A DNA stretch of 64,000 nt, taken from assembly GCA_934045905.1 (NCBI GenBank), contig OW203768.1:24271060-24335059 (forward strand). The letters are read 5' to 3'. The DNA comes from Leuctra nigra (taxonomy: Eukaryota > Arthropoda > Insecta > Plecoptera > Leuctridae). Position numbers and translations under genes: made by a program. The notes below the pieces were generated by a model that saw only the letters and a list, made by a program, of their open reading frames with translations, did not search any database and was not told where the DNA came from. Shown here one piece after another: positions 1-64,000 of the stretch; the first letter of the stretch is position 1, and every line of letters starts with the position of its first letter.

Positions 1-376
1 CAATAATAGTTGCCACATGGACACTGTATAACAAAATAGAAATTATACATTTGAAATAAGTAAGAAACTAAACATAAAATTTTCATAATAATTACACTGA
101 AAATGTAATTGTAATTGTAATTGAAAATGTAATGATATTGTGTATCAAAAGCAAAGCAAAAACAAAACAAAACAAAACAAAAACAAATGGAGTATTGTGT
201 ATTGTTGAAAAGCTGATAAATGCCAGTTATTGAATCATAGTAACCCAGGAAACTAGACTCAGTTTCAAAGTAGTAGCAGTATTCATTGGATGCGGAAGAA
301 GAAGATGTCTTGCAAATACAAATGCAAAGCTTACTGCAAAACCTGCAATTAAGAATAACAATGGCACAAATCTACC
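1..376. other. AT-rich stretch without gene
   Basis: No coding signal is visible. The stretch is AT-rich and holds short reiterations: GTAATT-type repeats near 100-130 and an AAAAC-type simple repeat near 150-185. Confidence 0.5.
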
Positions 377-727
377 CTATTGTATCGTAGCCGAGCAGGG
401 CACAGCCAGCAGGTTTTCTGAGATAAGTGTGCGCATCACTGCTTCTATTTGCAAAAGAGTTTGTACTTGATCAACTGATAGAGCACTATTAAATCTTCTC
501 CAAGACTTAATGTGGAACAAAAGTTTGACGAAATGTGGAAAATGAGCCAATAGCGCGCGATTATTATCGAGGTTTGCTCGAAAGTCGCGATGGGGAAGAG
601 TTTGAAACAGGACTCTTAATCTACCCTGAATGTGCAGAACTCGCCTGAAGTCCTGACGGAGTTGTTGTGGACAGAGCATGCCACCCCGACAACCAGTAAG
701 AACATTTCTAATATACAAATTTAACAC
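377..727 (-). other. Unrecognised 116-aa open frame
   Basis: This minus-strand open frame has no motif I recognise. It is Leu/Arg rich, begins MLNLYIRNVL and has no zinc-finger or DDE signature. It sits beside a SINE-like repeat in a repeat-dense region, so a degraded transposon exon is as likely as a real gene. Listed only because it is the single long frame in this stretch. Confidence 0.15.
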
Positions 728-739
728 TGTACATATTTT

Positions 740-1192
740 GATTAGATTATTGTGGTTTAACGGCGCGTCAACGACGAGGTTATATTGCGCACATTAACTT
801 TAACTTAAACTTTGTTGAATGTAAGTGGAGGACATAGGGAGGTTTGACCTAACGGGCCCGATCCGGGGGAGTCTAGCACTGGTGGGTAGGCCAGGCCGGA
901 ATGGCGACGGACCGGGGGGTGCGAGGATTCGGGCTGGCGGAACCCGATTTCAGGGGGCCATCTCTAGGGGGAAATGCCGGCCCGAGGGGACCGCAAATTC
1001 AAGGAAGGGCAAAGATAGGTCGACCCTGGCTGCGCTTTTTCTGGGCCTCACCACTGACCTGTCCGGCATGGGTAGCCCTTATACAGGAGCATATGCTCGC
1101 CGGCGTAGTTGCAGTGGATCATTGGTCAACACTAACCCCACCACCGCGCTATGGAGGCAGCCGTCGGGGGGGGGGGGGGGGGGGGGGGGGGG
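740..1192 (-). repeat. SINE-like repeat, copy 1
   Basis: On the plus strand it begins at GGTTTAACGGCGCGTCAACG and runs through a GC-rich body (AACGGGCCCGATCC, AGGGGGATCACC-type segments) to CACCACCGCG followed by a run of more than 25 G. The same order of segments recurs at about 2663, 2973, 15671 (opposite orientation), 40496, 42893, 62637 and 63850. The GGTTTAACGGCGC end resembles the 3' tail of the RNase-H LINE in this window, so I take that end as 3' and the copy as minus-strand. Open frames within it are shadows of GC content. Confidence 0.75.
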
Positions 1193-1411
1193 CAAGTTTA
1201 AAGAAAGGAAAAAACTAAAGAGTATAACCGAAAGATACAAAGAAAAAAAAATTGTTTGAAAGAAAGAAATATATTAAAACTCACTTTTTCCAATATCTTT
1301 GGTCGAAGGGTCGAAGTCTCGAAACTCGAACTTCCGGTGGTATGTGCTTCCCAACCTAAGAAAGAATCATTCTAAAGCTTCACTTACTCGAGATAAACCG
1401 TATCGGACGAA

Positions 1412-2476
1412 ATGGAAATTGAGGGCCAAAGAATAAATAGCGTGACTTATCACAATGGTTTTCTTATAGGAAATAAACTTTATGTTGAGTGTGTGCTGAA
1501 GGGCAAGGGGTGTAAGGGTACGGGGTTTATTCAGCAAGATCAAGACATTAGAGTTGGGATGCCGCTGTCTTTACATAAGATAAATGGTCTGGACCACGCG
1601 CCAGAACTTGGCCGCCTCAAGAAGCTAACAGTGTTTTCTTGCAACACTGAAGATGAAGGCAACACGACCCTGCGCCAATTCTTCAATAATTAATTCATTA
1701 TTCAAAATTACATGTGCTTTTAACAATTTTCAGACATTTTCAGATTATATCCCGTCAGTAAAACCTCAGAGCGATTTTAAACATCTGCAAAAGTTCCATC
1801 GGTAAAACCCATACAACCGCTTTTTATTGAGCGTAAACTTTCACAGAATATAAGTAATACCCTGACAGTTTCAAAACTTTTGATCTTTGCCTTATTGAAG
1901 ATGAATGGTGATAAAAAGTAACAATTTGACCTTCATTAATGTTTTAATACATAATGCCAAATGTACGAAACTAAAATAATTAGACTTTATGTCATCAACC
2001 CTTCGAGAGTAATATTTTTTTGTATTTCAATCCATTAATATAATTATATTTATTATTACATACTTCATCATTCTTCTCTCAGCGCATTACTTATAGCTGG
2101 TACAGAGTTTTAATAATCGTATGCATCTTTAACAGGGTGCAGAAGACATTGTCTTCAAAGATGTGGAATCAACATTGGCAAAACGTCGGAGAAAGTTACT
2201 CACACGAATTCCTGCTACATTGGGATCGTTTTCCGATCTTTTGGAGGCGTGTGACGAGCTCCTTGGGCTCAGCCCAAGGAATTAACCATCGAGAAGCCTT
2301 CTTCCGCGGCGTGCTTGTGCGTGAATAATCGGAAACAATTGTATTTGCGTTACCGTCAATATGCGCTCTACTTGATGAAGCTGAACACATATTCATTGAC
2401 GGGACATTTATAGAGGTGCCTCGGTCTGCGGGGATGCGGCAGCTGGCCACCATTCAGATGGAATATAAGCAATACG
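1412..2476 (+). pseudogene. Degraded FLYWCH/MULE-type transposase gene
   Basis: The frame at 1412-1693 (93 aa) resembles a FLYWCH zinc finger: Cys residues in YVECVL and GKGCKGTG, followed by His residues in SLHKINGLDH. A second exon-like block at about 2135-2476 contains, in a frame broken by stops, HIFIDGTFIEVPR then QLATIQMEY. This is the pattern around the first catalytic Asp of MULE (PF10551-like) transposases, and the block ends at a splice-donor-like GTAAGT. Between them lies AT-rich intron-like sequence. The gene looks fragmentary and inactive. The family call rests on motif resemblance only. Confidence 0.5.
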
Positions 2477-2662
2477 TAAGTTATACCACGTTACCCACAT
2501 CGAAGAATTCAAATCTTTCATTGTTTTTTCATAATTATTTGATTTCCGCACAAAGTATTTTCCAACAACTTTTTACTTAAGGAAATTTTTTCCTAGTAGT
2601 AGATAACCCCATAAAACACTCCGTGTAAAAATACCAGCCATGTCTCTTCAACTATAAAAATA

Positions 2663-2957
2663 TAGATTAGTTTGGTTTAATGGCGCGTCAACGACGAGGT
2701 TATATTGCGCACATTAATTTTTACTGTGAACTTTGTTGAATAAAGTGGAGGGCATGGGGAGGGGACGACCTAACGGGCCCGATCCGGGGGAGTCCAGCAC
2801 TGGTGGGATGGCCAGGGCGGAATGGGGACGGACCGGGAGGGCGTGAGGGCTCGTGCCGGCGGGACCCGATTTTAGGGGGATCACCATCTCGAGGGGAGAA
2901 GGCCGGCCCGACAAGACCGTTACTTCACGGGAGGGCATGGCTAGGTCGACCCTGACT
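2663..2957 (-). repeat. SINE-like repeat, copy 2 (truncated)
   Basis: Same family as copy 1, starting at GGTTTAATGGCGCGTC. It ends abruptly after GGTCGACCCTGACTACTC, where ATTCG repeats lead directly into copy 3. The distal segment ending in CACCACCGCG is missing. Confidence 0.75.
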
Positions 2958-2972
2958 ACTCGATTCGATTCG

Positions 2973-3406
2973 ATTAATAGGGTTTAACGGCGCGTCAACG
3001 ACGAGGTTATATTGCGCACATTAATTATTTTAATTTAAACTTTGTTGAATTAAGTAGAGGACATTGGGAGGGGGTTGACCTAACGGGCCCGATCCGGGGG
3101 AGTCCGGCACTGGTGGGAAGGCCAGTCCGGAATGGGGACGGACCGGGGGGGTGTGAGGATTCGGGCCGGCGGAACCCGATTTCAGGGGGATCACCATCTC
3201 GAGGGGGAAGGCCGGCCCGATGGGGACCGCAAATTCAAGGGAGGACATGGTTGGGCCAACCCTGGCTGCTCTTTGTCTGGACCTCACCACTGACCTGTCC
3301 GGCATGGGTAGCCCTTACACATGAGCATATGCTCGCCGGCGTAGCTGCAATGGATCGTTGGCCAACGCAAACCCCACCACCGCGATAAGGTGGCAGCCGT
3401 CGGGGG
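2973..3406 (-). repeat. SINE-like repeat, copy 3 (near full length)
   Basis: Nearly the whole repeat is present, from GGTTTAACGGCGCGTC to CACCACCGCGATAAGGTGG. It abuts copy 2 in the same orientation, so the two form a short tandem. It contains frames of about 90 aa on both strands, as expected for a GC-rich repeat rather than a gene. Confidence 0.75.
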
Positions 3407-3521
3407 GAATATAAAAATATATAGAAGACATATAAAAATTCAATTCGATGGAAGGATTCTCACAGCGGCAAGTATGTAACTGCATTGCCACTTTGGCTCT
3501 CGGACCGAATTCACTTAAGAA

Positions 3522-3774
3522 TTGTGTTCTACATTGCAGGATTTGTCATCCGCATGGTACGGAAGAGGATCCGTTGCGATCTTTACTGGGCGCGACCTGC
3601 CCTTAATCAGCATCAGCGTCACGAGCGATGCCAGTGATGCCTACGTTGCTGCAGTTAAACGCCAAGCAATGTTTTCTACGGTGAATTGCCAACTTACACA
3701 TTGGAAAACTCGTGGAGGGTTACTTGTGCCTTCTAAAGGGCACGGTGAAGATTTGTCTTCTAACGGAGAAACTG
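3522..3774 (+). other. Exon-like fragment interrupted by Mutator-like element
   Basis: An open stretch follows a splice-acceptor-like CATTGCAG (about 3539). It reads about 80 residues (for example TGRDLPLISISVTSDASDAY) and ends where the Mutator-like element begins. I do not recognise the protein. It may be part of an older transposase gene disrupted by that insertion. Confidence 0.25.
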
Positions 3775-6607
3775 TTAAGGGGGTAGCCCCAGTCAAAATT
3801 ATTATTTTTGTCTATTTTATTTTTAATTTTTATTCATGTTCCTCATTGTGTTTCTTGTGATAATCCAAAGAGTTTATTCAAATACGTCCTTTATATTTCT
3901 TGTTATAATTTTTTTAGTGGGAGTGGTAGCTTCCCATCATTTCATTAGTCACCATTCAATAACTGAAATCCATATTTTTTGTTTGCTTTGTTAGTTTCAT
4001 CATTCAAATTTATACCGCCAACAGCCAACCTCACTCTGCAGTCTTGCCAACTGTCTTTTAATCGTTGCCATGTTCAACAACTTGTTACATAGGTCTTGAT
4101 GCTAACTGCAAGTGCTTGATTGAGTTGTAAACAAAGAAGTTACCTAGCTTGCCTGTCAGTCATTATTTTATTATCTTTTAGCTACTTTTAGTCTATTAAT
4201 TTTTGAACTATGGATAGAAAGGGTATTGGAAGAGTGAAGAAACGAGTTTTTTTTGGCAATCGTTACACCAAAAACGTTATGGAAGCTGCTTTTGCTGCTG
4301 GAAATGAAACGCCTGTTCGCTTGGTGAAAACAAGTGTAGTATTCAAAAGTGCCTCAGCTAGGAAGCTTGGACTTACTCCCTCACCTTCTGGACTAAAACC
4401 TACTACAACCTATGTACAAAATGAAGATGAGGAACTATTTTTAGGTAATAGGATATTTGACTTGACTATTTTAAAAGAAAACTTAGAAAAAAATCTTGCG
4501 TGTAAGTGCGGCGGCAGCGTGGAGCTCAATGAAGAGTCCGTGTGCGGACTCGGTGCGAAATACACTTTTGTATGTGATACCTGTACATTTCAATCTTCAT
4601 TCACTAACTCCAAGATGTTGGGTGAGAAAAACACAACATATGAAGTGAACCGAAGGCTAGTGTATGCTATGCGTTGTATTGGACACGGTGAAGCTAGTAC
4701 GGAGACATTTTGCAGCTTGATGGATTTGCCGCCGCCAGTCCAAAACTCCACGTACAACCTTATAGTCGACAGACTTCTAACTGCAACTTCCACGGTAGCC
4801 GAACTATCGATGACGCAAGGCGTCGAAGAAGAAATACAACTCAACAATCTGGAGGGCAAAGGCCGCGACGTCTCGATTTCTGCCGATGGTTCGTGGATGA
4901 CTCGCGGGCATACGTCGCAACACGGAGTGTGTACAGTAATTGGAGCTAACTCAGGGAAAGTGTTAGATGTTGAAGTAAAGACATCACACTGCAAGGGATG
5001 TGATACTTGGAAAGGCAATAGGAAAGGGACTGCATACGACACTTGGTGGGAAACACATCGTACGAAGTGCTCCGCAAATCACGTTGGTTCGTCGGGTGCT
5101 ATGGAGTGTGACGGAATGGTCGATATTTTCAAACGCTCGGTTGACAAACACAATGTACGCTACACAGAGTACATAGGAGATGGGGACACCAAAAGTTACA
5201 AGCGTGTAGTTGATGCTAATCCATATGGTGACTGCAAGATTGAGAAGATCGAATGCGTTGGACACATCCAAAAGAGAATGGGGACGAGACTGAAGAAGTT
5301 AAAATCCGAATCGGGGAAGAAGAAACTAGAAGACGGTAAAACGATGGGCGGGAAGAATCGACTCACAGATCAAGTAATCCTGACACAGCAACGTTACTAC
5401 GGTAATGCAATACGAGGAAACCCTGAATCACTTGCGGACATGCGAAAGGCCGTGTGGGCATCTTTCTACCACAAGTATTCTACCGATGACCACCCGACTC
5501 ACCAATTTTGTCCAAAAGGTGAGGCATCATGGTGCAAGTACGAGAAAGCAGTGTGTGCTGGGACAATATCAGCTTATAAACACACAAATACAATCCCCAG
5601 AGTGATCATGAAGCTAATGAAACCAATTTACGTTGATCTTTCTTCACCGAAGCTTCTTCAAGCGTGTCTCGGAGGACGCACACAAAATGCTAATGAGTCA
5701 TTTAACAGTAAGATATGGAAGAGTTGTCCTAAGTCAGCGTACTGTGGACACAAAGTTGTCAAGATTGCTACCCATGATGCCATTGTTACCTTCAACGAAG
5801 GAAACATAGGCCGCATGAAAGTCATGCGAGAATTGGGACTCTCGGTTGGAAAGTTCGCGATTGCCGAAGCATCGAAGCGCGACAACATACGTGTCGCAGC
5901 CGCTGAGAAGAAGGCCGAGGACTCGACAATGGAGGTTCGACGTCTCAAAAGACTCATGCGAGTGCGGGGTGCTGAGGAAGCCAACCGTAAAGAAGGCAAT
6001 TCATACAGTGCGGGTGCCTATTAACTTACTGCAGAAAGTGTACCATTACTTTGAATGCTCTTTTCTACAATACCTCTTTTTCGAACACAAAATACAAGAT
6101 ATTTCAACAACTAATGGACAGATTTGTATAAAATTTTCACAGCATGTTCAACTGTTTGCTTATTATGGCATGAACTAGGATTATAAATGTAGGTTTAACT
6201 AAACTGTAATTAAAAATATAAACATCTCTTAAAATTGAGCAATTTTCATGAGTGATACTAAAAAATTTGTAAATTAATTATTTTTGCTCCAATATTGTTA
6301 ATTCTAGTTCACACCTTAACTATGTATGTTGTTAACAATAATTAAAAATTTCAAGCTGTTTACATAAATGGTTAATTTTTTATGGTGTTATAAAGCAAGC
6401 AATGTCTAAGAAAATGTTAATTACAAATATTAATTACAAATAATACAAATACAATGTAATCAAAAATAAAAAAATGTTTTCTAGTCAAACAAGCTTTGAT
6501 GAATTGATAGTAAAATTTTCAGCCCAATCAAGATGATAGTAGTGAATAAATTAAATGTTGAAGATGCACATTGATTATTGCCAATTTGACTAGGGCTACC
6601 CCCTTAA
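3775..6607 (+). mobile_element. Mutator-like DNA transposon with inverted ends
   Basis: The left end TTAAGGGGGTAGCCCCAGTC is matched in inverted orientation by GACTAGGGCTACCCCCTTAA at the right end, with one mismatch. Just outside, GAGAAACTG (3766-3774) and GAGAAATGA (6608-6616) resemble an imperfect 9-bp target duplication, which would fit Mutator-type elements. If TTAA is instead the duplication, the element is 3779-6603. The element is about 2.8 kb and contains one open transposase gene, so it may have been active recently. Confidence 0.7.
4210..6024 (+). CDS. Mutator-like transposase (PF20700-like), 604 aa
   Basis: The protein resembles the animal Mutator-like transposase family (PF20700 type) that cuts and rejoins transposon ends in the nucleus. 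What is seen: a Cys-rich segment CKCGG...CDTC near residues 98-128; ISADGSWMTRGH near 220, with a probable first catalytic Asp; a CKGC block near 262; YIGDGDTKS near 315, with a probable second Asp; and GGRTQNANESFNSKIW near 490, a hallmark block of the family. The C-terminus is Arg/Lys rich and helical-looking. The ATG at 4210 follows an AT-rich leader; no intron is needed and no stop interrupts the frame. The gene is centred between inverted ends at 3775 and 6607. Catalytic assignments are inferred from family resemblance, not alignment. A decayed relative lies at 8666-9040. Confidence 0.75.
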   Translation: MDRKGIGRVKKRVFFGNRYTKNVMEAAFAAGNETPVRLVKTSVVFKSASARKLGLTPSPSGLKPTTTYVQNEDEELFLGNRIFDLTILKENLEKNLACKCGGSVELNEESVCGLGAKYTFVCDTCTFQSSFTNSKMLGEKNTTYEVNRRLVYAMRCIGHGEASTETFCSLMDLPPPVQNSTYNLIVDRLLTATSTVAELSMTQGVEEEIQLNNLEGKGRDVSISADGSWMTRGHTSQHGVCTVIGANSGKVLDVEVKTSHCKGCDTWKGNRKGTAYDTWWETHRTKCSANHVGSSGAMECDGMVDIFKRSVDKHNVRYTEYIGDGDTKSYKRVVDANPYGDCKIEKIECVGHIQKRMGTRLKKLKSESGKKKLEDGKTMGGKNRLTDQVILTQQRYYGNAIRGNPESLADMRKAVWASFYHKYSTDDHPTHQFCPKGEASWCKYEKAVCAGTISAYKHTNTIPRVIMKLMKPIYVDLSSPKLLQACLGGRTQNANESFNSKIWKSCPKSAYCGHKVVKIATHDAIVTFNEGNIGRMKVMRELGLSVGKFAIAEASKRDNIRVAAAEKKAEDSTMEVRRLKRLMRVRGAEEANRKEGNSYSAGAY

Positions 6608-7480
6608 GAGAAATGAACATTGCAGATGCCAAGTACGGGGTCCCACGGGACCCCACGGGACGGGGGGGGGCTCCCACAAGGACCTGCCTTTGAAGCTTGA
6701 CTTACGGCAAGAGTCCGAACTACTCTTACAAAAGACATCATCGCAACGTTAGCAGACCACATGTTCGATACCGACATCGACTGGCCAATGAAGACTGTAA
6801 CATCATGCTACATAAAAATACGCCTGTTTCACGAAGGAAATACATATTCGGAGAAAAATAAGGGTGATTGCATTCGAAAACAGCTATCTATATGATTATA
6901 TTCCAGCATCAGTAAATGGATTTCAATTATTTATTTCATATCGCGAAGTACTGGACAATTAATTGGCTTGTTCACGCAAAGTTCGGTGTAGATGGCGCTG
7001 CTGTTGTTGCTATTGCCACCTAAGTCCAAAGTTTAATGTAAATTAAAACAAGAAAATAATTATTATTTTCTTATCTCCAAGAGTTTAAAATTGATTACTT
7101 ACTATATCTGTTGCTCCATGCAGCCAATTAGTAGGTTCGGTGAGCACACTCTCACTCAACATACCTCCCCCGTAAAACGATGGGGAGCTACAAAATCAAA
7201 ACACTTGTAAGTGAACACTGTGCTGAAAGTTACGGCCAATAAAAGTGACTGCATACTATATCAATTAAAAAATTATTGCACAGTATAGGTCCGTATCTAC
7301 TTAACTAAAAAGGGCATTCGTTACCAACCTAAAGATAATTTCCTGTTGGCACACCAATTGAAGTAGGTAAGTAGGTACTTTGTTGAACTATGTTTGCAAT
7401 TAAATTGACCAGCTCATTTAAAAACTAATTTTGAAAACCCTTGCAAATTTGACGTTCCAACAAAATTGTGATCATTTTGT
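6608..7480. other. Gap with no recognisable gene
   Basis: There is a short GC-rich patch with the repeated GGGACCCCACGGGAC motif and a G-run near 6650-6670. The rest is AT-rich sequence with no supported frame. Confidence 0.4.
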
Positions 7481-7708
7481 GTGAAGTTAATGAAAATTAC
7501 CTTGGTAACGCCCTTCGATAATATTTCCCCTATTCTAGGCAACCCATTTGGACATCAGAGAAATCAATACACCATACTTGATTTAGACGCAGCTTCTATT
7601 GGGTCAACAGCTATCAGTGAGAATGTCATCGTTCCTGCTGACGCTGGCATGATCCATCAATCGCATCATGCTAAATCCCTGCCGGTGACATCACCGAACA
7701 TTGAAACC
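7481..7708 (+). other. Exon-like open frame of unknown function
   Basis: An open frame of about 76 residues contains TPFDNISPILGNPFGHQ and ends at a canonical donor sequence (GTAAGT at 7709). I recognise no domain. It could be one exon of a host gene or a transposon exon; no partner exon could be identified nearby. Confidence 0.2.
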
Positions 7709-7919
7709 GTAAGTTGTATTCAAGTAAATAGCTAAGCAAAATAAAATAGCCAATCAAGCAATATTGCATTATCTAACAATAGCTTTATAAACCTAAGAAG
7801 ATTTAAATCCACAAATTTTAATTAGTTTTAATGTAAGAAACCATAAGTATAGGTACTAGGAGTTTATAAAGTGTTTATGTAGCATGAGGGTCTGAAGTTT
7901 TACAATCATACTGACAAGA

Positions 7920-7975
7920 TTAGATTAGATATTATGGTTTAACGGCGCGTCAACAACGAGGCTATGTTGCGCCGA
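7920..7975 (-). repeat. SINE-like repeat tail fragment
   Basis: About 50 bp match the GGTTTAACGGCGCGTCAACA end of the SINE-like family next to GATTAGATATTA. Only this terminal segment is present. Confidence 0.5.
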
Positions 7976-8189
7976 ATTCGTTATATTATATCTTTAAATT
8001 TAACATGTATGATAGCATACGTATATAAAATAATATGTATAATGACTAAAGAAAGGGAAAAGGCTATCGGACGGCAAACTGCTGTCTGGGAAGGGCCGAC
8101 TTACAAAGAAGGAGATCGACACCCTACAAACCTAATATGGAGCTGCCATCAGGCGCAACAAAGGAAACTTGAAGGCAATGAAGAGACGT

Positions 8190-8665
8190 GTGGGCCACAT
8201 ACTTCCACAATCGTCTCGCGTCCATCGTCTCGCGAGTGATCTCAGCGAGGTGCTCGGAGACGATGATAAATCAATTGACAAGCTTATCGGTTTCCTGAAA
8301 GATACTGGGACCTTAGATTTCATCTAGTTACACACAGCACCACGCTGTAAGAAGTTTTATCATTGACAAGTAGTTAGATATAGTTTTAGACGAGCCAGGG
8401 TCAGTATTTATAAAAACTGCACCTGGCTCAATATGACCTCAGTTTTCACTGTAATACCAGCTCATATTTTATCTAGACTGACTTCTTTATTTTACATGAC
8501 TGACTCGCACTAGCGTAGAATCTAGTTGATTTTAACCAATGACAATCTTATACTACACGACTTCGCTTAGCGATATATATACATTTTATTACAACACCTT
8601 GTTGTATGACTTGGCTGGCGCTGATAACCTCGCTGTTGAGCGCCATATAAACTATAATATCCTAT
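8190..8665 (+). mobile_element. RNase-H LINE, 3' fragment (5'-truncated copy)
   Basis: The in-frame end SDLSEVLGDDDKSIDKL...LDFI-stop (8218-8326) is the C-terminus of the same LINE found at 17266, 44432 and 50736. Its 3' UTR follows (CAGCACCACGCTGTAAGAAG, CCAGGGTCAGTATTTATAAA) and ends at GCGCTGATAACCTCGCTGTTGAGCGCCATATAAACTATAATA. The copy is a short 5'-truncated insertion in plus orientation. Confidence 0.7.
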
Positions 8666-9040
8666 CTACCGACGCAGAACCGCAGTATGTGTTGTTCCTT
8701 CGGGTGAAGACACGTGGCGCAAGTTCAAACGTTCGCTAGTCACTGGGGTGAGCCCCAGTTCATTGGCTGAGATAGTGATGACAGCCATCTCATCTCATGT
8801 CATCATCATGTCATGTCATGTCTCATGCCATCTGACAGGACTCGGCAAGAGACGATCTCTTGGAAAAGTGTCTGCACGGTAGAACACAAAACGGCAATGA
8901 AAGCGTCAAAAACATTCTTTGGTCCCGGTTGCTCAAATGTGTGTTTGTGAACTCATTTGTGAACTCAAACCAGGCCTGACTGGACTTGAAGCTCGCTCTG
9001 CGCCTCATGGACCAGCTTCAAGCACTAGTAGACCAATAAG
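8666..9040 (+). pseudogene. Mutator-like transposase C-terminal fragment
   Basis: Frames interrupted by shifts contain FPSGEDTWRKFKRSLVTG and CLHGRTQNGNESVKNILWSR. These correspond to FCPKGEASWCKYEKAVCAG and ACLGGRTQNANESFNSKIW in the intact transposase at 4210-6024. The fragment lies directly after a LINE insertion and is clearly inactive. The order and spacing of the two blocks match the intact protein. Confidence 0.6.
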
Positions 9041-9439
9041 AGGCCTCGACTTCACAGGGCTATGGTCCTGGTCCAGCGACTGAGAATGAGATGCGAGATT
9101 ACTGCGGGATGCCCATAGCAGTCTGGACTAGCCACGCAAGCTACAGCTACCCACCACCACCAGATAATGGCATCTGTTTTTGCCCGGCACTGCGGCAAGA
9201 CGTGTGCTCGCTTTGCCACCTCACTGGCGACAACACGCACGACGAGGAGAACTGCTGTGTAGATCTGCCTGCACAACTACACAGAATATGACTATGTACG
9301 TACCTAGTACTTTAGTCTAAATCAAGAGTCATGCAAGTCTTCTTCTATTCTTTTGTAATGGAACATACTTCAGTGTTAATATTTGTTTTAGTTTTTAAAT
9401 GCTTGACTGTATACATTAATGTAAGTATGTAAATGTAAT

Positions 9440-9525
9440 GTAAATGTATGCAATTGTAATATGAAACAAAAAAAGCTGAATACAGCTTATAAATAAATAC
9501 AATTCAATTCAATACAATCTCTACA
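9440..9525 (+). repeat. LINE-type 3' end with simple repeat tail
   Basis: The sequence GCTGAATACAGCTTATAAATAAATAC followed by an ATTCA microsatellite is typical of the 3' terminus of a non-LTR retrotransposon. No coding part of that element can be assigned with confidence upstream, although 9050-9290 holds a short open frame ending just before it. Confidence 0.4.
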
Positions 9526-10439
9526 AACGTTTGAGCAATGTGCACAACACAACATAGTGCCTCAACTCAGTTGAGTTGAGTTGAATCTGCAACAGCCCCT
9601 TCATCACCGCAGAAGATGAAGACCACCGTGTCCCCTTACAAGACCCGGTCTGCAAGAGCGGTTACGAAGCCTGAGAAGTTCCGAGAGTGATAGAGACAGT
9701 TAGATGGACTTATTACTATTACTTTATATGCATCATTCTAATTATGATTGAAGTTAATTTTATGTAATTTCATATGATGATTTTGATTATTATTCAGGCA
9801 TGTCAATTGCTAATTATTTCATGACAAGTGCTAATTATTTCATGTATCTTAAGAGAACAAATTATCCAGGATGTAAAAAAACGCTGGGATCTTTTTAAAA
9901 ACACCATTATATAAAAACACCATTACATAAAAAAATCTTAATTGTAAGTGTGTATGTATACCGTTTTATACATTGCATAATCTTTGTAATAAAAATTACA
10001 GAGGGGCAAGATTGCGACGAGAGGCGGTCGTGTTTCGTCTGCTCCTTGTTTTTATTATACTGTTTAGAGTGTGTTTGCTTAAGTTTAGAGCTCGTAATCG
10101 TGTGTTATATTCCGTGTTGAAGACGGACTCAAAAGTTGATTCATGTCAGGAGCTCTATGGGGACAATATTTTGACAAATGTTTATGCATTTTCATTGTTT
10201 CGGTGGTATGGTGAATGGTGTGCGATCCACCCCATGTCGTGCATTCAATATGAACTTGCCCATTAGACAGGTTGGACGTGGGATAACGACTCGCCGCGTT
10301 TGTTTACCTCGAAAGTCACCACCAACAGATTGCGTACAGACATTATAGGTATTTAGGATAGACAAATGACAACCACTTTTGTATTCCTGCACTTAATAAT
10401 TTTTGACAGGAAAGTTCTGTTGATCAACAATAGCGTTTG
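9526..10439. other. Gap with no recognisable gene
   Basis: The stretch is mostly AT-rich. A 97-codon frame (9973-10266) has no motif I recognise. Near 9595 a palindromic CTCAACTCAGTTGAGTTGAG is visible. Confidence 0.4.
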
Positions 10440-11285
10440 AAGTCTATAGCTAATAGCTAATTTCCCACGCAATTCCCAATAGCTAGAAATGGGAATAAAT
10501 CAACGCAATTCCCAATACCTAGCTAGAAATGCGGAATAAATCCCACGCAATTTCTAATAGCTAATACATTATCAGTCACAATCATTGTGCCAAGTCACAT
10601 TCCTCCTCCATCCGCAATATTACAAGCAATGCGCGTTCAACACACAGAGCGCGCAGCGACACACACACGTCCGACACGTTGAGCCTCCGACTGCCGACTA
10701 ACAAGATCAGCATAGCGCGGCCGGCTGGTGATTTCAGGACAGCTTCAGGGAGTTTACACAATTTTTCGAGAACAAAACCACAAGTGCCTGTGCAATTAAT
10801 ACATTTCGACTGTTTTGTTACCTTTAGAATGGAATTCGTTTCAATTAATTTGCTATCACTATTTCAAAATTTTCAACAGAAGTTATCTCAATCCGATGGA
10901 AGTCTTCCGACATGATAAAAATATTATTTTTAAAGGGTAGAAGTAACATAAATACATGAAATTTCGTGCTTAATGTTTGAACATCAGCTGATAATAAGTG
11001 TTCTCCCAGGTCTTCTGCTCCTGCTGCATTGAAGAGTGTGTATTGGAAGTGCCAGTGGAAGATTTAAACGTATGCGACAGTTCTTCAAGTAGCATTATGA
11101 AAACAAATTTATGCTAGCGGCGCCAGCACGTTCAACCAGATCACTGAGTGTCCGAATAGACTATTGAAATAATTTCAATACGTTGTCTTAGAAACAAAGT
11201 TTAATGATTAAAAGCAAGAAGTAAATCCCTTTTGTTAATAATGAAATTGTTTACTAGCTGATTATTGACAATTAAATAATTGTAA
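10440..11285 (+). repeat. Unclassified dispersed repeat, copy A
   Basis: The block shares a long collinear series of segments with 38838-39650: CCCACGCAATTTCTAATAGC, CACACAGAGCGCGCAGC, GTTGAGCCTCCGACTGCCGA, CTGGTGATTTCAGGACAGCT, GTGTATTGGAAGTGCCAGTG. Both copies are in the same orientation, about 28.4 kb apart. No open reading frame is conserved between them. Could be a non-autonomous DNA element or an LTR-like segment; class unknown. Confidence 0.6.
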
Positions 11286-11522
11286 CCAAGGAAATTTTAC
11301 TCAGTTAAAAATGGATTTATCATAAAATGATTTATTAACACAAATGTATTTCAAATCTGTCACTTCTAAATGTAGGGGAGGAGGGGATGTTCGACTGCAA
11401 GATAGTGAGCAAAAATGGACTTGTAACCCCCTGCTTGGAGAAACCTACTATCTAAAAGTGCGAATGACTGAAACTAAGCTAGGAATTTCACAGCTACCTA
11501 CGCCAGAAGAAATATTGATAAT

Positions 11523-11812
11523 GTGCAACTAGTGCATGTAAGCTCAAATGATGACGTCTTCACAATCACCATTGAACTTGGAGGTACGAAAATGACGAAT
11601 ATTTACAAGCCGCCAGGCACACCTTGGCCTCCTGGAACGATGAGGTGCTACGATCACCCAGCTGTCTTCGTTGGTGACTTCAATAGCCATCACACCCAGT
11701 GGAAGTATGAGAGTAACAATGCCAACGGCGAAGCACTTGTTGATTGGGGAGAATTACACAACCTGCACAATGTATTTGTATTGTATTCATACAATCACAC
11801 ATAAATAGAACC
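11523..11812 (+). pseudogene. LINE endonuclease (APE) fragment
   Basis: The frame contains NIYKPPGTPWPP, then AVFVGDFNSHHTQW and NGEALVDWGELHNL. The GDFNSHHxxW block is a diagnostic motif of the apurinic-endonuclease-like domain of non-LTR retrotransposons. The frame ends at 11804 with no RT downstream, so this is an isolated 5' ORF2 fragment. Confidence 0.6.
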
Positions 11813-12059
11813 TTTCAATAAAACATACTTGCATAGATAATTATTCAACTAAGTAACAGTATTACTAGCAGGAATCATATTCATACATTTTAAGTTGCAA
11901 CATAAAACGACTTTTATTTCAATTCTTTGTTCTTTAGTAATCTATAACATTCCCTAAAAAAAAAATGCCTCTCTTGTTCTTGTATTCAGATTCAGCTTGA
12001 AATCAAGTACAGTAACTGATATCTAAAGAGATTAATCTCAAAGACTGTGCTGTTCTTCA

Positions 12060-12335
12060 GGATGAAGATTCGGTGCACAAGGTGATTGCCTCCTGTCATT
12101 CTCAGATTCGACCGCGGTTCATTAGTGATGCTCTTCACATCACGGGCAAGGTCAATAGGGCAAAAGCTATTTTCATTGCTCTAGAACTTGTATAACCGCA
12201 AGCATGTTAGCTGCCTCTATGTCAGCCATGTTTGGTGAAGTCGTGTATGCTCGAATTGACACCAAAAGCAAACACAACTACCCTAAAGGCACAGCAAAAT
12301 ATTCAAGGGCCATGCCAGCACAGCCGCTGCAATTG
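12060..12335 (+). pseudogene. CPEB/Orb-like RNA-binding protein fragment
   Basis: After a splice-acceptor-like TCTTCAG, one frame reads DEDSVHKVIASCHS, then QIRPRFISDALHI. After a stop it continues as MFGEVVYARIDTKSKHNYP followed by KGTAK. The last block resembles the second RRM of cytoplasmic polyadenylation element binding proteins (the GVVYAGIDTD...KYP signature), and the order of the blocks matches that family. Stops and frame changes make it a pseudogene. The call is from remembered motifs and needs a search. Confidence 0.45.
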
Positions 12336-12460
12336 CAGTAATGCAGGTAATGAGATATGAATCAAAATATAATTGGCAAATCAAATCCCAAGCCCACCCA
12401 TCGGGTTGCTTTGTCTTTCACTTTCATCTTACCCTTTCGTCGTTTTCGTTAGTTTCCCAG

Positions 12461-13370
12461 CAAGAAATAAAAAATGCTACAAGGGAGTTTGATTCATCCG
12501 CAAAATTGCACAAAGCTTCATACAAACTGAAACCCGAGATAAATGATATTTTATCTGCCGAAGTTACACGTTTTGGGTTATACCCGAGTGACGGAGTACT
12601 AAAGGAACTTACCATCAAGCTGATATCTACTTTCAAATGCCTTCGCGAACCGATTGGTGATGGCCATGCTGGATGAAAAGTAGCCTTAAAATACCGGATC
12701 CAAGAAATACGGAGGAAGTTAAAGACAACGGAGGCAACTTTAAGTTCTGTTAGAATATTCAAAAACACAAGAAAAACCATTATTTGACCTAGTGTTGAAA
12801 TATCATGGTATTATTTGTCCATACCAAACATATATATAATTTTCAGGAAAACGATCAAAGAACGACCCCCAGAAACCAGCACCAAATAAAGGTATTAAGA
12901 AGGCACGTAGAGGGGAGGTCAACTACGCGCCCGAGTTTCCTGATGAAGAAACATACGATACATTGATGAACCATAAAAACGCCATAACAAGGGAATTGAC
13001 GAAGAGAGAGTCAAAAGATGTCAAAACCCTTTGCACTTCGCCGACGTGAAATACTATCGGTCATGACCTTAGCTGATGTAAAGCATAGCTGGCCAAACAG
13101 AGGTAAGATTTTTTTAAAAATAAGTTGTTAATTGATTTTGCAATATCATGGCCGATTTTAGTGCGACTTATATTTTTACAGCTACGCAAGGAGCTTGCAC
13201 GGATAGTGGGGTTTGATGTGAAACAAAAGATGCTCCAAAATCTAAGCAATTATGGGTTAGTTAAATTTGTGAAAAGGAAACTGAAGTCCTACAATGATAT
13301 GTCGAGTGAAGATATTCTACAAGCCATTCCTCGGCTCTTCAAGGAGAAGTGGTCGTTTTTCTCAAAACCT
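12461..13370 (+). pseudogene. SAMD3-like uncharacterised gene fragment, three exons
   Basis: Exon-like blocks at 12461-12748, 12847-13102 and 13182-13370 have AG/GT borders (TTTCCCAG; TTTTCAG and AGGTAAGA; TTTTTACAG and CTGTAAGTG). They contain VTRFGLYPSDGVLKEL with LREPIGDG, then RRGEVNYAPEFPDEETY, and in a shifted frame KPFALRRREI with HSWPN, then IVGFDVKQKMLQNL. These are motifs of a widespread animal family annotated as SAMD3-like or uncharacterised. A one-base shift near 13018 and a phase mismatch at the last junction indicate decay. Confidence 0.45.
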
Positions 13371-13798
13371 GTAAGTGTTTGCAAGAGTTGTTGTAAATTC
13401 CTTCTTTATTACCCATGTGTAGAGATGCATAATTTTCGCGAAAATCTCGAAATCTCGAAATTTTCTCGAAATAGGCGAAATAAATAAACATTGATGTCGT
13501 GGACGTTTTCGGAACCATCTTGTAATGACATGGCAGTGGTGACGGTTTGTTTCGTTTAAACTGGTCAAAAACATGTTTTCTTTGCGTTTCATAGTATCAG
13601 GGTACTTTTAAAGTGGTTTTTATTTTCGCGAATGAATGCGAAAAATGCATTTTAGCGCGAAATATTAGCTTTCCAGCGAAATAACCAAGAATTCTGGGAT
13701 TTCCAAGAAAATCGCGGGTTAAATACTGGTTCCTGATGTTTTTAGACTATATAGTAGAATTTCCAGGAATCTTGAGACAAACAACATTCCTTTCCCTC

Positions 13799-14024
13799 GC
13801 CAAACCAATGGAGGGATGGGGGTTGGTGGACCTTTCACTGGCGAAACCAGTCGGGGGAGGGGGGTTGGTGGACCTTTCACTGGCGAAACCAATGGAGGGA
13901 TGGGGGTTGGTGGACCTTTCCCTCGCCAAACCAATGGAGGGATGGGGGTTGGTGGACCTTTCCCTCGCCAAACCAATGGAGGGATGGGGGTTGGTGGACC
14001 TTTCACTGGCGAAACCAATTGGGG
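13799..14024 (+). repeat. 42-bp minisatellite
   Basis: A unit of about 42 bp (CCAATGGAGGGATGGGGGTT, then GGTGGACCTTTC, then ACTGGCGAAA or CCTCGCCAAA) is repeated about five times and ends in a run of G at 14023-14043. Because 42 is a multiple of three and the unit lacks stops, long frames appear on both strands. These are artefacts. Two unit subtypes alternate (CACTGGCGAAA and CCCTCGCCAAA). Confidence 0.85.
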
Positions 14025-14288
14025 GGGGGGGGGGGGGGGGGGGGTGCCGCTAACCACCCCTCCACTGCTTGAGCTACCTGCTGGTGCCAGCCATGAGACA
14101 GTGCTACGCCAGTGTTATTCATCCAGTGAATATTCAAGAAAGAGCAGATTGTTTTAAAGATGTGATAGCAATGTGTTAATGTGTGGCATTTGTAATAGTA
14201 GGCTTGATTGGGAGAAAAAGTACCTGTCAACGAGAAACTTAGTATTTCCCCAGGTGTACACACTGTTCAGTACAGGAAGAAACAAGGT

Positions 14289-14460
14289 CAGTCTTGGGTA
14301 GTAACGTAACGAAAGTAACGCGTTACTGTAACGAAATTACTTTTTTAGGTAACGAGACAGTAATTTCATTACAAAAATTTCAAAGTAACGCACAAGTAAT
14401 TTCACTACTTCTGTGTATGTAATTTGAGGTTAGTAACGCGTTACAATTTGCCCCGCGGCC
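14289..14460. repeat. hAT-type terminal region
   Basis: The stretch opens CAGTCTTGGGTAGTAACG and is dense in GTAACG/CGTTAC motifs, including two AGTAACGCGTTAC palindromes. Such ends are typical of hAT transposons, and a hAT transposase gene begins 370 bp downstream. I could not find the matching right end. Confidence 0.5.
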
Positions 14461-15518
14461 CGCCCCTATTTTTCGGCCATTTCATTTTATGGATTCCAAA
14501 AGTATCTGTAGGTGGCAGCACTTACAAGCGGAATCTCGAAAAAATTTCCATTCGTTGGTTAGTTGGTACATCTGCACATTTATTCTCTTTGGCCGAAGCT
14601 CTTTGGCCAACCGGAAGCTAACCTTGAAGAATTTTACATCGCCATTCGTTCGCCATTCATTCGCCCGTCTGCTGACCACGTTTTTTCTTGTGAAGAGTGA
14701 AGAGATTTTGTTGTGTAATATTGATTATTGAAGAGTTTCTAGCTGTTTAGTTTTTATTTATTTGCATATTGAGTGTTGGGAAAAGATAATTAAGTTTAAT
14801 TTGTGTAGTAGTATAATAACAACAGATGATGGAGGACGACAGCGAAAGTGATAACGATGTACACGTGGAAAATGCTTGCAACGAAGTGTTACCGTGGCTT
14901 GCTTTCGACAAATATTATAAAATCATGGGCAACACTGCAAACGATAAAAACTTTGTTGTGAAATGTTTGCTGTGCTGCAATTCCAAAACACTGTCAACCT
15001 CAAAACTAAGTGCTTCGAATTTAAAGAAACACATTGTCGTAAGTAAATACCTACTGTTGGTATTTTTTAAACCACTACTACCTAGACCTATTTATATTAT
15101 ACTTTTACCTATTTACTTACTACTTACTCTATTCATGTTTTATTTCAATTACCTACCTAGTAATGTACCTAGCCAGAAGAAAATTAATCTGTGGGATTTT
15201 ATTTGCAGGCCTCACATGCTCCACATGTTAAAGAGTTGGAAAACCGCCTGCAATCGGGTACTAAACGAAACTCTAATTGTGATGCCGATGAACCTCCAGC
15301 TAAACGCCAAATAACTCTTGCAACAGCATTCCAAAAACAGAACAGCTCATCAGTAACAACACAGGGTACTTTTGCTACAATGTTTGAGATAATTAATACA
15401 ACTCTTTGCTAGAAAGGTTTATTTTTCTAAACATTGTAATCAAATGTGCCAATGAAGGAAGGAAAGGAATTCAAACATCCCTATGATGCCTGACAGGAGC
15501 CTACAATAAAAAAAACCA

Positions 15519-15660
15519 CAGCCTTCTCGACAGCCACTTTGTTCTCTGTCGAGAAGGCCGTGATAAAAACGCTCTTCCCGACTGGGATTTGAGCCCAGAT
15601 ACTTGGGCTGTTGTAATCATGTCCCCATGTTTGTCTGTTGATATAACATAATAATAATAT
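15519..15660 (-). repeat. tRNA-like/hairpin repeat beside SINE-like copy
   Basis: The arms GCCTTCTCGACAG (about 15521-15533) and CTGTCGAGAAGGC (about 15549-15561) form a perfect stem with a short loop. Adjacent on the minus strand is GGGCTCAAATCCCAG, resembling a Pol III B box. This could be a small tRNA-derived repeat inserted next to the SINE-like copy. Confidence 0.35.
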
Positions 15661-15670
15661 GAAGATTCCC

Positions 15671-16024
15671 CACCAATGGACTGCCACCTTGACGTGGTGG
15701 TGGGGCTTAAGGGGCCGGCTCACATACGAGTTGGCCCCAACCAAGTGCAGTCCAGGGTCGACCTAGTCCCATGCCCTCCCCAAATTCGCGGGCCCCTCGA
15801 GATGGTGATCAACCTGAAATCGAGTCCCACCGGCCCGAAGCTCTCCACCCCCCGGTCTGTCCCCATTCTGACCTGGCTTTCCCACCAGTTTCAGACTCCC
15901 CCAGATCGGGCCCATTAGGTCGACCCCTCCCGATGTCCTCCACTTAGTTCAACAAAGTTAAAAGTTAAAATTAATGTGCGCAATATAACCTCGTCGTTGA
16001 CGCGCCGTTAAACTCTAATAATCA
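15671..16024 (+). repeat. SINE-like repeat, copy 4 (sense orientation)
   Basis: This copy runs opposite to the others. It begins CACCAATGGACTGCCACCTT, continues through ATCTCGAGGGGCCCGCG-like complement segments and GATCGGGCCCATTAGGTCGA, and ends GTTGACGCGCCGTTAAACTC next to an AATC microsatellite. It has the most complete proposed 5' end (CCACCTTGACGTGGTGG, itself nearly palindromic). It lies inside an intron of the hAT gene. Confidence 0.75.
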
Positions 16025-17265
16025 ATCAATCAATCAATATGAAGATTAAATTTTTCATAATCAACTATTTTTGTTGTTGCCAATAATTATAAAAATAAAT
16101 AAATAATTTGTTTATTGTAGAGTCATTGGATAAAATGATCACCGAGTTTGTCGTCGACGGAAACCATCCATTCAGCACAGTGGAAGAGGAGAAGTTCAAG
16201 ATCATAATAAGTAAAGGCTTTCCAAATCGAAGGTGTTTGACTCGCAAAACGTTAACGAGCAAAATCAATGCTCATGCTGCCAAGCTCCGAGACACAATGA
16301 AGCTCACCCTAATATCCCCAGCCGTGAAACACGTCTGCGTTACAGCAGACTGCTGGTCTGTATACAAAAGGTTCGTAGGTATCTATTTGAATTTTAATAT
16401 ATCAATATCATCTTTGATGTCACAAATAATATGGAATGTGAATAATAACAGTTTTACATTTTGATCCTGTATTTTGATTACAGGAGCTATCTTGGCATGA
16501 CGGTTCATTGGATCGACTCGGTAACTCAAAAACGTGAGTCTGCTGCATTGGCTTGTCGGGGGATAAAAGGCCGACATACATACGATGTTCTTACGAAACT
16601 TATGACGGACGTTTTTTGCCAATATGGCATTACCAATAAAGTAACTCGTGTTGTTACCGACAACGGATCGAACTTTGTAAAAGCCTTTCGGTGAGTCAAT
16701 AACTTGTCTGAATTTTACTAAGCCAGAATTCTCTTTGTCTACTAATTGTATAGTTGATTGAGAAAACTAAAAGTATGTACCTATTGTGATGTTTTAGAGT
16801 TCAAAGCGCCGTCGAAAAAGTTGCGCAAACCAATGTAGAAGCTGACCACGACCAATATGACTCCGAGGCAATAGAAATAAACGAAATTTTTGACAACAGT
16901 TTTGAAGAGCCAACAACATACACCCTTCCACCACATCATCGATGTGCTAGTCATACACTGAATCTTGTGGCTACTCAAGATACCCAACATGTCGAGAATG
17001 GACAATATAAGCGGCAGCTTCGTACGACCTTTGGCAGAATGCAAGGATTGTGGAACAAGCAAGAAAGGACCAACGTGGTTGCAGATGAGTTGCATGACTC
17101 ATTAAATATATATATAGTTGTTCCCAATGCCACTCGCTGGAATTCGACTTACAACGCTGTTAAATGCCTACGAGACATCATGCAGGACAAGGAGATTGAA
17201 CTACAAAGGGTGTGTGATTTGGCCAGCCAATCTTCCCAGACTGGACCAGATGGAGAGAGATAGAG

Positions 17266-18123
17266 AGAGATATTATGGGTAATGGCGCTCAACAGCGAGG
17301 TTATCAGCGCCAGCCAAGTCATACAACAAAGGTGTTGTATTAAAATTTATTCATATCGCTAAGCGAAGTCATGGTGTATTATTAAGTCATATTGGTTAAA
17401 ATCAACTAGATATAACGCTAGTGCGAGTCAAAGCAGTCTAATATAGTGAGTCAAGTCTAGATAAAATGTGAGCTGGTATTACAGTGAAAACTGAGGTCGT
17501 ATTGAGCCAGGTGCCGTTTTTATAAATACTGACCCTGGCTCGTCTAAAACTAAACTAACTACTTGTCAATGATAAAAACTTCTGACAGCGTGTGCTGTAC
17601 GTGATCAGATAAAAATGAATATCCCAGTATCCTTCAGGAAGTCTATTAGCTTGTCAATACATTTATCATCGTCGCCGAGCACCTCGCTGAGATCACTCGA
17701 GAGACGATGGCGACGGCGTGCTTGGCGGTGTTCTTCACAGTCCATCAGCATGTGAAGGACTGTTAGAGGAACATCACAGGTGTCACACTGTGGCTGTTTC
17801 TCTCTATACATTAAATAGCCATGAGTCAAGCGCGTATGTCCTATACGGAGTCGAGCGACGACGACCTCCTCGACAGCCACATCTTCACGGACTCTCTCTT
17901 GAATAGAAGTTTTAAGTCGGATGCTGGGACAGATCGGTAATCTGTGCAGTTCTTTAGAGCTCCTTCTTTTGCTGCTTTGTCTGCTCGATCATTTCCAGGT
18001 ATCCCAGAGTGGCCTGGGACCCAGCAGAACAAAACGTCTGTCCCTTAATAATGTAGATCAAGCAGAGCACCATGTACTTGTTGTCCAATATGGTCTTTGG
18101 GATAGGGTGCTTGAAGTGCTTGC
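17266..18123 (-). mobile_element. RNase-H LINE, 5'-truncated copy in hAT gene
   Basis: The minus-strand frame (18032 to 17605) contains FCWVPGHSGIPGNDRADKAA, the RNase H block, and then LRIGHTRLTHGYLM with CDTCDVPLTVLHMLMDC, a zinc-knuckle-like tail. It ends KLIDFLKDTGIFIFI-stop. Frame breaks near 17880-17890 show decay. The 3' tail ends at the AATGGCGCTCAACAGCGAGG complement and adjoins GAGAGATA repeats. Homology to the copy at 50736 stops at 18123, the 5' truncation point. Confidence 0.75.
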
Positions 18124-18639
18124 CAATCCATCCACACACTGTGCCCGACGAAGAGCAAGAGCTGGTGCGGCTTCCAGCGAGCGAAGACAACTGGCAAGAT
18201 CTAAAATCACAGGTAAGGACCGTTCGAATTATTTGTGCCCGTCTAATTGATCCAGCTATATGCTTTCTAAATGCTTACAACGCAAAAACAAAATAACGAG
18301 TCATTCAACGGAACTACTAGGGAGCTTAACATCTATTCGTCCAAAAAAGCGATTACAGATGGCACAAGTTTTCTTCTTAATGGTAGTCAAGAGGAGGGAG
18401 GATATTCATGAGGGGAGCGGAGGAAATGCCCATTGAAAAGCACGCTGAGACCATGACTGAAGACCATGACTATGACCATGACAGCCCTTTCGTTTCTTTT
18501 TATCTAATATAAGTGTAAATATTTCAATAGTTGATATTATTGGTTATTTAGGGGAAGTGAAACGGCCACCAGTTAAGAGTGAGCAGCTGTTGCATTCGAA
18601 ACACATAATTTTGTGCGGAAAATGTTTATAAAATTACTA

Positions 18640-18800
18640 GCAGCACAATCAAGAACAAATCGAAAGGCCAGTTTGCTGGCAAATTGGGAGGGCAACCCAC
18701 CCTAACGCCGATGGAGGAACATATGTTTGTCGAGCAGATTTTGGAGCTTTCAAAATTTAGATATTCATCGGGCAAGTTTGATCTGCGCTATCTCTATCTT
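18640..18800 (+). pseudogene. Pogo/Tigger-like helix-turn-helix fragment
   Basis: One frame reads KLGGQPTLTPMEEHMFVEQI followed by LELSKFRYSSGKFDL. This resembles the N-terminal HTH region of CENP-B/pogo-like transposases. No DDE domain follows. A short fragment call based on resemblance. Confidence 0.35.
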
Positions 18801-18925
18801 GATAAGAAGATGGAGTGTATTTGAGATATACAACAAATCATGTAGGAATTTTAAATTAAATTTCTGTCTCCGTGTTCTGGATATTTTGCATCGCCAGTCA
18901 TCTATCTACAATGAGTGAATTGTTT

Positions 18926-19515
18926 TTCTATTGCAGGCGGAATGGAGGGCAGCTCGGTTACATGAAGTAAACCACTTGATGCAGATCTTTTCTGAGCTGA
19001 AAGGGCAGCAACAAGAGAAGCAGAAAAAATGGAATGGAATGGAGAAGAATGTAAATATGGACATAAAAAAAGATATTGAAGAATTGAATATCAAGATGAA
19101 TTGCATAGAGGAAATAAAAGATTTAAAGAGTGGTCAACGAGAGAGAAGTCAAAGAGAAGAGGCTCTGTTAGAAGAGATGAATATTAGTCGGGCATCCACA
19201 AGTCAGGATTCCACCAAGAATGGTGAGGAAGGTGCATGGACAGTTGTGGGTAAGAAATGGCTACGAAAGTTACACGGTAATGATGATAATGTATCAAAGA
19301 AAGGATTCCAAGAGAAGGTTGTATTTTTGAAGCCAAGAACTGAAACGTCAAAATTAAAAGATGCAGTCAAGGAAATAAAAGAAAATTGGATCCACAGAAG
19401 CTTGGAATTGGAGTGACAAAACTAAAGAAAATTAGAGATGGCGGAGTGGTAATTGCTTGTGACAATGTGGCATCTCTTGAAAGCCTTATGAAGGTTGTGA
19501 CGATTTTAAATCGCC
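18926..19515 (+). pseudogene. LINE ORF1-like fragment with coiled coil
   Basis: The frame (18931-19416) is charged and heptad-like (KKDIEELNIKMNCIEEIKDL) and contains EGAWTVVGKKW. A one-base shift near 19385 moves the match into another frame, where PQKLGIGVTKLKKIRDGGVV continues. That is the ORF1/gag region preceding zinc knuckles in several LINE clades. No RT is attached. Confidence 0.45.
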
Positions 19516-20489
19516 ACATATAATGTTTGAACTGTTCCCGCATAAACTGCCTTGCCGCTTGGCGGCCACCCTTGTTCTTCTTCTTCTTCGTTTCCGGTTT
19601 TAATGGCACTCGACATCAAAGGTCATACTGGCCAGCGTAAATTTATATTCGTTGTAGTTTTATAATGTATGGATTTATTAGTATGCTTTATATTTTACAC
19701 ACTTTGTATTTTAGCACATAGGCTATTTTTAGTTATTGATAGACACTTAGTAGTTATTTAAAATTCGGAATTATTTTTCAATCGGCGTATATGGACTCTC
19801 CCCAACGAAGGTTGAGGAAGAAGTCAGCCACCCTTGTAACTAGAGCGTCAGAGGTTACGTTTGCTCAACAGATAGGGGAGGTTAGTTCTGTCAATGTCAA
19901 CTGGTTTTGTGAAGAGAAAGTCTCCGTTTATAATTAGTAAATGATGTCATTATACTACCGCAAGTGCGCATGTGCAATCAAGAGGACGAGAGTTCGATTC
20001 CGAGAGGAATCGGTCTCTTGCTTTGGGAATCTCGAGGGGTGCAGATGTGCTTGTGATCGTGCTGGTTCTTTTCTGTGAAATCTTGCCGTTCAACTTTGGT
20101 TGGATTTTTGCTGTTACTAACTGCGTTAGCTAACATTAATTTCGATATTTGGATTTTCTTTTGGGTATTTATTTGCCTTAACCCTGATTGGGGGCACGTT
20201 GAATAGGTAGATTTACATACTGCGTTGTGTGGCTGTAAATTAAATATACAGAATCGACCTTGTGGCAGCCACGTTTTGAGTCACAGAATGTTTTACCTAA
20301 GGCCTGGGTTCGACATTCTTTTAGCCGTTGATTTGCCCTCGAGTGACCCTTAGCAAGTAGCACAATGTTTTGGAACTGAAACCTAGCTAAATTTGTATTA
20401 TTTTGACCAGCTGGAAAAATAGAAAATAAGAAGGTAAGAGCAAATGTTTAATGGGATTATAAATGTGCACGAGGGTACGCCCCTAACTG
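19516..20489. other. Gap with no recognisable gene left of the Polinton
   Basis: The sequence is AT-rich and noncoding. A TTCGATTCC block near 19993 is not part of a foldable tRNA. This is the local insertion environment of the Polinton. Confidence 0.4.
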
Positions 20490-20495
20490 CTAGCC
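20490..20495. repeat. Target-site duplication CTAGCC (left)
   Basis: CTAGCC immediately precedes the left inverted repeat and recurs exactly at 36479-36484 after the right one. Six base pairs is the duplication size established for Polinton/Maverick integration. Confidence 0.93.
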
Positions 20496-20640
20496 AGTAG
20501 ATAGCATTTGAGACTTCTGGGACAGGATGTGGAGATGTGGAAATCTCAGCTTAGAGTGTGAGCTTATGTTATGACGTCACATCTTGTTTTGGCGCCATTT
20601 TGTCACGTGTTTCCGGTTCCCACGCTCTAGTGTCAGCATA

Positions 20641-20760
20641 TTTTAACCATTTCCGCCATTTTATCCGCCATTTTGTTCCGCCATTTTGTCCACCATTTTA
20701 TCCGCCATTTTGTTCCGCCATTTTATCCACCATTTTATCCGCCATTTTCTTCCGCCATAT
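20641..20760 (+). promoter_or_regulatory. YY1-like GCCATTTT array (left arm)
   Basis: CCGCCATTTTRT or close variants occur about nine times at 11-13 bp spacing between 20651 and 20758. GCCATTTT resembles the core recognised by YY1-type zinc-finger proteins. CRE-like TGACGTCA sites lie at about 20572 and 20861. A regulatory or replication role is inferred from density, symmetry and placement at the element tips. Confidence 0.55.
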
Positions 20761-20889
20761 GCGTTTGACAGGGCGGCATTTTCAAACGTATTTCCGGTTC
20801 CTACACTCTAGCTCGAGCATATTTCTGCCATTTTCTTCCTTCATGTCACGTGTGTTCTTCTGACGTCACTTTTTTTAAATTAAAAATGT

Positions 20890-20965
20890 GTCCCGAGGTG
20901 GATTTGAACCTGCTACCATTGGAATACGAATCCAACGCCTTAACCTCTCGGCTAATTAGGCGATG
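20890..20965 (-). ncRNA. tRNA-like sequence in left inverted repeat (CGT loop)
   Basis: On the minus strand, TTAGCCGAGAGG (A box) and GGTTCAAATCC (B box) are at tRNA spacing. The D stem GCC/GGC and anticodon stem TTGGA/TCCAA pair, and the loop TTCGTAT would give anticodon CGT. The T stem (GCAGG/CCACC) has two mismatches and the 5' acceptor strand does not pair with the 3' TCGGGAC. It is therefore a tRNA-like or decayed tRNA gene with an intact internal Pol III promoter. The right-arm copy has loop TTCCTAT. Confidence 0.6.
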
Positions 20966-21060
20966 AGAGAAAGACAACGCAATAAGCATATACATAGATG
21001 GTTATTGACCTGTGCAGCAACGTCATCCAGTTGTCAAGGTAGGTATTGGCGCAAACATTT

Positions 21061-21284
21061 AAACTTCGCGCTCGGCTGCAGCGCTATCTAGGTGAGAATA
21101 ATTATATTTACTTAAAGCGGCATAAAAAATTTGAAGTTATATTTCGCGCTCGGCTACAACGCTATCTAGGTGATAATAAGTGTATTTACTAAAAGTGGCG
21201 CAAAAATTTTAATTTTAATTTCGTACTCGACTGTAGCACTCTTTAGGTGATAATAATTGTATTAATTAAAAGTGTCGCAAAAAA
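21061..21284 (+). repeat. Three about 78-bp iterons, left arm
   Basis: CGCGCTCGGCTGCAGCGCTA followed by TCTAGGTGA recurs with divergence at about 21066, 21145 and 21223. Each is followed by TAATAATTGTATT-like and AAAGTGGCGCAAAAA-like segments. The same iterons appear inverted at the inner part of the right arm. Possible replication or terminal-protein recognition sites; role unknown. Confidence 0.6.
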
Positions 21285-21373
21285 TATGAATTTAAAGATA
21301 ATTTGAAATTTTGTTTTGTTTTCACATAATCCAACTGATATTTGGACATTGAATCCTACATCTTATAAAGGAT

Positions 21374-21404
21374 TGGGATGTGGATGTGGATGAGGATGTG
21401 GATG
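21374..21404 (+). repeat. Subterminal GGATGN microsatellite (left)
   Basis: GGATGTGGATGTGGATGAGG continues for about 30 bp. A longer inverted version (CATCCT repeats) lies at 35285-35361 just inside the other end, so the pair is symmetrical about the element. Confidence 0.7.
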
Positions 21405-21899
21405 GTAGCATCTTTTTAATTATTATTATGAAATTTTGAATTGTGTTCACATATTCCAACTATTGAACAAAATATTAAATAAAGCATTGTAATGAATACA
21501 TCTCATGTCAAGTGCATTTATCAAATACACTTTACTGCTGAGGTAACAAGATACTCTAAAGACGCAATTGAACACCTGCATCATCACATCCGTCGGACAA
21601 TTGCGACGTATATTGGACTTTGGACCCTGCATCTCATAGTTGAACGGAAATGAAATCGCTGCATCATCAATTTTAGCACCTGGTTTGAGGCTAGTTCATC
21701 CATAAGGGAGTACCTCGTACGAGACTAATATCAGGTGTATGACCTCTTGTTACAATATTAATAAGTGTTGATTGCCAAATCAATCATTCTCTTCAAATCA
21801 ATCGACCAGTGCGGTTCATCTTCATATTGCATCAGAAGAATTGAATTGTGTGTCTAAAGTGAATTTTGCAAGCGGTGTGTTTTATCCGAGTGTTCATCA

Positions 21900-22594
21900 T
21901 TGTTTAATTATAATTATCATTACAAAGTTTTTATTTCTTCAAGTTTGTGTTACAAAGATTTGAGGTAAGTTTTTTTCACTTTCAAGCAAAATAGGTATTT
22001 ATAACAAATATAATTTTATGAATAGAATTTAATGTTTGCATTTTATTTTTTACAGGTTACACTTGTGTGATTTCCTAACAATCGGTTTCATTTTGTGGAG
22101 CGAGAGAGAACAGCGACTTTCACACATTCTGGTGAGTTATTCTTAATTTTTAAAAGAAGTTAAATGGATGTCTTTAAATTATTTCTACATTTTAGGTAAA
22201 CTAATAATCATTTTTTTATTTACAGTTTCTGGATTTGCTGCGAAACATTTTTCGTCTTCCGTCTTCGAAGGGAAAAACCAAGAGTTTAATCAAGGTACGT
22301 TTAAATAATAATTTTAAAGATAAAGTTGAATAACAATTAGGTCATACATTTCTATATTGGAAAATAATTAAATTATTTCTACATTATAGGTAAACTAATT
22401 TTAATTTTTTTAATTTACAGTTTCCGGAATTGCTGCGAAACATTTTCGTCTTCCGTCTTCATAGGAGAAAACCAGCAGTTTAATCAAGGTACGTTTAAAT
22501 GATAATTTCAAAGAGAAAGTTAAATAGCAATTAGGTAATACATTTCCATATTGGAAAATACATTTTTACAAATATTTTTATTTTATTTTTGTAG
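21900..22594 (+). other. Spliced noncoding leader of the polymerase gene
   Basis: Canonical splice sites predict short exons: one ending 21964 (donor GTAAGT), 22056-22131 (donor GTGAGT), 22226-22294 (donor GTACGT), 22421-22488 (donor GTACGT), and the polymerase exon from 22595 (acceptor TTTTTGTAG). The acceptors are TTTACAG or TTTTTACAG. The third and fourth exons plus their introns are a tandem duplication with a period of about 195 bp and share TTGCTGCGAAACATTTT. Exon 2 and exon 4 contain stops in frame, so I treat the exons as untranslated. Confidence 0.6.
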
Positions 22595-22598
22595 AAAG

Positions 22599-25500
22599 AT
22601 GGAGAACTTCAAGTGCGAGGAGTGCAATGCCAGCTTCAAGCGCAAGGATAGTCTGAAGCGGCATGGCAGGGTGCATAGTAAGGGGGAGAAGTCAACGTTC
22701 CCCTGTACAATTTGTGGCGTTACGTTTACTTTAAACTCCAATTTAAAACGTCACAAACTGGCTATGCATCCTTCCACTCCTCCATCTGATGGCAACACTT
22801 CAACAGCTCTTCACACGTGTACTCTCTGCAACGCATCGTTCAACCGCAGGGATAATCTGCAGGCCCATGTCAAGTATCATAAGCCCCCGAGTACTTCAAA
22901 CGCGGGGGTTGGACAAGTCGACGACTCAGCTTCACCATCAACTCCTGGGCCGTCAACATCATCGGTGCCTGCAGATGAACCCGATCAGTACACGTGTGAA
23001 GTGAGTAGTGCTCTCAGAGGAAACGTAAAATCATATACCTATAAAGGCGGTGAAGACAGTAGTGACGTTGAACATGATTCTTTAGATGTTTTAAAATTTG
23101 TTTCGGACAGAATGGACACGGTGAGAGTGAAATTAGCAAAAGATTTAGAAGTGTTTAAAGGTGTAAAATGGTACTTAAGTTTAGTGGTTCAATTTAAAAA
23201 GAATCGGGGTGAAGATGAGGTCATCACAAAAGCATGTTTTAGGAGTAAGAATAGTGTTTTAATTTATAATATGGATGAGTTTGACGAACAATTTAATGTA
23301 GCTTTTTCATCCATGGCTAAAGCATGTCAGAATTTCCAACGTGAAGGGAGCGGTTGGATCGTAGATAGAGTTTTACAATTAGAATTAAAATCAGTCAAAT
23401 ATGCTCCATTAGCTGCAAGTAGTTATATGCTTCTACCACCTAAATTATATTATACAAAATCGATTATAAATGTAAAAAATGACGACCAAAAGTGTTTCTT
23501 ATGGAGTATTTTAGCCCATCTTCACCCCATAGACATTCATGCAGAACGTGTAAATAATTATGTTAATTTTGAATCTAGTGTAAATATGAGTGGAATAGAA
23601 TACCCTGTAAAAATTAATAGCATAGATAGATTTGAGAAACAAAACGAGTCCATTTCCGTGAATGTGTATGGTGTAATGCCTGATAAATTCGGCAATTATA
23701 AAATAGTGTACCCCCTTAGAATTAGTAAAGAAAATAGAGATAGTCATATTAATTTGTTATTCATGTCCGACGAGGAAAATTCTCATTACTTCCTCATCAA
23801 GGACCTCAGTCGTCTTCTTAGTTCACTGACCAAACATCACGGTAGAGCATATTATTGTCATCGTTGCCTGCATAGATTTTCCACAGAGGAAAGGCTTGAA
23901 GCGCATCACACCCTCTGCGACTCACACGACCCTCAAAGAATTGTTATGCCTCAGGAGGGTAAAAATTCCATGAAGTTTAGAGAAAGAGGCTTTTCGTTTA
24001 AAGCACCTTTCACTATATATGCAGATTTTGAGTGCTTTGTGAGGAAGTTGAATGGTTGTGAACCTGATGATGCACGATCACATACGCATAAGACTGCTCT
24101 GCATGATCCTTCGGGATATGCCTTTGTTGTGATTGATGCGGAGGGAAAAGCATTCGAGCCACCTCGTGTGTACAGTGGTGATAATGTTGTGGATCATTTT
24201 CTTAATTCACTTCTGGTCATGCAGGAGAAATTATTGAAAATAATGTTCAAAATTATCCCTCTTAAGATGACAGATGAAGACGAGATTTCCTTTGCACAGG
24301 CCACCATGTGTAGCATTTGTGAAAAGACTCTGGACGATGTTGATCGTGTTCGTGACCATGATCACATAACTGGCAAATTTAGGGGTGCAGCACATAATGA
24401 ATGTAATATAAATGCACCTCAAGCCGAGCATATTCCTGTAATATTTCATAATCTTCGAAATTACGATTCACATCTCATTATGCAAGGCATTGGCAAAATT
24501 CAAAATCAGAAAATCATTGTAATCCCCAACAATACAGAGAAGTATGTGTCATTCTCATTGGGGCAGTTAAGATTCATTGACTCTTTTCAATTCATGAGCA
24601 CTTCTCTAGATTCACTAGTCAAAAATCTTGTCAACTATGGTTCTGACAGATTCAAAATTTTAAAATCATTCTTCAGTGAAGACCTTCTCCCTCTACTCTT
24701 GAGGAAAGGTGTATTCCCATACAGTTATTTTGATTCAGAAGAAAAGCTGATGGAAGGTTGCCTACCCCCTAAATCTGCCTTTAAGAATGATCTCACTGAA
24801 GAGGACATCAGTGATGATGATTACGAACACGCCCAAAATGTTTGGAGGAGTTTTGAAATGAAACACATGGGAGAGTATCAAGATCTCTATGTGTTAACTG
24901 ATGTACTGCTACTAGCGGATGTGTTTGAAAACTTTCGAACACTTTGTCTCGCCAACTACAAACTTGATCCTTGCCACACCTACACTGCTCCGGGTCTGGC
25001 ATGGGAGGCTTGCCTCCGCATGACCAAGGTAGAGTTAGAGTTATTTACAGACCCCGATATGTATTTGTTCATGGAGGAGGGTGTAAGGGGCGGTGTGGCA
25101 ACGATCACGACGCGATTTTCGGAAGCTAATAATAAATACATGGACGATTTCGATGCTGAGAAACCTTCGAAATATATCATTTATTGGGATGTTAATAATT
25201 TGTACGGTGTTGCAATGTCAGATTTCCTCCCCATCCGTGATTTCAAGTGGATGAGTCCGGCAGAAATCAGGAAAACTGACTTTACAACTGTTGCAGATGA
25301 CTCCGATAAAGGATATATTTTGGAGGTTGATCTCAAATATCCAAAAGAATTACATGACAAGCACAACGATTACCCTTTGGCACCTGAGCGAAAATGTGTG
25401 TCTGAAAGTGAACTCTCACCTTATGCCAAGCAACTCTCAGACGACCTGAAACTTGGTCATTCTAAAATCAAAAAGCTGGTTCCAAATTTGGAAAACAAAG

Positions 25501-26465
25501 AAAAGTATATTGTACACTACAAGAACTTGAAGCAATACACTTCTCTTGGCTTGAAATTGACAAAAATTCACCGCGTTCTAGAATTCACACAAACGCAATG
25601 GTTGAAACAATATATTGATTTCAATACAGCGCAACGTGTGAAGGCACAGAATGATTTTGAAAAAGACTTTTTTAAATTAATGAACAACGCTGTTTTCGGC
25701 AAAACTATGGAAAATGTCAGAAATCGGGTAAACGTTACGCTTATCAATGATGAGAAACAAATGTTAAAATATGCGGCAAACCCTGCATTCGAAAGATTTG
25801 AAATATTTTCCAACAATCTAGTTGCAGTACAGTGTAAGAAAATCTGTCTGAAACTAAATCGACCAATCTATGCAGGCTTCAGTATTTTAGATTTAAGTAA
25901 AACCATCATGTATGATTTTCACTATAATTATGTAAAAACTAAATACAATCAAAATTCAAAATTATTATTCACAGACACAGACTCACTGTGTTATGAGATC
26001 CAGACTGATGATCTATATCAAGACATGGCCAATGACATTTCGCTATTTGATACTTCCAATTTGCCGAAAGATCACTTCCTTTTTTCCAACACTAATAAAA
26101 AGGTGTTGGGAAAAATGAAAGACGAGTCGGACGGTAGAATTGTGAAGGAATTTGTGGGTTTAAGGGCAAAAATGTACAGTCTCTTGGAGTTGGACGGTAG
26201 AAACAAAAAGGTTGGTAAAGGCATAACTAGAGCCACAATGAAAAAATATGTTACTCATCAAAAGTATAGAGCCGCCTTATTTGAAAAATGTGTACAAAGT
26301 GAGAAAATGATGTCCATCCGTAGCTTCAAACATGAAATATTTACTGTCAGTCAGAGGAAGAGTACACTATCACCGTTCGACGACAAGAGATACATTCTAC
26401 ATGATGGTTTCAACACCCTAGCATACGGTCATTTTAGAATAGACACGGAAATGGACATAGATTAG
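22599..26465 (+). CDS. Protein-primed family B DNA polymerase with C2H2 fingers
   Basis: This is the replicative polymerase of the element, predicted to act with a terminal protein at the inverted-repeat ends in the nucleus. From the chosen ATG the protein has 1288 aa. Three C2H2 fingers open it: C6-C9-H22-H26, C36-C39-H52-H57 and C74-C77-H90-H94. Exonuclease motifs follow: IYADFECF (D476, E478), NLRNYDSH (D623) and YVLTD (D768). An HNH-like Cys/His insert (CSIC to DHDH, residues 571-604) lies between them. Polymerase motifs are YWDVNNLYG (D864), NNAVFGKTMEN (K1035) and FTDTDS (D1126, D1128), then KEFVGLRAKMY. The upstream in-frame ATG at 22551 lies in a predicted intron (acceptor AG at 22593-22594), so I start at 22599. 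Length and motif order are normal for Polinton PolB; all key residues are present. Confidence 0.93.
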   Translation: MENFKCEECNASFKRKDSLKRHGRVHSKGEKSTFPCTICGVTFTLNSNLKRHKLAMHPSTPPSDGNTSTALHTCTLCNASFNRRDNLQAHVKYHKPPSTSNAGVGQVDDSASPSTPGPSTSSVPADEPDQYTCEVSSALRGNVKSYTYKGGEDSSDVEHDSLDVLKFVSDRMDTVRVKLAKDLEVFKGVKWYLSLVVQFKKNRGEDEVITKACFRSKNSVLIYNMDEFDEQFNVAFSSMAKACQNFQREGSGWIVDRVLQLELKSVKYAPLAASSYMLLPPKLYYTKSIINVKNDDQKCFLWSILAHLHPIDIHAERVNNYVNFESSVNMSGIEYPVKINSIDRFEKQNESISVNVYGVMPDKFGNYKIVYPLRISKENRDSHINLLFMSDEENSHYFLIKDLSRLLSSLTKHHGRAYYCHRCLHRFSTEERLEAHHTLCDSHDPQRIVMPQEGKNSMKFRERGFSFKAPFTIYADFECFVRKLNGCEPDDARSHTHKTALHDPSGYAFVVIDAEGKAFEPPRVYSGDNVVDHFLNSLLVMQEKLLKIMFKIIPLKMTDEDEISFAQATMCSICEKTLDDVDRVRDHDHITGKFRGAAHNECNINAPQAEHIPVIFHNLRNYDSHLIMQGIGKIQNQKIIVIPNNTEKYVSFSLGQLRFIDSFQFMSTSLDSLVKNLVNYGSDRFKILKSFFSEDLLPLLLRKGVFPYSYFDSEEKLMEGCLPPKSAFKNDLTEEDISDDDYEHAQNVWRSFEMKHMGEYQDLYVLTDVLLLADVFENFRTLCLANYKLDPCHTYTAPGLAWEACLRMTKVELELFTDPDMYLFMEEGVRGGVATITTRFSEANNKYMDDFDAEKPSKYIIYWDVNNLYGVAMSDFLPIRDFKWMSPAEIRKTDFTTVADDSDKGYILEVDLKYPKELHDKHNDYPLAPERKCVSESELSPYAKQLSDDLKLGHSKIKKLVPNLENKEKYIVHYKNLKQYTSLGLKLTKIHRVLEFTQTQWLKQYIDFNTAQRVKAQNDFEKDFFKLMNNAVFGKTMENVRNRVNVTLINDEKQMLKYAANPAFERFEIFSNNLVAVQCKKICLKLNRPIYAGFSILDLSKTIMYDFHYNYVKTKYNQNSKLLFTDTDSLCYEIQTDDLYQDMANDISLFDTSNLPKDHFLFSNTNKKVLGKMKDESDGRIVKEFVGLRAKMYSLLELDGRNKKVGKGITRATMKKYVTHQKYRAALFEKCVQSEKMMSIRSFKHEIFTVSQRKSTLSPFDDKRYILHDGFNTLAYGHFRIDTEMDID

Positions 26466-26691
26466 AGAATTTAGAATTAGTTATAATAATATCACATCAA
26501 CATCACATCAATGTCAATGTACCTGTTAACATGACACATGTTTGTAAAATACATGTTTTATTCTAAACTTATGTTTTTTATAAATAATTTGTTTCCCTTC
26601 TTCACTCTCAATCCTCATTCCTTGACAATTTATGATTTTCAAAAAATATTATAAATTTATCAACAAATATATTTTAATCTCATTCAACAAA

Positions 26692-27327
26692 ATGGATCCA
26701 ACCTGGAAGGTTCCTTTTACAGCTTTGATTGCGGGGCCCACATCATGTGGCAAGTCTTATTTTATACGCCGTTTTTTAACAAATTTGGATTCTATGGTAG
26801 ATGAACCTATAAAAAATATTATTTGGTGTTTTGCCGAGTGGCAGAGTTTATATGAATCTATTCAAGATCCACGAGTCAAGTTCCACGAGGGAATTATTAA
26901 TCCTGCCGACTTGTCTGCATCTTCCGGGGCTCAAATTTTGATTATCGATGATCTAATGCGAGAAGCAGATGATAGGGTTGTGGACTTGTTTACCAAAATC
27001 TCACATCATCGTAAAGTGAGTGTATTTCTAATTTCTCAAAATATTTTTAATCAAGGTAAGGGACGACGTGATATCTCTTTGAATGCCCACTATATTATTC
27101 TTTTTAAAAATCCTCGTGATAAGTCTCAAATTTTACATCTCGCAAGGCAGGTATGCCCTAGAAACATGAAACATGTGCAAGAATCTTTCGAAGATGCAAC
27201 GAGTCAACCTCACGGCTATATTCTATTTGATTTTACACAGACTTGCCCCGAGAATATGAGATTGCGCACTCATATTTTCCCTGATGATGAGGCCTGTGTT
27301 GTATACACACCAAAATCTACTAAATGA
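26692..27327 (+). CDS. FtsK/HerA-type genome-packaging ATPase
   Basis: 211 aa from the chosen ATG. Predicted to pump element DNA into capsids. Walker A is GPTSCGKS (residues 15-22), Walker B is ILIIDDLM (IIDD at 84-87), and a polar sensor motif SQN follows at 115-117. These are the motifs of Polinton and large-DNA-virus A32-like ATPases. An in-frame ATG at 26632 would add 20 residues (KKYYKFINKY type), but the downstream ATG with CAAAATGG context matches where this compact family usually begins. It lies 226 bp after the polymerase stop. Nothing is missing. Confidence 0.9.
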   Translation: MDPTWKVPFTALIAGPTSCGKSYFIRRFLTNLDSMVDEPIKNIIWCFAEWQSLYESIQDPRVKFHEGIINPADLSASSGAQILIIDDLMREADDRVVDLFTKISHHRKVSVFLISQNIFNQGKGRRDISLNAHYIILFKNPRDKSQILHLARQVCPRNMKHVQESFEDATSQPHGYILFDFTQTCPENMRLRTHIFPDDEACVVYTPKSTK

Positions 27328-27361
27328 CACTACATTGTCATAAAAGCTTCATTTCATCACG

Positions 27362-27703
27362 ATGACTGACTCAACGAGGAGGTATAGTGAACTCCTCAAG
27401 GCATTGAGTAAAGCAACCCCTGCTATGCGCAAGAGTATATTAAAATCAGCAGATAAAGGTTTGACTCAATCAATTTGTGCTTGTGTATTAAACACATTAA
27501 AAGGTCGTGTTCTCTTGAAACCCTCTCAGAAGAATAAACTTCGTCGTCATAAGAAGTTCTTACGAAAAATTGCACGCAAGGGTGATAGCTGGAAAACTAA
27601 GAAAAAAATTTTGGTTCAGTCTGGTGGTGCGTTTCTCCCACTTTTGATTGCTCCGCTTATTAGTGGACTTTTGGGAAGTATTTTTAACTCATCATCATCA
27701 TAA
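27362..27703 (+). CDS. Small basic protein with hydrophobic tail
   Basis: 113 aa. The body is rich in Lys/Arg (KNKLRRHKKFLRKIARKG near 55-72). The C-terminus is a hydrophobic segment (AFLPLLIAPLISGLLGSIF) followed by serines. This layout, between ATPase and integrase, is common in arthropod Polintons. A DNA-binding or membrane-active virion component (core or pVI-like) is plausible but inferred. It starts 34 bp after the ATPase stop and ends 5 bp before the next ATG. Confidence 0.8.
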   Translation: MTDSTRRYSELLKALSKATPAMRKSILKSADKGLTQSICACVLNTLKGRVLLKPSQKNKLRRHKKFLRKIARKGDSWKTKKKILVQSGGAFLPLLIAPLISGLLGSIFNSSSS

Positions 27704-27708
27704 TCATT

Positions 27709-28428
27709 ATGGATAATACTAAAAAGATGATTCTTGTAAACCCAGAGAGTATGCAACGACTTCAACAACCGCAAATACATCCTCTCAATGATACATTATC
27801 ATCTCTTGATAGAGATAAACATCAAATACTTCACGCTAGCAAAATTTCTGATGATGAAAAATGGCGTAAATATTATGAAGTTCTACAAAGGTATTTATAT
27901 TTTGTAAATGAAGCCCGTCAACCTATTTCTGTGGAGATACGTCCTGAAAAAGTTGAAACTCACCCTGGAATCCCTGTGAAGAAGATGGTGGAAGAGGATG
28001 AAGATGATGCAGTTTTTGAAGAACCCATGAGAACACAAGTGTTACAAGCTGTTCCCGGCACTTTTAAAAGAAAAGCTGGACTTATTTTCGATAAGCTGGC
28101 ATCATCTGATGCTATTTCATGGGATGATTCGGGACTTGTCAGTGTGAACGGTGTGAAAATTTTCGGTTCCACAATCACAGATTTGATATCTGATCTTGTT
28201 CGCAATCGTCGAGGAGAAACAGAACCGATTGGTTGGAACATGTTTGCCAAAATTCTCACCGACATAAATCTACCACTCACACTTATAGGGAACATTCGAA
28301 GAAGAGAAGACATTCTTCAGCGATACCGTCAACTGAACAGACCTCTACCATCACCTTCGGAGAAGCCATCAAAACGAACAAGAGGAGCAACTTCTATGGG
28401 AGATTGGGATGAATTTGTGTTTAAATGA
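27709..28428 (+). CDS. Conserved-looking Polinton protein of unknown role, 239 aa
   Basis: I know no named domain for it. Visible features are an N-terminal NPESMQRL segment, a helical KWRKYYEVLQRYLYF stretch near 48-62, an acidic patch (EEDEDDAVFEE) near 97-107, and a compact C-terminal part (WDDSGLVSVNGVKIFGS, then a basic PSEKPSKRTRG tail). The terminal ATGA overlaps the start of the integrase by 4 bp, so the two are probably translated from one message. Its position among virion genes suggests a structural or scaffold role; this is inference. Confidence 0.8.
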   Translation: MDNTKKMILVNPESMQRLQQPQIHPLNDTLSSLDRDKHQILHASKISDDEKWRKYYEVLQRYLYFVNEARQPISVEIRPEKVETHPGIPVKKMVEEDEDDAVFEEPMRTQVLQAVPGTFKRKAGLIFDKLASSDAISWDDSGLVSVNGVKIFGSTITDLISDLVRNRRGETEPIGWNMFAKILTDINLPLTLIGNIRRREDILQRYRQLNRPLPSPSEKPSKRTRGATSMGDWDEFVFK

Positions 28429-29513
28429 ATTCTAAAATATGTAAAAGATTGTCTCGTATTTATAATGATCCTGGGCATCCAGCTGGATTTTCTACTTTAA
28501 ATGCACTGTGGAAGGCAACTAATAAAGAGATTCCTAAAAAAATTATTTTGCAATGGCTTCAATCTCAAGATACTTATAGTTTACATAAACCTGTTCGAAA
28601 AAGATTTAAACGTAACCGATACATAGTCAACAGCATTGATGAACTATGGCAGGCTGATTTAAATGATATGAGATCACTCAGTAAATTTAATGATAAATAC
28701 AACTATTTGTTATCTGTAATTGATGTATTCAGTAAATTTGCTTGGTTGATTCCTCTTAAACAAAAGACAGGTAAAGAAGTGTCTCAGGCTTTCGCAAAGA
28801 TTTTCAAACAAAGTAAGCGTAAACCTGTTCGCATACAGACCGATAAAGGCCGAGAATTTAAAAATTTACATTTTCAAAAATTTCTCACCAAAAATAATGT
28901 TCATTTTTACTACACAAATAACCCTGACACCAAAGCGTGTATAGCTGAGAGGCTCAACCGATCAATCAAGGAAATGATGTGGAAGTATTTTACATTAAAG
29001 AACACGTATCGCTACATAAATGTACTACCAAAACTGATGAATGCTTATAATCATCGAGTGCATAGGTCAATTGGTATGATGCCAGCTGCGGTGAGTGACA
29101 AAAATGCTCTTGAAGTTTGGCGTCATCTTTATAAAGATAATGAAATTGAGAGTAGGAAACGATCTAAACCTAAATTAAAGGTAGGTGATTATGTGCGTAT
29201 CAGCAGAGAAAAAATAATTTTTGATAAGGGTTACGAACAAAATTGGTCTGACGAAATATTCAAAGTCATTTGTATTGTTGATCGACACCAAGTGGTGTAT
29301 AGAATTGAAGATTTAGAAGGTGAGGAAATTGTTGGAACGTTTTATGAAAAAGAATTGCAAAAAGTTACGAAGGGTGATAATTCTCTTTACAAAATACATA
29401 AAATCATACGCAAAACGAGGCAGGGCGTCAGTGAGAAAGTTTTGGTTCAGTGGAAGGGTCTGCCTGCCAAATTCAACTCTTGGATATTAGCTTCTGACAT
29501 TCAAAAAATATGA
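28425..29513 (+). CDS. Retroviral-type integrase with chromodomain
   Basis: 362 aa. Catalyses insertion of the element, giving the 6-bp duplication seen at its ends. The rve core has WQADLND (D78), QTDKGREF (D140) and IAERLNRS (E175), a D,D35E triad. The C-terminus has an SH3-like stretch (LKVGDYVRISREK) and then a chromodomain-like segment (YKIHKIIRKTRQG to VQWKGLPAKFNSWI), as in many Polinton and chromoviral integrases. No N-terminal HHCC finger is evident. It overlaps the genes on both sides by 4 bp (ATGA). Confidence 0.93.
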   Translation: MNSKICKRLSRIYNDPGHPAGFSTLNALWKATNKEIPKKIILQWLQSQDTYSLHKPVRKRFKRNRYIVNSIDELWQADLNDMRSLSKFNDKYNYLLSVIDVFSKFAWLIPLKQKTGKEVSQAFAKIFKQSKRKPVRIQTDKGREFKNLHFQKFLTKNNVHFYYTNNPDTKACIAERLNRSIKEMMWKYFTLKNTYRYINVLPKLMNAYNHRVHRSIGMMPAAVSDKNALEVWRHLYKDNEIESRKRSKPKLKVGDYVRISREKIIFDKGYEQNWSDEIFKVICIVDRHQVVYRIEDLEGEEIVGTFYEKELQKVTKGDNSLYKIHKIIRKTRQGVSEKVLVQWKGLPAKFNSWILASDIQKI

Positions 29514-30286
29514 ATCGTTCTCTCTACATGACGTTGCCTAGCAACAGTTCGATGAAAATGTATAAGGATAATACGACAGCAAATTTTGTCACTCAATTGC
29601 AGGAACCTGTAAAATTATCAGGAGGTCCCTGGGAGGTATCTTTGGTTGAACTTCATTACCCACAAACGCTGTTCAATGTGACTAAAGGTCAAAATTATGT
29701 TGGTGTTTCACGAAAAACTATTCTAGGAAAGAAAAAAACTAGGGTATATGAAAGAGTGGACATAAAGCCGGGCTACTATGAAACTGGTGACATGTTGTTG
29801 AAAACTATCAATGATGCAATAAAACACCTGGATATCAGCATTGCACCGCTCAGCGATTTGAATGCAAGCGGCTGTATTTCTGTGAAGAATAGTAAAGATG
29901 AAGAGCATGAAGTAAATTTTGCGCCTAATCTCGCTATTCAATTGGGTTATGAACACAACATTACAAATGGCGTGTGTCCATTAGTCGGTAGAGCAATAGA
30001 TGTTGATGCTGGAACTCCCAAATCTATCTTTGTGTATTGTAATGTAATAGAACCTCAAATCGTAGGGGACGTGGTTGCTCCGCTATTACGTATTGTCAAT
30101 ACACAATATAAAACTCACAAATTTGGTGAACAAGTCACTCAAAGATTTTTAAATTTACTCTACGTTCCGGTTATGATTCATGAGATTAGAAGCATCGAAA
30201 TTGATTTAAGAGGAGACACTGGTGATTCGTTACCATTTCAAGCTGGAACTTCTGCTGTGGTGCTTCATTTTCGCCACCGATCATAA
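29510..30286 (+). CDS. Minor capsid (penton-like) protein
   Basis: 258 aa. Predicted single-jelly-roll vertex protein. The opening MNRSLYMTLPSNSSMKMYKD and the block PVKLSGGPWEVSLVELHYP are characteristic of Polinton penton proteins, and the size is normal. It starts inside the integrase stop (ATGA) and its own stop overlaps the next ATG by one base (TAATG). It would assemble with the major capsid protein encoded downstream. The assignment rests on motif and position, as the fold cannot be seen directly. Confidence 0.85.
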   Translation: MNRSLYMTLPSNSSMKMYKDNTTANFVTQLQEPVKLSGGPWEVSLVELHYPQTLFNVTKGQNYVGVSRKTILGKKKTRVYERVDIKPGYYETGDMLLKTINDAIKHLDISIAPLSDLNASGCISVKNSKDEEHEVNFAPNLAIQLGYEHNITNGVCPLVGRAIDVDAGTPKSIFVYCNVIEPQIVGDVVAPLLRIVNTQYKTHKFGEQVTQRFLNLLYVPVMIHEIRSIEIDLRGDTGDSLPFQAGTSAVVLHFRHRS

Positions 30287-30774
30287 TGGATGTGGAACTT
30301 TATACAAAATTTTACCGAGACCAGGCTGGAGGAAGATTGAATGTTTATCATGGTGCAAGTTATCAACGTGGTCATGGGTTTGCAAGCTTCTTCAAAGGGT
30401 TGTTTAAATCTGCTATTCCTCTACTAAGAAGCGGTGCTCGTGTTGTTGCTCATGAGACGGCTAGAACGGGAGCAAATTTTCTGGGTGATTTAGTTGAGAA
30501 TAAACCTGTGAAAGAATCATTTCATAGGCGAGTCGGTGAAGCAGGTGCAAATCTCAAACGAAAAGTAGAAGACAAATTTCAAAATATGACTGGTGATGGG
30601 ATAAAAAGGTTGAAGAGGTTACGCATTCTTCAGTGTCAGAGCAAACGTAAGAGGAACAAGATCTCTCCGAAAAAAACTCTAAACATCAAGCCTAAAAAGA
30701 AGAAGGTGGTTAAAAAGACAAAGAAGAAGAAGACGACAAATACACCTGGTTGTTTTACAGACATTTTTGCATAA
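30286..30774 (+). CDS. pVI/pX-like basic virion protein
   Basis: 162 aa. After a short N-terminus comes GHGFASFFKGLFKSAIPLL (residues 26-44), an amphipathic segment like the membrane-lytic region of adenovirus pVI-type proteins and the Polinton cement or core proteins. Then come VAHETARTGANFLGDL and a very basic C-terminus with several Lys runs (KPKKKKVVKKTKKKK). Likely roles are cement, membrane penetration or DNA condensation, with processing by the element protease; all inferred. It overlaps the penton gene by 1 bp and ends 2 bp before the capsid ATG. Confidence 0.75.
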   Translation: MDVELYTKFYRDQAGGRLNVYHGASYQRGHGFASFFKGLFKSAIPLLRSGARVVAHETARTGANFLGDLVENKPVKESFHRRVGEAGANLKRKVEDKFQNMTGDGIKRLKRLRILQCQSKRKRNKISPKKTLNIKPKKKKVVKKTKKKKTTNTPGCFTDIFA

Positions 30775-30776
30775 TC

Positions 30777-32117
30777 ATGTCTCTTATGCATGCAGAATCC
30801 GAAAAGGCGATGAAATCGGAATTGAATATTTTTGAAGTTCCATCGACTCAAATTTGTCTTGAGAGAGGTGATTGGTATCCTTATAAACCCATTGCTGCAA
30901 TGACAGAATTTGCCCCATTTGAATTTGTTGTTCCTGCACAAGGTGAGGAATACATAGATATAGGTCAATCTCTGCTTGCACTTCAAGCAAAAATTGTGAA
31001 TGCAGATGGCTCGCCGCTTGCAACTCTTGTCAAAAAATCAGATGGTGCTGTTCAAACGGCTGCTGCTGTGGTGGCGCCCGTCAATAATTTCATGCATTCT
31101 CTGATTGCTCAGTTTGAGATGACTTTAAACGGAAAACTTCTCCCTTCATCAAATAATAACTATGCCTATCGTTCATTTTTTGAGAATTGTATGCACTTTG
31201 GTCCCTCTGCTAAGAGTTCACATAGAACATGTCAACTTTGGTATAAAGATACTGCTGGATTTATGGAGGATTTTGATAAGAATTTAGGGCTTCAGAAACG
31301 AAAAAAGTATACAGATGGAAGTCAAATTGTGGATATGATTGGAAATATTCATGGCGATTTGTTCAATCAAGACCGTCTCATACCAAATGGTGTGGAGTTA
31401 CGCATGAAGTTTATCAAGAGCAGAGATTCGTTTCATCTCATGGCCGGCTCCAATGCATCCTTCAAGACAATCATCACTGATGCTACTCTTTTTGTGCGAA
31501 AAGTTCGCGTGAATGAGTCTGTTATGATTGCACAAAATATTGTTTTAGAAGGAGCCAATGCAAAATATCCTCTAACAAGAGTAGATGTCAAGCTGGTAAC
31601 TATCCCAGCAGGAATACAAAGCAAGGAAATAGGCAATTTATTCATGACGGGTAATCCGAAGAAAATTATCATTGGACTTGTCTCCAATGCAGCTGTTAAC
31701 GGGAGCTATACAAAGAATCCCTTCAACTTTCAACATTTTGGATTAAACCACTTCTGCATGTATGCGGATGGTCAACAAATCCCAGCTAAACCACTGCAAC
31801 CCGACTTTGATACTAACCAATATGTCGCCTGCTATCATACATTGTTTTCTGGGAATGGTATTCACTTTAAGGATCGAGGTATTGATATTTCTCGTGAAGA
31901 ATATCCAAATGGAATCTTTTTATTGGCCTTTGACCTGAGTCCAGACCTCTCTTGTAATGAAAATCATTATAGTCTGCAACACAACAAGAATTTACGTATC
32001 GATCTTCGTTTTAAAGAAGCACTTAAAGAAGCTATCGATGTGATTGTATATGCAGAGTTTGATAATATTCTAGAGATAGATCGCAATCGAAATGTGATTG
32101 TCGACTATAGTAATTAA
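30777..32117 (+). CDS. Major capsid protein (double jelly-roll, hexon-like)
   Basis: 446 aa. It would form the capsid shell as trimeric capsomers. Recognisable Polinton capsid blocks include STQICLERGDWYPYKPIA near 21-38, EYIDIGQSLLALQAKI, NNFMHSLIAQFEMTLNGKL, and near the end NYVACYHTLF-like and YPNGIFLLAFDLSPD. The frame opens earlier, at 30750, inside the previous gene, but the ATG at 30777 sits 2 bp after the previous stop and begins MSLMHAESEKAM, so I use it. Length is normal for Polinton capsid proteins. Confidence 0.9.
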   Translation: MSLMHAESEKAMKSELNIFEVPSTQICLERGDWYPYKPIAAMTEFAPFEFVVPAQGEEYIDIGQSLLALQAKIVNADGSPLATLVKKSDGAVQTAAAVVAPVNNFMHSLIAQFEMTLNGKLLPSSNNNYAYRSFFENCMHFGPSAKSSHRTCQLWYKDTAGFMEDFDKNLGLQKRKKYTDGSQIVDMIGNIHGDLFNQDRLIPNGVELRMKFIKSRDSFHLMAGSNASFKTIITDATLFVRKVRVNESVMIAQNIVLEGANAKYPLTRVDVKLVTIPAGIQSKEIGNLFMTGNPKKIIIGLVSNAAVNGSYTKNPFNFQHFGLNHFCMYADGQQIPAKPLQPDFDTNQYVACYHTLFSGNGIHFKDRGIDISREEYPNGIFLLAFDLSPDLSCNENHYSLQHNKNLRIDLRFKEALKEAIDVIVYAEFDNILEIDRNRNVIVDYSN

Positions 32118-32213
32118 TATTGTTTGAATATTGTAGTGTTTGAAATGGTATAATAAAATTGATATATTGAAATGTATTTGTGTTTTTTATTCAGTCTTAG
32201 CCCAACCCTCATC
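32118..32213. promoter_or_regulatory. Capsid gene 3' end and BIR gene leader
   Basis: A TATAATAAAATTGATATATTG stretch (about 32149-32169) contains an AATAAA polyadenylation hexamer immediately after the capsid stop and could double as an AT-rich promoter. A TTTTTTATTCAG splice-acceptor-like run lies at about 32183-32194, just before the BIR gene ATG. Confidence 0.35.
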
Positions 32214-32957
32214 ATGAGTTGTACTATTGATTTCGAGACGGTGGCTGTCGGCTACGATACTCATGTTGTGAAAGAAATTGCTGTTGTTGACAACATAACC
32301 AAAAAATCAAAACAGTGGATTTTAGAAAATGGATCGTACGGCGAAAGAAGTCCGTCGATTCTGGTATTTGATGACTCTAGTGAAACAAATTTTACTGGTT
32401 TCACGTACGCAAACTGCAGAGCTAGAGATGAAGCATTAAAAATCATGGTTTTCACTCACTGTCTGGGTTATAAACTAAAATATACCAGAGGCAGAACAAA
32501 TGTGAAATATTTAGACAACATATTCTGGAGAAATGTTATTGATTTGAATGATTTCGAGTATGACTCATCGTCATCATTTCCATACGAAGAAATAAAGTGT
32601 TACGTCCATGGTGTGCATATTGGTTTTGCGGGTGAAATGTGCTCTCTGAAAAGTGCAATGAAGCTGTCACAGTGGTGTGTTGCAAACAGTGAAAAAACCG
32701 ACATGTTTCAACTGGAGCCAAGATTGAAATCATTTGCATCATTCCCGAATGACAATGTCACCGCACGCGACTTGGCCGAGGCTGGGTTATATTACACGTT
32801 TCATGGAGACAAAGCTGCCTGTCCATCATGTGGGGTCGTGATACATAAATGGTTGCCTCAAGACATCCCGTTTTATGAACATAAACACTGGAGCCCTGAT
32901 TGTATGTTCATTCGAGGTTTACCTATGGATGCGAAGAGTACTGTTGTTAAGGATTAA
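32214..32957 (+). CDS. BIR (inhibitor-of-apoptosis-like) domain protein
   Basis: 248 aa from the ATG at 32214. An in-frame ATG at 32172 precedes a splice-acceptor-like TTTTTTATTCAG and adds only a hydrophobic leader, so I prefer the later one. The C-terminal third is a single BIR domain. It starts near RLKSFASFP and carries the zinc ligands in the exact C-x2-C-x16-H-x6-C spacing (CPSCG to HKHWSPDC). No RING finger is present. The N-terminal 150 residues are unassigned; IDFETVAVG followed by KEIAVVD recalls the first motif of DEDD exonucleases, but the other motifs are not clear. BIR proteins bind caspases or regulate cell death; a host-death-blocking role here is inference. Confidence 0.85.
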   Translation: MSCTIDFETVAVGYDTHVVKEIAVVDNITKKSKQWILENGSYGERSPSILVFDDSSETNFTGFTYANCRARDEALKIMVFTHCLGYKLKYTRGRTNVKYLDNIFWRNVIDLNDFEYDSSSSFPYEEIKCYVHGVHIGFAGEMCSLKSAMKLSQWCVANSEKTDMFQLEPRLKSFASFPNDNVTARDLAEAGLYYTFHGDKAACPSCGVVIHKWLPQDIPFYEHKHWSPDCMFIRGLPMDAKSTVVKD

Positions 32958-32963
32958 TTTAAA

Positions 32964-33479
32964 ATGTATGCAAATGTATTAAAAAATGCACTTTCTCAAG
33001 ATAAATATTATAAAGATTTATTTATTGGTGTTTTTGCTGCTGATACACTACCTAAACATGTGGGTCGTCCGATTCAATTGATTGCCAATACCGACATAGC
33101 AAGGTGCAAGGGTCAACATTGGGTCGCTTGTCACATTAATACGCATGGAAATGGGGAATTTTTTTGTAGTTTTGGCTATCCCCCGCTCATTCGACAACAC
33201 CGTCAATTTCTAAATCAACATTGTAAAAGCTGGACATATAATCGTATTCCACTACAAAGCGTTACATCAAATGTTTGCGGTGAATATTGCGCTATTTTCT
33301 TAGCTCATAGAGCTAGAGGGAAAACACTAAATTCGTTTCTCAAACATTTTAATAAAAAATCACCTGAAAAAAATGATCGACTCGTGAGATCAACCTATTT
33401 TAAAATATTCGGCCACTGCATGAAACATGACACCGGATATGGTGGACAGTGCTGTTGCGCACGTGCAATCAAAAAATAA
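32964..33479 (+). CDS. Adenain-like cysteine protease with unusual acid position
   Basis: 171 aa. Predicted maturation protease that cleaves virion proteins, as adenain does in adenoviruses. GQHWVACHI holds the catalytic His (H52). VCGEYCAIFL holds the nucleophile (C105), and Q98, seven residues earlier, fits the oxyanion-hole Gln. The acid position normally occurs as FE/FD before a Gly-containing turn; here the segment is EFFCSFGYPP, so Cys68 occupies the place of Glu71 of adenain, with Glu65 nearby. A Cys-rich tail (GQCCCA) follows. It starts 6 bp after the BIR gene stop. Function may be retained, altered or lost. Confidence 0.85.
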   Translation: MYANVLKNALSQDKYYKDLFIGVFAADTLPKHVGRPIQLIANTDIARCKGQHWVACHINTHGNGEFFCSFGYPPLIRQHRQFLNQHCKSWTYNRIPLQSVTSNVCGEYCAIFLAHRARGKTLNSFLKHFNKKSPEKNDRLVRSTYFKIFGHCMKHDTGYGGQCCCARAIKK

Positions 33480-33660
33480 TGCGCATTTCATAGGAGAGGT
33501 CAATGTCCTGCATTTCCTGTTCAAACCTGTCTTGTTTCAAAGTAAAAATGCTGACGATTACATTTTGTTAGATTCAATTTGATTTGCGATTTACCATGAA
33601 AGAGGTCAGTTACCTCTGAAGATTTATCGAAGATAGTTGAAATTGTATATTTAAAAAAAA

Positions 33661-34326
33661 ATGGAAATCACTCCAGCAATAGACGAAAAACCATTTCTCG
33701 GTGTTGTGCAATCACTTTTCTATGTGAATCCATATCGATCAAAACTGATTATCGTTGGGCTGAATGCTGAAGATGAATTTACACCGTTTGTTAAAATAAT
33801 TTCATCGATAAATGGTTCTGGTGTGATTATATCGTTTTTGGAATGGACAGAATTTTTGGAAGAACTCAAGATGTGGACCACATATGCGTTTATCATCGAT
33901 GTTCGAGATTCACCTCAAAAAGTGTTTGATAATCATACCATGTTTGTCGAAGAAAATGTTCATGGGAAATATATCGGTTTAAAAAGTATAAGTAATGTGA
34001 ATTTCGGTGTGATTTTAAGTGAAAGGACATGTAGAGAAATTCTGAAGCAATCAGAAGCCATCACTTTTACTCTAACACAAGTCAAAGATAGAAGCAGTGG
34101 TGTTAAGAATGCGTATTGTAGATTTGTGAAAACAAATTTAAATAATTATCTAAAAACACGATTAATTAAAAAATCTGATGTTAATATAGATGATTTGTCC
34201 CAGTTTGTTAAAACTATTGTGAAAATGGATAATCAACGTGATAAAATCAATCAGAGAGTTGTGTTTGAATTAGGAATGGATTTTTTATTAAAAGAAATGA
34301 ATCTTGAAATTTCAAAGAAATGCTAA
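33661..34326 (+). CDS. Orphan 221-aa Polinton protein
   Basis: No domain recognised. It begins MEITPAIDEKPFLGVVQSLF after an A-run and has alternating hydrophobic strands (LIIVGLNAED, GVIISFLEW, YAFIIDVRD) suggestive of an alpha/beta or beta-rich fold. A charged helical C-terminus (SQFVKTIVKMDNQRDKIN) follows. It is a single uninterrupted frame, 182 bp after the protease, in the late 3' part of the element where accessory genes usually sit. It could be a lineage-specific host-interaction gene; this is inference. Confidence 0.75.
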   Translation: MEITPAIDEKPFLGVVQSLFYVNPYRSKLIIVGLNAEDEFTPFVKIISSINGSGVIISFLEWTEFLEELKMWTTYAFIIDVRDSPQKVFDNHTMFVEENVHGKYIGLKSISNVNFGVILSERTCREILKQSEAITFTLTQVKDRSSGVKNAYCRFVKTNLNNYLKTRLIKKSDVNIDDLSQFVKTIVKMDNQRDKINQRVVFELGMDFLLKEMNLEISKKC

Positions 34327-34542
34327 CTATTGTATAATATTCAGTGAGTGATTGCCCAACTTTGTGTTTCGTGAGAATAATACGTCATCAATATTTTGTT
34401 TGTAAATTAATGAATTGACAACATCAAGAAGCGGATGTCTCTTGACATTTCACGAGTCGTCATCAGTACAGCCTTCAACCTTCAACGGTCGACATCGTTC
34501 AACACTTTGCTCTTCGCTGCAGTAAATCATCTCAACATAACA

Positions 34543-34989
34543 ATGGTGAGTAATTACATTTACAATATTAGGATATATTTGTATTAAATTTAAATCAAAG
34601 CATTCGTAAAACACTTTTCTTTCGTTGATTTGTTTTAGACGTTCGTAGAGAAATTCAACAATGTGGGAAGCGGGAACATCTCAGCTATGATTCTAGTGAA
34701 GAAAATATGTGAAATGGAGCACCTGATGTGGTACACCATCGAAGAAATGAAACGTGTCAAGACAAAATATGGTCCATCTCTCCTGGCAACAGTTTCCTTT
34801 GTCTCGGAATGGCAACCAAAAATAGGAGAAGAGCAACATTATGCAATCAAATTTTTTTTACCAAAACGTTTCAACGATGTATTTACTGATGATGATTTGA
34901 AGGAAATTAACGAAAAACGTTTATATCAAATTCAGTATGAAGGACAAGATCACTCCAACAGTTATGCTCTACAATTAAGAAAAAAGTAA
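34543..34989 (+). CDS. Two-exon 117-aa conserved-looking small protein
   Basis: The start codon appears to sit alone in exon 1. ATG at 34543-34545 is followed directly by a GTGAGT donor; the intron is 34546-34638, ending TTGTTTTAG; exon 2 is 34639-34989. Joined, the protein begins MTFVEKFNNVGSG. Calling the start at the GTG at 34663 would lose nine residues and is unlikely in an animal. Blocks include MEHLMWYTIEEMKRV and FFLPKRFNDVFTDDDL, with alternating strands that could form an OB-like fold. I recall similar proteins annotated as uncharacterised in arthropod Polintons, but function is unknown; ssDNA binding is a guess. Confidence 0.75.
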
Positions 34990-35284
34990 ATTGTAACAAT
35001 ATTTGATATGACGTAAAATTTATAATATTTTGAATGTATCACTTTATATTATGCTTTCAATAGTGAACACAATATGAAAAACATGTGCCGAGATCTTTTA
35101 GGGGAGCTTATGAAAAAATATCAAGTTGTGACTAGAATCCTATTTGAAATTTTTATATGAAACGAAGTTAAATTAATTGTCAAGAACTTGGTATTTATTT
35201 ATAAGCAAACTTAACCAACCCATTATTAAGAGTAAACATATTTTCACCTTCTCTTATCTTCATCCTCATCATCACCCCCACCCC
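34990..35284. other. Noncoding stretch after last Polinton gene
   Basis: AT-rich with no supported frame. It probably holds the 3' UTR of the last gene. It leads into the CATCCT microsatellite. Confidence 0.45.
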
Positions 35285-35361
35285 ATCCACATCCTCATCC
35301 TCATCCTCATCCTCATCCTCATCCTCATCCTCATCCTCATCCTCATCCACATCCTCATCCT
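35267..35361 (-). repeat. Subterminal CATCCT microsatellite (right)
   Basis: About ten CATCCT units are preceded by a CCACCCCATCCACATCC variant segment. It is the inverted counterpart of the GGATGN tract at 21374. Frames in it coding Ile-Leu or Glu-Asp repeats are artefacts. Confidence 0.85.
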
Positions 35362-35451
35362 GGCTAGATACCCGGTTTTGATTCTGCTGTGTATTAATAA
35401 AAATTATAATGTCCCCGTATAAGTGACGACATATTGCAACATACCTTCGTT

Positions 35452-35525
35452 GGCTCATTAGCTCAGTTGGTTAGAGCGTTGTGCTCATCGTGCAAAAGTC
35501 GTGGGTTCGATCCCCACATGGGCTA
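35452..35525 (+). tRNA. tRNA gene, Ile-like body with CAT anticodon
   Basis: A 74-nt cloverleaf is visible. Acceptor GGCTCAT pairs with ATGGGCT (with wobble pairs); D arm GCTC/GAGC; anticodon stem TTGTG/TGCAA with two wobbles; loop CTCATCG giving anticodon CAT; T arm GTGGG/CCCAC perfect with loop TTCGATC. A T-run (ATTTTTTT, 35527 onward) can end Pol III transcription. The body, especially ATTAGCTCAGTTGGTTAGAG and the T arm, resembles animal tRNA-Ile(AAT), whose loop would be CTAATAA. Only the anticodon loop differs strongly, so this may be a retargeted or drifted tRNA-Ile. It lies inside the element, just before the right inverted repeat. Confidence 0.75.
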
Positions 35526-35563
35526 CATTTTTTTAAAGTCAGTCGACATACAAAATGATTTAG

Positions 35564-35790
35564 TTTTTGCGCCACTTCTTATGAATACAATTATTGTCTC
35601 CTAGATAGCGTTGTAGTTGAGCGCGAAATATACATTCAAATTTTTGTGCCGCTTTTAGTAAATACAATTAGTGTCACCTAGATAGCGTTGTAGTCGAGTC
35701 AAGTTTAAATTCAAATTTTTTGTGCCGCTTTTCGTGAATGTAATTATTATCACCTAGATAGCGCTGCAGTCGAGCGCGAAGTTTAAATGT
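35564..35790 (-). repeat. Iterons, right arm
   Basis: Three to four degenerate units each contain CTAGATAGCG(T/C)TG(T/C)AGT followed by GAGCGCGAA-like sequence at about 35611, 35676 and 35755. They mirror the 78-bp iterons of the left arm. Confidence 0.6.
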
Positions 35791-35879
35791 TTGCGCCAAT
35801 ACCTACCTTGACAACTGGATGACGTTGCTGCACAGGTCATTAACCACCTATGTATTTGCTTATTGCATCGTCTTTCTCT

Positions 35880-35955
35880 CATCGCCTAATTAGCCGAGTG
35901 GTTAAGGCGTTGGATTCCTATTCCAATGGTAGCAGGTTCAAATCCACCTCGGGAC
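35880..35955 (+). ncRNA. tRNA-like sequence in right inverted repeat (CCT loop)
   Basis: The same A box (TTAGCCGAGTGG) and B box (GGTTCAAATCC) as the left-arm copy, with loop TTCCTAT (anticodon CCT) between TTGGA/TCCAA. The T-stem mismatches and unpaired acceptor 5' strand are identical to the left copy. A TTTTT run begins about 4 nt downstream, a possible Pol III stop. Confidence 0.6.
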
Positions 35956-36032
35956 ACATTTTTAATTTAAAAAAAGTGACGTCAGAAGAACACACATGAC
36001 ATGAAGGAAGAAAATGGCGGAAATGTTTAAAA

Positions 36033-36338
36033 TAAGCTTGGACTAGAGTGTAGGAACCGGAAATATGTTTGAAAATGCCGCCCTGTCAAACGCACATGGC
36101 GGAAGAAAATGGCGGATAAAATGGTGGATAAAATGGTGGAACAAAATGGCAGATAAAATGGCGGAAATGGTTAAAATATGCTTACACTAGAGTGTAGGAA
36201 CCGGAAATACGTTTGAAAATGCCGCCCTGTCAAACGCATATGGCGGAAGAAAATGGCGGAACAAAATGGCGGATAAAATGGTGGACAAAATGGCGGAACA
36301 AAATGGCGGATAAAATGGCGGAAATGGTTAAAATATGC
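36033..36338 (-). promoter_or_regulatory. Duplicated YY1-like array (right arm)
   Basis: Two about 147-bp units each have AGTGTAGGAACCGGAAAT, GAAAATGCCGCCCTGTCAAA and a run of AAAATGGCGGA motifs; more than 15 such motifs occur in 300 bp. ACCGGAAAT also matches an ETS-type core. Confidence 0.6.
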
Positions 36339-36478
36339 TGACACTAGAGCGTGGGAACCGGAAACACGTGACAAAATGGCGCCAAAACAAGATGTGACGT
36401 CATAACATAAGCTCACACTCTAAGCTGAGATTTCCACATCTCCACATCCTGTCCCAGAAGTCTCAAATGCTATCTACT

Positions 36479-36484
36479 CTAGCC
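36479..36484. repeat. Target-site duplication CTAGCC (right)
   Basis: Exact copy of 20490-20495, directly after the right inverted repeat tip. Confidence 0.93.
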
Positions 36485-36947
36485 TATTTTGATGTAAGTT
36501 TGTAGAGTGGTTTGTTTAATCACGTCCATTTTGTGTCACTGTAACTTCTAAGAACGAGGTAGTTCGTTCTCCATTGTATTTGATGATGCTTCATTTGATT
36601 TGTAAGCTAGAGAGTAATCAATGTAACTATCACTATTCCGTTGTCTCACATTTGAATCTGATTAACGTACAACCAGCTTACCTTGAAGGAATGCTACAAT
36701 TTGTAAGACTGAAGATTTCTATTACTCTCTGTGTTTTCAATAAATCATTTTGTTAAACTTGCACATAACCTTTTATCTGTAGTCGCCATCACATGTCTCA
36801 CATAGTATTTATCCTGTATTCCTGTCATTTCGTTTCATCTCTGCGAGTATAAGAACGCCACGACATTCTTCACTGCAACTAGTCAGGCCAGAGAGCTTTA
36901 TAGGCTTACGGGAGGGTTCGACCCGTAACAAGGTAGCAACTGAGAAG
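36485..36947. other. Gap right of the Polinton
   Basis: No recognised gene. A CGTAACAAGGTAGC string near 36927 resembles the end of small-subunit rRNA but is isolated. Confidence 0.4.
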
Positions 36948-37154
36948 ATGGGTGAAGACTACGAGATTGTTCAACCTGTAGTGAAAACACGGATGAAGTT
37001 GAAGATAATTAGGGTACTGAATGAAGAGATTGTTGAAGACATTTTGAAGTTTGCGGACTTGTTATGCGAGCAGAATGGAGCTGAAGAATTCAAGATTGTA
37101 TATGAAAATAACAACTTTTCTGGAAAATCAAGCAAAAGAAGAGCACAAACATGA
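36948..37154 (+). other. Unrecognised 68-aa open frame
   Basis: It starts at an ATG with GAAGATGGG context and encodes a charged, helical-looking protein (RVLNEEIVEDILKFADLLCE). No domain recognised. It could be a small host or transposon exon. Confidence 0.2.
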
Positions 37155-38837
37155 TAGATGTAATAGTGATAGTATTAGCTGCATTAATTGCACTAAAACA
37201 AATGTTCGTTATGGATTGACTTCTGAGGTAAATCATGCTGCTAATGATATTAGACAATTACTACGTATACCAGGGCAGCTCAAATCGCTTTAGTCAATTC
37301 GGTTTGAGTTGAAATCGGATTGAAACCTGTGATATACACATCGGATTGAACTTCATTCGGTTTCGTTCAAGTCGCTTCTCAAAGTGAACTGGAGGTTGTA
37401 AACCGATTTGAAATAACCTGATATACCTTTTCGTTGCGCATTGACTTTGCGCGCGCATCTTCTCATAATTCTTTTTCCGGTAAAAGTAGTTGCGGTTTGA
37501 GACGTGTGTCGCGCTGGCGATCAGCTATTTATTGTTGTCATTTGGTTGTTTTCATTTCAAAGCGTGTTTGCTTTTCAATAAATATAGTTATTTAATTAGT
37601 TATGTATAACTAGAGCTTCTTCTTGGCCACGGCCAAGCCACGTCTCTGTCAGACAGAGAATGCCCACTTTTATCGACAAGGAATCCTAAAATATCTCCAG
37701 CTCTTCAATTTTAAGCTCGAGGCTCCGTATGTTAATATGAAAAAAAATTGTTTTATCGAACACTCCACTGCGACAAGCTAACTCCCCTCCGATACTAGCG
37801 GTCGGTCAAGCATTCCCCCGATTATACGAGTTCTACGCGCACTCTGAAACTGGAATAATCACCATCTAACAGCATTGCTGAACGCAAAAACCCTGTGTTT
37901 AGTCGTGGTAATTCTTGCCTATGAATTCCATGATATTTCATGTGCTGTTGTGTTGACATTCACTTGCTCTGATAAATGTGTGATAAAAGCAGATTCAAGA
38001 CCAATTTTTTTACTAGGAAAACGCTCTGAGTAACGCGTTGATGAGCGAGCACGGATACGCGCAACACCTCAAACCGAAATTCTGTCTATCGAAAATGTCC
38101 TTAAAATCTCCAACAATTCCTAAAATATCGGTCCCAATAACCATGCAAAGTTTTAAGTTGATCGATTGAACGATTCCTTTTTAATTTCCAAAAATCACAG
38201 GATCTCGTTCAAAAAATATACCTCTAACAATCTTGAACTGAACATTCGAAGATGCCGTGAAATGTGAAATTCAAGAAATATGACAGCCAACACGCAAAAT
38301 GTCCGTAAACTGTCAAAAACTTTTGATTTTAAACACAGATTAGTCAGAAAATTGTCAAAAATACAGATAATGTTGGACACAATGACCATGCAAAGTTTTA
38401 AGTTGATCGGTCAAACGGTTCTGGTTTAAAATTCAAAAAGCACATGAAATATCTTTTTAAATTTTAACCAATGGGAGGATTTGGCTGAAAATTTGTAAAA
38501 TAACAGGCAATGATGGTCTTAATGACCATGCAAAATATGAGTTTGATCAAATGTATCGAAGACTATTTTCATTTTTCAACCTCTCAGGAGATATTTATTT
38601 AAATTTTAACCAATAAAAGGATTTACAAAAAAAATTGGGGTCTGCAAACAGAGAAGGTTGTCTCTACATATGTGCAAAATTTCAGATTGATCGGTGAAAC
38701 GGTGCGACTACCATTGCTCCAGATAGCAGCCAAAAGAAGAAAACCGAGGTCCGTGTCAAAAGGAGACGCTCGCTTCGCTCGCTCAATCAAACAGAAATAG
38801 AAACACAGTCTGAATAAAACACAATGCTAAATTTGGA
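37155..38837. repeat. Noncoding stretch with reiterated motif
   Basis: No gene supported. A phrase close to AATGACCATGCAAAGTTTTA followed by AGTTGATCG recurs at about 38135, 38380 and 38520 with roughly 140-250 bp spacing, which suggests a decayed tandem repeat. A CGGTTT/CGATTTGAA family of short motifs occurs at 37290-37400. Confidence 0.4.
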
Positions 38838-39650
38838 ATAAATCACACCTAATTTCTAATAGCTAGAAATACGGAATAAATCCCACGCATTTCTCAATAG
38901 CTAAGACATAATCCGTCATAATCATTGTGCCAAGTCACATCCCACACATTCCTCCTCCACCAGCAACATTGCAGCAATGCATGTTAAACACACAGAGCGC
39001 GCAGCAACACACAACATCCGACACGTTGAGCCTCCGACTGCCGACTAAGTAGATCAGCATAGCGCGGCTGGCTGGTGATTTCAGGACAGCTTCAGGGAGT
39101 TTACACAATTTTCTGAGAACAAAACCACAAGTGTCTGTGCAATTTTGACATTTTGACTATTGCATACCTTTTCAAATCGATTTTACGTTTCAATTTATAT
39201 GCATAAACATATTTTAAACAATCTTTATTTTCAATATTTTCAACAGAAGCTATATCAATCACATGGAAAACTTCTAACATCATAAAAATATACATTATCA
39301 GGGTAGAAGTAACATACATGAAACATCGTGCTTACTGTTGTGTAATGTAGTCTTCCCGGTATTCTGTTCATGCTGCATGGAAGAGAGTGTATTGGAAGTG
39401 CCAGTGGATGATTAAAAGCGTATGTGACAGTTCTTCAAGTGAAAACTAACAAACTTCTGTTAGCGGCGCCAGTAATGATATTCACTTTCATCCAGATCAC
39501 TGTCCGAATAGATAATTATAATTAAAATAAATTCAATACGTTGTCCTGGAAACATACTTTAATGATTAAATGCAAGAATACATACATCCTTATTGTTTAT
39601 AATAAAATTGTTGGAATACTGTTGATTGACAATTATTATTGATTAATTGT
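38838..39650 (+). repeat. Unclassified dispersed repeat, copy B
   Basis: Collinear with 10440-11285 in the same orientation (shared CACACAGAGCGCGCAGC, GTTGAGCCTCCGACTGCCGA, GTGTATTGGAAGTGCCAGTG). Small indels separate the copies. Confidence 0.6.
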
Positions 39651-40029
39651 ACAAATCTTAATAGTATTTGAGATTTTCTTATTGAAGTTTGGTAGGAGTA
39701 ATGGCGTTTAACGGTGCATCGACATCCATATCATTTTGAGCACATTAAACGCAAAACTGCGAGGCAACTTCAACTACATTAATTAACTCTTATAATGGAC
39801 GACATCATGAACAGTTCGGAAAAAGAATCCAGCACACAGGGAGACGGGAGAGTTTGAGGAGATCGTCTACAACAAGGCCAAGATAACCGCGGCGCTCAAA
39901 GCCCGCTTCGAGCAAGATAGCGCGGAGCTTGAGGCTAAAGCTGCAGCTGACGCGACATTGAAGGACAATGCCATGAAAAAACAACCTGATTTTATAATAT
40001 AAAATAAAATTACATAAAGGTACTATTTA
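39651..40029. other. Gap with short coding-like fragment
   Basis: An ATGGCGTTTAACGGTGCATC-like string at 39701 recalls the SINE-like tail. Near 39840-39980 one frame reads EEIVYNKAKITAALKARFEQ and then Ala/Glu-rich helical residues. Not recognised. Confidence 0.3.
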
Positions 40030-40495
40030 ACCGTGGATAGGTATGACTCTAATCCGAATTTAATTTTACTTATCCAGTTATTCTTGTACAGTAACGATCT
40101 ATCAATAAGGTAATCTTTGAGGTTATTATAAAATAAACTTGTATCCTTCATGACCTTAATTTTTTTGGGAAGTTTATTGAAGAGGCGTATTGCTGCTGCA
40201 ATGTGGGAGCTTTACTTGAGATTTTGAGCCTACTTAATTCAACATGAATGTCGTTTTTCCTCCTTTTATTATATCTATGTACACATTCGTTTGTTTTACT
40301 CAGCGACCCATTATTCACTGCTAGCATGATGGTTGTGTGGATATAAATACCTAGGAAGGTCATAAGTCCTAAATCTCTAAATTTTATTTTACATGACTCC
40401 ATATTTTTAAGTTCTAAAATTATCCTAACTGCCCTTTTCTGTAGAATTATTATCCGGTATATATTTTATCTTTGAACTGTTCCCCCATACACAAA
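40030..40495 (-). pseudogene. LINE reverse transcriptase C-terminal fragment
   Basis: The minus frame (40402 to 40148) reads CKIKFRDLGLMTFLGIYIHT, then HRYNKRRKNDIHVELSRLK and SSINFPKKLRS. The Tyr-Asn-x-Arg-x3-Asp-Ile pattern with a preceding Leu-rich segment is typical of the thumb/C-terminal region of CR1-like or RTE-like LINE ORF2. No catalytic RT motif remains. The SINE-like fragment at 40496 truncates its upstream part. Confidence 0.5.
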
Positions 40496-40662
40496 TGCCG
40501 TATCTTATGTGGGATTCCGATTTCAGGGGGATCACCATCTCGAGGGGGGGAGGCCGGCCCGAGGGGACCACAAATTCAAGGGAGGGCATGGGTAGGTCGA
40601 CCCTGGCTGCTCTTTGTCTGGACCTCACCACTGATCTGTCCGGCATGGGTAGCCCTATTATT
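40496..40662 (-). repeat. SINE-like repeat, fragment 5
   Basis: About 165 bp (TTTCAGGGGGATCACCATCT to TCCGGCATGGGTAGCCC) match the middle of the family, inserted in the LINE fragment. Confidence 0.7.
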
Positions 40663-41078
40663 TTTGGGTACAAATTAATAGCTAAGAGCATGTTTGTAAA
40701 GTTCGACCTTAAAGAGATCGGGGAAGTTATGTGGCAAGATATTCGAGAAGCATAAGATGTAGATTTATTTAACCGGAGATCCGTTGGCACGAGTGATGTG
40801 CAAGATCAGCTTGAAGCACATTAACCCGAGTAAGTTCGACCAGATGAGAGTGAAGATGTGTTCTCAGCAGACGTTGCATCAGGATTGGAGACAGTAATTA
40901 AGACAGGTCAACTGAAAAGCCCCACCGCCCCTTGGACTGCGAGGTTCGTCCGCTACATGAATGATGATCAATGATCAACCAGTGCCATTGAGACTACAAG
41001 AAGCAACATTATGGCTGAACCTTGCAGAGTCAGTATAGGAGTTTGTTTAGTTCTTTGATTATAGGTGTTATAACCATA
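40663..41078. other. Coding-like debris, class unclear
   Basis: Frames broken by stops read FVKFDLKEIGEVMWQDIREA and, near 40880, VASGLETVIKTGQL then APWTARFVRYMND. This may derive from a transposase. Not assigned. Confidence 0.25.
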
Positions 41079-41553
41079 ACACCGAAACCACCGAAGTCGA
41101 TGGAAAGCGTGCAGAAGGGTCTCCCTTACGTCAAGGGAAACATAGACCACATCGCGAGACTACTACGAGGTGCTGACGTCAAGACCATCTTCGGCACCGA
41201 CAAGAAGATCGTCGAGTTCCTCGGCAGCTGCAAGGACGAGATTCCCTTGGAGGGGAAAGGAGTCTACGAGGTCCCATGTCAAGACTGCAGTGGGACCTAC
41301 ATCGGCCAGACGGGAAGCCGAATGTCGAAGAGACTCCGAGAACATCGCAGAGCAGTCGCCCGCCGCGAGTCAACATCCTCGCTCGCGCAAAACGTCGAGA
41401 CAGCGGGACACTCCATCGACTTCGAGGGGATGAAGTCACTCGCATCGTCAGCAGCCGCGCCCTGCGCAACGTGCGGGAGGCGATCGAGATCGAGCATCGA
41501 CCGCTCAACATCAACAAGCGGGACGACAGCATCCGCCTCCCGTACGCGTAGAA
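41079..41553 (+). pseudogene. Penelope-like element GIY-YIG endonuclease fragment
   Basis: The frame from 41100 encodes GKGVYEVPCQDCSGTYIGQT, then MSKRLREHRRAV, the GIY-YIG core of Penelope-like retroelements, with CxxC just upstream as usual. A one-base shift near 41430 moves the continuation (VREAIEIEHRPLNINKRDDS) into the frame ending at 41551. The RT domain is absent upstream, so this is a 5'-truncated copy. The following GC-rich 300 bp is probably its 3' region. Confidence 0.75.
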
Positions 41554-41852
41554 ACCGCCCATTGCCCGCATCATGGTCGCGCCTGAGCCGAGATGCCCTG
41601 CAGTCTCTGCCGATCCGCCTACGACCGAGGACACGGGCAGAATGACCCGGAGCAGAGCGCGGGCAGTTCTCGTAGCTGCCACCCACAACGCTGCAGCTGA
41701 CCTCCCGCCCCCGCCACTTGACACGTCCAATCAGGGAGCAGGACGCGAGTCGCCGGGCCAATGAGACCTCAGAGGTCTCGGCGGCTAGCATATAAACCCG
41801 CTCGCCCCGGAAGAGGACGCAACAGCGAGCTACGAGGAAGATGGCCGCTCTA

Positions 41853-42217
41853 TATCCCTTACTGCGCAGTAAGTCCATGAGAGCAAGACACGCGTCTACA
41901 CTGCCATCATACGACCTACGCTGACATTCGCCTCGCCAGTGTGGAGCGGCTGTGCCTCGCTCAGCTCGCGAGCTCTCCTGCAACGCGTGCAGAACAAGGC
42001 AGCAAGATTCGCCCTGGGAGTCCCGATGTACGCGAGGACAGCGGACGTCCACGACCAGCTCGACCTCGAGTACTTAAACGACCACATGCTGCAGCTCAAC
42101 CAAGACTTCTACGAGCAGTTGGCAGACAACGCCAACCCGCTGATCCATGAGTTGAGCCTCATTGAGGTCAATCCCTTCGACCGCTACGCGCGGCCGACCA
42201 CAGCGCTGGATCTGTGA
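41853..42217 (+). pseudogene. Jockey-like LINE RT C-terminal fragment
   Basis: After YPLLRSKSMRARH and a shift, the frame at 41939 reads LLQRVQNKAARFALGVPMYA, then HDQLDLEYLNDHM. This is the C-terminal region of Jockey-type ORF2 (the LQRVQNK block). A 3' UTR of the LINE likely extends to about 42360, where GATGATGATGAGCG occurs. Confidence 0.6.
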
Positions 42218-42892
42218 GAAACAACCATCTGCTGCCTGCAGATTCAAGACGACCACCATGCCTAACTCCCAATAGCGAGTGGATATAAAGGCAACAGCCA
42301 AGATCCAAACATCGTTGCCAACATTATGGCAACCAGAAGAAAGCTGATGATGATGAGCGCCTCAGTCGCATAAAGATAGTCCGTGGGGCCGCTTTCCACG
42401 ACCGATCTCAGCGCTAGACATCTGAGGGAGCCGTCAGTCGCGGACTGAATTAAAGTTGCATATCGTGCCGAACCAATCAAAAACAACTTCAAGTAATATT
42501 GGCAAATCGCCAGATGTTCGATTTTCATTGGCCCACAGAGGTCAATCCGCTAGAGGGGAAGCAAGAAACCGATTTATTCAGTGAATGTGGTACTAGATTC
42601 GACTTCGTCTAGAGTCTTGACTGTTATATTATTTCCTTCCCGTGAAATAAGTAGTGAAATGTTTCACTTTTTAGGTGAATTATCAGTAATCGAGTTGCTA
42701 GTAATGAAGATTGCTTAGTCGTGACCATATTCCAAAATCTTACACCCTTAGAGAAAAAGCAGAAAAAGATGACGCCCAGTGAGAATTGCTCAGTTTGTGG
42801 CTCCTTTTCCTGTAGAAACACAGCTATTGTGTGTTGGATAATATTGTAAGAAACCTGCCGGAGTATTGCGCGGTTTCCGTGCTACACGATTG
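42218..42892. other. LINE 3' tail and noncoding sequence
   Basis: It begins with the probable LINE 3' UTR and then holds unrecognised AT-rich sequence with no supported gene. Confidence 0.35.
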
Positions 42893-43308
42893 ATTAAATT
42901 GATTATTGTGGTTTAACGGCGCGTGAACGACGAGGTTATATTGCGCACGTTAATTTTTGCATTTAACTTTGTTGATATAAGTGGTGGACATAGGGAGGGG
43001 TCGACCTAACGGGCCCGATCCGGGGGAGCCCAACACTGGTGGGGAGGCCAGGCCAGAATGGGGACGGACCGGGGGGTGTGAGGATTCGGGCCGGCGGAAC
43101 TCGATTTCAGGGGGATCACCATCTCGAGGGGGAAGGCCGGCCCGAGGGGACCGCAAATTCAAGGGAGGACATGGTTAGGCCAACCCTGGCTGCTCTTTGT
43201 CTGGACCTCACCACTGACCTGTCCGGCATGGGTAACCCTTACACATGAGCATATGCTCGCCGGCGTAGCTGCAATGGATCATTGGCCAACGCAAAACCCA
43301 TTAATTCC
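42893..43308 (-). repeat. SINE-like repeat, copy 6 (near full length)
   Basis: From GGTTTAACGGCGCGTGAACG to CAATGGATCATTGGCCAACG. Very similar to copy 3, lacking only the last CACCACCGCG segment. Confidence 0.75.
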
Positions 43309-44168
43309 ATTAGAATTAATTTCTAAGAAGTCTATGGACAACCCAGCTTGAAATTTTCTACAAATCTTACTACATATGTGTAGTTCATGTGAAAATAATT
43401 TGAATATAATCGGTGATGACGTATTTGTGTTTTTCACTTTTGAACTTCGCACCGCTCACCCGTACTAGCGGAGTGGAGGCGCAAAAACCCGTCATTTCGT
43501 GCATCACCGAGCAAAATAATTAATTTCTCCGAAGTCTATAAGTAGCCCACTCTGAAATTTTCTGGGAACCTCACTACATATCTGTAGTTCATCCCTGCAA
43601 AATTTGAAAGAAATCGGTGATTACGTTTTTTGTCAAATGACCTTTGACCTTTTCAACATTCGACCGAAGAAATTTTTGCTTTATTAATTTTTTTATTTTT
43701 TTACCATAATATTGAAGGTGGATTCAATACGAGTATTTTAAGACCAATTGCAGCTCTGTATCTCAAACAGGGGCGAAGTTATTCAATAAAACGTAAATTT
43801 ACACCTGTTTGCCCATCAAAAGGGTCGAGTTTTGCTGACGCCATAATTCCGAGAATTAGAGGTGAAAAATTCTGAAAAAATGCACAATTACTCTCCATCA
43901 TGATATGAATAAACATACCAAATTTCATTAAAATCGGAGATGGTCGCCGAAAATGGGTTCTCTATTTCTTTTGGAATTACCCTATTACATACCTTTTCAA
44001 ATCGATTTTACGTTTTAATTTACATGGGTTAACATGGGCATGTGAAACAGGTTTCATAATAGCACGTGACTGCATCGCCGAGATGGTACCAATTATAAAC
44101 ATATGCATAAACATATTTTAAACAGAAGCTATATCAATCACATGGAAAACTTCTGACATCGCAGGGCT
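43309..44168. repeat. Noncoding stretch with diverged short repeats
   Basis: The phrase TCTAAGAAGTCTATGGACAAC/CTCCGAAGTCTATAAGTAGCC followed by CTACATATNTGTAGTTCAT occurs twice (43322 and 43526), about 204 bp apart, so this is a diverged tandem unit. The segment 44050-44160 matches part of the dispersed repeat at 39200-39290. No gene seen. Confidence 0.4.
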
Positions 44169-47098
44169 GCCTCCAATACAAGGAAAAATCCACACTCTAC
44201 ATTTCACCATCTAACTAGTCAACTCAAAGCTGCTAACAAAGAAGCTTTGGCTCATCATATGAAAAACCTTTTAGACGTCAACAGTTAAGACAATTGGAAA
44301 CATTTTTACACCCACATTAACTCCAAGAAAGGCAATTATAATTCAATCCCAGCATTGAAACGTGAAGATGGATCGCTAGCCGCTATAGATGGGGACAAAG
44401 CGCAGGAACTGAATGAGCGGTATAAAAGGATATTTTTAGATATTATGGTTTATGGCGCTCAACAGCGAGGTTATCAGCGCCAGCCAAGTCATACAACAAG
44501 GTGTTGTAATAAAATGAATATATATCGCTAAGCGAAGTCGTGTTGTTAAGGATTGTCATTGGTTAAAATCAACTAGGTTCTACTCTAGTGCGAGTCGATC
44601 AAGTAAAATATAGTAGTCAGTCTAGATAAAATATAAAATGTGAGCTAATATTACAGTGAAAACTGATGTCATATTGAGCCAGGTGCCGTTTTTTATAAAT
44701 ACTGGCCCTGGCTCGTCTAAAACTACATAGCTAACTACTTGTCCATGATAAAACCTCTTACAGCGTGGTGCTGTGCGTAACTAAATAAAATCTAAGGTGT
44801 CTGTGTCTTTCAGGAAATTGATCAGCTTGTCAATCGATTTCTCATCGTCTCCGAGCACCTCACTGAGATCACTCGAGAGACGATGGCGATAGCGTGCTTG
44901 GCGATATTCTTCACAGTCCATCAACATGTGATAGACTGAGAGAGGAACACCACAGGTGTCACACTGTGGCTGTTCCTCTCTATTCATTAGATGGCCATGT
45001 ATTAAGCGTGTGTGGCCGATCCGGAGTCGAGCGACGACGACCTCCTCCCTCCGAGATCGTCGTGCTGACGATTGCCATGATCCAACGCGGGGTTTAATCG
45101 CCTTGAGTTTGTTTTCAAGAAGGCCGTCCCATGAAGACTGCCACTTCAACGGTGTCTCTTCAACACCGACTCTCAACTCCTACCTCAAAATACTCCGCCG
45201 CACACACCTTGTCCTGCGGACACTTCATGTTTCAATTTCAACATAAAGAAAATCATATCCATAATTTCAAACATTAAATTCAACAGAGCTCCCGGTCCAG
45301 ATGCGATTCCTTCTCAAATGCTGAAAATAGCACGTCAGTGTCTCCCCTTACCTTAATCGACTCTTCCTAATTTCGATCAACAACTGCCAGATGCCAACCG
45401 ACTAGAAGACAGCTACCATCCTTCCTATCTTCAAGAAAGGCGCTCGGAGTGCAAGATCCTTGAGCGCCTGATCACTGACCACATCCACGAGACATGAAAT
45501 AGCAACAACTGGCTCTCCAATGCACAGCATGGCTTCCGAAAGAGTTACTCGTGTGAATCATCACTCATTGGATTAACCCAGCAACTTGCTGACCACATCG
45601 ATAAGGGAACCCAAGTTGACAGTATATTCCTGGATTTCTCGTAGGCATTCGATGTTGTCTCGCATGGCATCCTCTTCGAGAATTTCTCCCAAATGGGTTT
45701 GGATCTAAGAGTAGTCGAGTGGATCAAAGAATTCCTAGCAAGCAGATCACAGGCAGTCAAGGTTGGTCAATCACTATCCCAGACCATCAAAGTGACATCC
45801 GGCGTGCCACAGGGGACGGTCCTTGGCCCAGCCCTGTTAATCGGCTTTATTAACGACATAGTCAAGGATATAAGTAGTCACGTACGCCTATTTGCAGACG
45901 ACTGCATCATCTACGCTCCAATCACCAGCAAAGACGATGAGCAGACCCTGCAAGACGACTTAAACCAAATCCAACTTTGGTCGAAAGAATGAATGAAGAA
46001 AATACCTGCATTGTTAGTTTTACCAAGAAGAAAGTTGATTCGCTGTTGATCAACAGTTGATTTCCCTGTTGATTCGCAATACACATTAAACGGTATCCAC
46101 CTCCCCAAATCCAAATCTTGTAAATATCTCGGCATCAACCTTCAATATAATCTGTCATGGAACAACCATATTAGCTCAACACAGTCACACGCCAAAAGGC
46201 TATTACACTTTGTAATGCGGAACCTGAGAGGGAGCTTGCCGGCAACCAAGGAGCATGCGTACAAGTGCCTCATTCGTCCCCTGCTCGAATACTGCAGTGC
46301 TGTGTGGAACCCACACACTGAAAAGCAGAAGCATGCCCTTGAAGCAGTACAGAATAAAGCAGCCCGATATGTAGTGGACAACCTCCGCCAATGGTCCAAA
46401 GAACAAAATCGCCCCTGCCTCAGCAAAGCAAGACCAAAGACGGACTCAAGTGGGAATTACTACACCGGCCAAGATCCCGCGCCCTTCGCTGTCTCTCCAA
46501 AACCATATCTGGTCTCCCAGCCTGGGCGGACGTGGATGAACTCATCACTCCAGCTACGTACCACGGAAGGAACGATCATAGCCTGAAGATTTTCATGCCT
46601 CGGTTCAACACCGATACGGGCCGTCACTCCTTCCTCGGTCAAACCACACGGCTGGGGAACAATCTCCCCAAGGACCGCATGAATGGTTATCCCCAAAAAT
46701 CAGCCTGTTCAATGATATAATTAACACTGTAGTTTAGTCGTATAAGCCTTAATAGTCAGCCTCACTATTTTTCATGTCTAATAATTTTCTCATATATCCC
46801 CTGTATTCCCCCTATTTCTCATTTAATAATCTGCACTGCAGTTTAGCCTCTAGCCTTATAGTAATGTAAATAACTCTCAATAATATATTTATTTATCCAA
46901 ATATTATTAACTTAATAATTAGTTAGCACTGAAGTGTAAATGTAAATCTTCAACTACTAGACTCACTTTTTTACAATGTATCCATGTATGTTACCCTCAA
47001 TATAGTCGACTAGCGGCCTCTGGAATGTGAAACTTTATGTTATTGGTAAGATAATATATGTGTGATTCCCAAGCTGTTAAATAAATAGATAAATAAAT
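44169..47098 (+). mobile_element. Degraded LINE (CR1/L2-like), split by another LINE
   Basis: The upstream part near 44290-44431 reads NSKKGNYNSIPALKREDGSL and AQELNERYKRIF, the linker between endonuclease and RT. After the inserted LINE the sequence resumes with NRAPGPDAIPSQML (about 45280), then NAQHGFRKSYSCESSLI, SGVPQGTVLGPALL (45800), RLFADDCIIYAP (catalytic FADD, about 45890) and YKCLIRPLLEYCSAVWNPHT (46262), ending at a tail with AAATAAATAGATAAATAAAT (about 47080). Several stops and shifts (45340, 45500, 45644, 45990) show that it is dead. Clade assignment is tentative. Confidence 0.65.
44432..45245 (-). mobile_element. RNase-H LINE, 5'-truncated copy nested in LINE
   Basis: The minus frame (45176 to 44781) reads WQSSWDGLLENKLKAIKPRV, LRIGHTRLIHGHLMNREEQP and CDTCGVPLSVYHMLMDC, and ends DTDTLDFI-stop. 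The 3' tail (TGAGCGCCATAAACCATAAT in sense) abuts the host LINE at 44432. Sequence upstream of 45176 (sense 5' side) is less clear, so the truncation point is approximate. Confidence 0.7.
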
Positions 47099-47109
47099 AT
47101 TTCTGGCTC

Positions 47110-47615
47110 TTACCTTCAGGCGAGACAAGGCTAAGGGATTAATCATGGAGGTGAACCTTACGATGCAGATGATAAAGAACCTTCAGCAGAAGTACAATGC
47201 TAAGGAGCATATGCTTACGTGTTATGCTCTGGATGGACGTTAGTCTTATTTTAAAGAATCTCATTGAAAATTTATATAGAGAGTGATCACAGTACGATAG
47301 GCATTTTTGTATTACAGCTCACATGCAGATGCGTGGTGTCGTAGCATTACGCAATCAAATACACTCGCAAGCAATGCATACAAAAGACTCGACAAAAACA
47401 ATCATCAAATAAAAATCGTCACACCCTTATTTAACGAGCGACTCCTTTGGCTGGAGACAACCTTAGCAGATGCAGGTATAAAGCTAGGCGACAGGTTTGC
47501 GAGTCCACACCTTCTTCAAGAAAAGGTAAATGCCTATGCAGAGGCACGCAGAATTCAGTTTTACACGAGGGACAGTCGGACTGTGGCTGCCTATGCTGCC
47601 TGTGGCTGTTAATGT
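47110..47615 (+). pseudogene. Unassigned transposon-like gene fragment
   Basis: Two blocks: 47120-47240 (LIMEVNLTMQMIKNLQQKYN in frame with a later stop) and, after a TTACAG acceptor near 47318, SHADAWCRSITQSNTLASNA through EARRIQFYTRDSRTVAAYAA. I do not recognise the family with confidence. The final segment looks like the C-terminus of a transposase-like protein. Confidence 0.3.
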
Positions 47616-47704
47616 TGGGGAGTTCGCCCATTGCTTTTCCTTCTTGAATTTCAAGGACACTATACAAATGTATTTCAATTCATGAAGTACAATGATCAGC
47701 AACA

Positions 47705-48125
47705 GTTGTTCCTATAACTCGTACGAATGCTGGCCAGTTCGACATTCTTCTCAACTTTATTGGGCCTCGACTCTTGAAGCGAAACCGTTGCAAGTATTTC
47801 TCCCCTGAGCATCGTCTGGCAATGACACTCAAGTAATATTATGGTTTATGGCGCTCAACAGTAGGTCTCAATGTGGCTCTCTTTATGGCGCTCAACTTTT
47901 CACATTATTCTAATATACACTCTACTTGGATATTTGAATAATTATATTTAGGTGTTGGTAATCATATTACATATTTATTATAGGTTTCTGGCACAAGGCG
48001 ACTCTATGCAATCTCTGGCTTGGGAATACTACGTCGGCAAGGAAACTGCACGTACAACTGTGTACAATACCTGCCAGGAGCTGTGGAATGTACACTCGAC
48101 AATTCATAAAACGGTATTTGAACGA
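47705..48125 (+). pseudogene. PIF/Harbinger transposase fragment
   Basis: 47711-47832 reads TNAGQFDILLNFIGPRLLKR then FSPEHRLAMTL. After an intron-like gap, 47987 onward reads RFLAQGDSMQSLAWEYYVGK and VYNTCQELWNV. This is the DNA-binding helical region preceding the DDE_Tnp_4 domain of Harbinger/ALP1-like transposases (the FLAxGDSxxSLxxxFRIG pattern). The gap (47833-47980) contains a scrap of the LINE tail (TTATGGCGCTCAAC twice). No DDE domain follows. Confidence 0.6.
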
Positions 48126-48649
48126 AACAGATTGGCTGCTGGTCAGGTTCATTGACAATCAATCATTGTTACCCCTTCTAGAGGTAGATGACGAGTAAGT
48201 ATAGACGTCATCAGATGATGCCATCACATTTTTTTCAGACAATCCATTTCTTTCAAATACCGTTTTATGAATTGTCGAGTGTACATGGTCCCTTACGATA
48301 TATGATATTATATAAATTTTTAAAATCTAACAATTACATCTCCATGCACTCCTAATCATGATATTTCATTTCAGCCTGCAAATAAAATCCATTGTATTCA
48401 GTGGCGACCGGTATGATCTCATACCAGGGGCACAATCGGTCGACTAGAAAGCGCTGGCCACTATATCATACTCCTGAAGGAACTGCATACCACTTATTCT
48501 TGAGAACATCACATCACCAACAGTAAATATTCACAACGCAACAAAGCAGACATATACTAATCGTAAACAACCTGGGAGAGATAGCTGAAAATCTCTTCGA
48601 CTCAAATGAGGACTATGCTCCGTCTGGTACACTGCATCTCGGCCGATTT
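48126..48649. other. Gap with no recognisable gene
   Basis: Mostly noncoding. The phrase AAATACCGTTTTATGAATTG followed by TCGAGTGTACAT near 48258 is the reverse complement of part of the Harbinger fragment near 48088-48120, making a small inverted duplication. Confidence 0.4.
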
Positions 48650-48815
48650 TAGAATGGTAAGGTATATTGCCTCTTAGATGCGGCGCACGTGTTGAAATCA
48701 GTTAGCAATCTGATGGGTGAAAAGAAGCTTCTTCTGGATGGCACTATTCTTACGCAGAACGGAAACAAGATTGATTGGCGGTCTTTGTTGTATGCTACTT
48801 TGTTTTATTTTGCGA
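48650..48815 (+). pseudogene. P-element-like transposase fragment
   Basis: One frame reads VYCLLDAAHVLKSVSNLMGE and then NGNKIDWRSLLYATL. This matches the block following the catalytic core in P-element/THAP9-like transposases (D-x-C-H-x-x-K-x-x-R-N then I-x-W). Only about 50 codons are recognisable before the next LINE begins. Confidence 0.45.
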
Positions 48816-48833
48816 TCTGGGGGATTTTGCGAA

Positions 48834-50095
48834 ATCACGCAGACCCCGCAAACTACCGCCCTATCAGCCTCACAAATTCTACATCGAAACTGTAGGAGAA
48901 GATCCTGTGTCGTAGAACACATGATTTTCTTAACAAAAATCTAATTATCCCTCCAACCCAAGCCGGATTTCGACCCAAAATCAACATCTACAACCAGCTA
49001 TTGAAAGTCACCACCGCCATCCAAACCAACATGGCAGAGGGCCGTACAACAGCTCTGGCCCTCATGGATGTGCGCAAATCTTTCGACACTCTGTGGCACA
49101 ACGGACTGCGTTTCAAAATATACTCCCTTGGAATACCTCAAACCACAACTCGCTGGTTCTCAACCTTCAACGCAGAGAGAACCGCTCAGGTTAAGATCAA
49201 CGCCACACCGTCAAGGAACTTCAACCTCAGTGCAGGTGTCCCCCAAGGATCCACAATCAGCCCCCTCCTATATATATTGTATGTAGTAGACGTGCCCAAC
49301 CCCTCTGAGGAGCACTATACACCGCGAGCTGGTCTAGGCCAGTTCGCAGATGACACAGCCTTCTGGGTCTCAGGATACGGGAATGAGCTAACGCTGTGCA
49401 TGAACAGAGGCCTGGAATCTTATTCCCAATGGTGCAACATGTGGAGAGTGTCACTCAATACCGAAAAGACACAGCTATGCATTTTCAAGCCGCCGAATAA
49501 ACGAGGACCTCGTAGACTAAAGAGGAAAGCAATCTATTATGAACTTCAAGGAAATTTACTCCATACGTCCACAAAGGTAACATACCTTGGAGTTATTTTG
49601 GATCACCGCCTCTCCTTCAGAGCTCATCTTCAATCCATCAAGAAACGTGCAATGCAAAGAGTCCGAGTCATTCGAGTCTTTGCCCACCACTGCACCACCG
49701 CTACTCTCAACCACATTTACAAGGCCCTCATCCGTCCCGTCTTGACTTGGGGCCAAGACTCCACTTCCCGCCATCCGCCGCCGACTACACTACACTACGC
49801 CTGGCCTCAGGCATCCCGCCTTACATCAGGAACGACGTAGTCTACACGCTCAACAACACCCCCAGACTCTCTGACTTTATCACTAAACTAAGGCAGACAT
49901 ATTCAACATCACTTGTCAACAGCCCGTTCAATGATGACCTCCTGGAACTCCTTGACGACGCCCACACGACTTCTGCCCTGTACCGACTCTACCACGATTT
50001 CGAAACTCAATTCGATTCTGACTCGTCATCAAACACAAACTCCACATTATAATTTAGGAAACAAAATATAAAAAATTAAAAATTAAAAACCAAAA
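48834..50095 (+). mobile_element. Jockey-like LINE, 5'-truncated, RT nearly open
   Basis: The sequence begins in the RT domain (ADPANYRPISLTNSTSKL), then an open frame 49001-49840 with ALALMDVRKSFDTLWHNGL, SAGVPQGSTISPLLYILY, LGQFADDTAFW (catalytic FADD) and VTYLGVILDHRLSFRAHL. A shift near 49750 moves the C-terminus to the frame ending 50052 (LASGIPPYIRNDVVYTLN). The A-rich tail (50055-50115) is the 3' end. An in-frame stop lies at 48893. Confidence 0.7.
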
Positions 50096-50499
50096 AATAA
50101 AAAGAAACAACAAAAACTACGAATCGATTTTCATGGACCTCAGTGTCATGTGTGGCGCGCTCTGTCCATCCTCACGCAACTAAACTAAAACTAAGCCACG
50201 CCTTCACCCCACTACCTCTAGCCCTACCTTGCCTGCGCCAATCCGCTTGCTTCCCGCTGTCTCTGGATGATGACTAAAACCATTAGAAATAATCTTATTG
50301 GCTGAAAAGACGCTCATACAACCCTCAGCGACTCGTCGCTGAAAACCATTTACTTTACATATTTTAATTGCTGTCCTCACTTGAGGACAATATGCTTGAA
50401 CCGGCACTTCATGGGCATCATAACTTACAAAATTAAATTCAAATTCTGTTCAGATTGATTAGATTCAGAGATAATAGTTAGTTTCCAATTGTTTTCAGA

Positions 50500-50735
50500 A
50501 TGGATGATGATCTGGCTGTGCCTGGACCCTCTGGTTGCAGTTCAGCGGCCCAACCCGCACAGACGCAGGTCACTTCTCGGCGGCATTTGAACGTCTCGGA
50601 CATACATTTGGTGCTGGATGTCCCAGACAGCTCTGATGATGAGTTTGTGTCAGATGTCGATGAAGATATCAAAGATGATATTCCTTCCCAACCTCAACAT
50701 TTGCCATCTGATGATTCTGAGTGTTCCGACGAAGA
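50500..50735 (+). pseudogene. piggyBac transposase, N-terminal piece
   Basis: The frame starts MDDDLAVPGPSGCSSAAQPA after a TTTTCAG acceptor-like run and is Ser/Asp/Glu rich (LPSDDSECSDEDR), the usual acidic N-terminus of piggyBac transposases. It is cut by the LINE at 50736. The catalytic DDD core expected next is missing. Confidence 0.6.
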
Positions 50736-52965
50736 TAGATATTATGGGTAATGGCGCTCAACAGCGAGGCTATCAGCGCCAGCCAAGTCATACAACAAAG
50801 GTGTTGTATTAAAATTTATTCATATCGCTAAGCGAAGTCATAGTGTATTAGATCAAGTCATATTGGTTAAAATCAACTAGATATTACGCGAGTGGGAGTC
50901 AAATCAGTCTAATATAGTGAGTCAAGTCTAGATAAAATGTGAGCTGGTATTACAATGAAAACTGAGGTCGTATTGAGCCAGGTGCCGTTTTTATAAATAC
51001 TGACCCTGGCTCGTCTAAAACTAAACTAACTACTTGTCAATGATAAAAACTTCTGACAGCGTGTGCTGTACGTGATCAGATAAAAATGAATATCCCAGTA
51101 TCCTTCAGGAAGTCTATTAGCTTGTCAATACATTTATCACCGTCTCCGAGCACCTCGCTTAGATCACTCGAGAGACGATGGCGACGGCGTGCTTGGCGGT
51201 GTTCTTCACAGTCCATCAGTGTGTGATGGACTGTTAGAGGAACATCACAGGTGTCACACTGTGGATGTTCCTCTCTATTCATTAAATACCCGTGGGTCAA
51301 TCGTGTGTGGCCAATCCGTAGTCGAGCAACGACGACCTCCTCCCTCCGAGATCGACGTGCTGACGAGTACCATGGACCGACGTGGGGCTTAATCGCCTTT
51401 AGTTTGTTATCCAAGAGAGTTTCCCATGAAGACTGCCACATCTTCACGGACTCTCTCTTGAATAGAAGTCTTAAGTCGGATGCTGGGACAGCTAGGTAAT
51501 CTGTGCAGTTTAGAGCTCCTTCTTTTGCTGCTTTGTCTGCTCGATCATTTCCAGGTATCCCAGAGTGACCTGGGACCCAGCAGAACAAAACGTCTGTCCC
51601 TTGAAAATGCAGATCAAGCAGAGCACCATGTACTTGTTGTCCAATATGGTCTTCGGGATAGGGTGCTTGAAGTGCTTGCAGTGAGCTAAGGGAGTCTGAG
51701 CATATAAGGAATCTGTTTCGTTCGTCAGTTTTTATAAAATTAAGGGCTTTGCTTTAAGGATTGCGTACATCTCTGATGTAAAAACACTGCAAAGTGAGTT
51801 TAGCTTGAAACACACTTGCATGCCACCGAGTACGTACGCACATCCAACAGCGTCGTCCAGTTTAGAGCCGTCAGTGTACACTTTCGCATAGTCAGGGTAA
51901 GAGTCAAGTATGGATAAAAACATTTGCTGGTACATGGCAGGTGGAGTCGTTGACTTGGTGAACTGTGTCAGGTGCAGAAGGCACTTAGGTCTGGGCACAG
52001 TCCAGGGAGCTACTACGCTGAAACCAATCTGCTGGATGGTAGGCAGAGAGAGGTCAGTTTCTCGAAGCAGCTCGCTCCACCTTATACCAACAGGTCTCGT
52101 GACAGTTGGCCTGTTCAGGTAGGTTAGCTCATGTGCAGGGCGGAAGATGGTGCCGTGTGTTGGATGAGTCGACATTGCTTTTAGCTTTGCTACATAGCAG
52201 CTGAGGAGGTAATCTCTCCTGATAACTAGATGTGGCTCTCCTGACTCGCAACACAGGCTGGTCACCGGGCTGGAACGGAAGGCTCCTATTGCCAGCCTGA
52301 TGCAGCCTATTGCCGCGTTGTGCACCGGATCTATGGTCTTTAACACCGAAGGCCTTGCCGAAGAATATACAATGGCGCCATAGTCTAGGCGTGACCGAAT
52401 TAGAGCTCTGTATAGCCTAAGCACCGCTAAGCACCGCGATGTACCGCTAAGCACTTTTAGGATGTTCAGTGTCTTAGTGCATTTGATCTTCAGCTGCTGC
52501 ACGTGGGACTTCCAAGTCAGCTGGCTGTCGAAGTAGAGGCCCAGGAACCTGACGGAATCCACGCAGGGTATTGCTGTCCCAGACATTGTCAAAGCTGGCT
52601 CGGGATTCAGGCCTCGCATACGATGGAAGTTGATGCAGCTGGTTTTGCTGGCTGAGAACCTGAATCCGTTGTCGTCCGCCCAGCGTGTTAGTCGGTTGAC
52701 AGTCAACTGGACCTGGCGTTCAGCGGAGCTCAGTTTGGCTGCCTTGAAAAATATCGCCAGGTCATCAACAAACAGGGAGTGCTGCACCGGCCTGTTGATG
52801 CACGATGTAATTCCGTTTATCGCGACAAGGGACAGGGAACAGCTTAGAACGGACCCTTGGGGGACTCCGTTTTCCAGGACGTGTAGGGATGAGGTGGTAC
52901 CTGCCACTCGAACCCGGAACTTCCTATTGCTAAGGAAATTCACAATAAAGGAGGGCAGGCGGCCC
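50736..52965 (-). mobile_element. RNase-H LINE, longest copy (RT part, RNase H)
   Basis: Minus-strand ORF2 fragment. From the 5' side: RLPSFIVNFLSNRKF, NGVPQGSVLS, HSLFVDDLAIF (catalytic FVDD, variant of FADD), CVDSVRFLGLYFDSQLTW, an RNase H start KVYTDGSKLDDAVGC, then FTSEMYAILKA, FCWVPGHSGIPGNDRADKAA, and the Cys-rich tail CDTCDVPLTVHHTLMDCEEH, ending at 51076. A frame break near 51590-51735 separates the two halves. The 3' UTR runs to the ATTATGGGTAATGGCGCTC end at 50736. It is 5'-truncated inside the RT. RNase H places it in the I/R1/LOA-like group. Confidence 0.8.
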
Positions 52966-53106
52966 TCCTTTTTAATATGGCAATTATTTCAGTTATATGT
53001 TCAAATTTAACAAAACCCACGTTTTTCTCTTTATTTAATGTTCTTATGGGAAAAATAAATATTTACCATACCACTTGCAAAGTTCAAAAAGATGGACTAG
53101 TGAAGT

Positions 53107-53924
53107 GTGAAGAATCACAAAAAAAATTGTGACAATCTCTTCACCAGCATCCCCTTGGCCATGAAGCTTCTAGACTTCGACATTTGGTCTTGGGCACGTG
53201 CAGAAAGAACAGGCTACAAGGAGCGGATCAAAAGCTCGAGTCCCAGAAGGATCTCACGAAGATCGGCCGAGGTAGCCACTCTATGGTTACGTCGACCGAC
53301 AATGTGACAGTTGTGCGTTGGTTGGACAACTCGCTCGTCCACACTGTGTCAACTTACGTTGGTGTGGAGCCAGAAGGAGTGGCTTCACGCTTCTGCCGGA
53401 AGAACAAGACAACAATCGACATCAAACGACCATTCGCCATCGAGATCTATAATATTCACATGGGAGGCGTCGACTTGATGGACTCGATGGTTGCCCGGTA
53501 TCGGAACGATGTTCGGAACAAGCGGTGGTACTTGCGAATCTTCTACCATTTACTCAACGTGACAGTTGTAAACGCTTGGATTTTGTGGAAGTGGGATGAT
53601 AAGTGTAAGCTTGATCTCCTTGCTTTCATACATCGTGTGGCAACGGCGCTTATCTACCAAGGGAGTGCGGACCCGAGTGTTCGACGTAGAGGTCGCCCAC
53701 CCTCCGCTCCAACTCCGCCGCCTGTCAAGAAGCGTGCTCCGGGTAACACTGTTACCCTGGAACGACGTATCGATGGCGGACAACACTTCCCGAAGAAGAC
53801 GGATGGCATGTACGCGGCACGGTGCCGTGATTCACGATGCAAGAGCAAGACGCGTTACACTTGCAAGCGATGCAACGTCCCGCTTTGCCCGGAGTGCTTT
53901 GAAGTGTTCCATTCAGTGCCGTAA
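53107..53924 (+). pseudogene. piggyBac transposase, C-terminal piece
   Basis: It begins with DNLFTSIPLAMKLL (about 53130), then after a frame change near 53183 reads GTCRKNRLQGA, TVVRWLDNSLVHTVST, YNIHMGGVDLMDSM, NKRWYLRIFYHLLNVTVVNA, and a Cys-rich C-terminus (CRDSRCKSKTRYTCKRCNV then CPECFEVFHS). These are the family's core-insertion and terminal zinc-finger blocks in order. About 350 residues between this and the N-terminal piece are gone, so the LINE insertion went with, or was followed by, a deletion. Confidence 0.75.
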
Positions 53925-54372
53925 CAATTAGCTTCATAAACAGTACAACAATCAATAGAAATTAATATTAATAATAATTGAAAATTATCCTAATTGTCAC
54001 ATGGTCAATTGAAGATTTTTTTGTTACCGCCAAAGCAAAAACTACGATTATTAGCCATGTTCGTAGTTGTAACCTTTTATGAATTTTCAGTTTCTAATTT
54101 TATCAAAAATTATTTGTATTGTTTCCACATCAAAGTTAAATTGTATTTTTCTAATTTTAATGTATTTTATACATGAGATATAATTTGTAATATTATCTTA
54201 CTGCATATGTCTTTATGCATAGTGTCCTCAAACGAGGACAGCATTTTCCAAGAAGAAAATGATGAAATAAAAATCCAAAAAAAATATTTTTAGATTCCTT
54301 GATTTTTTTTGAAGTAGGTCAACCCTGTCAAAGATTTTTTTCCCCAGCCACTGAAAATGCATGCATGATAGG

Positions 54373-54854
54373 GGGTGTGTTTGATAACTCATTCCGCGTA
54401 CTCGGCCAGCGCTCGATCTGCTCTTTTTTGTTTGATAACTCATCTGGCTTGCGCTCTGGAGTGTTCAAAATCGGTCAAAATCGCGCGGTCAAAATCGAGC
54501 GAGGGACAGATTGCATTCTGGAAAAAATGGCGGCTGACACTGACATGTATCAGTTTTCAACGTGTCAATTTACTTCTACAGAGCTTCATGTTGTAGTAAC
54601 ACACATGAATGAGCATCATACAGTTGAATCTCGTAAGTTTTAAAATATTACCTACACCTATAATAGGTATTTATGATTAATTATGCATTATATGAGGTTA
54701 GGTTGATGGCCGCCATTTAAGATATCGCGGTCTGTTCAAAGGTTCAAACGCGCCGCCAGCAAAGTTTGTTTGATAAGTCCACATTTTCGAGCGCGCGCCG
54801 AACAATCTGCTGACGTCACAGATCGCAAGCTGAAAATACTTATCAAACACACCC
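54373..54854. mobile_element. 482-bp non-autonomous element with 15-bp inverted ends
   Basis: GGGTGTGTTTGATAA at 54373-54387 is exactly inverted at 54840-54854. GTTTGATAA also recurs internally (54428) and at 54767 as TTTGATAAG. The interior contains an exon-like frame. Confidence 0.55.
54528..54632 (+). other. Exon-like frame inside the 482-bp element
   Basis: From AAAATGGCGGCTG it reads MAADTDMYQF and then CQFTSTELHVVVTHMNEHHT, a Cys/His pattern reminiscent of a zinc finger, and stops at a donor-like CTCGTAAGT. This may be a captured first exon. Confidence 0.3.
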
Positions 54855-55004
54855 AGGGTTAAGCTTCTGCTCCAAGGCCTGTAGAGCAGCCAAGCAGTCC
54901 ACAATTTACAATAAAACTAGCGCATATCAAATCGGATGCAATACGAATGCCAAATCCTCCAATAGGTAGTTTATGTAATATCTTCTGATTGGTTGACAAT
55001 CAAA

Positions 55005-56307
55005 AGCTGTTTCACACTACACCACTTAATCCCCGGGTCAAACCCACGGGATTACGACTCGGGTCTGGACCCAGGGTTTGACCTGGGTCAAAAATTAAAT
55101 GTGTTTACTTTACATGACACTACGATGTATTTACAGCTTTTGTCATTGAACAAAACCAACGTTTACCCATTTTATTTTTTGTTTTACATTTTCCCCAAAT
55201 ATTTTTTCCATTTAGACAAAATTACCGAAAAATTTCCACAATTTTTTTTCCAATATTTTGTCAAAATTTTATAAAATTTTACATTTTTTCCAAAATTTTT
55301 ACAAACTTTTATACAATATCTACAAATATTTTTTCCAAAATGTTTACAAAATTTTAACACTATTTTTTTTCCAAATATTTTTCAATGGATTTTATCCCAA
55401 CAATTATCAGACAATTTCGGAAAAAATTAATGTATGTGGATCCGGTGCGTTTAAGAAATTTTATATTTGTGAAAATTTTATAAAAGTTTGGCAAAAAGTT
55501 GAAAAAAATATTTGGGAAAATTTTATAAAAATTTGTAAAAATTTTGGAAAAAATATTTGTGGAAATGTAAAAAAAAGTCGGTCAAGTGTCCGGGTAGATT
55601 TCGGTAATCTGTCCGTCGGTAAAGTGTCCCCCCCTGTTTTTCGGTAATGTGTCCGTCGGTAAACTGTCCGATTACCAGGTAAGTTAGATAATTTATTAAT
55701 GAAGTATCATGCAAACAAATCCATTATTATGTGTTTCAAGCGAGGGGATAACAACTCAACATTTTTGAGTACACCTAATTTTTTATGTTTTTTTTATTTT
55801 TGTCCGTGATTTTTTTAAAATTTTGTTATTTTTTATGATTTTTAAAATTTTAGATTTTTTAAAATGATTTTTTGATCTTTTAAAAATGTTACGATTCTTT
55901 TTTAATTTTATAAGTAATTTTGTTGAATTTGTTTATTTTTTTATTTTTTTGAACATACTTGATCTTTGTTGATTTTTTTCTGATTTTTTTATGTGATTTT
56001 TTCATTTTTTCTGATTTTTATTGATTTTTGGATTTTTTGGATTTTGTTAAAAGTGTACATTGATTTTTTAAGTTGTTCACCCCTCGGTTTCAAGTAATAT
56101 GATAAGATTACAGAGCTCACGTGGATAAAAATGTAACTAGTTTCGCCTCGGGTCAAACTCGCCCCGGGTTGAAATACAGGGATGGACTGGGGTTTTAGTT
56201 TCCGCGGGCTGGACCCGGGGAGATCAGGTTTGTAAACACACTTTATTTCTTGACTCGGGTCGGACTGAGGTTTCGACCCGGGGAAATAGTGTAGTGTGAA
56301 AGCAGCT
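55005..56307. mobile_element. 1.3-kb non-autonomous element with inverted ends
   Basis: AGCTGTTTCACACTACACCA then CTTAATCCCCGGGTC at 55005-55039 is matched inverted at 56275-56307 (GACCCGGGGAAATAGTGTAG then TGTGAAAGCAGCT) with small indels. Both ends are followed inward by several GGGTC/GACCC motifs. The interior is extremely AT-rich (AAAATTTT and GATTTTTT runs) and noncoding. Confidence 0.6.
55575..55680 (+). repeat. TCGGTAANNTGTCCG reiteration
   Basis: TTTCGGTAATCTGTCCGTCG, TCGGTAAAGTGTCC, TTCGGTAATGTGTCCGTCGG and GGTAAACTGTCCGATTACC follow one another within 100 bp, a short imperfect array inside the 1.3-kb element. Confidence 0.55.
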
Positions 56308-56905
56308 AAAATGTTTTGGAAACATAATCTAAAATTTTACACACTTTAAGCCCAATCAGGCAATCATTAATTGTCATTTAACGAGTTTAGAATGGGTTGT
56401 CAAAAGCTGGAAAAAGTATGTAGGCAAGTCACGACAAAATGGATCTGATATTCATCCAGAGTATTTATATGGAGATTGGAAAGTTGCAGAGAAAATCGTC
56501 TTGTGCTGTGTTGTGTATCGTGACTGGGGATGTTGCATGTTCTGTGCTCGCTCGTCAACGCGTTACACTGAGCGTTTTCCTAGTTATTTGCATTCTAACA
56601 TTTGAGCTTACTTTCCTTTGTTCGCTTGGGTGTGGTGTTATTTGATTGATTCTTTGACAAAAGTGGCAAGCCACGATCTGGTGTTGGGAGGTGACAGTTT
56701 GCATGCGACAATCTTAGACAGTGCGATTGAGTGTATTAATTGCATTGTATTTATGTGCGTGTAATTGTAATTTCTCATTTGAACAATTATTTCCTTTGTG
56801 TTGGGGGGAGAGCCTGTTTGTACAACTACTTTCATTGAGGGGCGGAGCTTACCAAACCCGAGGTCTTATGGCGCGGAATATGAATGTACATATTGTGTTG
56901 TAATG
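56308..56905. other. Gap with one open stretch
   Basis: From about 56370 one frame reads SLEWVVKSWKKYVGKSRQN and stays open for about 80 codons. No family recognised. GAGCCTGTTTGTACAACTAC at about 56808 is inverted at 59250. Confidence 0.3.
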
Positions 56906-57175
56906 CCATGATATTTTTCACATATTTTACTGGAAAATATTGGAATTAATTATGGTATGATAATATTTAGTAAAAGCCGTCATATTGACTGAATAATTAA
57001 GGAAATGTACCTGTGTAGTATTGCCATATGATATTTTTCACTTTACTAGAATCATTGCCATATGATATTTTTCACATATTTCACTGGAAAATATTGGAAT
57101 TAATGGTGGTATGATAATATTTAGTATTGTGCCTTTCCATTCGACTGAATAATTAAGGAAGATAATGCATTTATA
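56906..57175. repeat. Tandem duplication, period about 151 bp
   Basis: ATGATATTTTTCACATATTT, CTGGAAAATATTGGAATTAA and GGTATGATAATATTTAGTA occur in the same order starting at about 56908 and 57060, each followed by GACTGAATAATTAAGGAA. Confidence 0.75.
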
Positions 57176-57479
57176 ATAAGTAGTATAGTAGGTAATAATA
57201 AATATTTATTTACATTTTCAATTACATAGGCGTTTCAATTATAAGTAATGCAGCTATATGATATTTTGGATACAAACAAAAAACATAATTTATTTTATTT
57301 TCCCCCTGAATTGAAGTTACTTGGATCAACTATAACAATAGTAAGTATAATAAGCTGGTCTGGACTATAAGAAGTGAATGAATATCGTCGTACCTCCAAC
57401 AGCATCCTCCTGACGAAGGTCCACACGAAACCGTAGTTTAATCTTGCTCTTCTATTTGGCAATTCCCTGCTTCCCTCCA

Positions 57480-59199
57480 CATGTCTGCTCTTGCACCTGT
57501 GCGGCCTGCATATCTGAAAGCGCCTTTCTTCTTTTGACTGCGGCTTGGTATGATCCCATATTTACGCTTTACTACTAGTCGTTTAATATTTGATACACTT
57601 CGGCAAAGAGGTGTTGCAGATGCCGGCAAAAGAGTTAATCCTTCGTTTGATTTTTCAGTAGTTGCGTTTAGTGTTGTTAACACCGAGCGGAGGATAGATG
57701 TTTGTTCCGTTTGTAAAAACATAATTGCTCAGGTGTTGTATTACTATTGCGTGCGAGTGTAAAACCATTTATGTGGTCAGCTGTCTATTACAGTGACTTT
57801 AAATCATGAGAAACATGCAAAATCAATTTATTTATTTACCTGCGTCTGTTTGTAAGACCCTCTGGGATTATAAGACTCTATCTTGAAGTCAGGAAACATC
57901 GTGATGTGTGTCACGTGCATTGCGGCACTGCATCCAATCTTCTTGGAAGGCTGGATGAGTAATCTTCGTTTTACGGCAGAAGGATGATCGGCCTTCATCA
58001 AGACGAAAATACATTAGACATTTATTTGAAGTATAAGATATTAACTCCAGACTGTCTAGATAGCCGCAACTCACCATCTAATAATAATGAGGAATATTGT
58101 TAGCATTTACGGCAAATTTGAACAAGTCCCTTTCACGTCACTTCAGTATTTAATTTTAATTTTACCTTCATTCTTCTCTAACAGAAGGATCAAGGGGATT
58201 CAAGGATTCAACCTTCTTCAACAGTCACATCAAAGATGCATGAATGGTGTGAAGCGGAAATTTGTGAACATTTACTGCATTTCCCTCGTTAAAATTTCTC
58301 TTTACATTACCTTAGAATTTGCTATAACTAAAGCTAGTCTTTACTCTTTAGCTAGTCTTGATAGAAAATGGTAATTAAATTTCATCCCACAATTTATTGC
58401 TAATTAGGTAGGTAGGTACTGTCATTATTCATCTCTATAGTTTGGTCTACCTTCTAGCAAATTGGTAATATCACTTTCACTATGATTGGTAAAATCATAG
58501 GTAGATTGAGAAAAATTGAGTTACAATTTTAAGAAGGAGGTGGTGATCTATAGAATTATTTACCAATTGGGGTGTTACATTTCTTGAAGTTTCTTGGAGA
58601 GGTGGACGTTTCTTGCCCTGACAGCACTCCATTTGCAGAGTCTTCTGAATTCTGAATATTGGTCCTATGAACGGGATTTGAATAGCTGCATCCTTGGGAG
58701 TTAATTTGTATAAGTACCCTGTAAAAAATAGATGTGACACATTATCTAGGTACAACATCAACATGGTCCGGTAAGATAGTTTTTTTATGGCATTTCATTG
58801 TCAAGCGGACTAGGTACCTATCTAAATGAACCACACTGACTTTCATTATGCCCTAATAAAGCCCATTCATGTATAAATTTGGTATGGGAACATGCTTTAA
58901 TTTATTTTTGTTCCTACTAACCTAATTACCTTAACTAGCTACCTACCTTTATGCTTAGGGACATGCGATGATCTGATGGCGAACATAAATCCAGTTGATC
59001 GAAGTGAATCCATAAATTGATCAAAAGATTCCTTTCCATCAATATATCCAATATAAAAACTTCCATTGTCTTTAAAATCGAGCAAGTTTTCTTCAATAAT
59101 GCAATGGAAAGACATTTTCTGAACAATTATTCCATGAGTTGAAAATTTTGGATCAGGGATCAGCTGACATCTGACAGCTGGCTGGTCAGTCTTCGGCAC
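57480..59199 (-). pseudogene. Multi-exon gene or remnant with CARF-like motifs
   Basis: Minus strand. Exon 59199-58947 ends in HVPKHK with donor AAAG|GTAGGTAG. Exon 58718-58564 follows a TTTTTTACAG acceptor and continues in phase (YLYKLTPKDAAIQIPFIGPI, LQMECCQGKKRP), ending at donor TTG|GTAAAT. A third block (about 58018-57843) reads VKRRLLIQPSKKIGCSAAMH then ITMFPDFKIESYNPRG with a GTAAAT donor. A fourth (57722-57438) reads NEGLTLLPASATPLCRSVSN. The Lys-Lys-x-Gly-Cys-x-Ala block before a Phe-Pro-x-Tyr/Phe-Lys motif resembles CARF/ALS2CR8-type transcription factor domains. The start of the third block has a stop, so the gene is perhaps decayed. Phase-correct splicing of the first two exons is the strongest evidence of a real gene history. 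Confidence 0.45.
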
Positions 59200-59339
59200 A
59201 TTACGGCTCTATTCGGGATTAGAATCGGGCATGCGCAGAAGACATCGATGAAAGTAGTTGTACAAACAGGCTCTCCCTGTGTTGGGGGTGCGACCACGCC
59301 CCTAGACATTAATTCTGGCGATTCCCGGTAGAGGTCGTC

Positions 59340-61110
59340 AAACACTATCTTGATAAAGCAACTAGCGGAGAAAAAGCGAAACTCCAGAACATAGTTCCGA
59401 AAATTACCGCCGAGCTCGCTGCCCCACCTAGCGGAGAAACTAAGAGCTACTAGAGCCCGAGGCTCGTCCCGATCGGCGGGCGCTTCACCCGCCGCCAGAC
59501 TCCCAAGGACCGCCGGCGCGGCATCACCGAAGGCTGCAAAAAGAGCGCACCGACATCACCGACTGAGGGAATCCTTACGGTGCATCGAAGCACGAAGGCA
59601 CAAAAGGAGCGCACCGACATCGGTCGTGCGACTCCGAAGAGAACGCCCACCGAGTCCGAAATGACTACGGCGGCGAACGTGATATGTACCCAACACTACC
59701 CAGACTGCGTCACCGAAGAAACGCAAGGTTACTAAAGATGGACTCCAGTGCCGACGAGCAACCGCTTCGAACCACTGGCGATGAATGAAGCCGAGTCCCC
59801 CGACGACATGGAAATCGCGTGAACAGACGCTGCCACGACAATCTCTTCTTCAACCAATCAGAAGAAGACATACATCCCCCCTTTGATTGTGTATGGAGTG
59901 ACACAATATAAGCCATTACTGGATACTGTGAAGCAATTTACAAAATCTGGTTTCACTATCACGCCACGACAAGACAGTTTTAAAATCCAACTGAACTGCA
60001 TTGTCGATTACAAGAAGCTTGGGGACATTTTCACCGAACAGAAAATGCGTTCTCACACATTCCCAACACGCGACGCCAAACTAATCAAGGCTGTCTTCCG
60101 TGGACTACCGACCATCTGTTCCACTGATGACATTACATACGAACTCGCTGAGCTGGGCTGCGCAGTTAAAAGCGTACGCCAGCTCGTCGCCAATTCAGCA
60201 GAAAAGACAAAAATGCCGCTTTTTGTCGTTACACTTAAATCTGGTTCACTTACAAAACCCCTGTGGGAAATGAAAACTCTTATGTACTGTCGCGTCAATA
60301 TTGAACAATACAAAGGACCAAAAGGTCCTAACCAATGCTACAATTGCCAGAAGTATGGTCATTCGAGCACATTCTGCAAGAATATTGCTCAATGTTTCAA
60401 ATGTGCTGGCAACCACGAGGGCAGGAACCGTCAGAAGCCACGTGAAAAGCCGTGTAAATGCTCGAACTGCGGAGCTCATCCAGCGAGCTTCCGCGGCTGC
60501 GACGCCTACATTCGTGCCCTCGACATCCATGGAGGCAACGCAACAAGGAACGTACCAAAATTAACGACTCCTCAAGCAACCTACAAGCCAACAGCAAACT
60601 CATTCCCTCCGCTCAGACCTCAACACATCTCGTTTTCACAGGCGACGCAGCAGATAATCCCAACAACCGCTCCTCAGACAACAAATTACTTGCCAACCTA
60701 CACGGCACAGCCTGCCAACCAGCCAACCTACACGGCACAGCCTGCAGCTCCTCTTTCTCGACAGACTCCCCTTCTGCCGGCTTCCCCCCTACAGACATCT
60801 GGTCAACTGTTGAACTGATTGCAACATCGATTCAACAGCTGGACACCTCCCCTACCATTAAAATACTTCTACAGCTTCTGGTCGAACTGGTCCGTGGACA
60901 AAAACCAAATGCCCCCTAGATCTCTAACAATAGTACTGGCAGCCTGGAACGCCAACGGCGGGCTTAAGGCAAAACTACCCCAACTCCACGCCTTTATACA
61001 GGAGCACTCAATCAGTGTCATGCTCATCTCAGAAACTCACCTCATCCCCTCCGATAATCTCGAGATTTTTTGGGAAACCACAAACAACTCTGCAACACGA
61101 TCGCCGCAAT
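59340..61110 (+). mobile_element. Jockey-type LINE, 5' half
   Basis: A GC-rich 5' region leads into a gag-like ORF1 (below) and the start of ORF2 (60910-61110), which reads IVLAAWNANGGLKAKLPQLH then VMLISETHLIP, the start of an APE endonuclease. ORF2 stops at 61110, where another Jockey gag fragment begins, so the RT is missing. Confidence 0.7.
59760..60818 (+). pseudogene. Jockey ORF1 (gag) with PRE_C2HC region and zinc knuckles
   Basis: The frame has an N-terminal segment (NRFEPLAMNEAESPDDMEIA) closed by a stop at about 59818, then an open frame to 60818. That frame contains FTKSGFTITPRQDSFKIQ, MRSHTFPTRDAKLIKAVFRG (PRE_C2HC-type) and then CYNCQKYGHSSTFC, CFKCAGNHEG and CSNCGAHPASFRGC, three CCHC-like knuckles. 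The Pro/Thr/Gln-rich tail repeats YTAQPANQPTYTAQPA. Gag proteins of this type bind element RNA. No ATG opens the main frame, so the stop makes this copy defective unless translation starts otherwise. Confidence 0.7.
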
Positions 61111-61120
61111 AGGGAAGGGA

Positions 61121-61445
61121 ACCTTAACGTGACCCCGAAGTTCGATTGCATGCGTGTGCAACTCTCCTGCGCGGAGGACTTCCACGCAGTAACCGGACTA
61201 TTCAAAGAACAAAAAGTGCAATTCCACACTTTTGCTCTAGATGGCCGAGCAATGTGCCTGCGTTTTGTAATCCGCGGGTTACCTGGAAATACTCCCGTAG
61301 ACTACATCGAGGATCGCGCATCGGTAACTCCGTGCGCAGCGTGACGCAGCTTCGCACTGACCGTGGCGCGCAGCGAGTCTTCCCGCTGTTCCGAGTTGTG
61401 CTCACCTCACCGCCCGGCAGCAAGGACCTGACGACTCTCAAGGTA
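61121..61445 (+). pseudogene. Second Jockey gag fragment
   Basis: VTPKFDCMRVQLSCAEDFHA, FKEQKVQFHTFALDGRAMCL and RFVIRGLPGNTP are followed in a shifted frame by VRSVTQLRTDRGAQRVFPLF. This is the same gag PRE_C2HC-type region from a different Jockey copy. A one-base shift lies near 61310. Confidence 0.6.
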
Positions 61446-61612
61446 AGTTTTACCTCTTCAGTCACGATTCTTCAAATGTGCACCTAAATTGAATCACGCA
61501 GTTTTCAGGTTTCAGTAATCGCTGAGGGACGTAACTTCCTCCTGAGCCGTAACTTCGGTTTACTGTGAGTCCGAGTTCCGATTTTAGTACAGTTTCATAA
61601 ATGTATTTTTTC

Positions 61613-61868
61613 AGTCTGCGCAAAGAATCAAGCGCTTCCTTCAAGAAAACGACGCTGACCAGATTCAACCGTTCTTCTTCTGCGGTGGAACCGCCAGCTC
61701 AGGTGGAATTTTCTACGTAATTTTAGACAAGAAATTCATCCAGTGCACCAGATGTCCAGCCAAGTTCATGGACATTTTGTTAAATCCTTCTACGTCTTCA
61801 CTTTATCGAGTCCCGAACTTTCAACCTCAACACAGGGAAGGCTATGCTATCGGTGGTGGTAGCTTTTG
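61613..61868 (+). other. Exon-like open frame after a splice acceptor
   Basis: After TATTTTTTCAG (ends about 61613) an 85-codon frame reads SAQRIKRFLQENDADQIQPF, FFCGGTASSGGIFYVILD and FIQCTRCPAKFMDIL, and ends with TGA at 61868. The CxxC and compact composition look like real protein. I do not recognise it. An exon of a host gene or an undescribed transposon gene are both possible. Confidence 0.35.
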
Positions 61869-62394
61869 ACACTGCGTTACGCAATATTGAATAGGGTAAC
61901 TCCAATGACGTCACGTTTCCATGGCAACGTCAAGCGACCACCTTGGATGTTCTCACTGGTGCACAACCAAAACTGTCAAATCCCCTACGAGTACGTAGCT
62001 AGTTTTGATTCCATTACTTATCTCCGATTTTATATTTAAAAAAAAATCGTTAATACCTAGTGAAAACCCCTACACAATACCATCGAAAGATTTTTCAAAA
62101 GATAACTATGATTTTCCGCACATTTCTTACCCCAATATTGGTAATTATGTATTGTATAAATAATTATTGTATGTATGTATTGTATAATAATTAGCTTTTA
62201 CACTGCCAATGATTTCAAAGCTTTAAAATGTCTGGAAGCATTTAACCAAGCTTCTTGTGCGTGATTTGGGAGTAAAGAAGTTTCACAGCATCTACTTCTT
62301 GGTGATTTCAGTGTACGTTGCGCGTGAAGTAGTCGGCTAGAAACAACCAGAGATTAGCAGTGGAAATAGCAACACAAGTCGGCTGGACTACAAG
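61869..62394. other. Gap with no recognisable gene
   Basis: AT-rich. Contains short TGTATTGTAT reiterations near 62148-62185. Confidence 0.4.
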
Positions 62395-62637
62395 ATGAAT
62401 CGTCGACAAGACATTGAGCTGTGCCTAGAACATGGCGTGGCGCCATGCACCATCGCGCTCGAGCGACTGCCGCCCGCGAAGGGGGCATGCAAGTTAAGTC
62501 CTAAAATAAAGAAGGACTGTGACAGTTGCGCACGCATGGAGGCACGCAAACGCAATGCAGCCGATAGTACGCCAAGGCGGCCGATAAGCTTAAAGCAGCC
62601 GCGGCCCAAGAAGTTGGCGAGGATCAAGAGGGCGATG
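62395..62637 (+). other. Unrecognised basic open frame cut by a SINE-like repeat
   Basis: MNRRQDIELCLEHGVAPCTI and then a Lys/Arg-rich segment (KKLARIKRAMI) run directly into a SINE-like repeat at 62637. Several Cys (CKLSPKIKKDCDSC) are visible. No family recognised. Confidence 0.25.
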
Positions 62638-62838
62638 ATTAGATTAGATTATTGTGGTTTAACGGCGCGTCAACGACGAGGTTATATTGCGCACATTAAT
62701 TTTTGCATTTTTGCTTTTAACTTTGTTGATATAAGTGGTGGACATGGGGAGGGGTCGACCTAACGGGCCCGATCCGGGGGAGTCCAACGCTGGTGGGGAG
62801 GCCAGGCCGGAATGGGGACGGACCGGGTGGGTGTGAGG
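62637..62838 (-). repeat. SINE-like repeat, fragment 7
   Basis: GATTAGATTATTGTGGTTTA through ATGGGGACGGACCGGGTGGG; the proposed 3' half of the family only. Confidence 0.7.
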
Positions 62839-63849
62839 AAGCTGCTGCACCGCAGACGAGTAACGGAAAAAGGACGGCAATCAAGGGACTAATGGCTAGA
62901 AGCCATACACCACAGTGCATTCAAAAGTTACCTAATGGCAGGTACTTACCAATGTAAACGTAGCAACGGTCAGACGATCACTTGAACACGGCGCGGTAGC
63001 GAGGGTAGGCGTTGCGAGGCAAGAATTCGGCATTCAGAGTAAAGGAGGAGAATGGAATGTTTGCAGGGAATGCACCTAACGTAAATCGTAGGGACTGTCT
63101 GAGCACAAGTAACAATTAAAGGCACTTTATAATGCAAAAGCGTGGGCGCACTTGAGTGAATGTCGCCTCAATGCGCTGACCTATGTAACGGTGATGAATG
63201 ATCGCGAAGTCGGCGATCACGCATTAGACTTACAGCTTGACAGACAGAGATGTTGTCAGTGTCAAGGTAGGCTTGCAACTGAGTACCTGCCACAGGTAAA
63301 TTGAATGCACTGGGGTAGGCACTGTATTATTGCGCGGTGAAAGGCAAACGGGTAGCGCAATAACAGGGGTGGAAGGAGGGAGGAAAATAGTTCCATGAAC
63401 AACTGAGAGGTCATGGACAGGGGACGGACAGGAAAACTAATAGCTAAATACACGCCCTTTTATTGAATAATTTAATAGGTAGGTTAGGCAAGTAATCTTA
63501 CGCCTAATCGTGAAATCTGACATATCTAACCAGCAATGGTAGATTGTGACAGGTGGTTTGCTTATACTTGCTGAAAGTATATTATATTAAATACATTAAA
63601 ATATTGAAATGCAAACGTGGCATGTCTTGAAGTTTTGTTTATTCATGACAGCTTGCCAAGAGGGCAATACAAAATTATAGCCAATTTGCATCCATAGCTT
63701 CATGCCAAGTATAAACTAAGTAATTCTTTTATAATTTTAGGTGAAGCACTCTCTTAGATTTTTGGCTGCACTCCTTATTCCGTGGGTCATCGCCACAGAG
63801 GATGGCAGTATCGAGTCAGCCCACTGCACACGTATGGCGGGCCTGGTAG
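62839..63849. other. Gap with no recognisable gene
   Basis: No frame or repeat family could be assigned. It is compositionally balanced to AT-rich. Confidence 0.4.
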
Positions 63850-64000
63850 ATTAGATTAGATTATTGTGGTTTAACGGCGCGTCAACGACGAGGTTATATT
63901 GCGCACATTAATTTTTGCATTTTTGCATTTAACTTTGTTGATATAAGTGGTGGATATGGGGAGGGGTCGACCTAACGAGCCCTATCCGGGGGAGTCCAAC
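63850..64000 (-). repeat. SINE-like repeat, copy 8, cut by window end
   Basis: GATTAGATTATTGTGGTTTA AC-type end through CGGGGGAGTCCAAC at the last base of the window; it continues beyond. Confidence 0.7.

What the first reader, a model, noticed from the sequence alone, without database searches (positions are those of the whole stretch)
20490..36484. Complete, apparently intact adintovirus-type Polinton with exact target duplication
Both ends were located to the base: CTAGCC duplicated on either side of AGTAGATAGC...GCTATCTACT inverted repeats. All 12 predicted genes are open and on one strand, with polymerase, integrase, ATPase, protease and two capsid genes present. Copies this complete are candidates for recently active or virion-forming elements. 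The sequence directly shows ends and frames; recent activity is inferred.
Basis: partly seen in the sequence, partly recalled or inferred. Interest (0 to 1): 0.85.

Follow-up and report, generated by a model that had tools for sequence, protein, structure and literature searches.

The report
Recently multiplied virus-like adintovirus element
This is a complete integrated adintovirus (Polinton) whose genes recur almost unchanged at many places in the same genome, so the family multiplied recently; it also carries a cell-death-inhibitor-like gene and tRNA-like gene signals at its ends.

Summary
The element is 20496-36478 (15,983 nt) with an exact 6-bp target duplication, inverted repeats identical over the outer 222 bp, and twelve open frames on one strand. 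PolB is 48% identical to a GenBank-named adintovirus PolB; an rve integrase and a modelled double jelly-roll capsid agree (family now Eupolintoviridae). (1) A BIR (inhibitor-of-apoptosis type) gene between capsid and protease is open in 13 of 13 other copies and absent at that junction in one distant relative. (2) Three RNA polymerase III-type cassettes lie near the ends. (3) Five of ten other copies have outer ends 5-8% different from the window's despite near-identical capsid genes, suggesting end exchange during extrachromosomal replication. (4) The presumed acid of the protease active site is Cys in all copies read. tRNA genes are already known in protist Polinton-like viruses. It is a new variant of a known kind; particles, transcription and apoptosis inhibition are untested.

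The parts
20490..20495 (.). left target site duplication CTAGCC
   Evidence: read directly
36479..36484 (.). right target site duplication CTAGCC
   Evidence: read directly
20496..21286 (+). left terminal inverted repeat (outer 222 nt identical to the right one, inner part diverged)
35561..36478 (-). right terminal inverted repeat
20897..20954 (-). tRNA-like sequence in the left repeat with A box, B box and T-run, facing outward
   Evidence: Rfam tRNA 29.3 bits (gathering 29); cassette
35891..35948 (+). tRNA-like sequence in the right repeat with A box, B box and T-run, facing outward
   Evidence: Rfam tRNA 31.3 bits; cassette
35452..35525 (+). tRNA-Met(CAT)-like gene with A box, B box and T-run
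   Evidence: ARAGORN; Rfam 53.9 bits
22599..26465 (+). family B DNA polymerase (protein-primed type), 1288 aa, three N-terminal C2H2 zinc fingers, presumed vOTU Cys/His, endonuclease VII-like stretch
26632..27327 (+). P-loop ATPase, presumed packaging ATPase, 231 aa
   Evidence: Walker-like motif read by eye; Pfam AAA-type matches below cutoff; matched in two pieces in L003 in the same gene order
27362..27703 (+). 113-aa protein, conserved in L003
   Evidence: E 2.4e-18
27709..28428 (+). 239-aa protein, conserved in L003
   Evidence: E 2.1e-21
28425..29513 (+). retrovirus-type integrase (rve) with weak C-terminal chromodomain, 362 aa
   Evidence: PF00665 3.7e-12; PF00385 23.1 bits against cutoff 25.1; PDB integrases
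29510..30286 (+). 258-aa penton-like minor capsid protein (assigned by position and recalled likeness)
   Evidence: syntenic matches in L003 and L004; no Pfam or PDB match
30286..30774 (+). 162-aa basic protein, conserved in L004
   Evidence: E 1.1e-17
30777..32117 (+). major capsid protein, 446 aa, double jelly-roll
32172..32957 (+). 261-aa protein with C-terminal BIR domain (residues 184-247)
   Evidence: PF00653 65.1 bits against cutoff 22.9; PDB IAP proteins
32964..33479 (+). adenain/S273R-like cysteine protease, 171 aa; position of the presumed catalytic acid holds Cys
33661..34326 (+). 221-aa protein; no convincing relative in Pfam, PHROGs, NCBIfam or PDB
34687..34989 (+). 100-aa protein; no convincing relative in Pfam, PHROGs, NCBIfam or PDB

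Best explanation
This is one integrated copy of an adintovirus (family Eupolintoviridae) that has multiplied recently in this host genome. Shown: insertion with 6-bp duplication in every copy whose two ends were read, near-identical cores at many loci, a one-strand gene set, the double jelly-roll capsid fold (by model), PolB kinship. Inferred: the copies come from extrachromosomal linear genomes copied by the protein-primed PolB, whose terminal-protein part is cut off by the vOTU domain; paired ends are kept alike by panhandle pairing and now and then exchanged with a co-replicating relative. Also inferred: capsid, ATPase and protease made particles at least in the past; the BIR protein blunts host cell death or immune signalling; the three Pol III-type cassettes make short RNAs, either tRNA-like or in the manner of adenovirus VA RNAs.
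For: Ends and duplication. PolB 48% to a named adintovirus; presumed vOTU Cys invariant in 18 of 18 aligned PolBs, window included, His kept in at least 90%. Integrase rve plus weak chromodomain. Capsid model pLDDT 76.5, pTM 0.79, best PDB match Sputnik capsid E 1.5e-15, also PBCV-1 and mavirus capsids. Shared gene order in two relatives. Host assembly: 89 matching stretches to the outer 205 nt, a lower bound, several per end. Exact 6-bp duplications in 11 of 11 copies (10; the eleventh after correcting its right end). Capsid gene 99.7-100% identical in 13 of 13 other copies (one over 902 nt only), BIR frame open in 13 of 13. Pol III cassettes: 3 in the element, 0 in the rest of the window, 0 in 300 shuffles, with a pattern written after seeing them.
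Against: No transcript, particle or episome data. Protease match to a solved structure is weak (E 0.08) and its presumed acid is Cys in the window and the 13 other copies. Other copies carry lesions: a capsid stop in one, protease frame breaks in two, a missing protease start in one. The tRNA-like sequences in the repeats barely pass the Rfam cutoff and have two broken T-arm pairs each; of the cassettes folded, neither is better than shuffles (z -1.10 and -1.30). The BIR protein alone gave a useless model (pLDDT 30.6), and none of 340 candidates in the protein search passed.
Confidence: 0.85

Rival explanations
1. Same element, but now a pure transposon: the copies spread by integrase and PolB inside germline cells and the capsid genes are carried along without making particles.
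For: All copies seen are integrated with target duplications; the presumed protease acid is missing in all copies read; no particle data.
Against: The capsid frame is open over its whole length in 11 of 13 other copies; the virion-gene order is shared with distant relatives, as expected if selected. Copies this young would look open even without selection.
Confidence: 0.3
2. Old, domesticated or inactive element kept intact by chance or by host selection.
For: The inner parts of the two repeats differ by 5-19%, which taken alone would look old.
Against: The outer 222 nt are identical (0/222 against 25/427, Fisher p 3.9e-5); under neutral decay all 12 frames would survive with 5% probability only up to about 0.2-0.6% divergence (assumed indel rates, no selection); many near-identical copies exist.
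Confidence: 0.04
3. The copies are segmental or assembly duplications, not independent insertions.
For: Cores are nearly identical.
Against: Each of 11 copies has its own 6-bp duplication of different sequence, and both orientations occur on several contigs.
Confidence: 0.02
4. The terminal Pol III-type signals are relics of captured tRNA genes or tRNA-derived repeats without function, or the tRNA-Met-like gene is an ordinary virus-borne tRNA for translation.
For: Broken T-arm pairs; folds not better than shuffles; no tRNA in L001-L004, though I did not establish that these hold element ends (none found in L003). tRNA genes are known in Polinton-like viruses and virophages and are explained there by codon supply (PMC12220804, passages).
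Against: A box, B box and T-run with the same spacing in all three; at least one outward cassette at 21 of 22 ends read; the 74-nt tRNA-Met-like gene is 100% identical in 9 and 98.6% in 1 of the 10 other copies where it was found, although copies this recent would share it anyway.
Confidence: 0.45

Closest known systems
Adintoviruses (family Eupolintoviridae, formerly Adintoviridae), e.g. Parasteatoda house spider adintovirus
   Same: PolB 48% identical; rve integrase with weak chromodomain; double jelly-roll capsid. Drosophila-associated adintoviruses 1-3 are 13.3-14.6 kb; ten to twelve proteins are given for two of them (PMC8363768, passages).
   Different: Three N-terminal C2H2 fingers on PolB (none by pattern in the spider PolB; at least one in 39 of 120 listed relatives); BIR gene; Pol III-type cassettes at the ends; unusual protease residue. 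I could not compare gene content with the named adintovirus genomes, so some of these may occur there.
Polinton/Maverick elements
   Same: Long inverted repeats, 6-bp target duplication, PolB plus integrase, about 16 kb (general features recalled).
   Different: No difference in kind; an animal Polinton of the adintovirus branch.
Broken relatives in L003 (contig of a Bathymodiolus symbiont bin) and L004 (contig of an Escarpia symbiont bin)
   Same: L003: ATPase, 113-aa, 239-aa, integrase, penton-like, capsid in that order; L004: penton-like, 162-aa, capsid, protease.
   Different: Frames broken; in L004 the protease match starts about 20 nt after the capsid match ends, so no BIR gene sits there. 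The protease was not found in L003.
Cellular and viral IAP proteins
   Same: BIR domain above cutoff; zinc-ligand spacing read by eye from the translation against the recalled BIR motif.
   Different: Single C-terminal BIR after a 170-aa region without relatives; no RING domain match.
tRNA genes of Polinton-like viruses and virophages (PMC12220804, passages)
   Same: A tRNA gene on a small double jelly-roll DNA virus genome (there 558 tRNAs in a scan of PLV and virophage genomes).
   Different: Here an animal adintovirus, and two further cassettes sit inside the inverted repeats and face outward; the passages seen do not speak of cassettes in repeats.
Adenovirus VA RNA genes (recalled, no call)
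   Same: Pol III-type internal promoters on a linear protein-primed DNA virus genome.
   Different: Two of three lie inside the inverted repeats; no transcript is known.

Membership tests
Adintovirus / Eupolintoviridae | PolB recognisable by BLASTP against adintovirus PolB | tested here: met
   48% (534/1,103 columns) to Parasteatoda house spider adintovirus PolB
Adintovirus / Eupolintoviridae | OTU-like domain on the N-terminal side of PolB (definition in PMC11071296, passages) | tested here: inconclusive
   Presumed Cys299 in 18 of 18 and His396 in at least 90% of aligned PolBs (one row lacks the His region); that these are the vOTU pair is my reading of PMC11071308 section 9; the fold was not modelled
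Adintovirus / Eupolintoviridae | Hexon (capsid) recognisable by BLASTP against adintovirus hexons | tested here: inconclusive
   708 homologues, one named Major capsid protein, and double jelly-roll fold; no direct comparison with a named adintovirus hexon
Adintovirus / Eupolintoviridae | Retrovirus-like (rve) integrase | tested here: met
   PF00665 46.8 bits against cutoff 32.6
Adintovirus / Eupolintoviridae | C-terminal chromodomain on the integrase | tested here: inconclusive
   PF00385 at 322-361, E 6.9e-5, 23.1 bits, below its cutoff 25.1
Adintovirus / Eupolintoviridae | Packaging ATPase, penton and maturation protease | tested here: inconclusive
   Gene order and homologues in L003/L004; family matches below cutoff or absent; presumed protease acid is Cys
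Adintovirus / Eupolintoviridae | Particles or cell-to-cell spread | not testable with these tools
   no particle, expression or read data
Polinton/Maverick | Long terminal inverted repeats and 6-bp target duplication | tested here: met
   Window and 10 other copies, 11 of 11
IAP (BIR-containing) proteins | BIR domain above curated cutoff | tested here: met
   65.1 bits against 22.9
IAP (BIR-containing) proteins | Inhibition of apoptosis | not testable with these tools
   needs an assay
VA-RNA-like Pol III genes | Internal A and B boxes and T-run | tested here: met
   three cassettes by recalled consensus motifs
VA-RNA-like Pol III genes | Pol III transcript | not testable with these tools
   no RNA reads available

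The most novel reading that the evidence does not exclude
A recently spreading animal adintovirus family whose linear genomes swap their ends: copies with an identical capsid gene carry different end sequences, so several genomes must have replicated together outside the chromosome. It also carries an acquired IAP-type gene and outward-facing Pol III-driven RNA genes inside its inverted repeats, an adenovirus-VA-like strategy.
Probability: 0.33. Interest if true: 0.76.

Novelty: new variant of a known kind. Interest (0 to 1): 0.56.

Why it matters
Whether Polintons of animals still act as viruses is an open question. This genome offers many nearly identical, individually datable insertions of one family, so insertion polymorphism, expression and end exchange can be tested in one species. 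End mosaicism would be sequence evidence for extrachromosomal, protein-primed replication. Pol III-type genes in the inverted repeats and a BIR gene would point to adenovirus- and baculovirus-like handling of the host cell.

Tried and rejected
PolB zinc fingers as a novelty: rejected, 39 of 120 listed relatives have at least one by pattern (in 27 of the 120 the vOTU motif was not found and the first 250 residues were scanned). Inner divergence of the repeats as an age: rejected, the outer part is identical. Protease change as a lesion of this copy: rejected, Cys also in 13 of 13 other copies (in one frame-broken copy a second, overlapping piece reads Leu in the other frame). IMG/VR scans with the capsid gave nothing; with PolB two distant loci with other virion genes and no tRNA. 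BIR-protein fold useless; its first 172 residues match no Pfam family and only poor PDB hits, best E 0.014 to a trans-sialidase, which I take as chance.

Literature. Listings of searches for Polinton or Maverick with inhibitor of apoptosis, BIR domain, IAP, tRNA gene or RNA polymerase III showed no title or abstract naming such a gene in an animal Polinton; of the listed papers I looked for these terms only in PMC4061559, PMC12220804 and PMC10675990, and in PMC11071296, PMC11071308, PMC8363768, PMC10675110 and PMC4028283. One search was too broad to tell anything. One search (Polinton, zinc finger, PolB) listed two papers not opened for that. The founding adintovirus paper is not held, so the BIR gene or the cassettes may be in print there; PMC11071296 mentions anti-apoptotic homologues in mammal-associated adintoviruses.
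Full report
The element spans 20496-36478, 15,983 nt, between two copies of CTAGCC. The two ends are inverted repeats: outer 222 nt identical, then 5/101, 20/326 and 26/138 mismatches going inward. The difference between outer and inner parts is unlikely if all positions diverged alike (0/222 against 25/427, p 3.9e-5). It fits homogenisation of the very ends, as expected for protein-primed linear genomes that form panhandles (inference from recalled knowledge).

Twelve ORFs of 100-1288 aa lie on one strand with no internal stop. Under neutral decay, with assumed indel rates, all twelve frames would survive with 5% probability only up to about 0.2-0.6% divergence; this assumes no selection.

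What the genes are. PolB (22599-26465) has three N-terminal C2H2 fingers and an endonuclease VII-like stretch, 6,897 homologues among 7,995 scored candidates, and 48% identity to the PolB that GenBank names Parasteatoda house spider adintovirus. A Cys (299) is invariant in 18 of 18 aligned PolBs and a His (396) is kept in at least 90%; I read these as the vOTU protease pair described in PMC11071308 (sections 6 and 9 read). The integrase has a clear rve core and a chromodomain just under its cutoff. The 446-aa protein has 708 homologues among 7,996 scored candidates, among the 120 listed Ladona, Athalia, Frankliniella and Bemisia proteins and one record named Major capsid protein. Its model (pLDDT 76.5, pTM 0.79) matches Sputnik, iridovirus, PBCV-1 and mavirus capsids and, among viral models, first a bracovirus ORF at 35% identity and then many double jelly-roll capsids. 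Six of the genes have homologues in the same order in L003 and four in L004, contigs filed under symbiont bins of a mussel and a tubeworm and presumably host DNA. NCBI taxonomy and ICTV now call the family Eupolintoviridae (PMC12451622, passages).

The gene between capsid and protease (32172-32957) carries a BIR domain at 65.1 bits against a cutoff of 22.9; its best solved relatives are BIRC1 chains and 'Apoptosis 1 inhibitor'. In L004 the protease match starts about 20 nt after the capsid match ends, so the gene is absent there. One relative is thin evidence, but insertion at this junction is the simplest reading. The protein search scored 340 candidates and kept none, so its origin is open.

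Rfam and ARAGORN see a tRNA-Met-like gene at 35452-35525, and Rfam sees weak tRNA-like sequences in both repeats. All three have an A box, a B box and a T-run 13 nt after the B box; the one other B-box match in the window has neither. With a combined pattern written after seeing them, the element has 3, the rest of the window 0, and 300 dinucleotide shuffles 0. The two in the repeats face outward. Two T-arm pairs are broken in each while the boxes remain, which suits a promoter rather than a tRNA; the two cassettes folded are not better than shuffles. tRNA genes as such are known in Polinton-like viruses and virophages (PMC12220804, passages); cassettes inside the inverted repeats are the unusual part. 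Transcription is unknown.

The family in its genome. The host assembly (536 Mb, 144 contigs, no name given) answered one search: 89 matching stretches to the outer 205 nt, several per end and a lower bound, which I group by eye into 14 element-length pairs and 12 unpaired ends. I read both ends of 11 copies including the window: all 11 have an exact 6-bp duplication, one after correcting its right end. In 13 other copies the capsid gene differs from the window's by 0-4 nt (13 nt in 16,994 aligned, one copy contributing 902 nt), the BIR gene by 1-8 nt (35 in 10,216) and the protease gene by 0-4 nt plus gaps in two (sums mine). The PolB 3' end is 98.8-99.8% identical in the 7 other copies read there. 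The capsid frame is open full-length in 11 of 13 (one has a stop, one is only partly in the fetched piece), the BIR frame in 13 of 13, the protease frame in 10 of 13 (two frame-broken, one without its start). This is recent, repeated spread by insertion. The tRNA-Met-like gene was found in 10 of the 13 other copies, 100% identical in 9 and 98.6% in 1; for the other three, one right end was not read, one piece was too short, and in one an 1,149-nt piece that should reach it in a copy built like the window did not show it. At least one outward cassette stands at 21 of 22 ends.

Ends against cores. Five of the ten other copies have outer ends 92-95% like the window's (one right end 90.5% over 84 nt), although their capsid genes are 99.8-100% identical. 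In the two of these with no capsid difference, 10/149 and 9/149 end differences stand against 0/1341 (p 7.6e-11 and 8.0e-10). In these five copies the two ends agree with each other at 95.3-100% (one compared over 85 nt), in four of them clearly better than with the window. In one copy the outermost 150 nt of the left end are 93.3% like the window while the next 642 aligned positions have 3 mismatches, a clear step; its right end shows no such step (94.7, 97.0, 95.0, 97.0% by bins). Against a simple picture: in two other copies one end equals the window's while the partner end is 98.0 or 98.7%, and the divergent ends are not one class (two of them are 94.7% alike over the outer 150 nt). My reading is end exchange between genomes replicating together, with imperfect copying from one end to the other; faster change of the ends alone would not make the sharp step. 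I did no formal recombination test.

A caution on intact. The protease aligns weakly with the ASFV S273R protease (E 0.08) and well with the L004 frame (E 4.4e-31). Where those have Asn and Asp, the window and 13 other copies have Cys (in one frame-broken copy an overlapping piece in another frame reads Leu). The frames persist and the family spread, so the protein may work without that acid, or particle maturation may no longer matter. This is the main point for the transposon-only rival.

Verdict. As a kind it is known. The BIR gene at a fixed position, the cassettes in the inverted repeats and the end differences make it a new variant worth following. Literature negatives are limited: the founding adintovirus paper could not be read, and most listed papers were seen as listings only.

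Noticed in passing
28425-28428, 29510-29513, 30286: Three successive gene junctions overlap by 4, 4 and 1 nt, as in coupled translation; the messenger layout is unknown.
   Followed up: partly
22174-22560: A 194-nt unit repeated twice just upstream of the PolB start, possibly a control region.
   Followed up: no
35195-35458: Hexamer repeat ATCCTC (35256-35361) gives an acidic low-complexity ORF on the minus strand; its Pfam matches are below cutoff and probably meaningless.
   Followed up: no
4207-6021, 45645-45989, 48896-49837, 51079-52988: Flanks hold other mobile elements: Mutator-like transposase and LINE-type reverse transcriptases.
   Followed up: partly
30777-33479 in 13 other copies: The capsid gene differs less between copies (13 in 16,994 nt) than the BIR gene (35 in 10,216) or the PolB 3' end; copies are not independent, so no test was made.
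   Followed up: no
L001, L002: Two IMG/VR contigs with adintovirus-like PolB (41 and 39%) but different virion-type genes; L001 has a related integrase.
   Followed up: partly
L003, L004: Animal adintovirus remnants filed inside bacterial symbiont genome bins, so those bins probably contain host DNA.
   Followed up: partly
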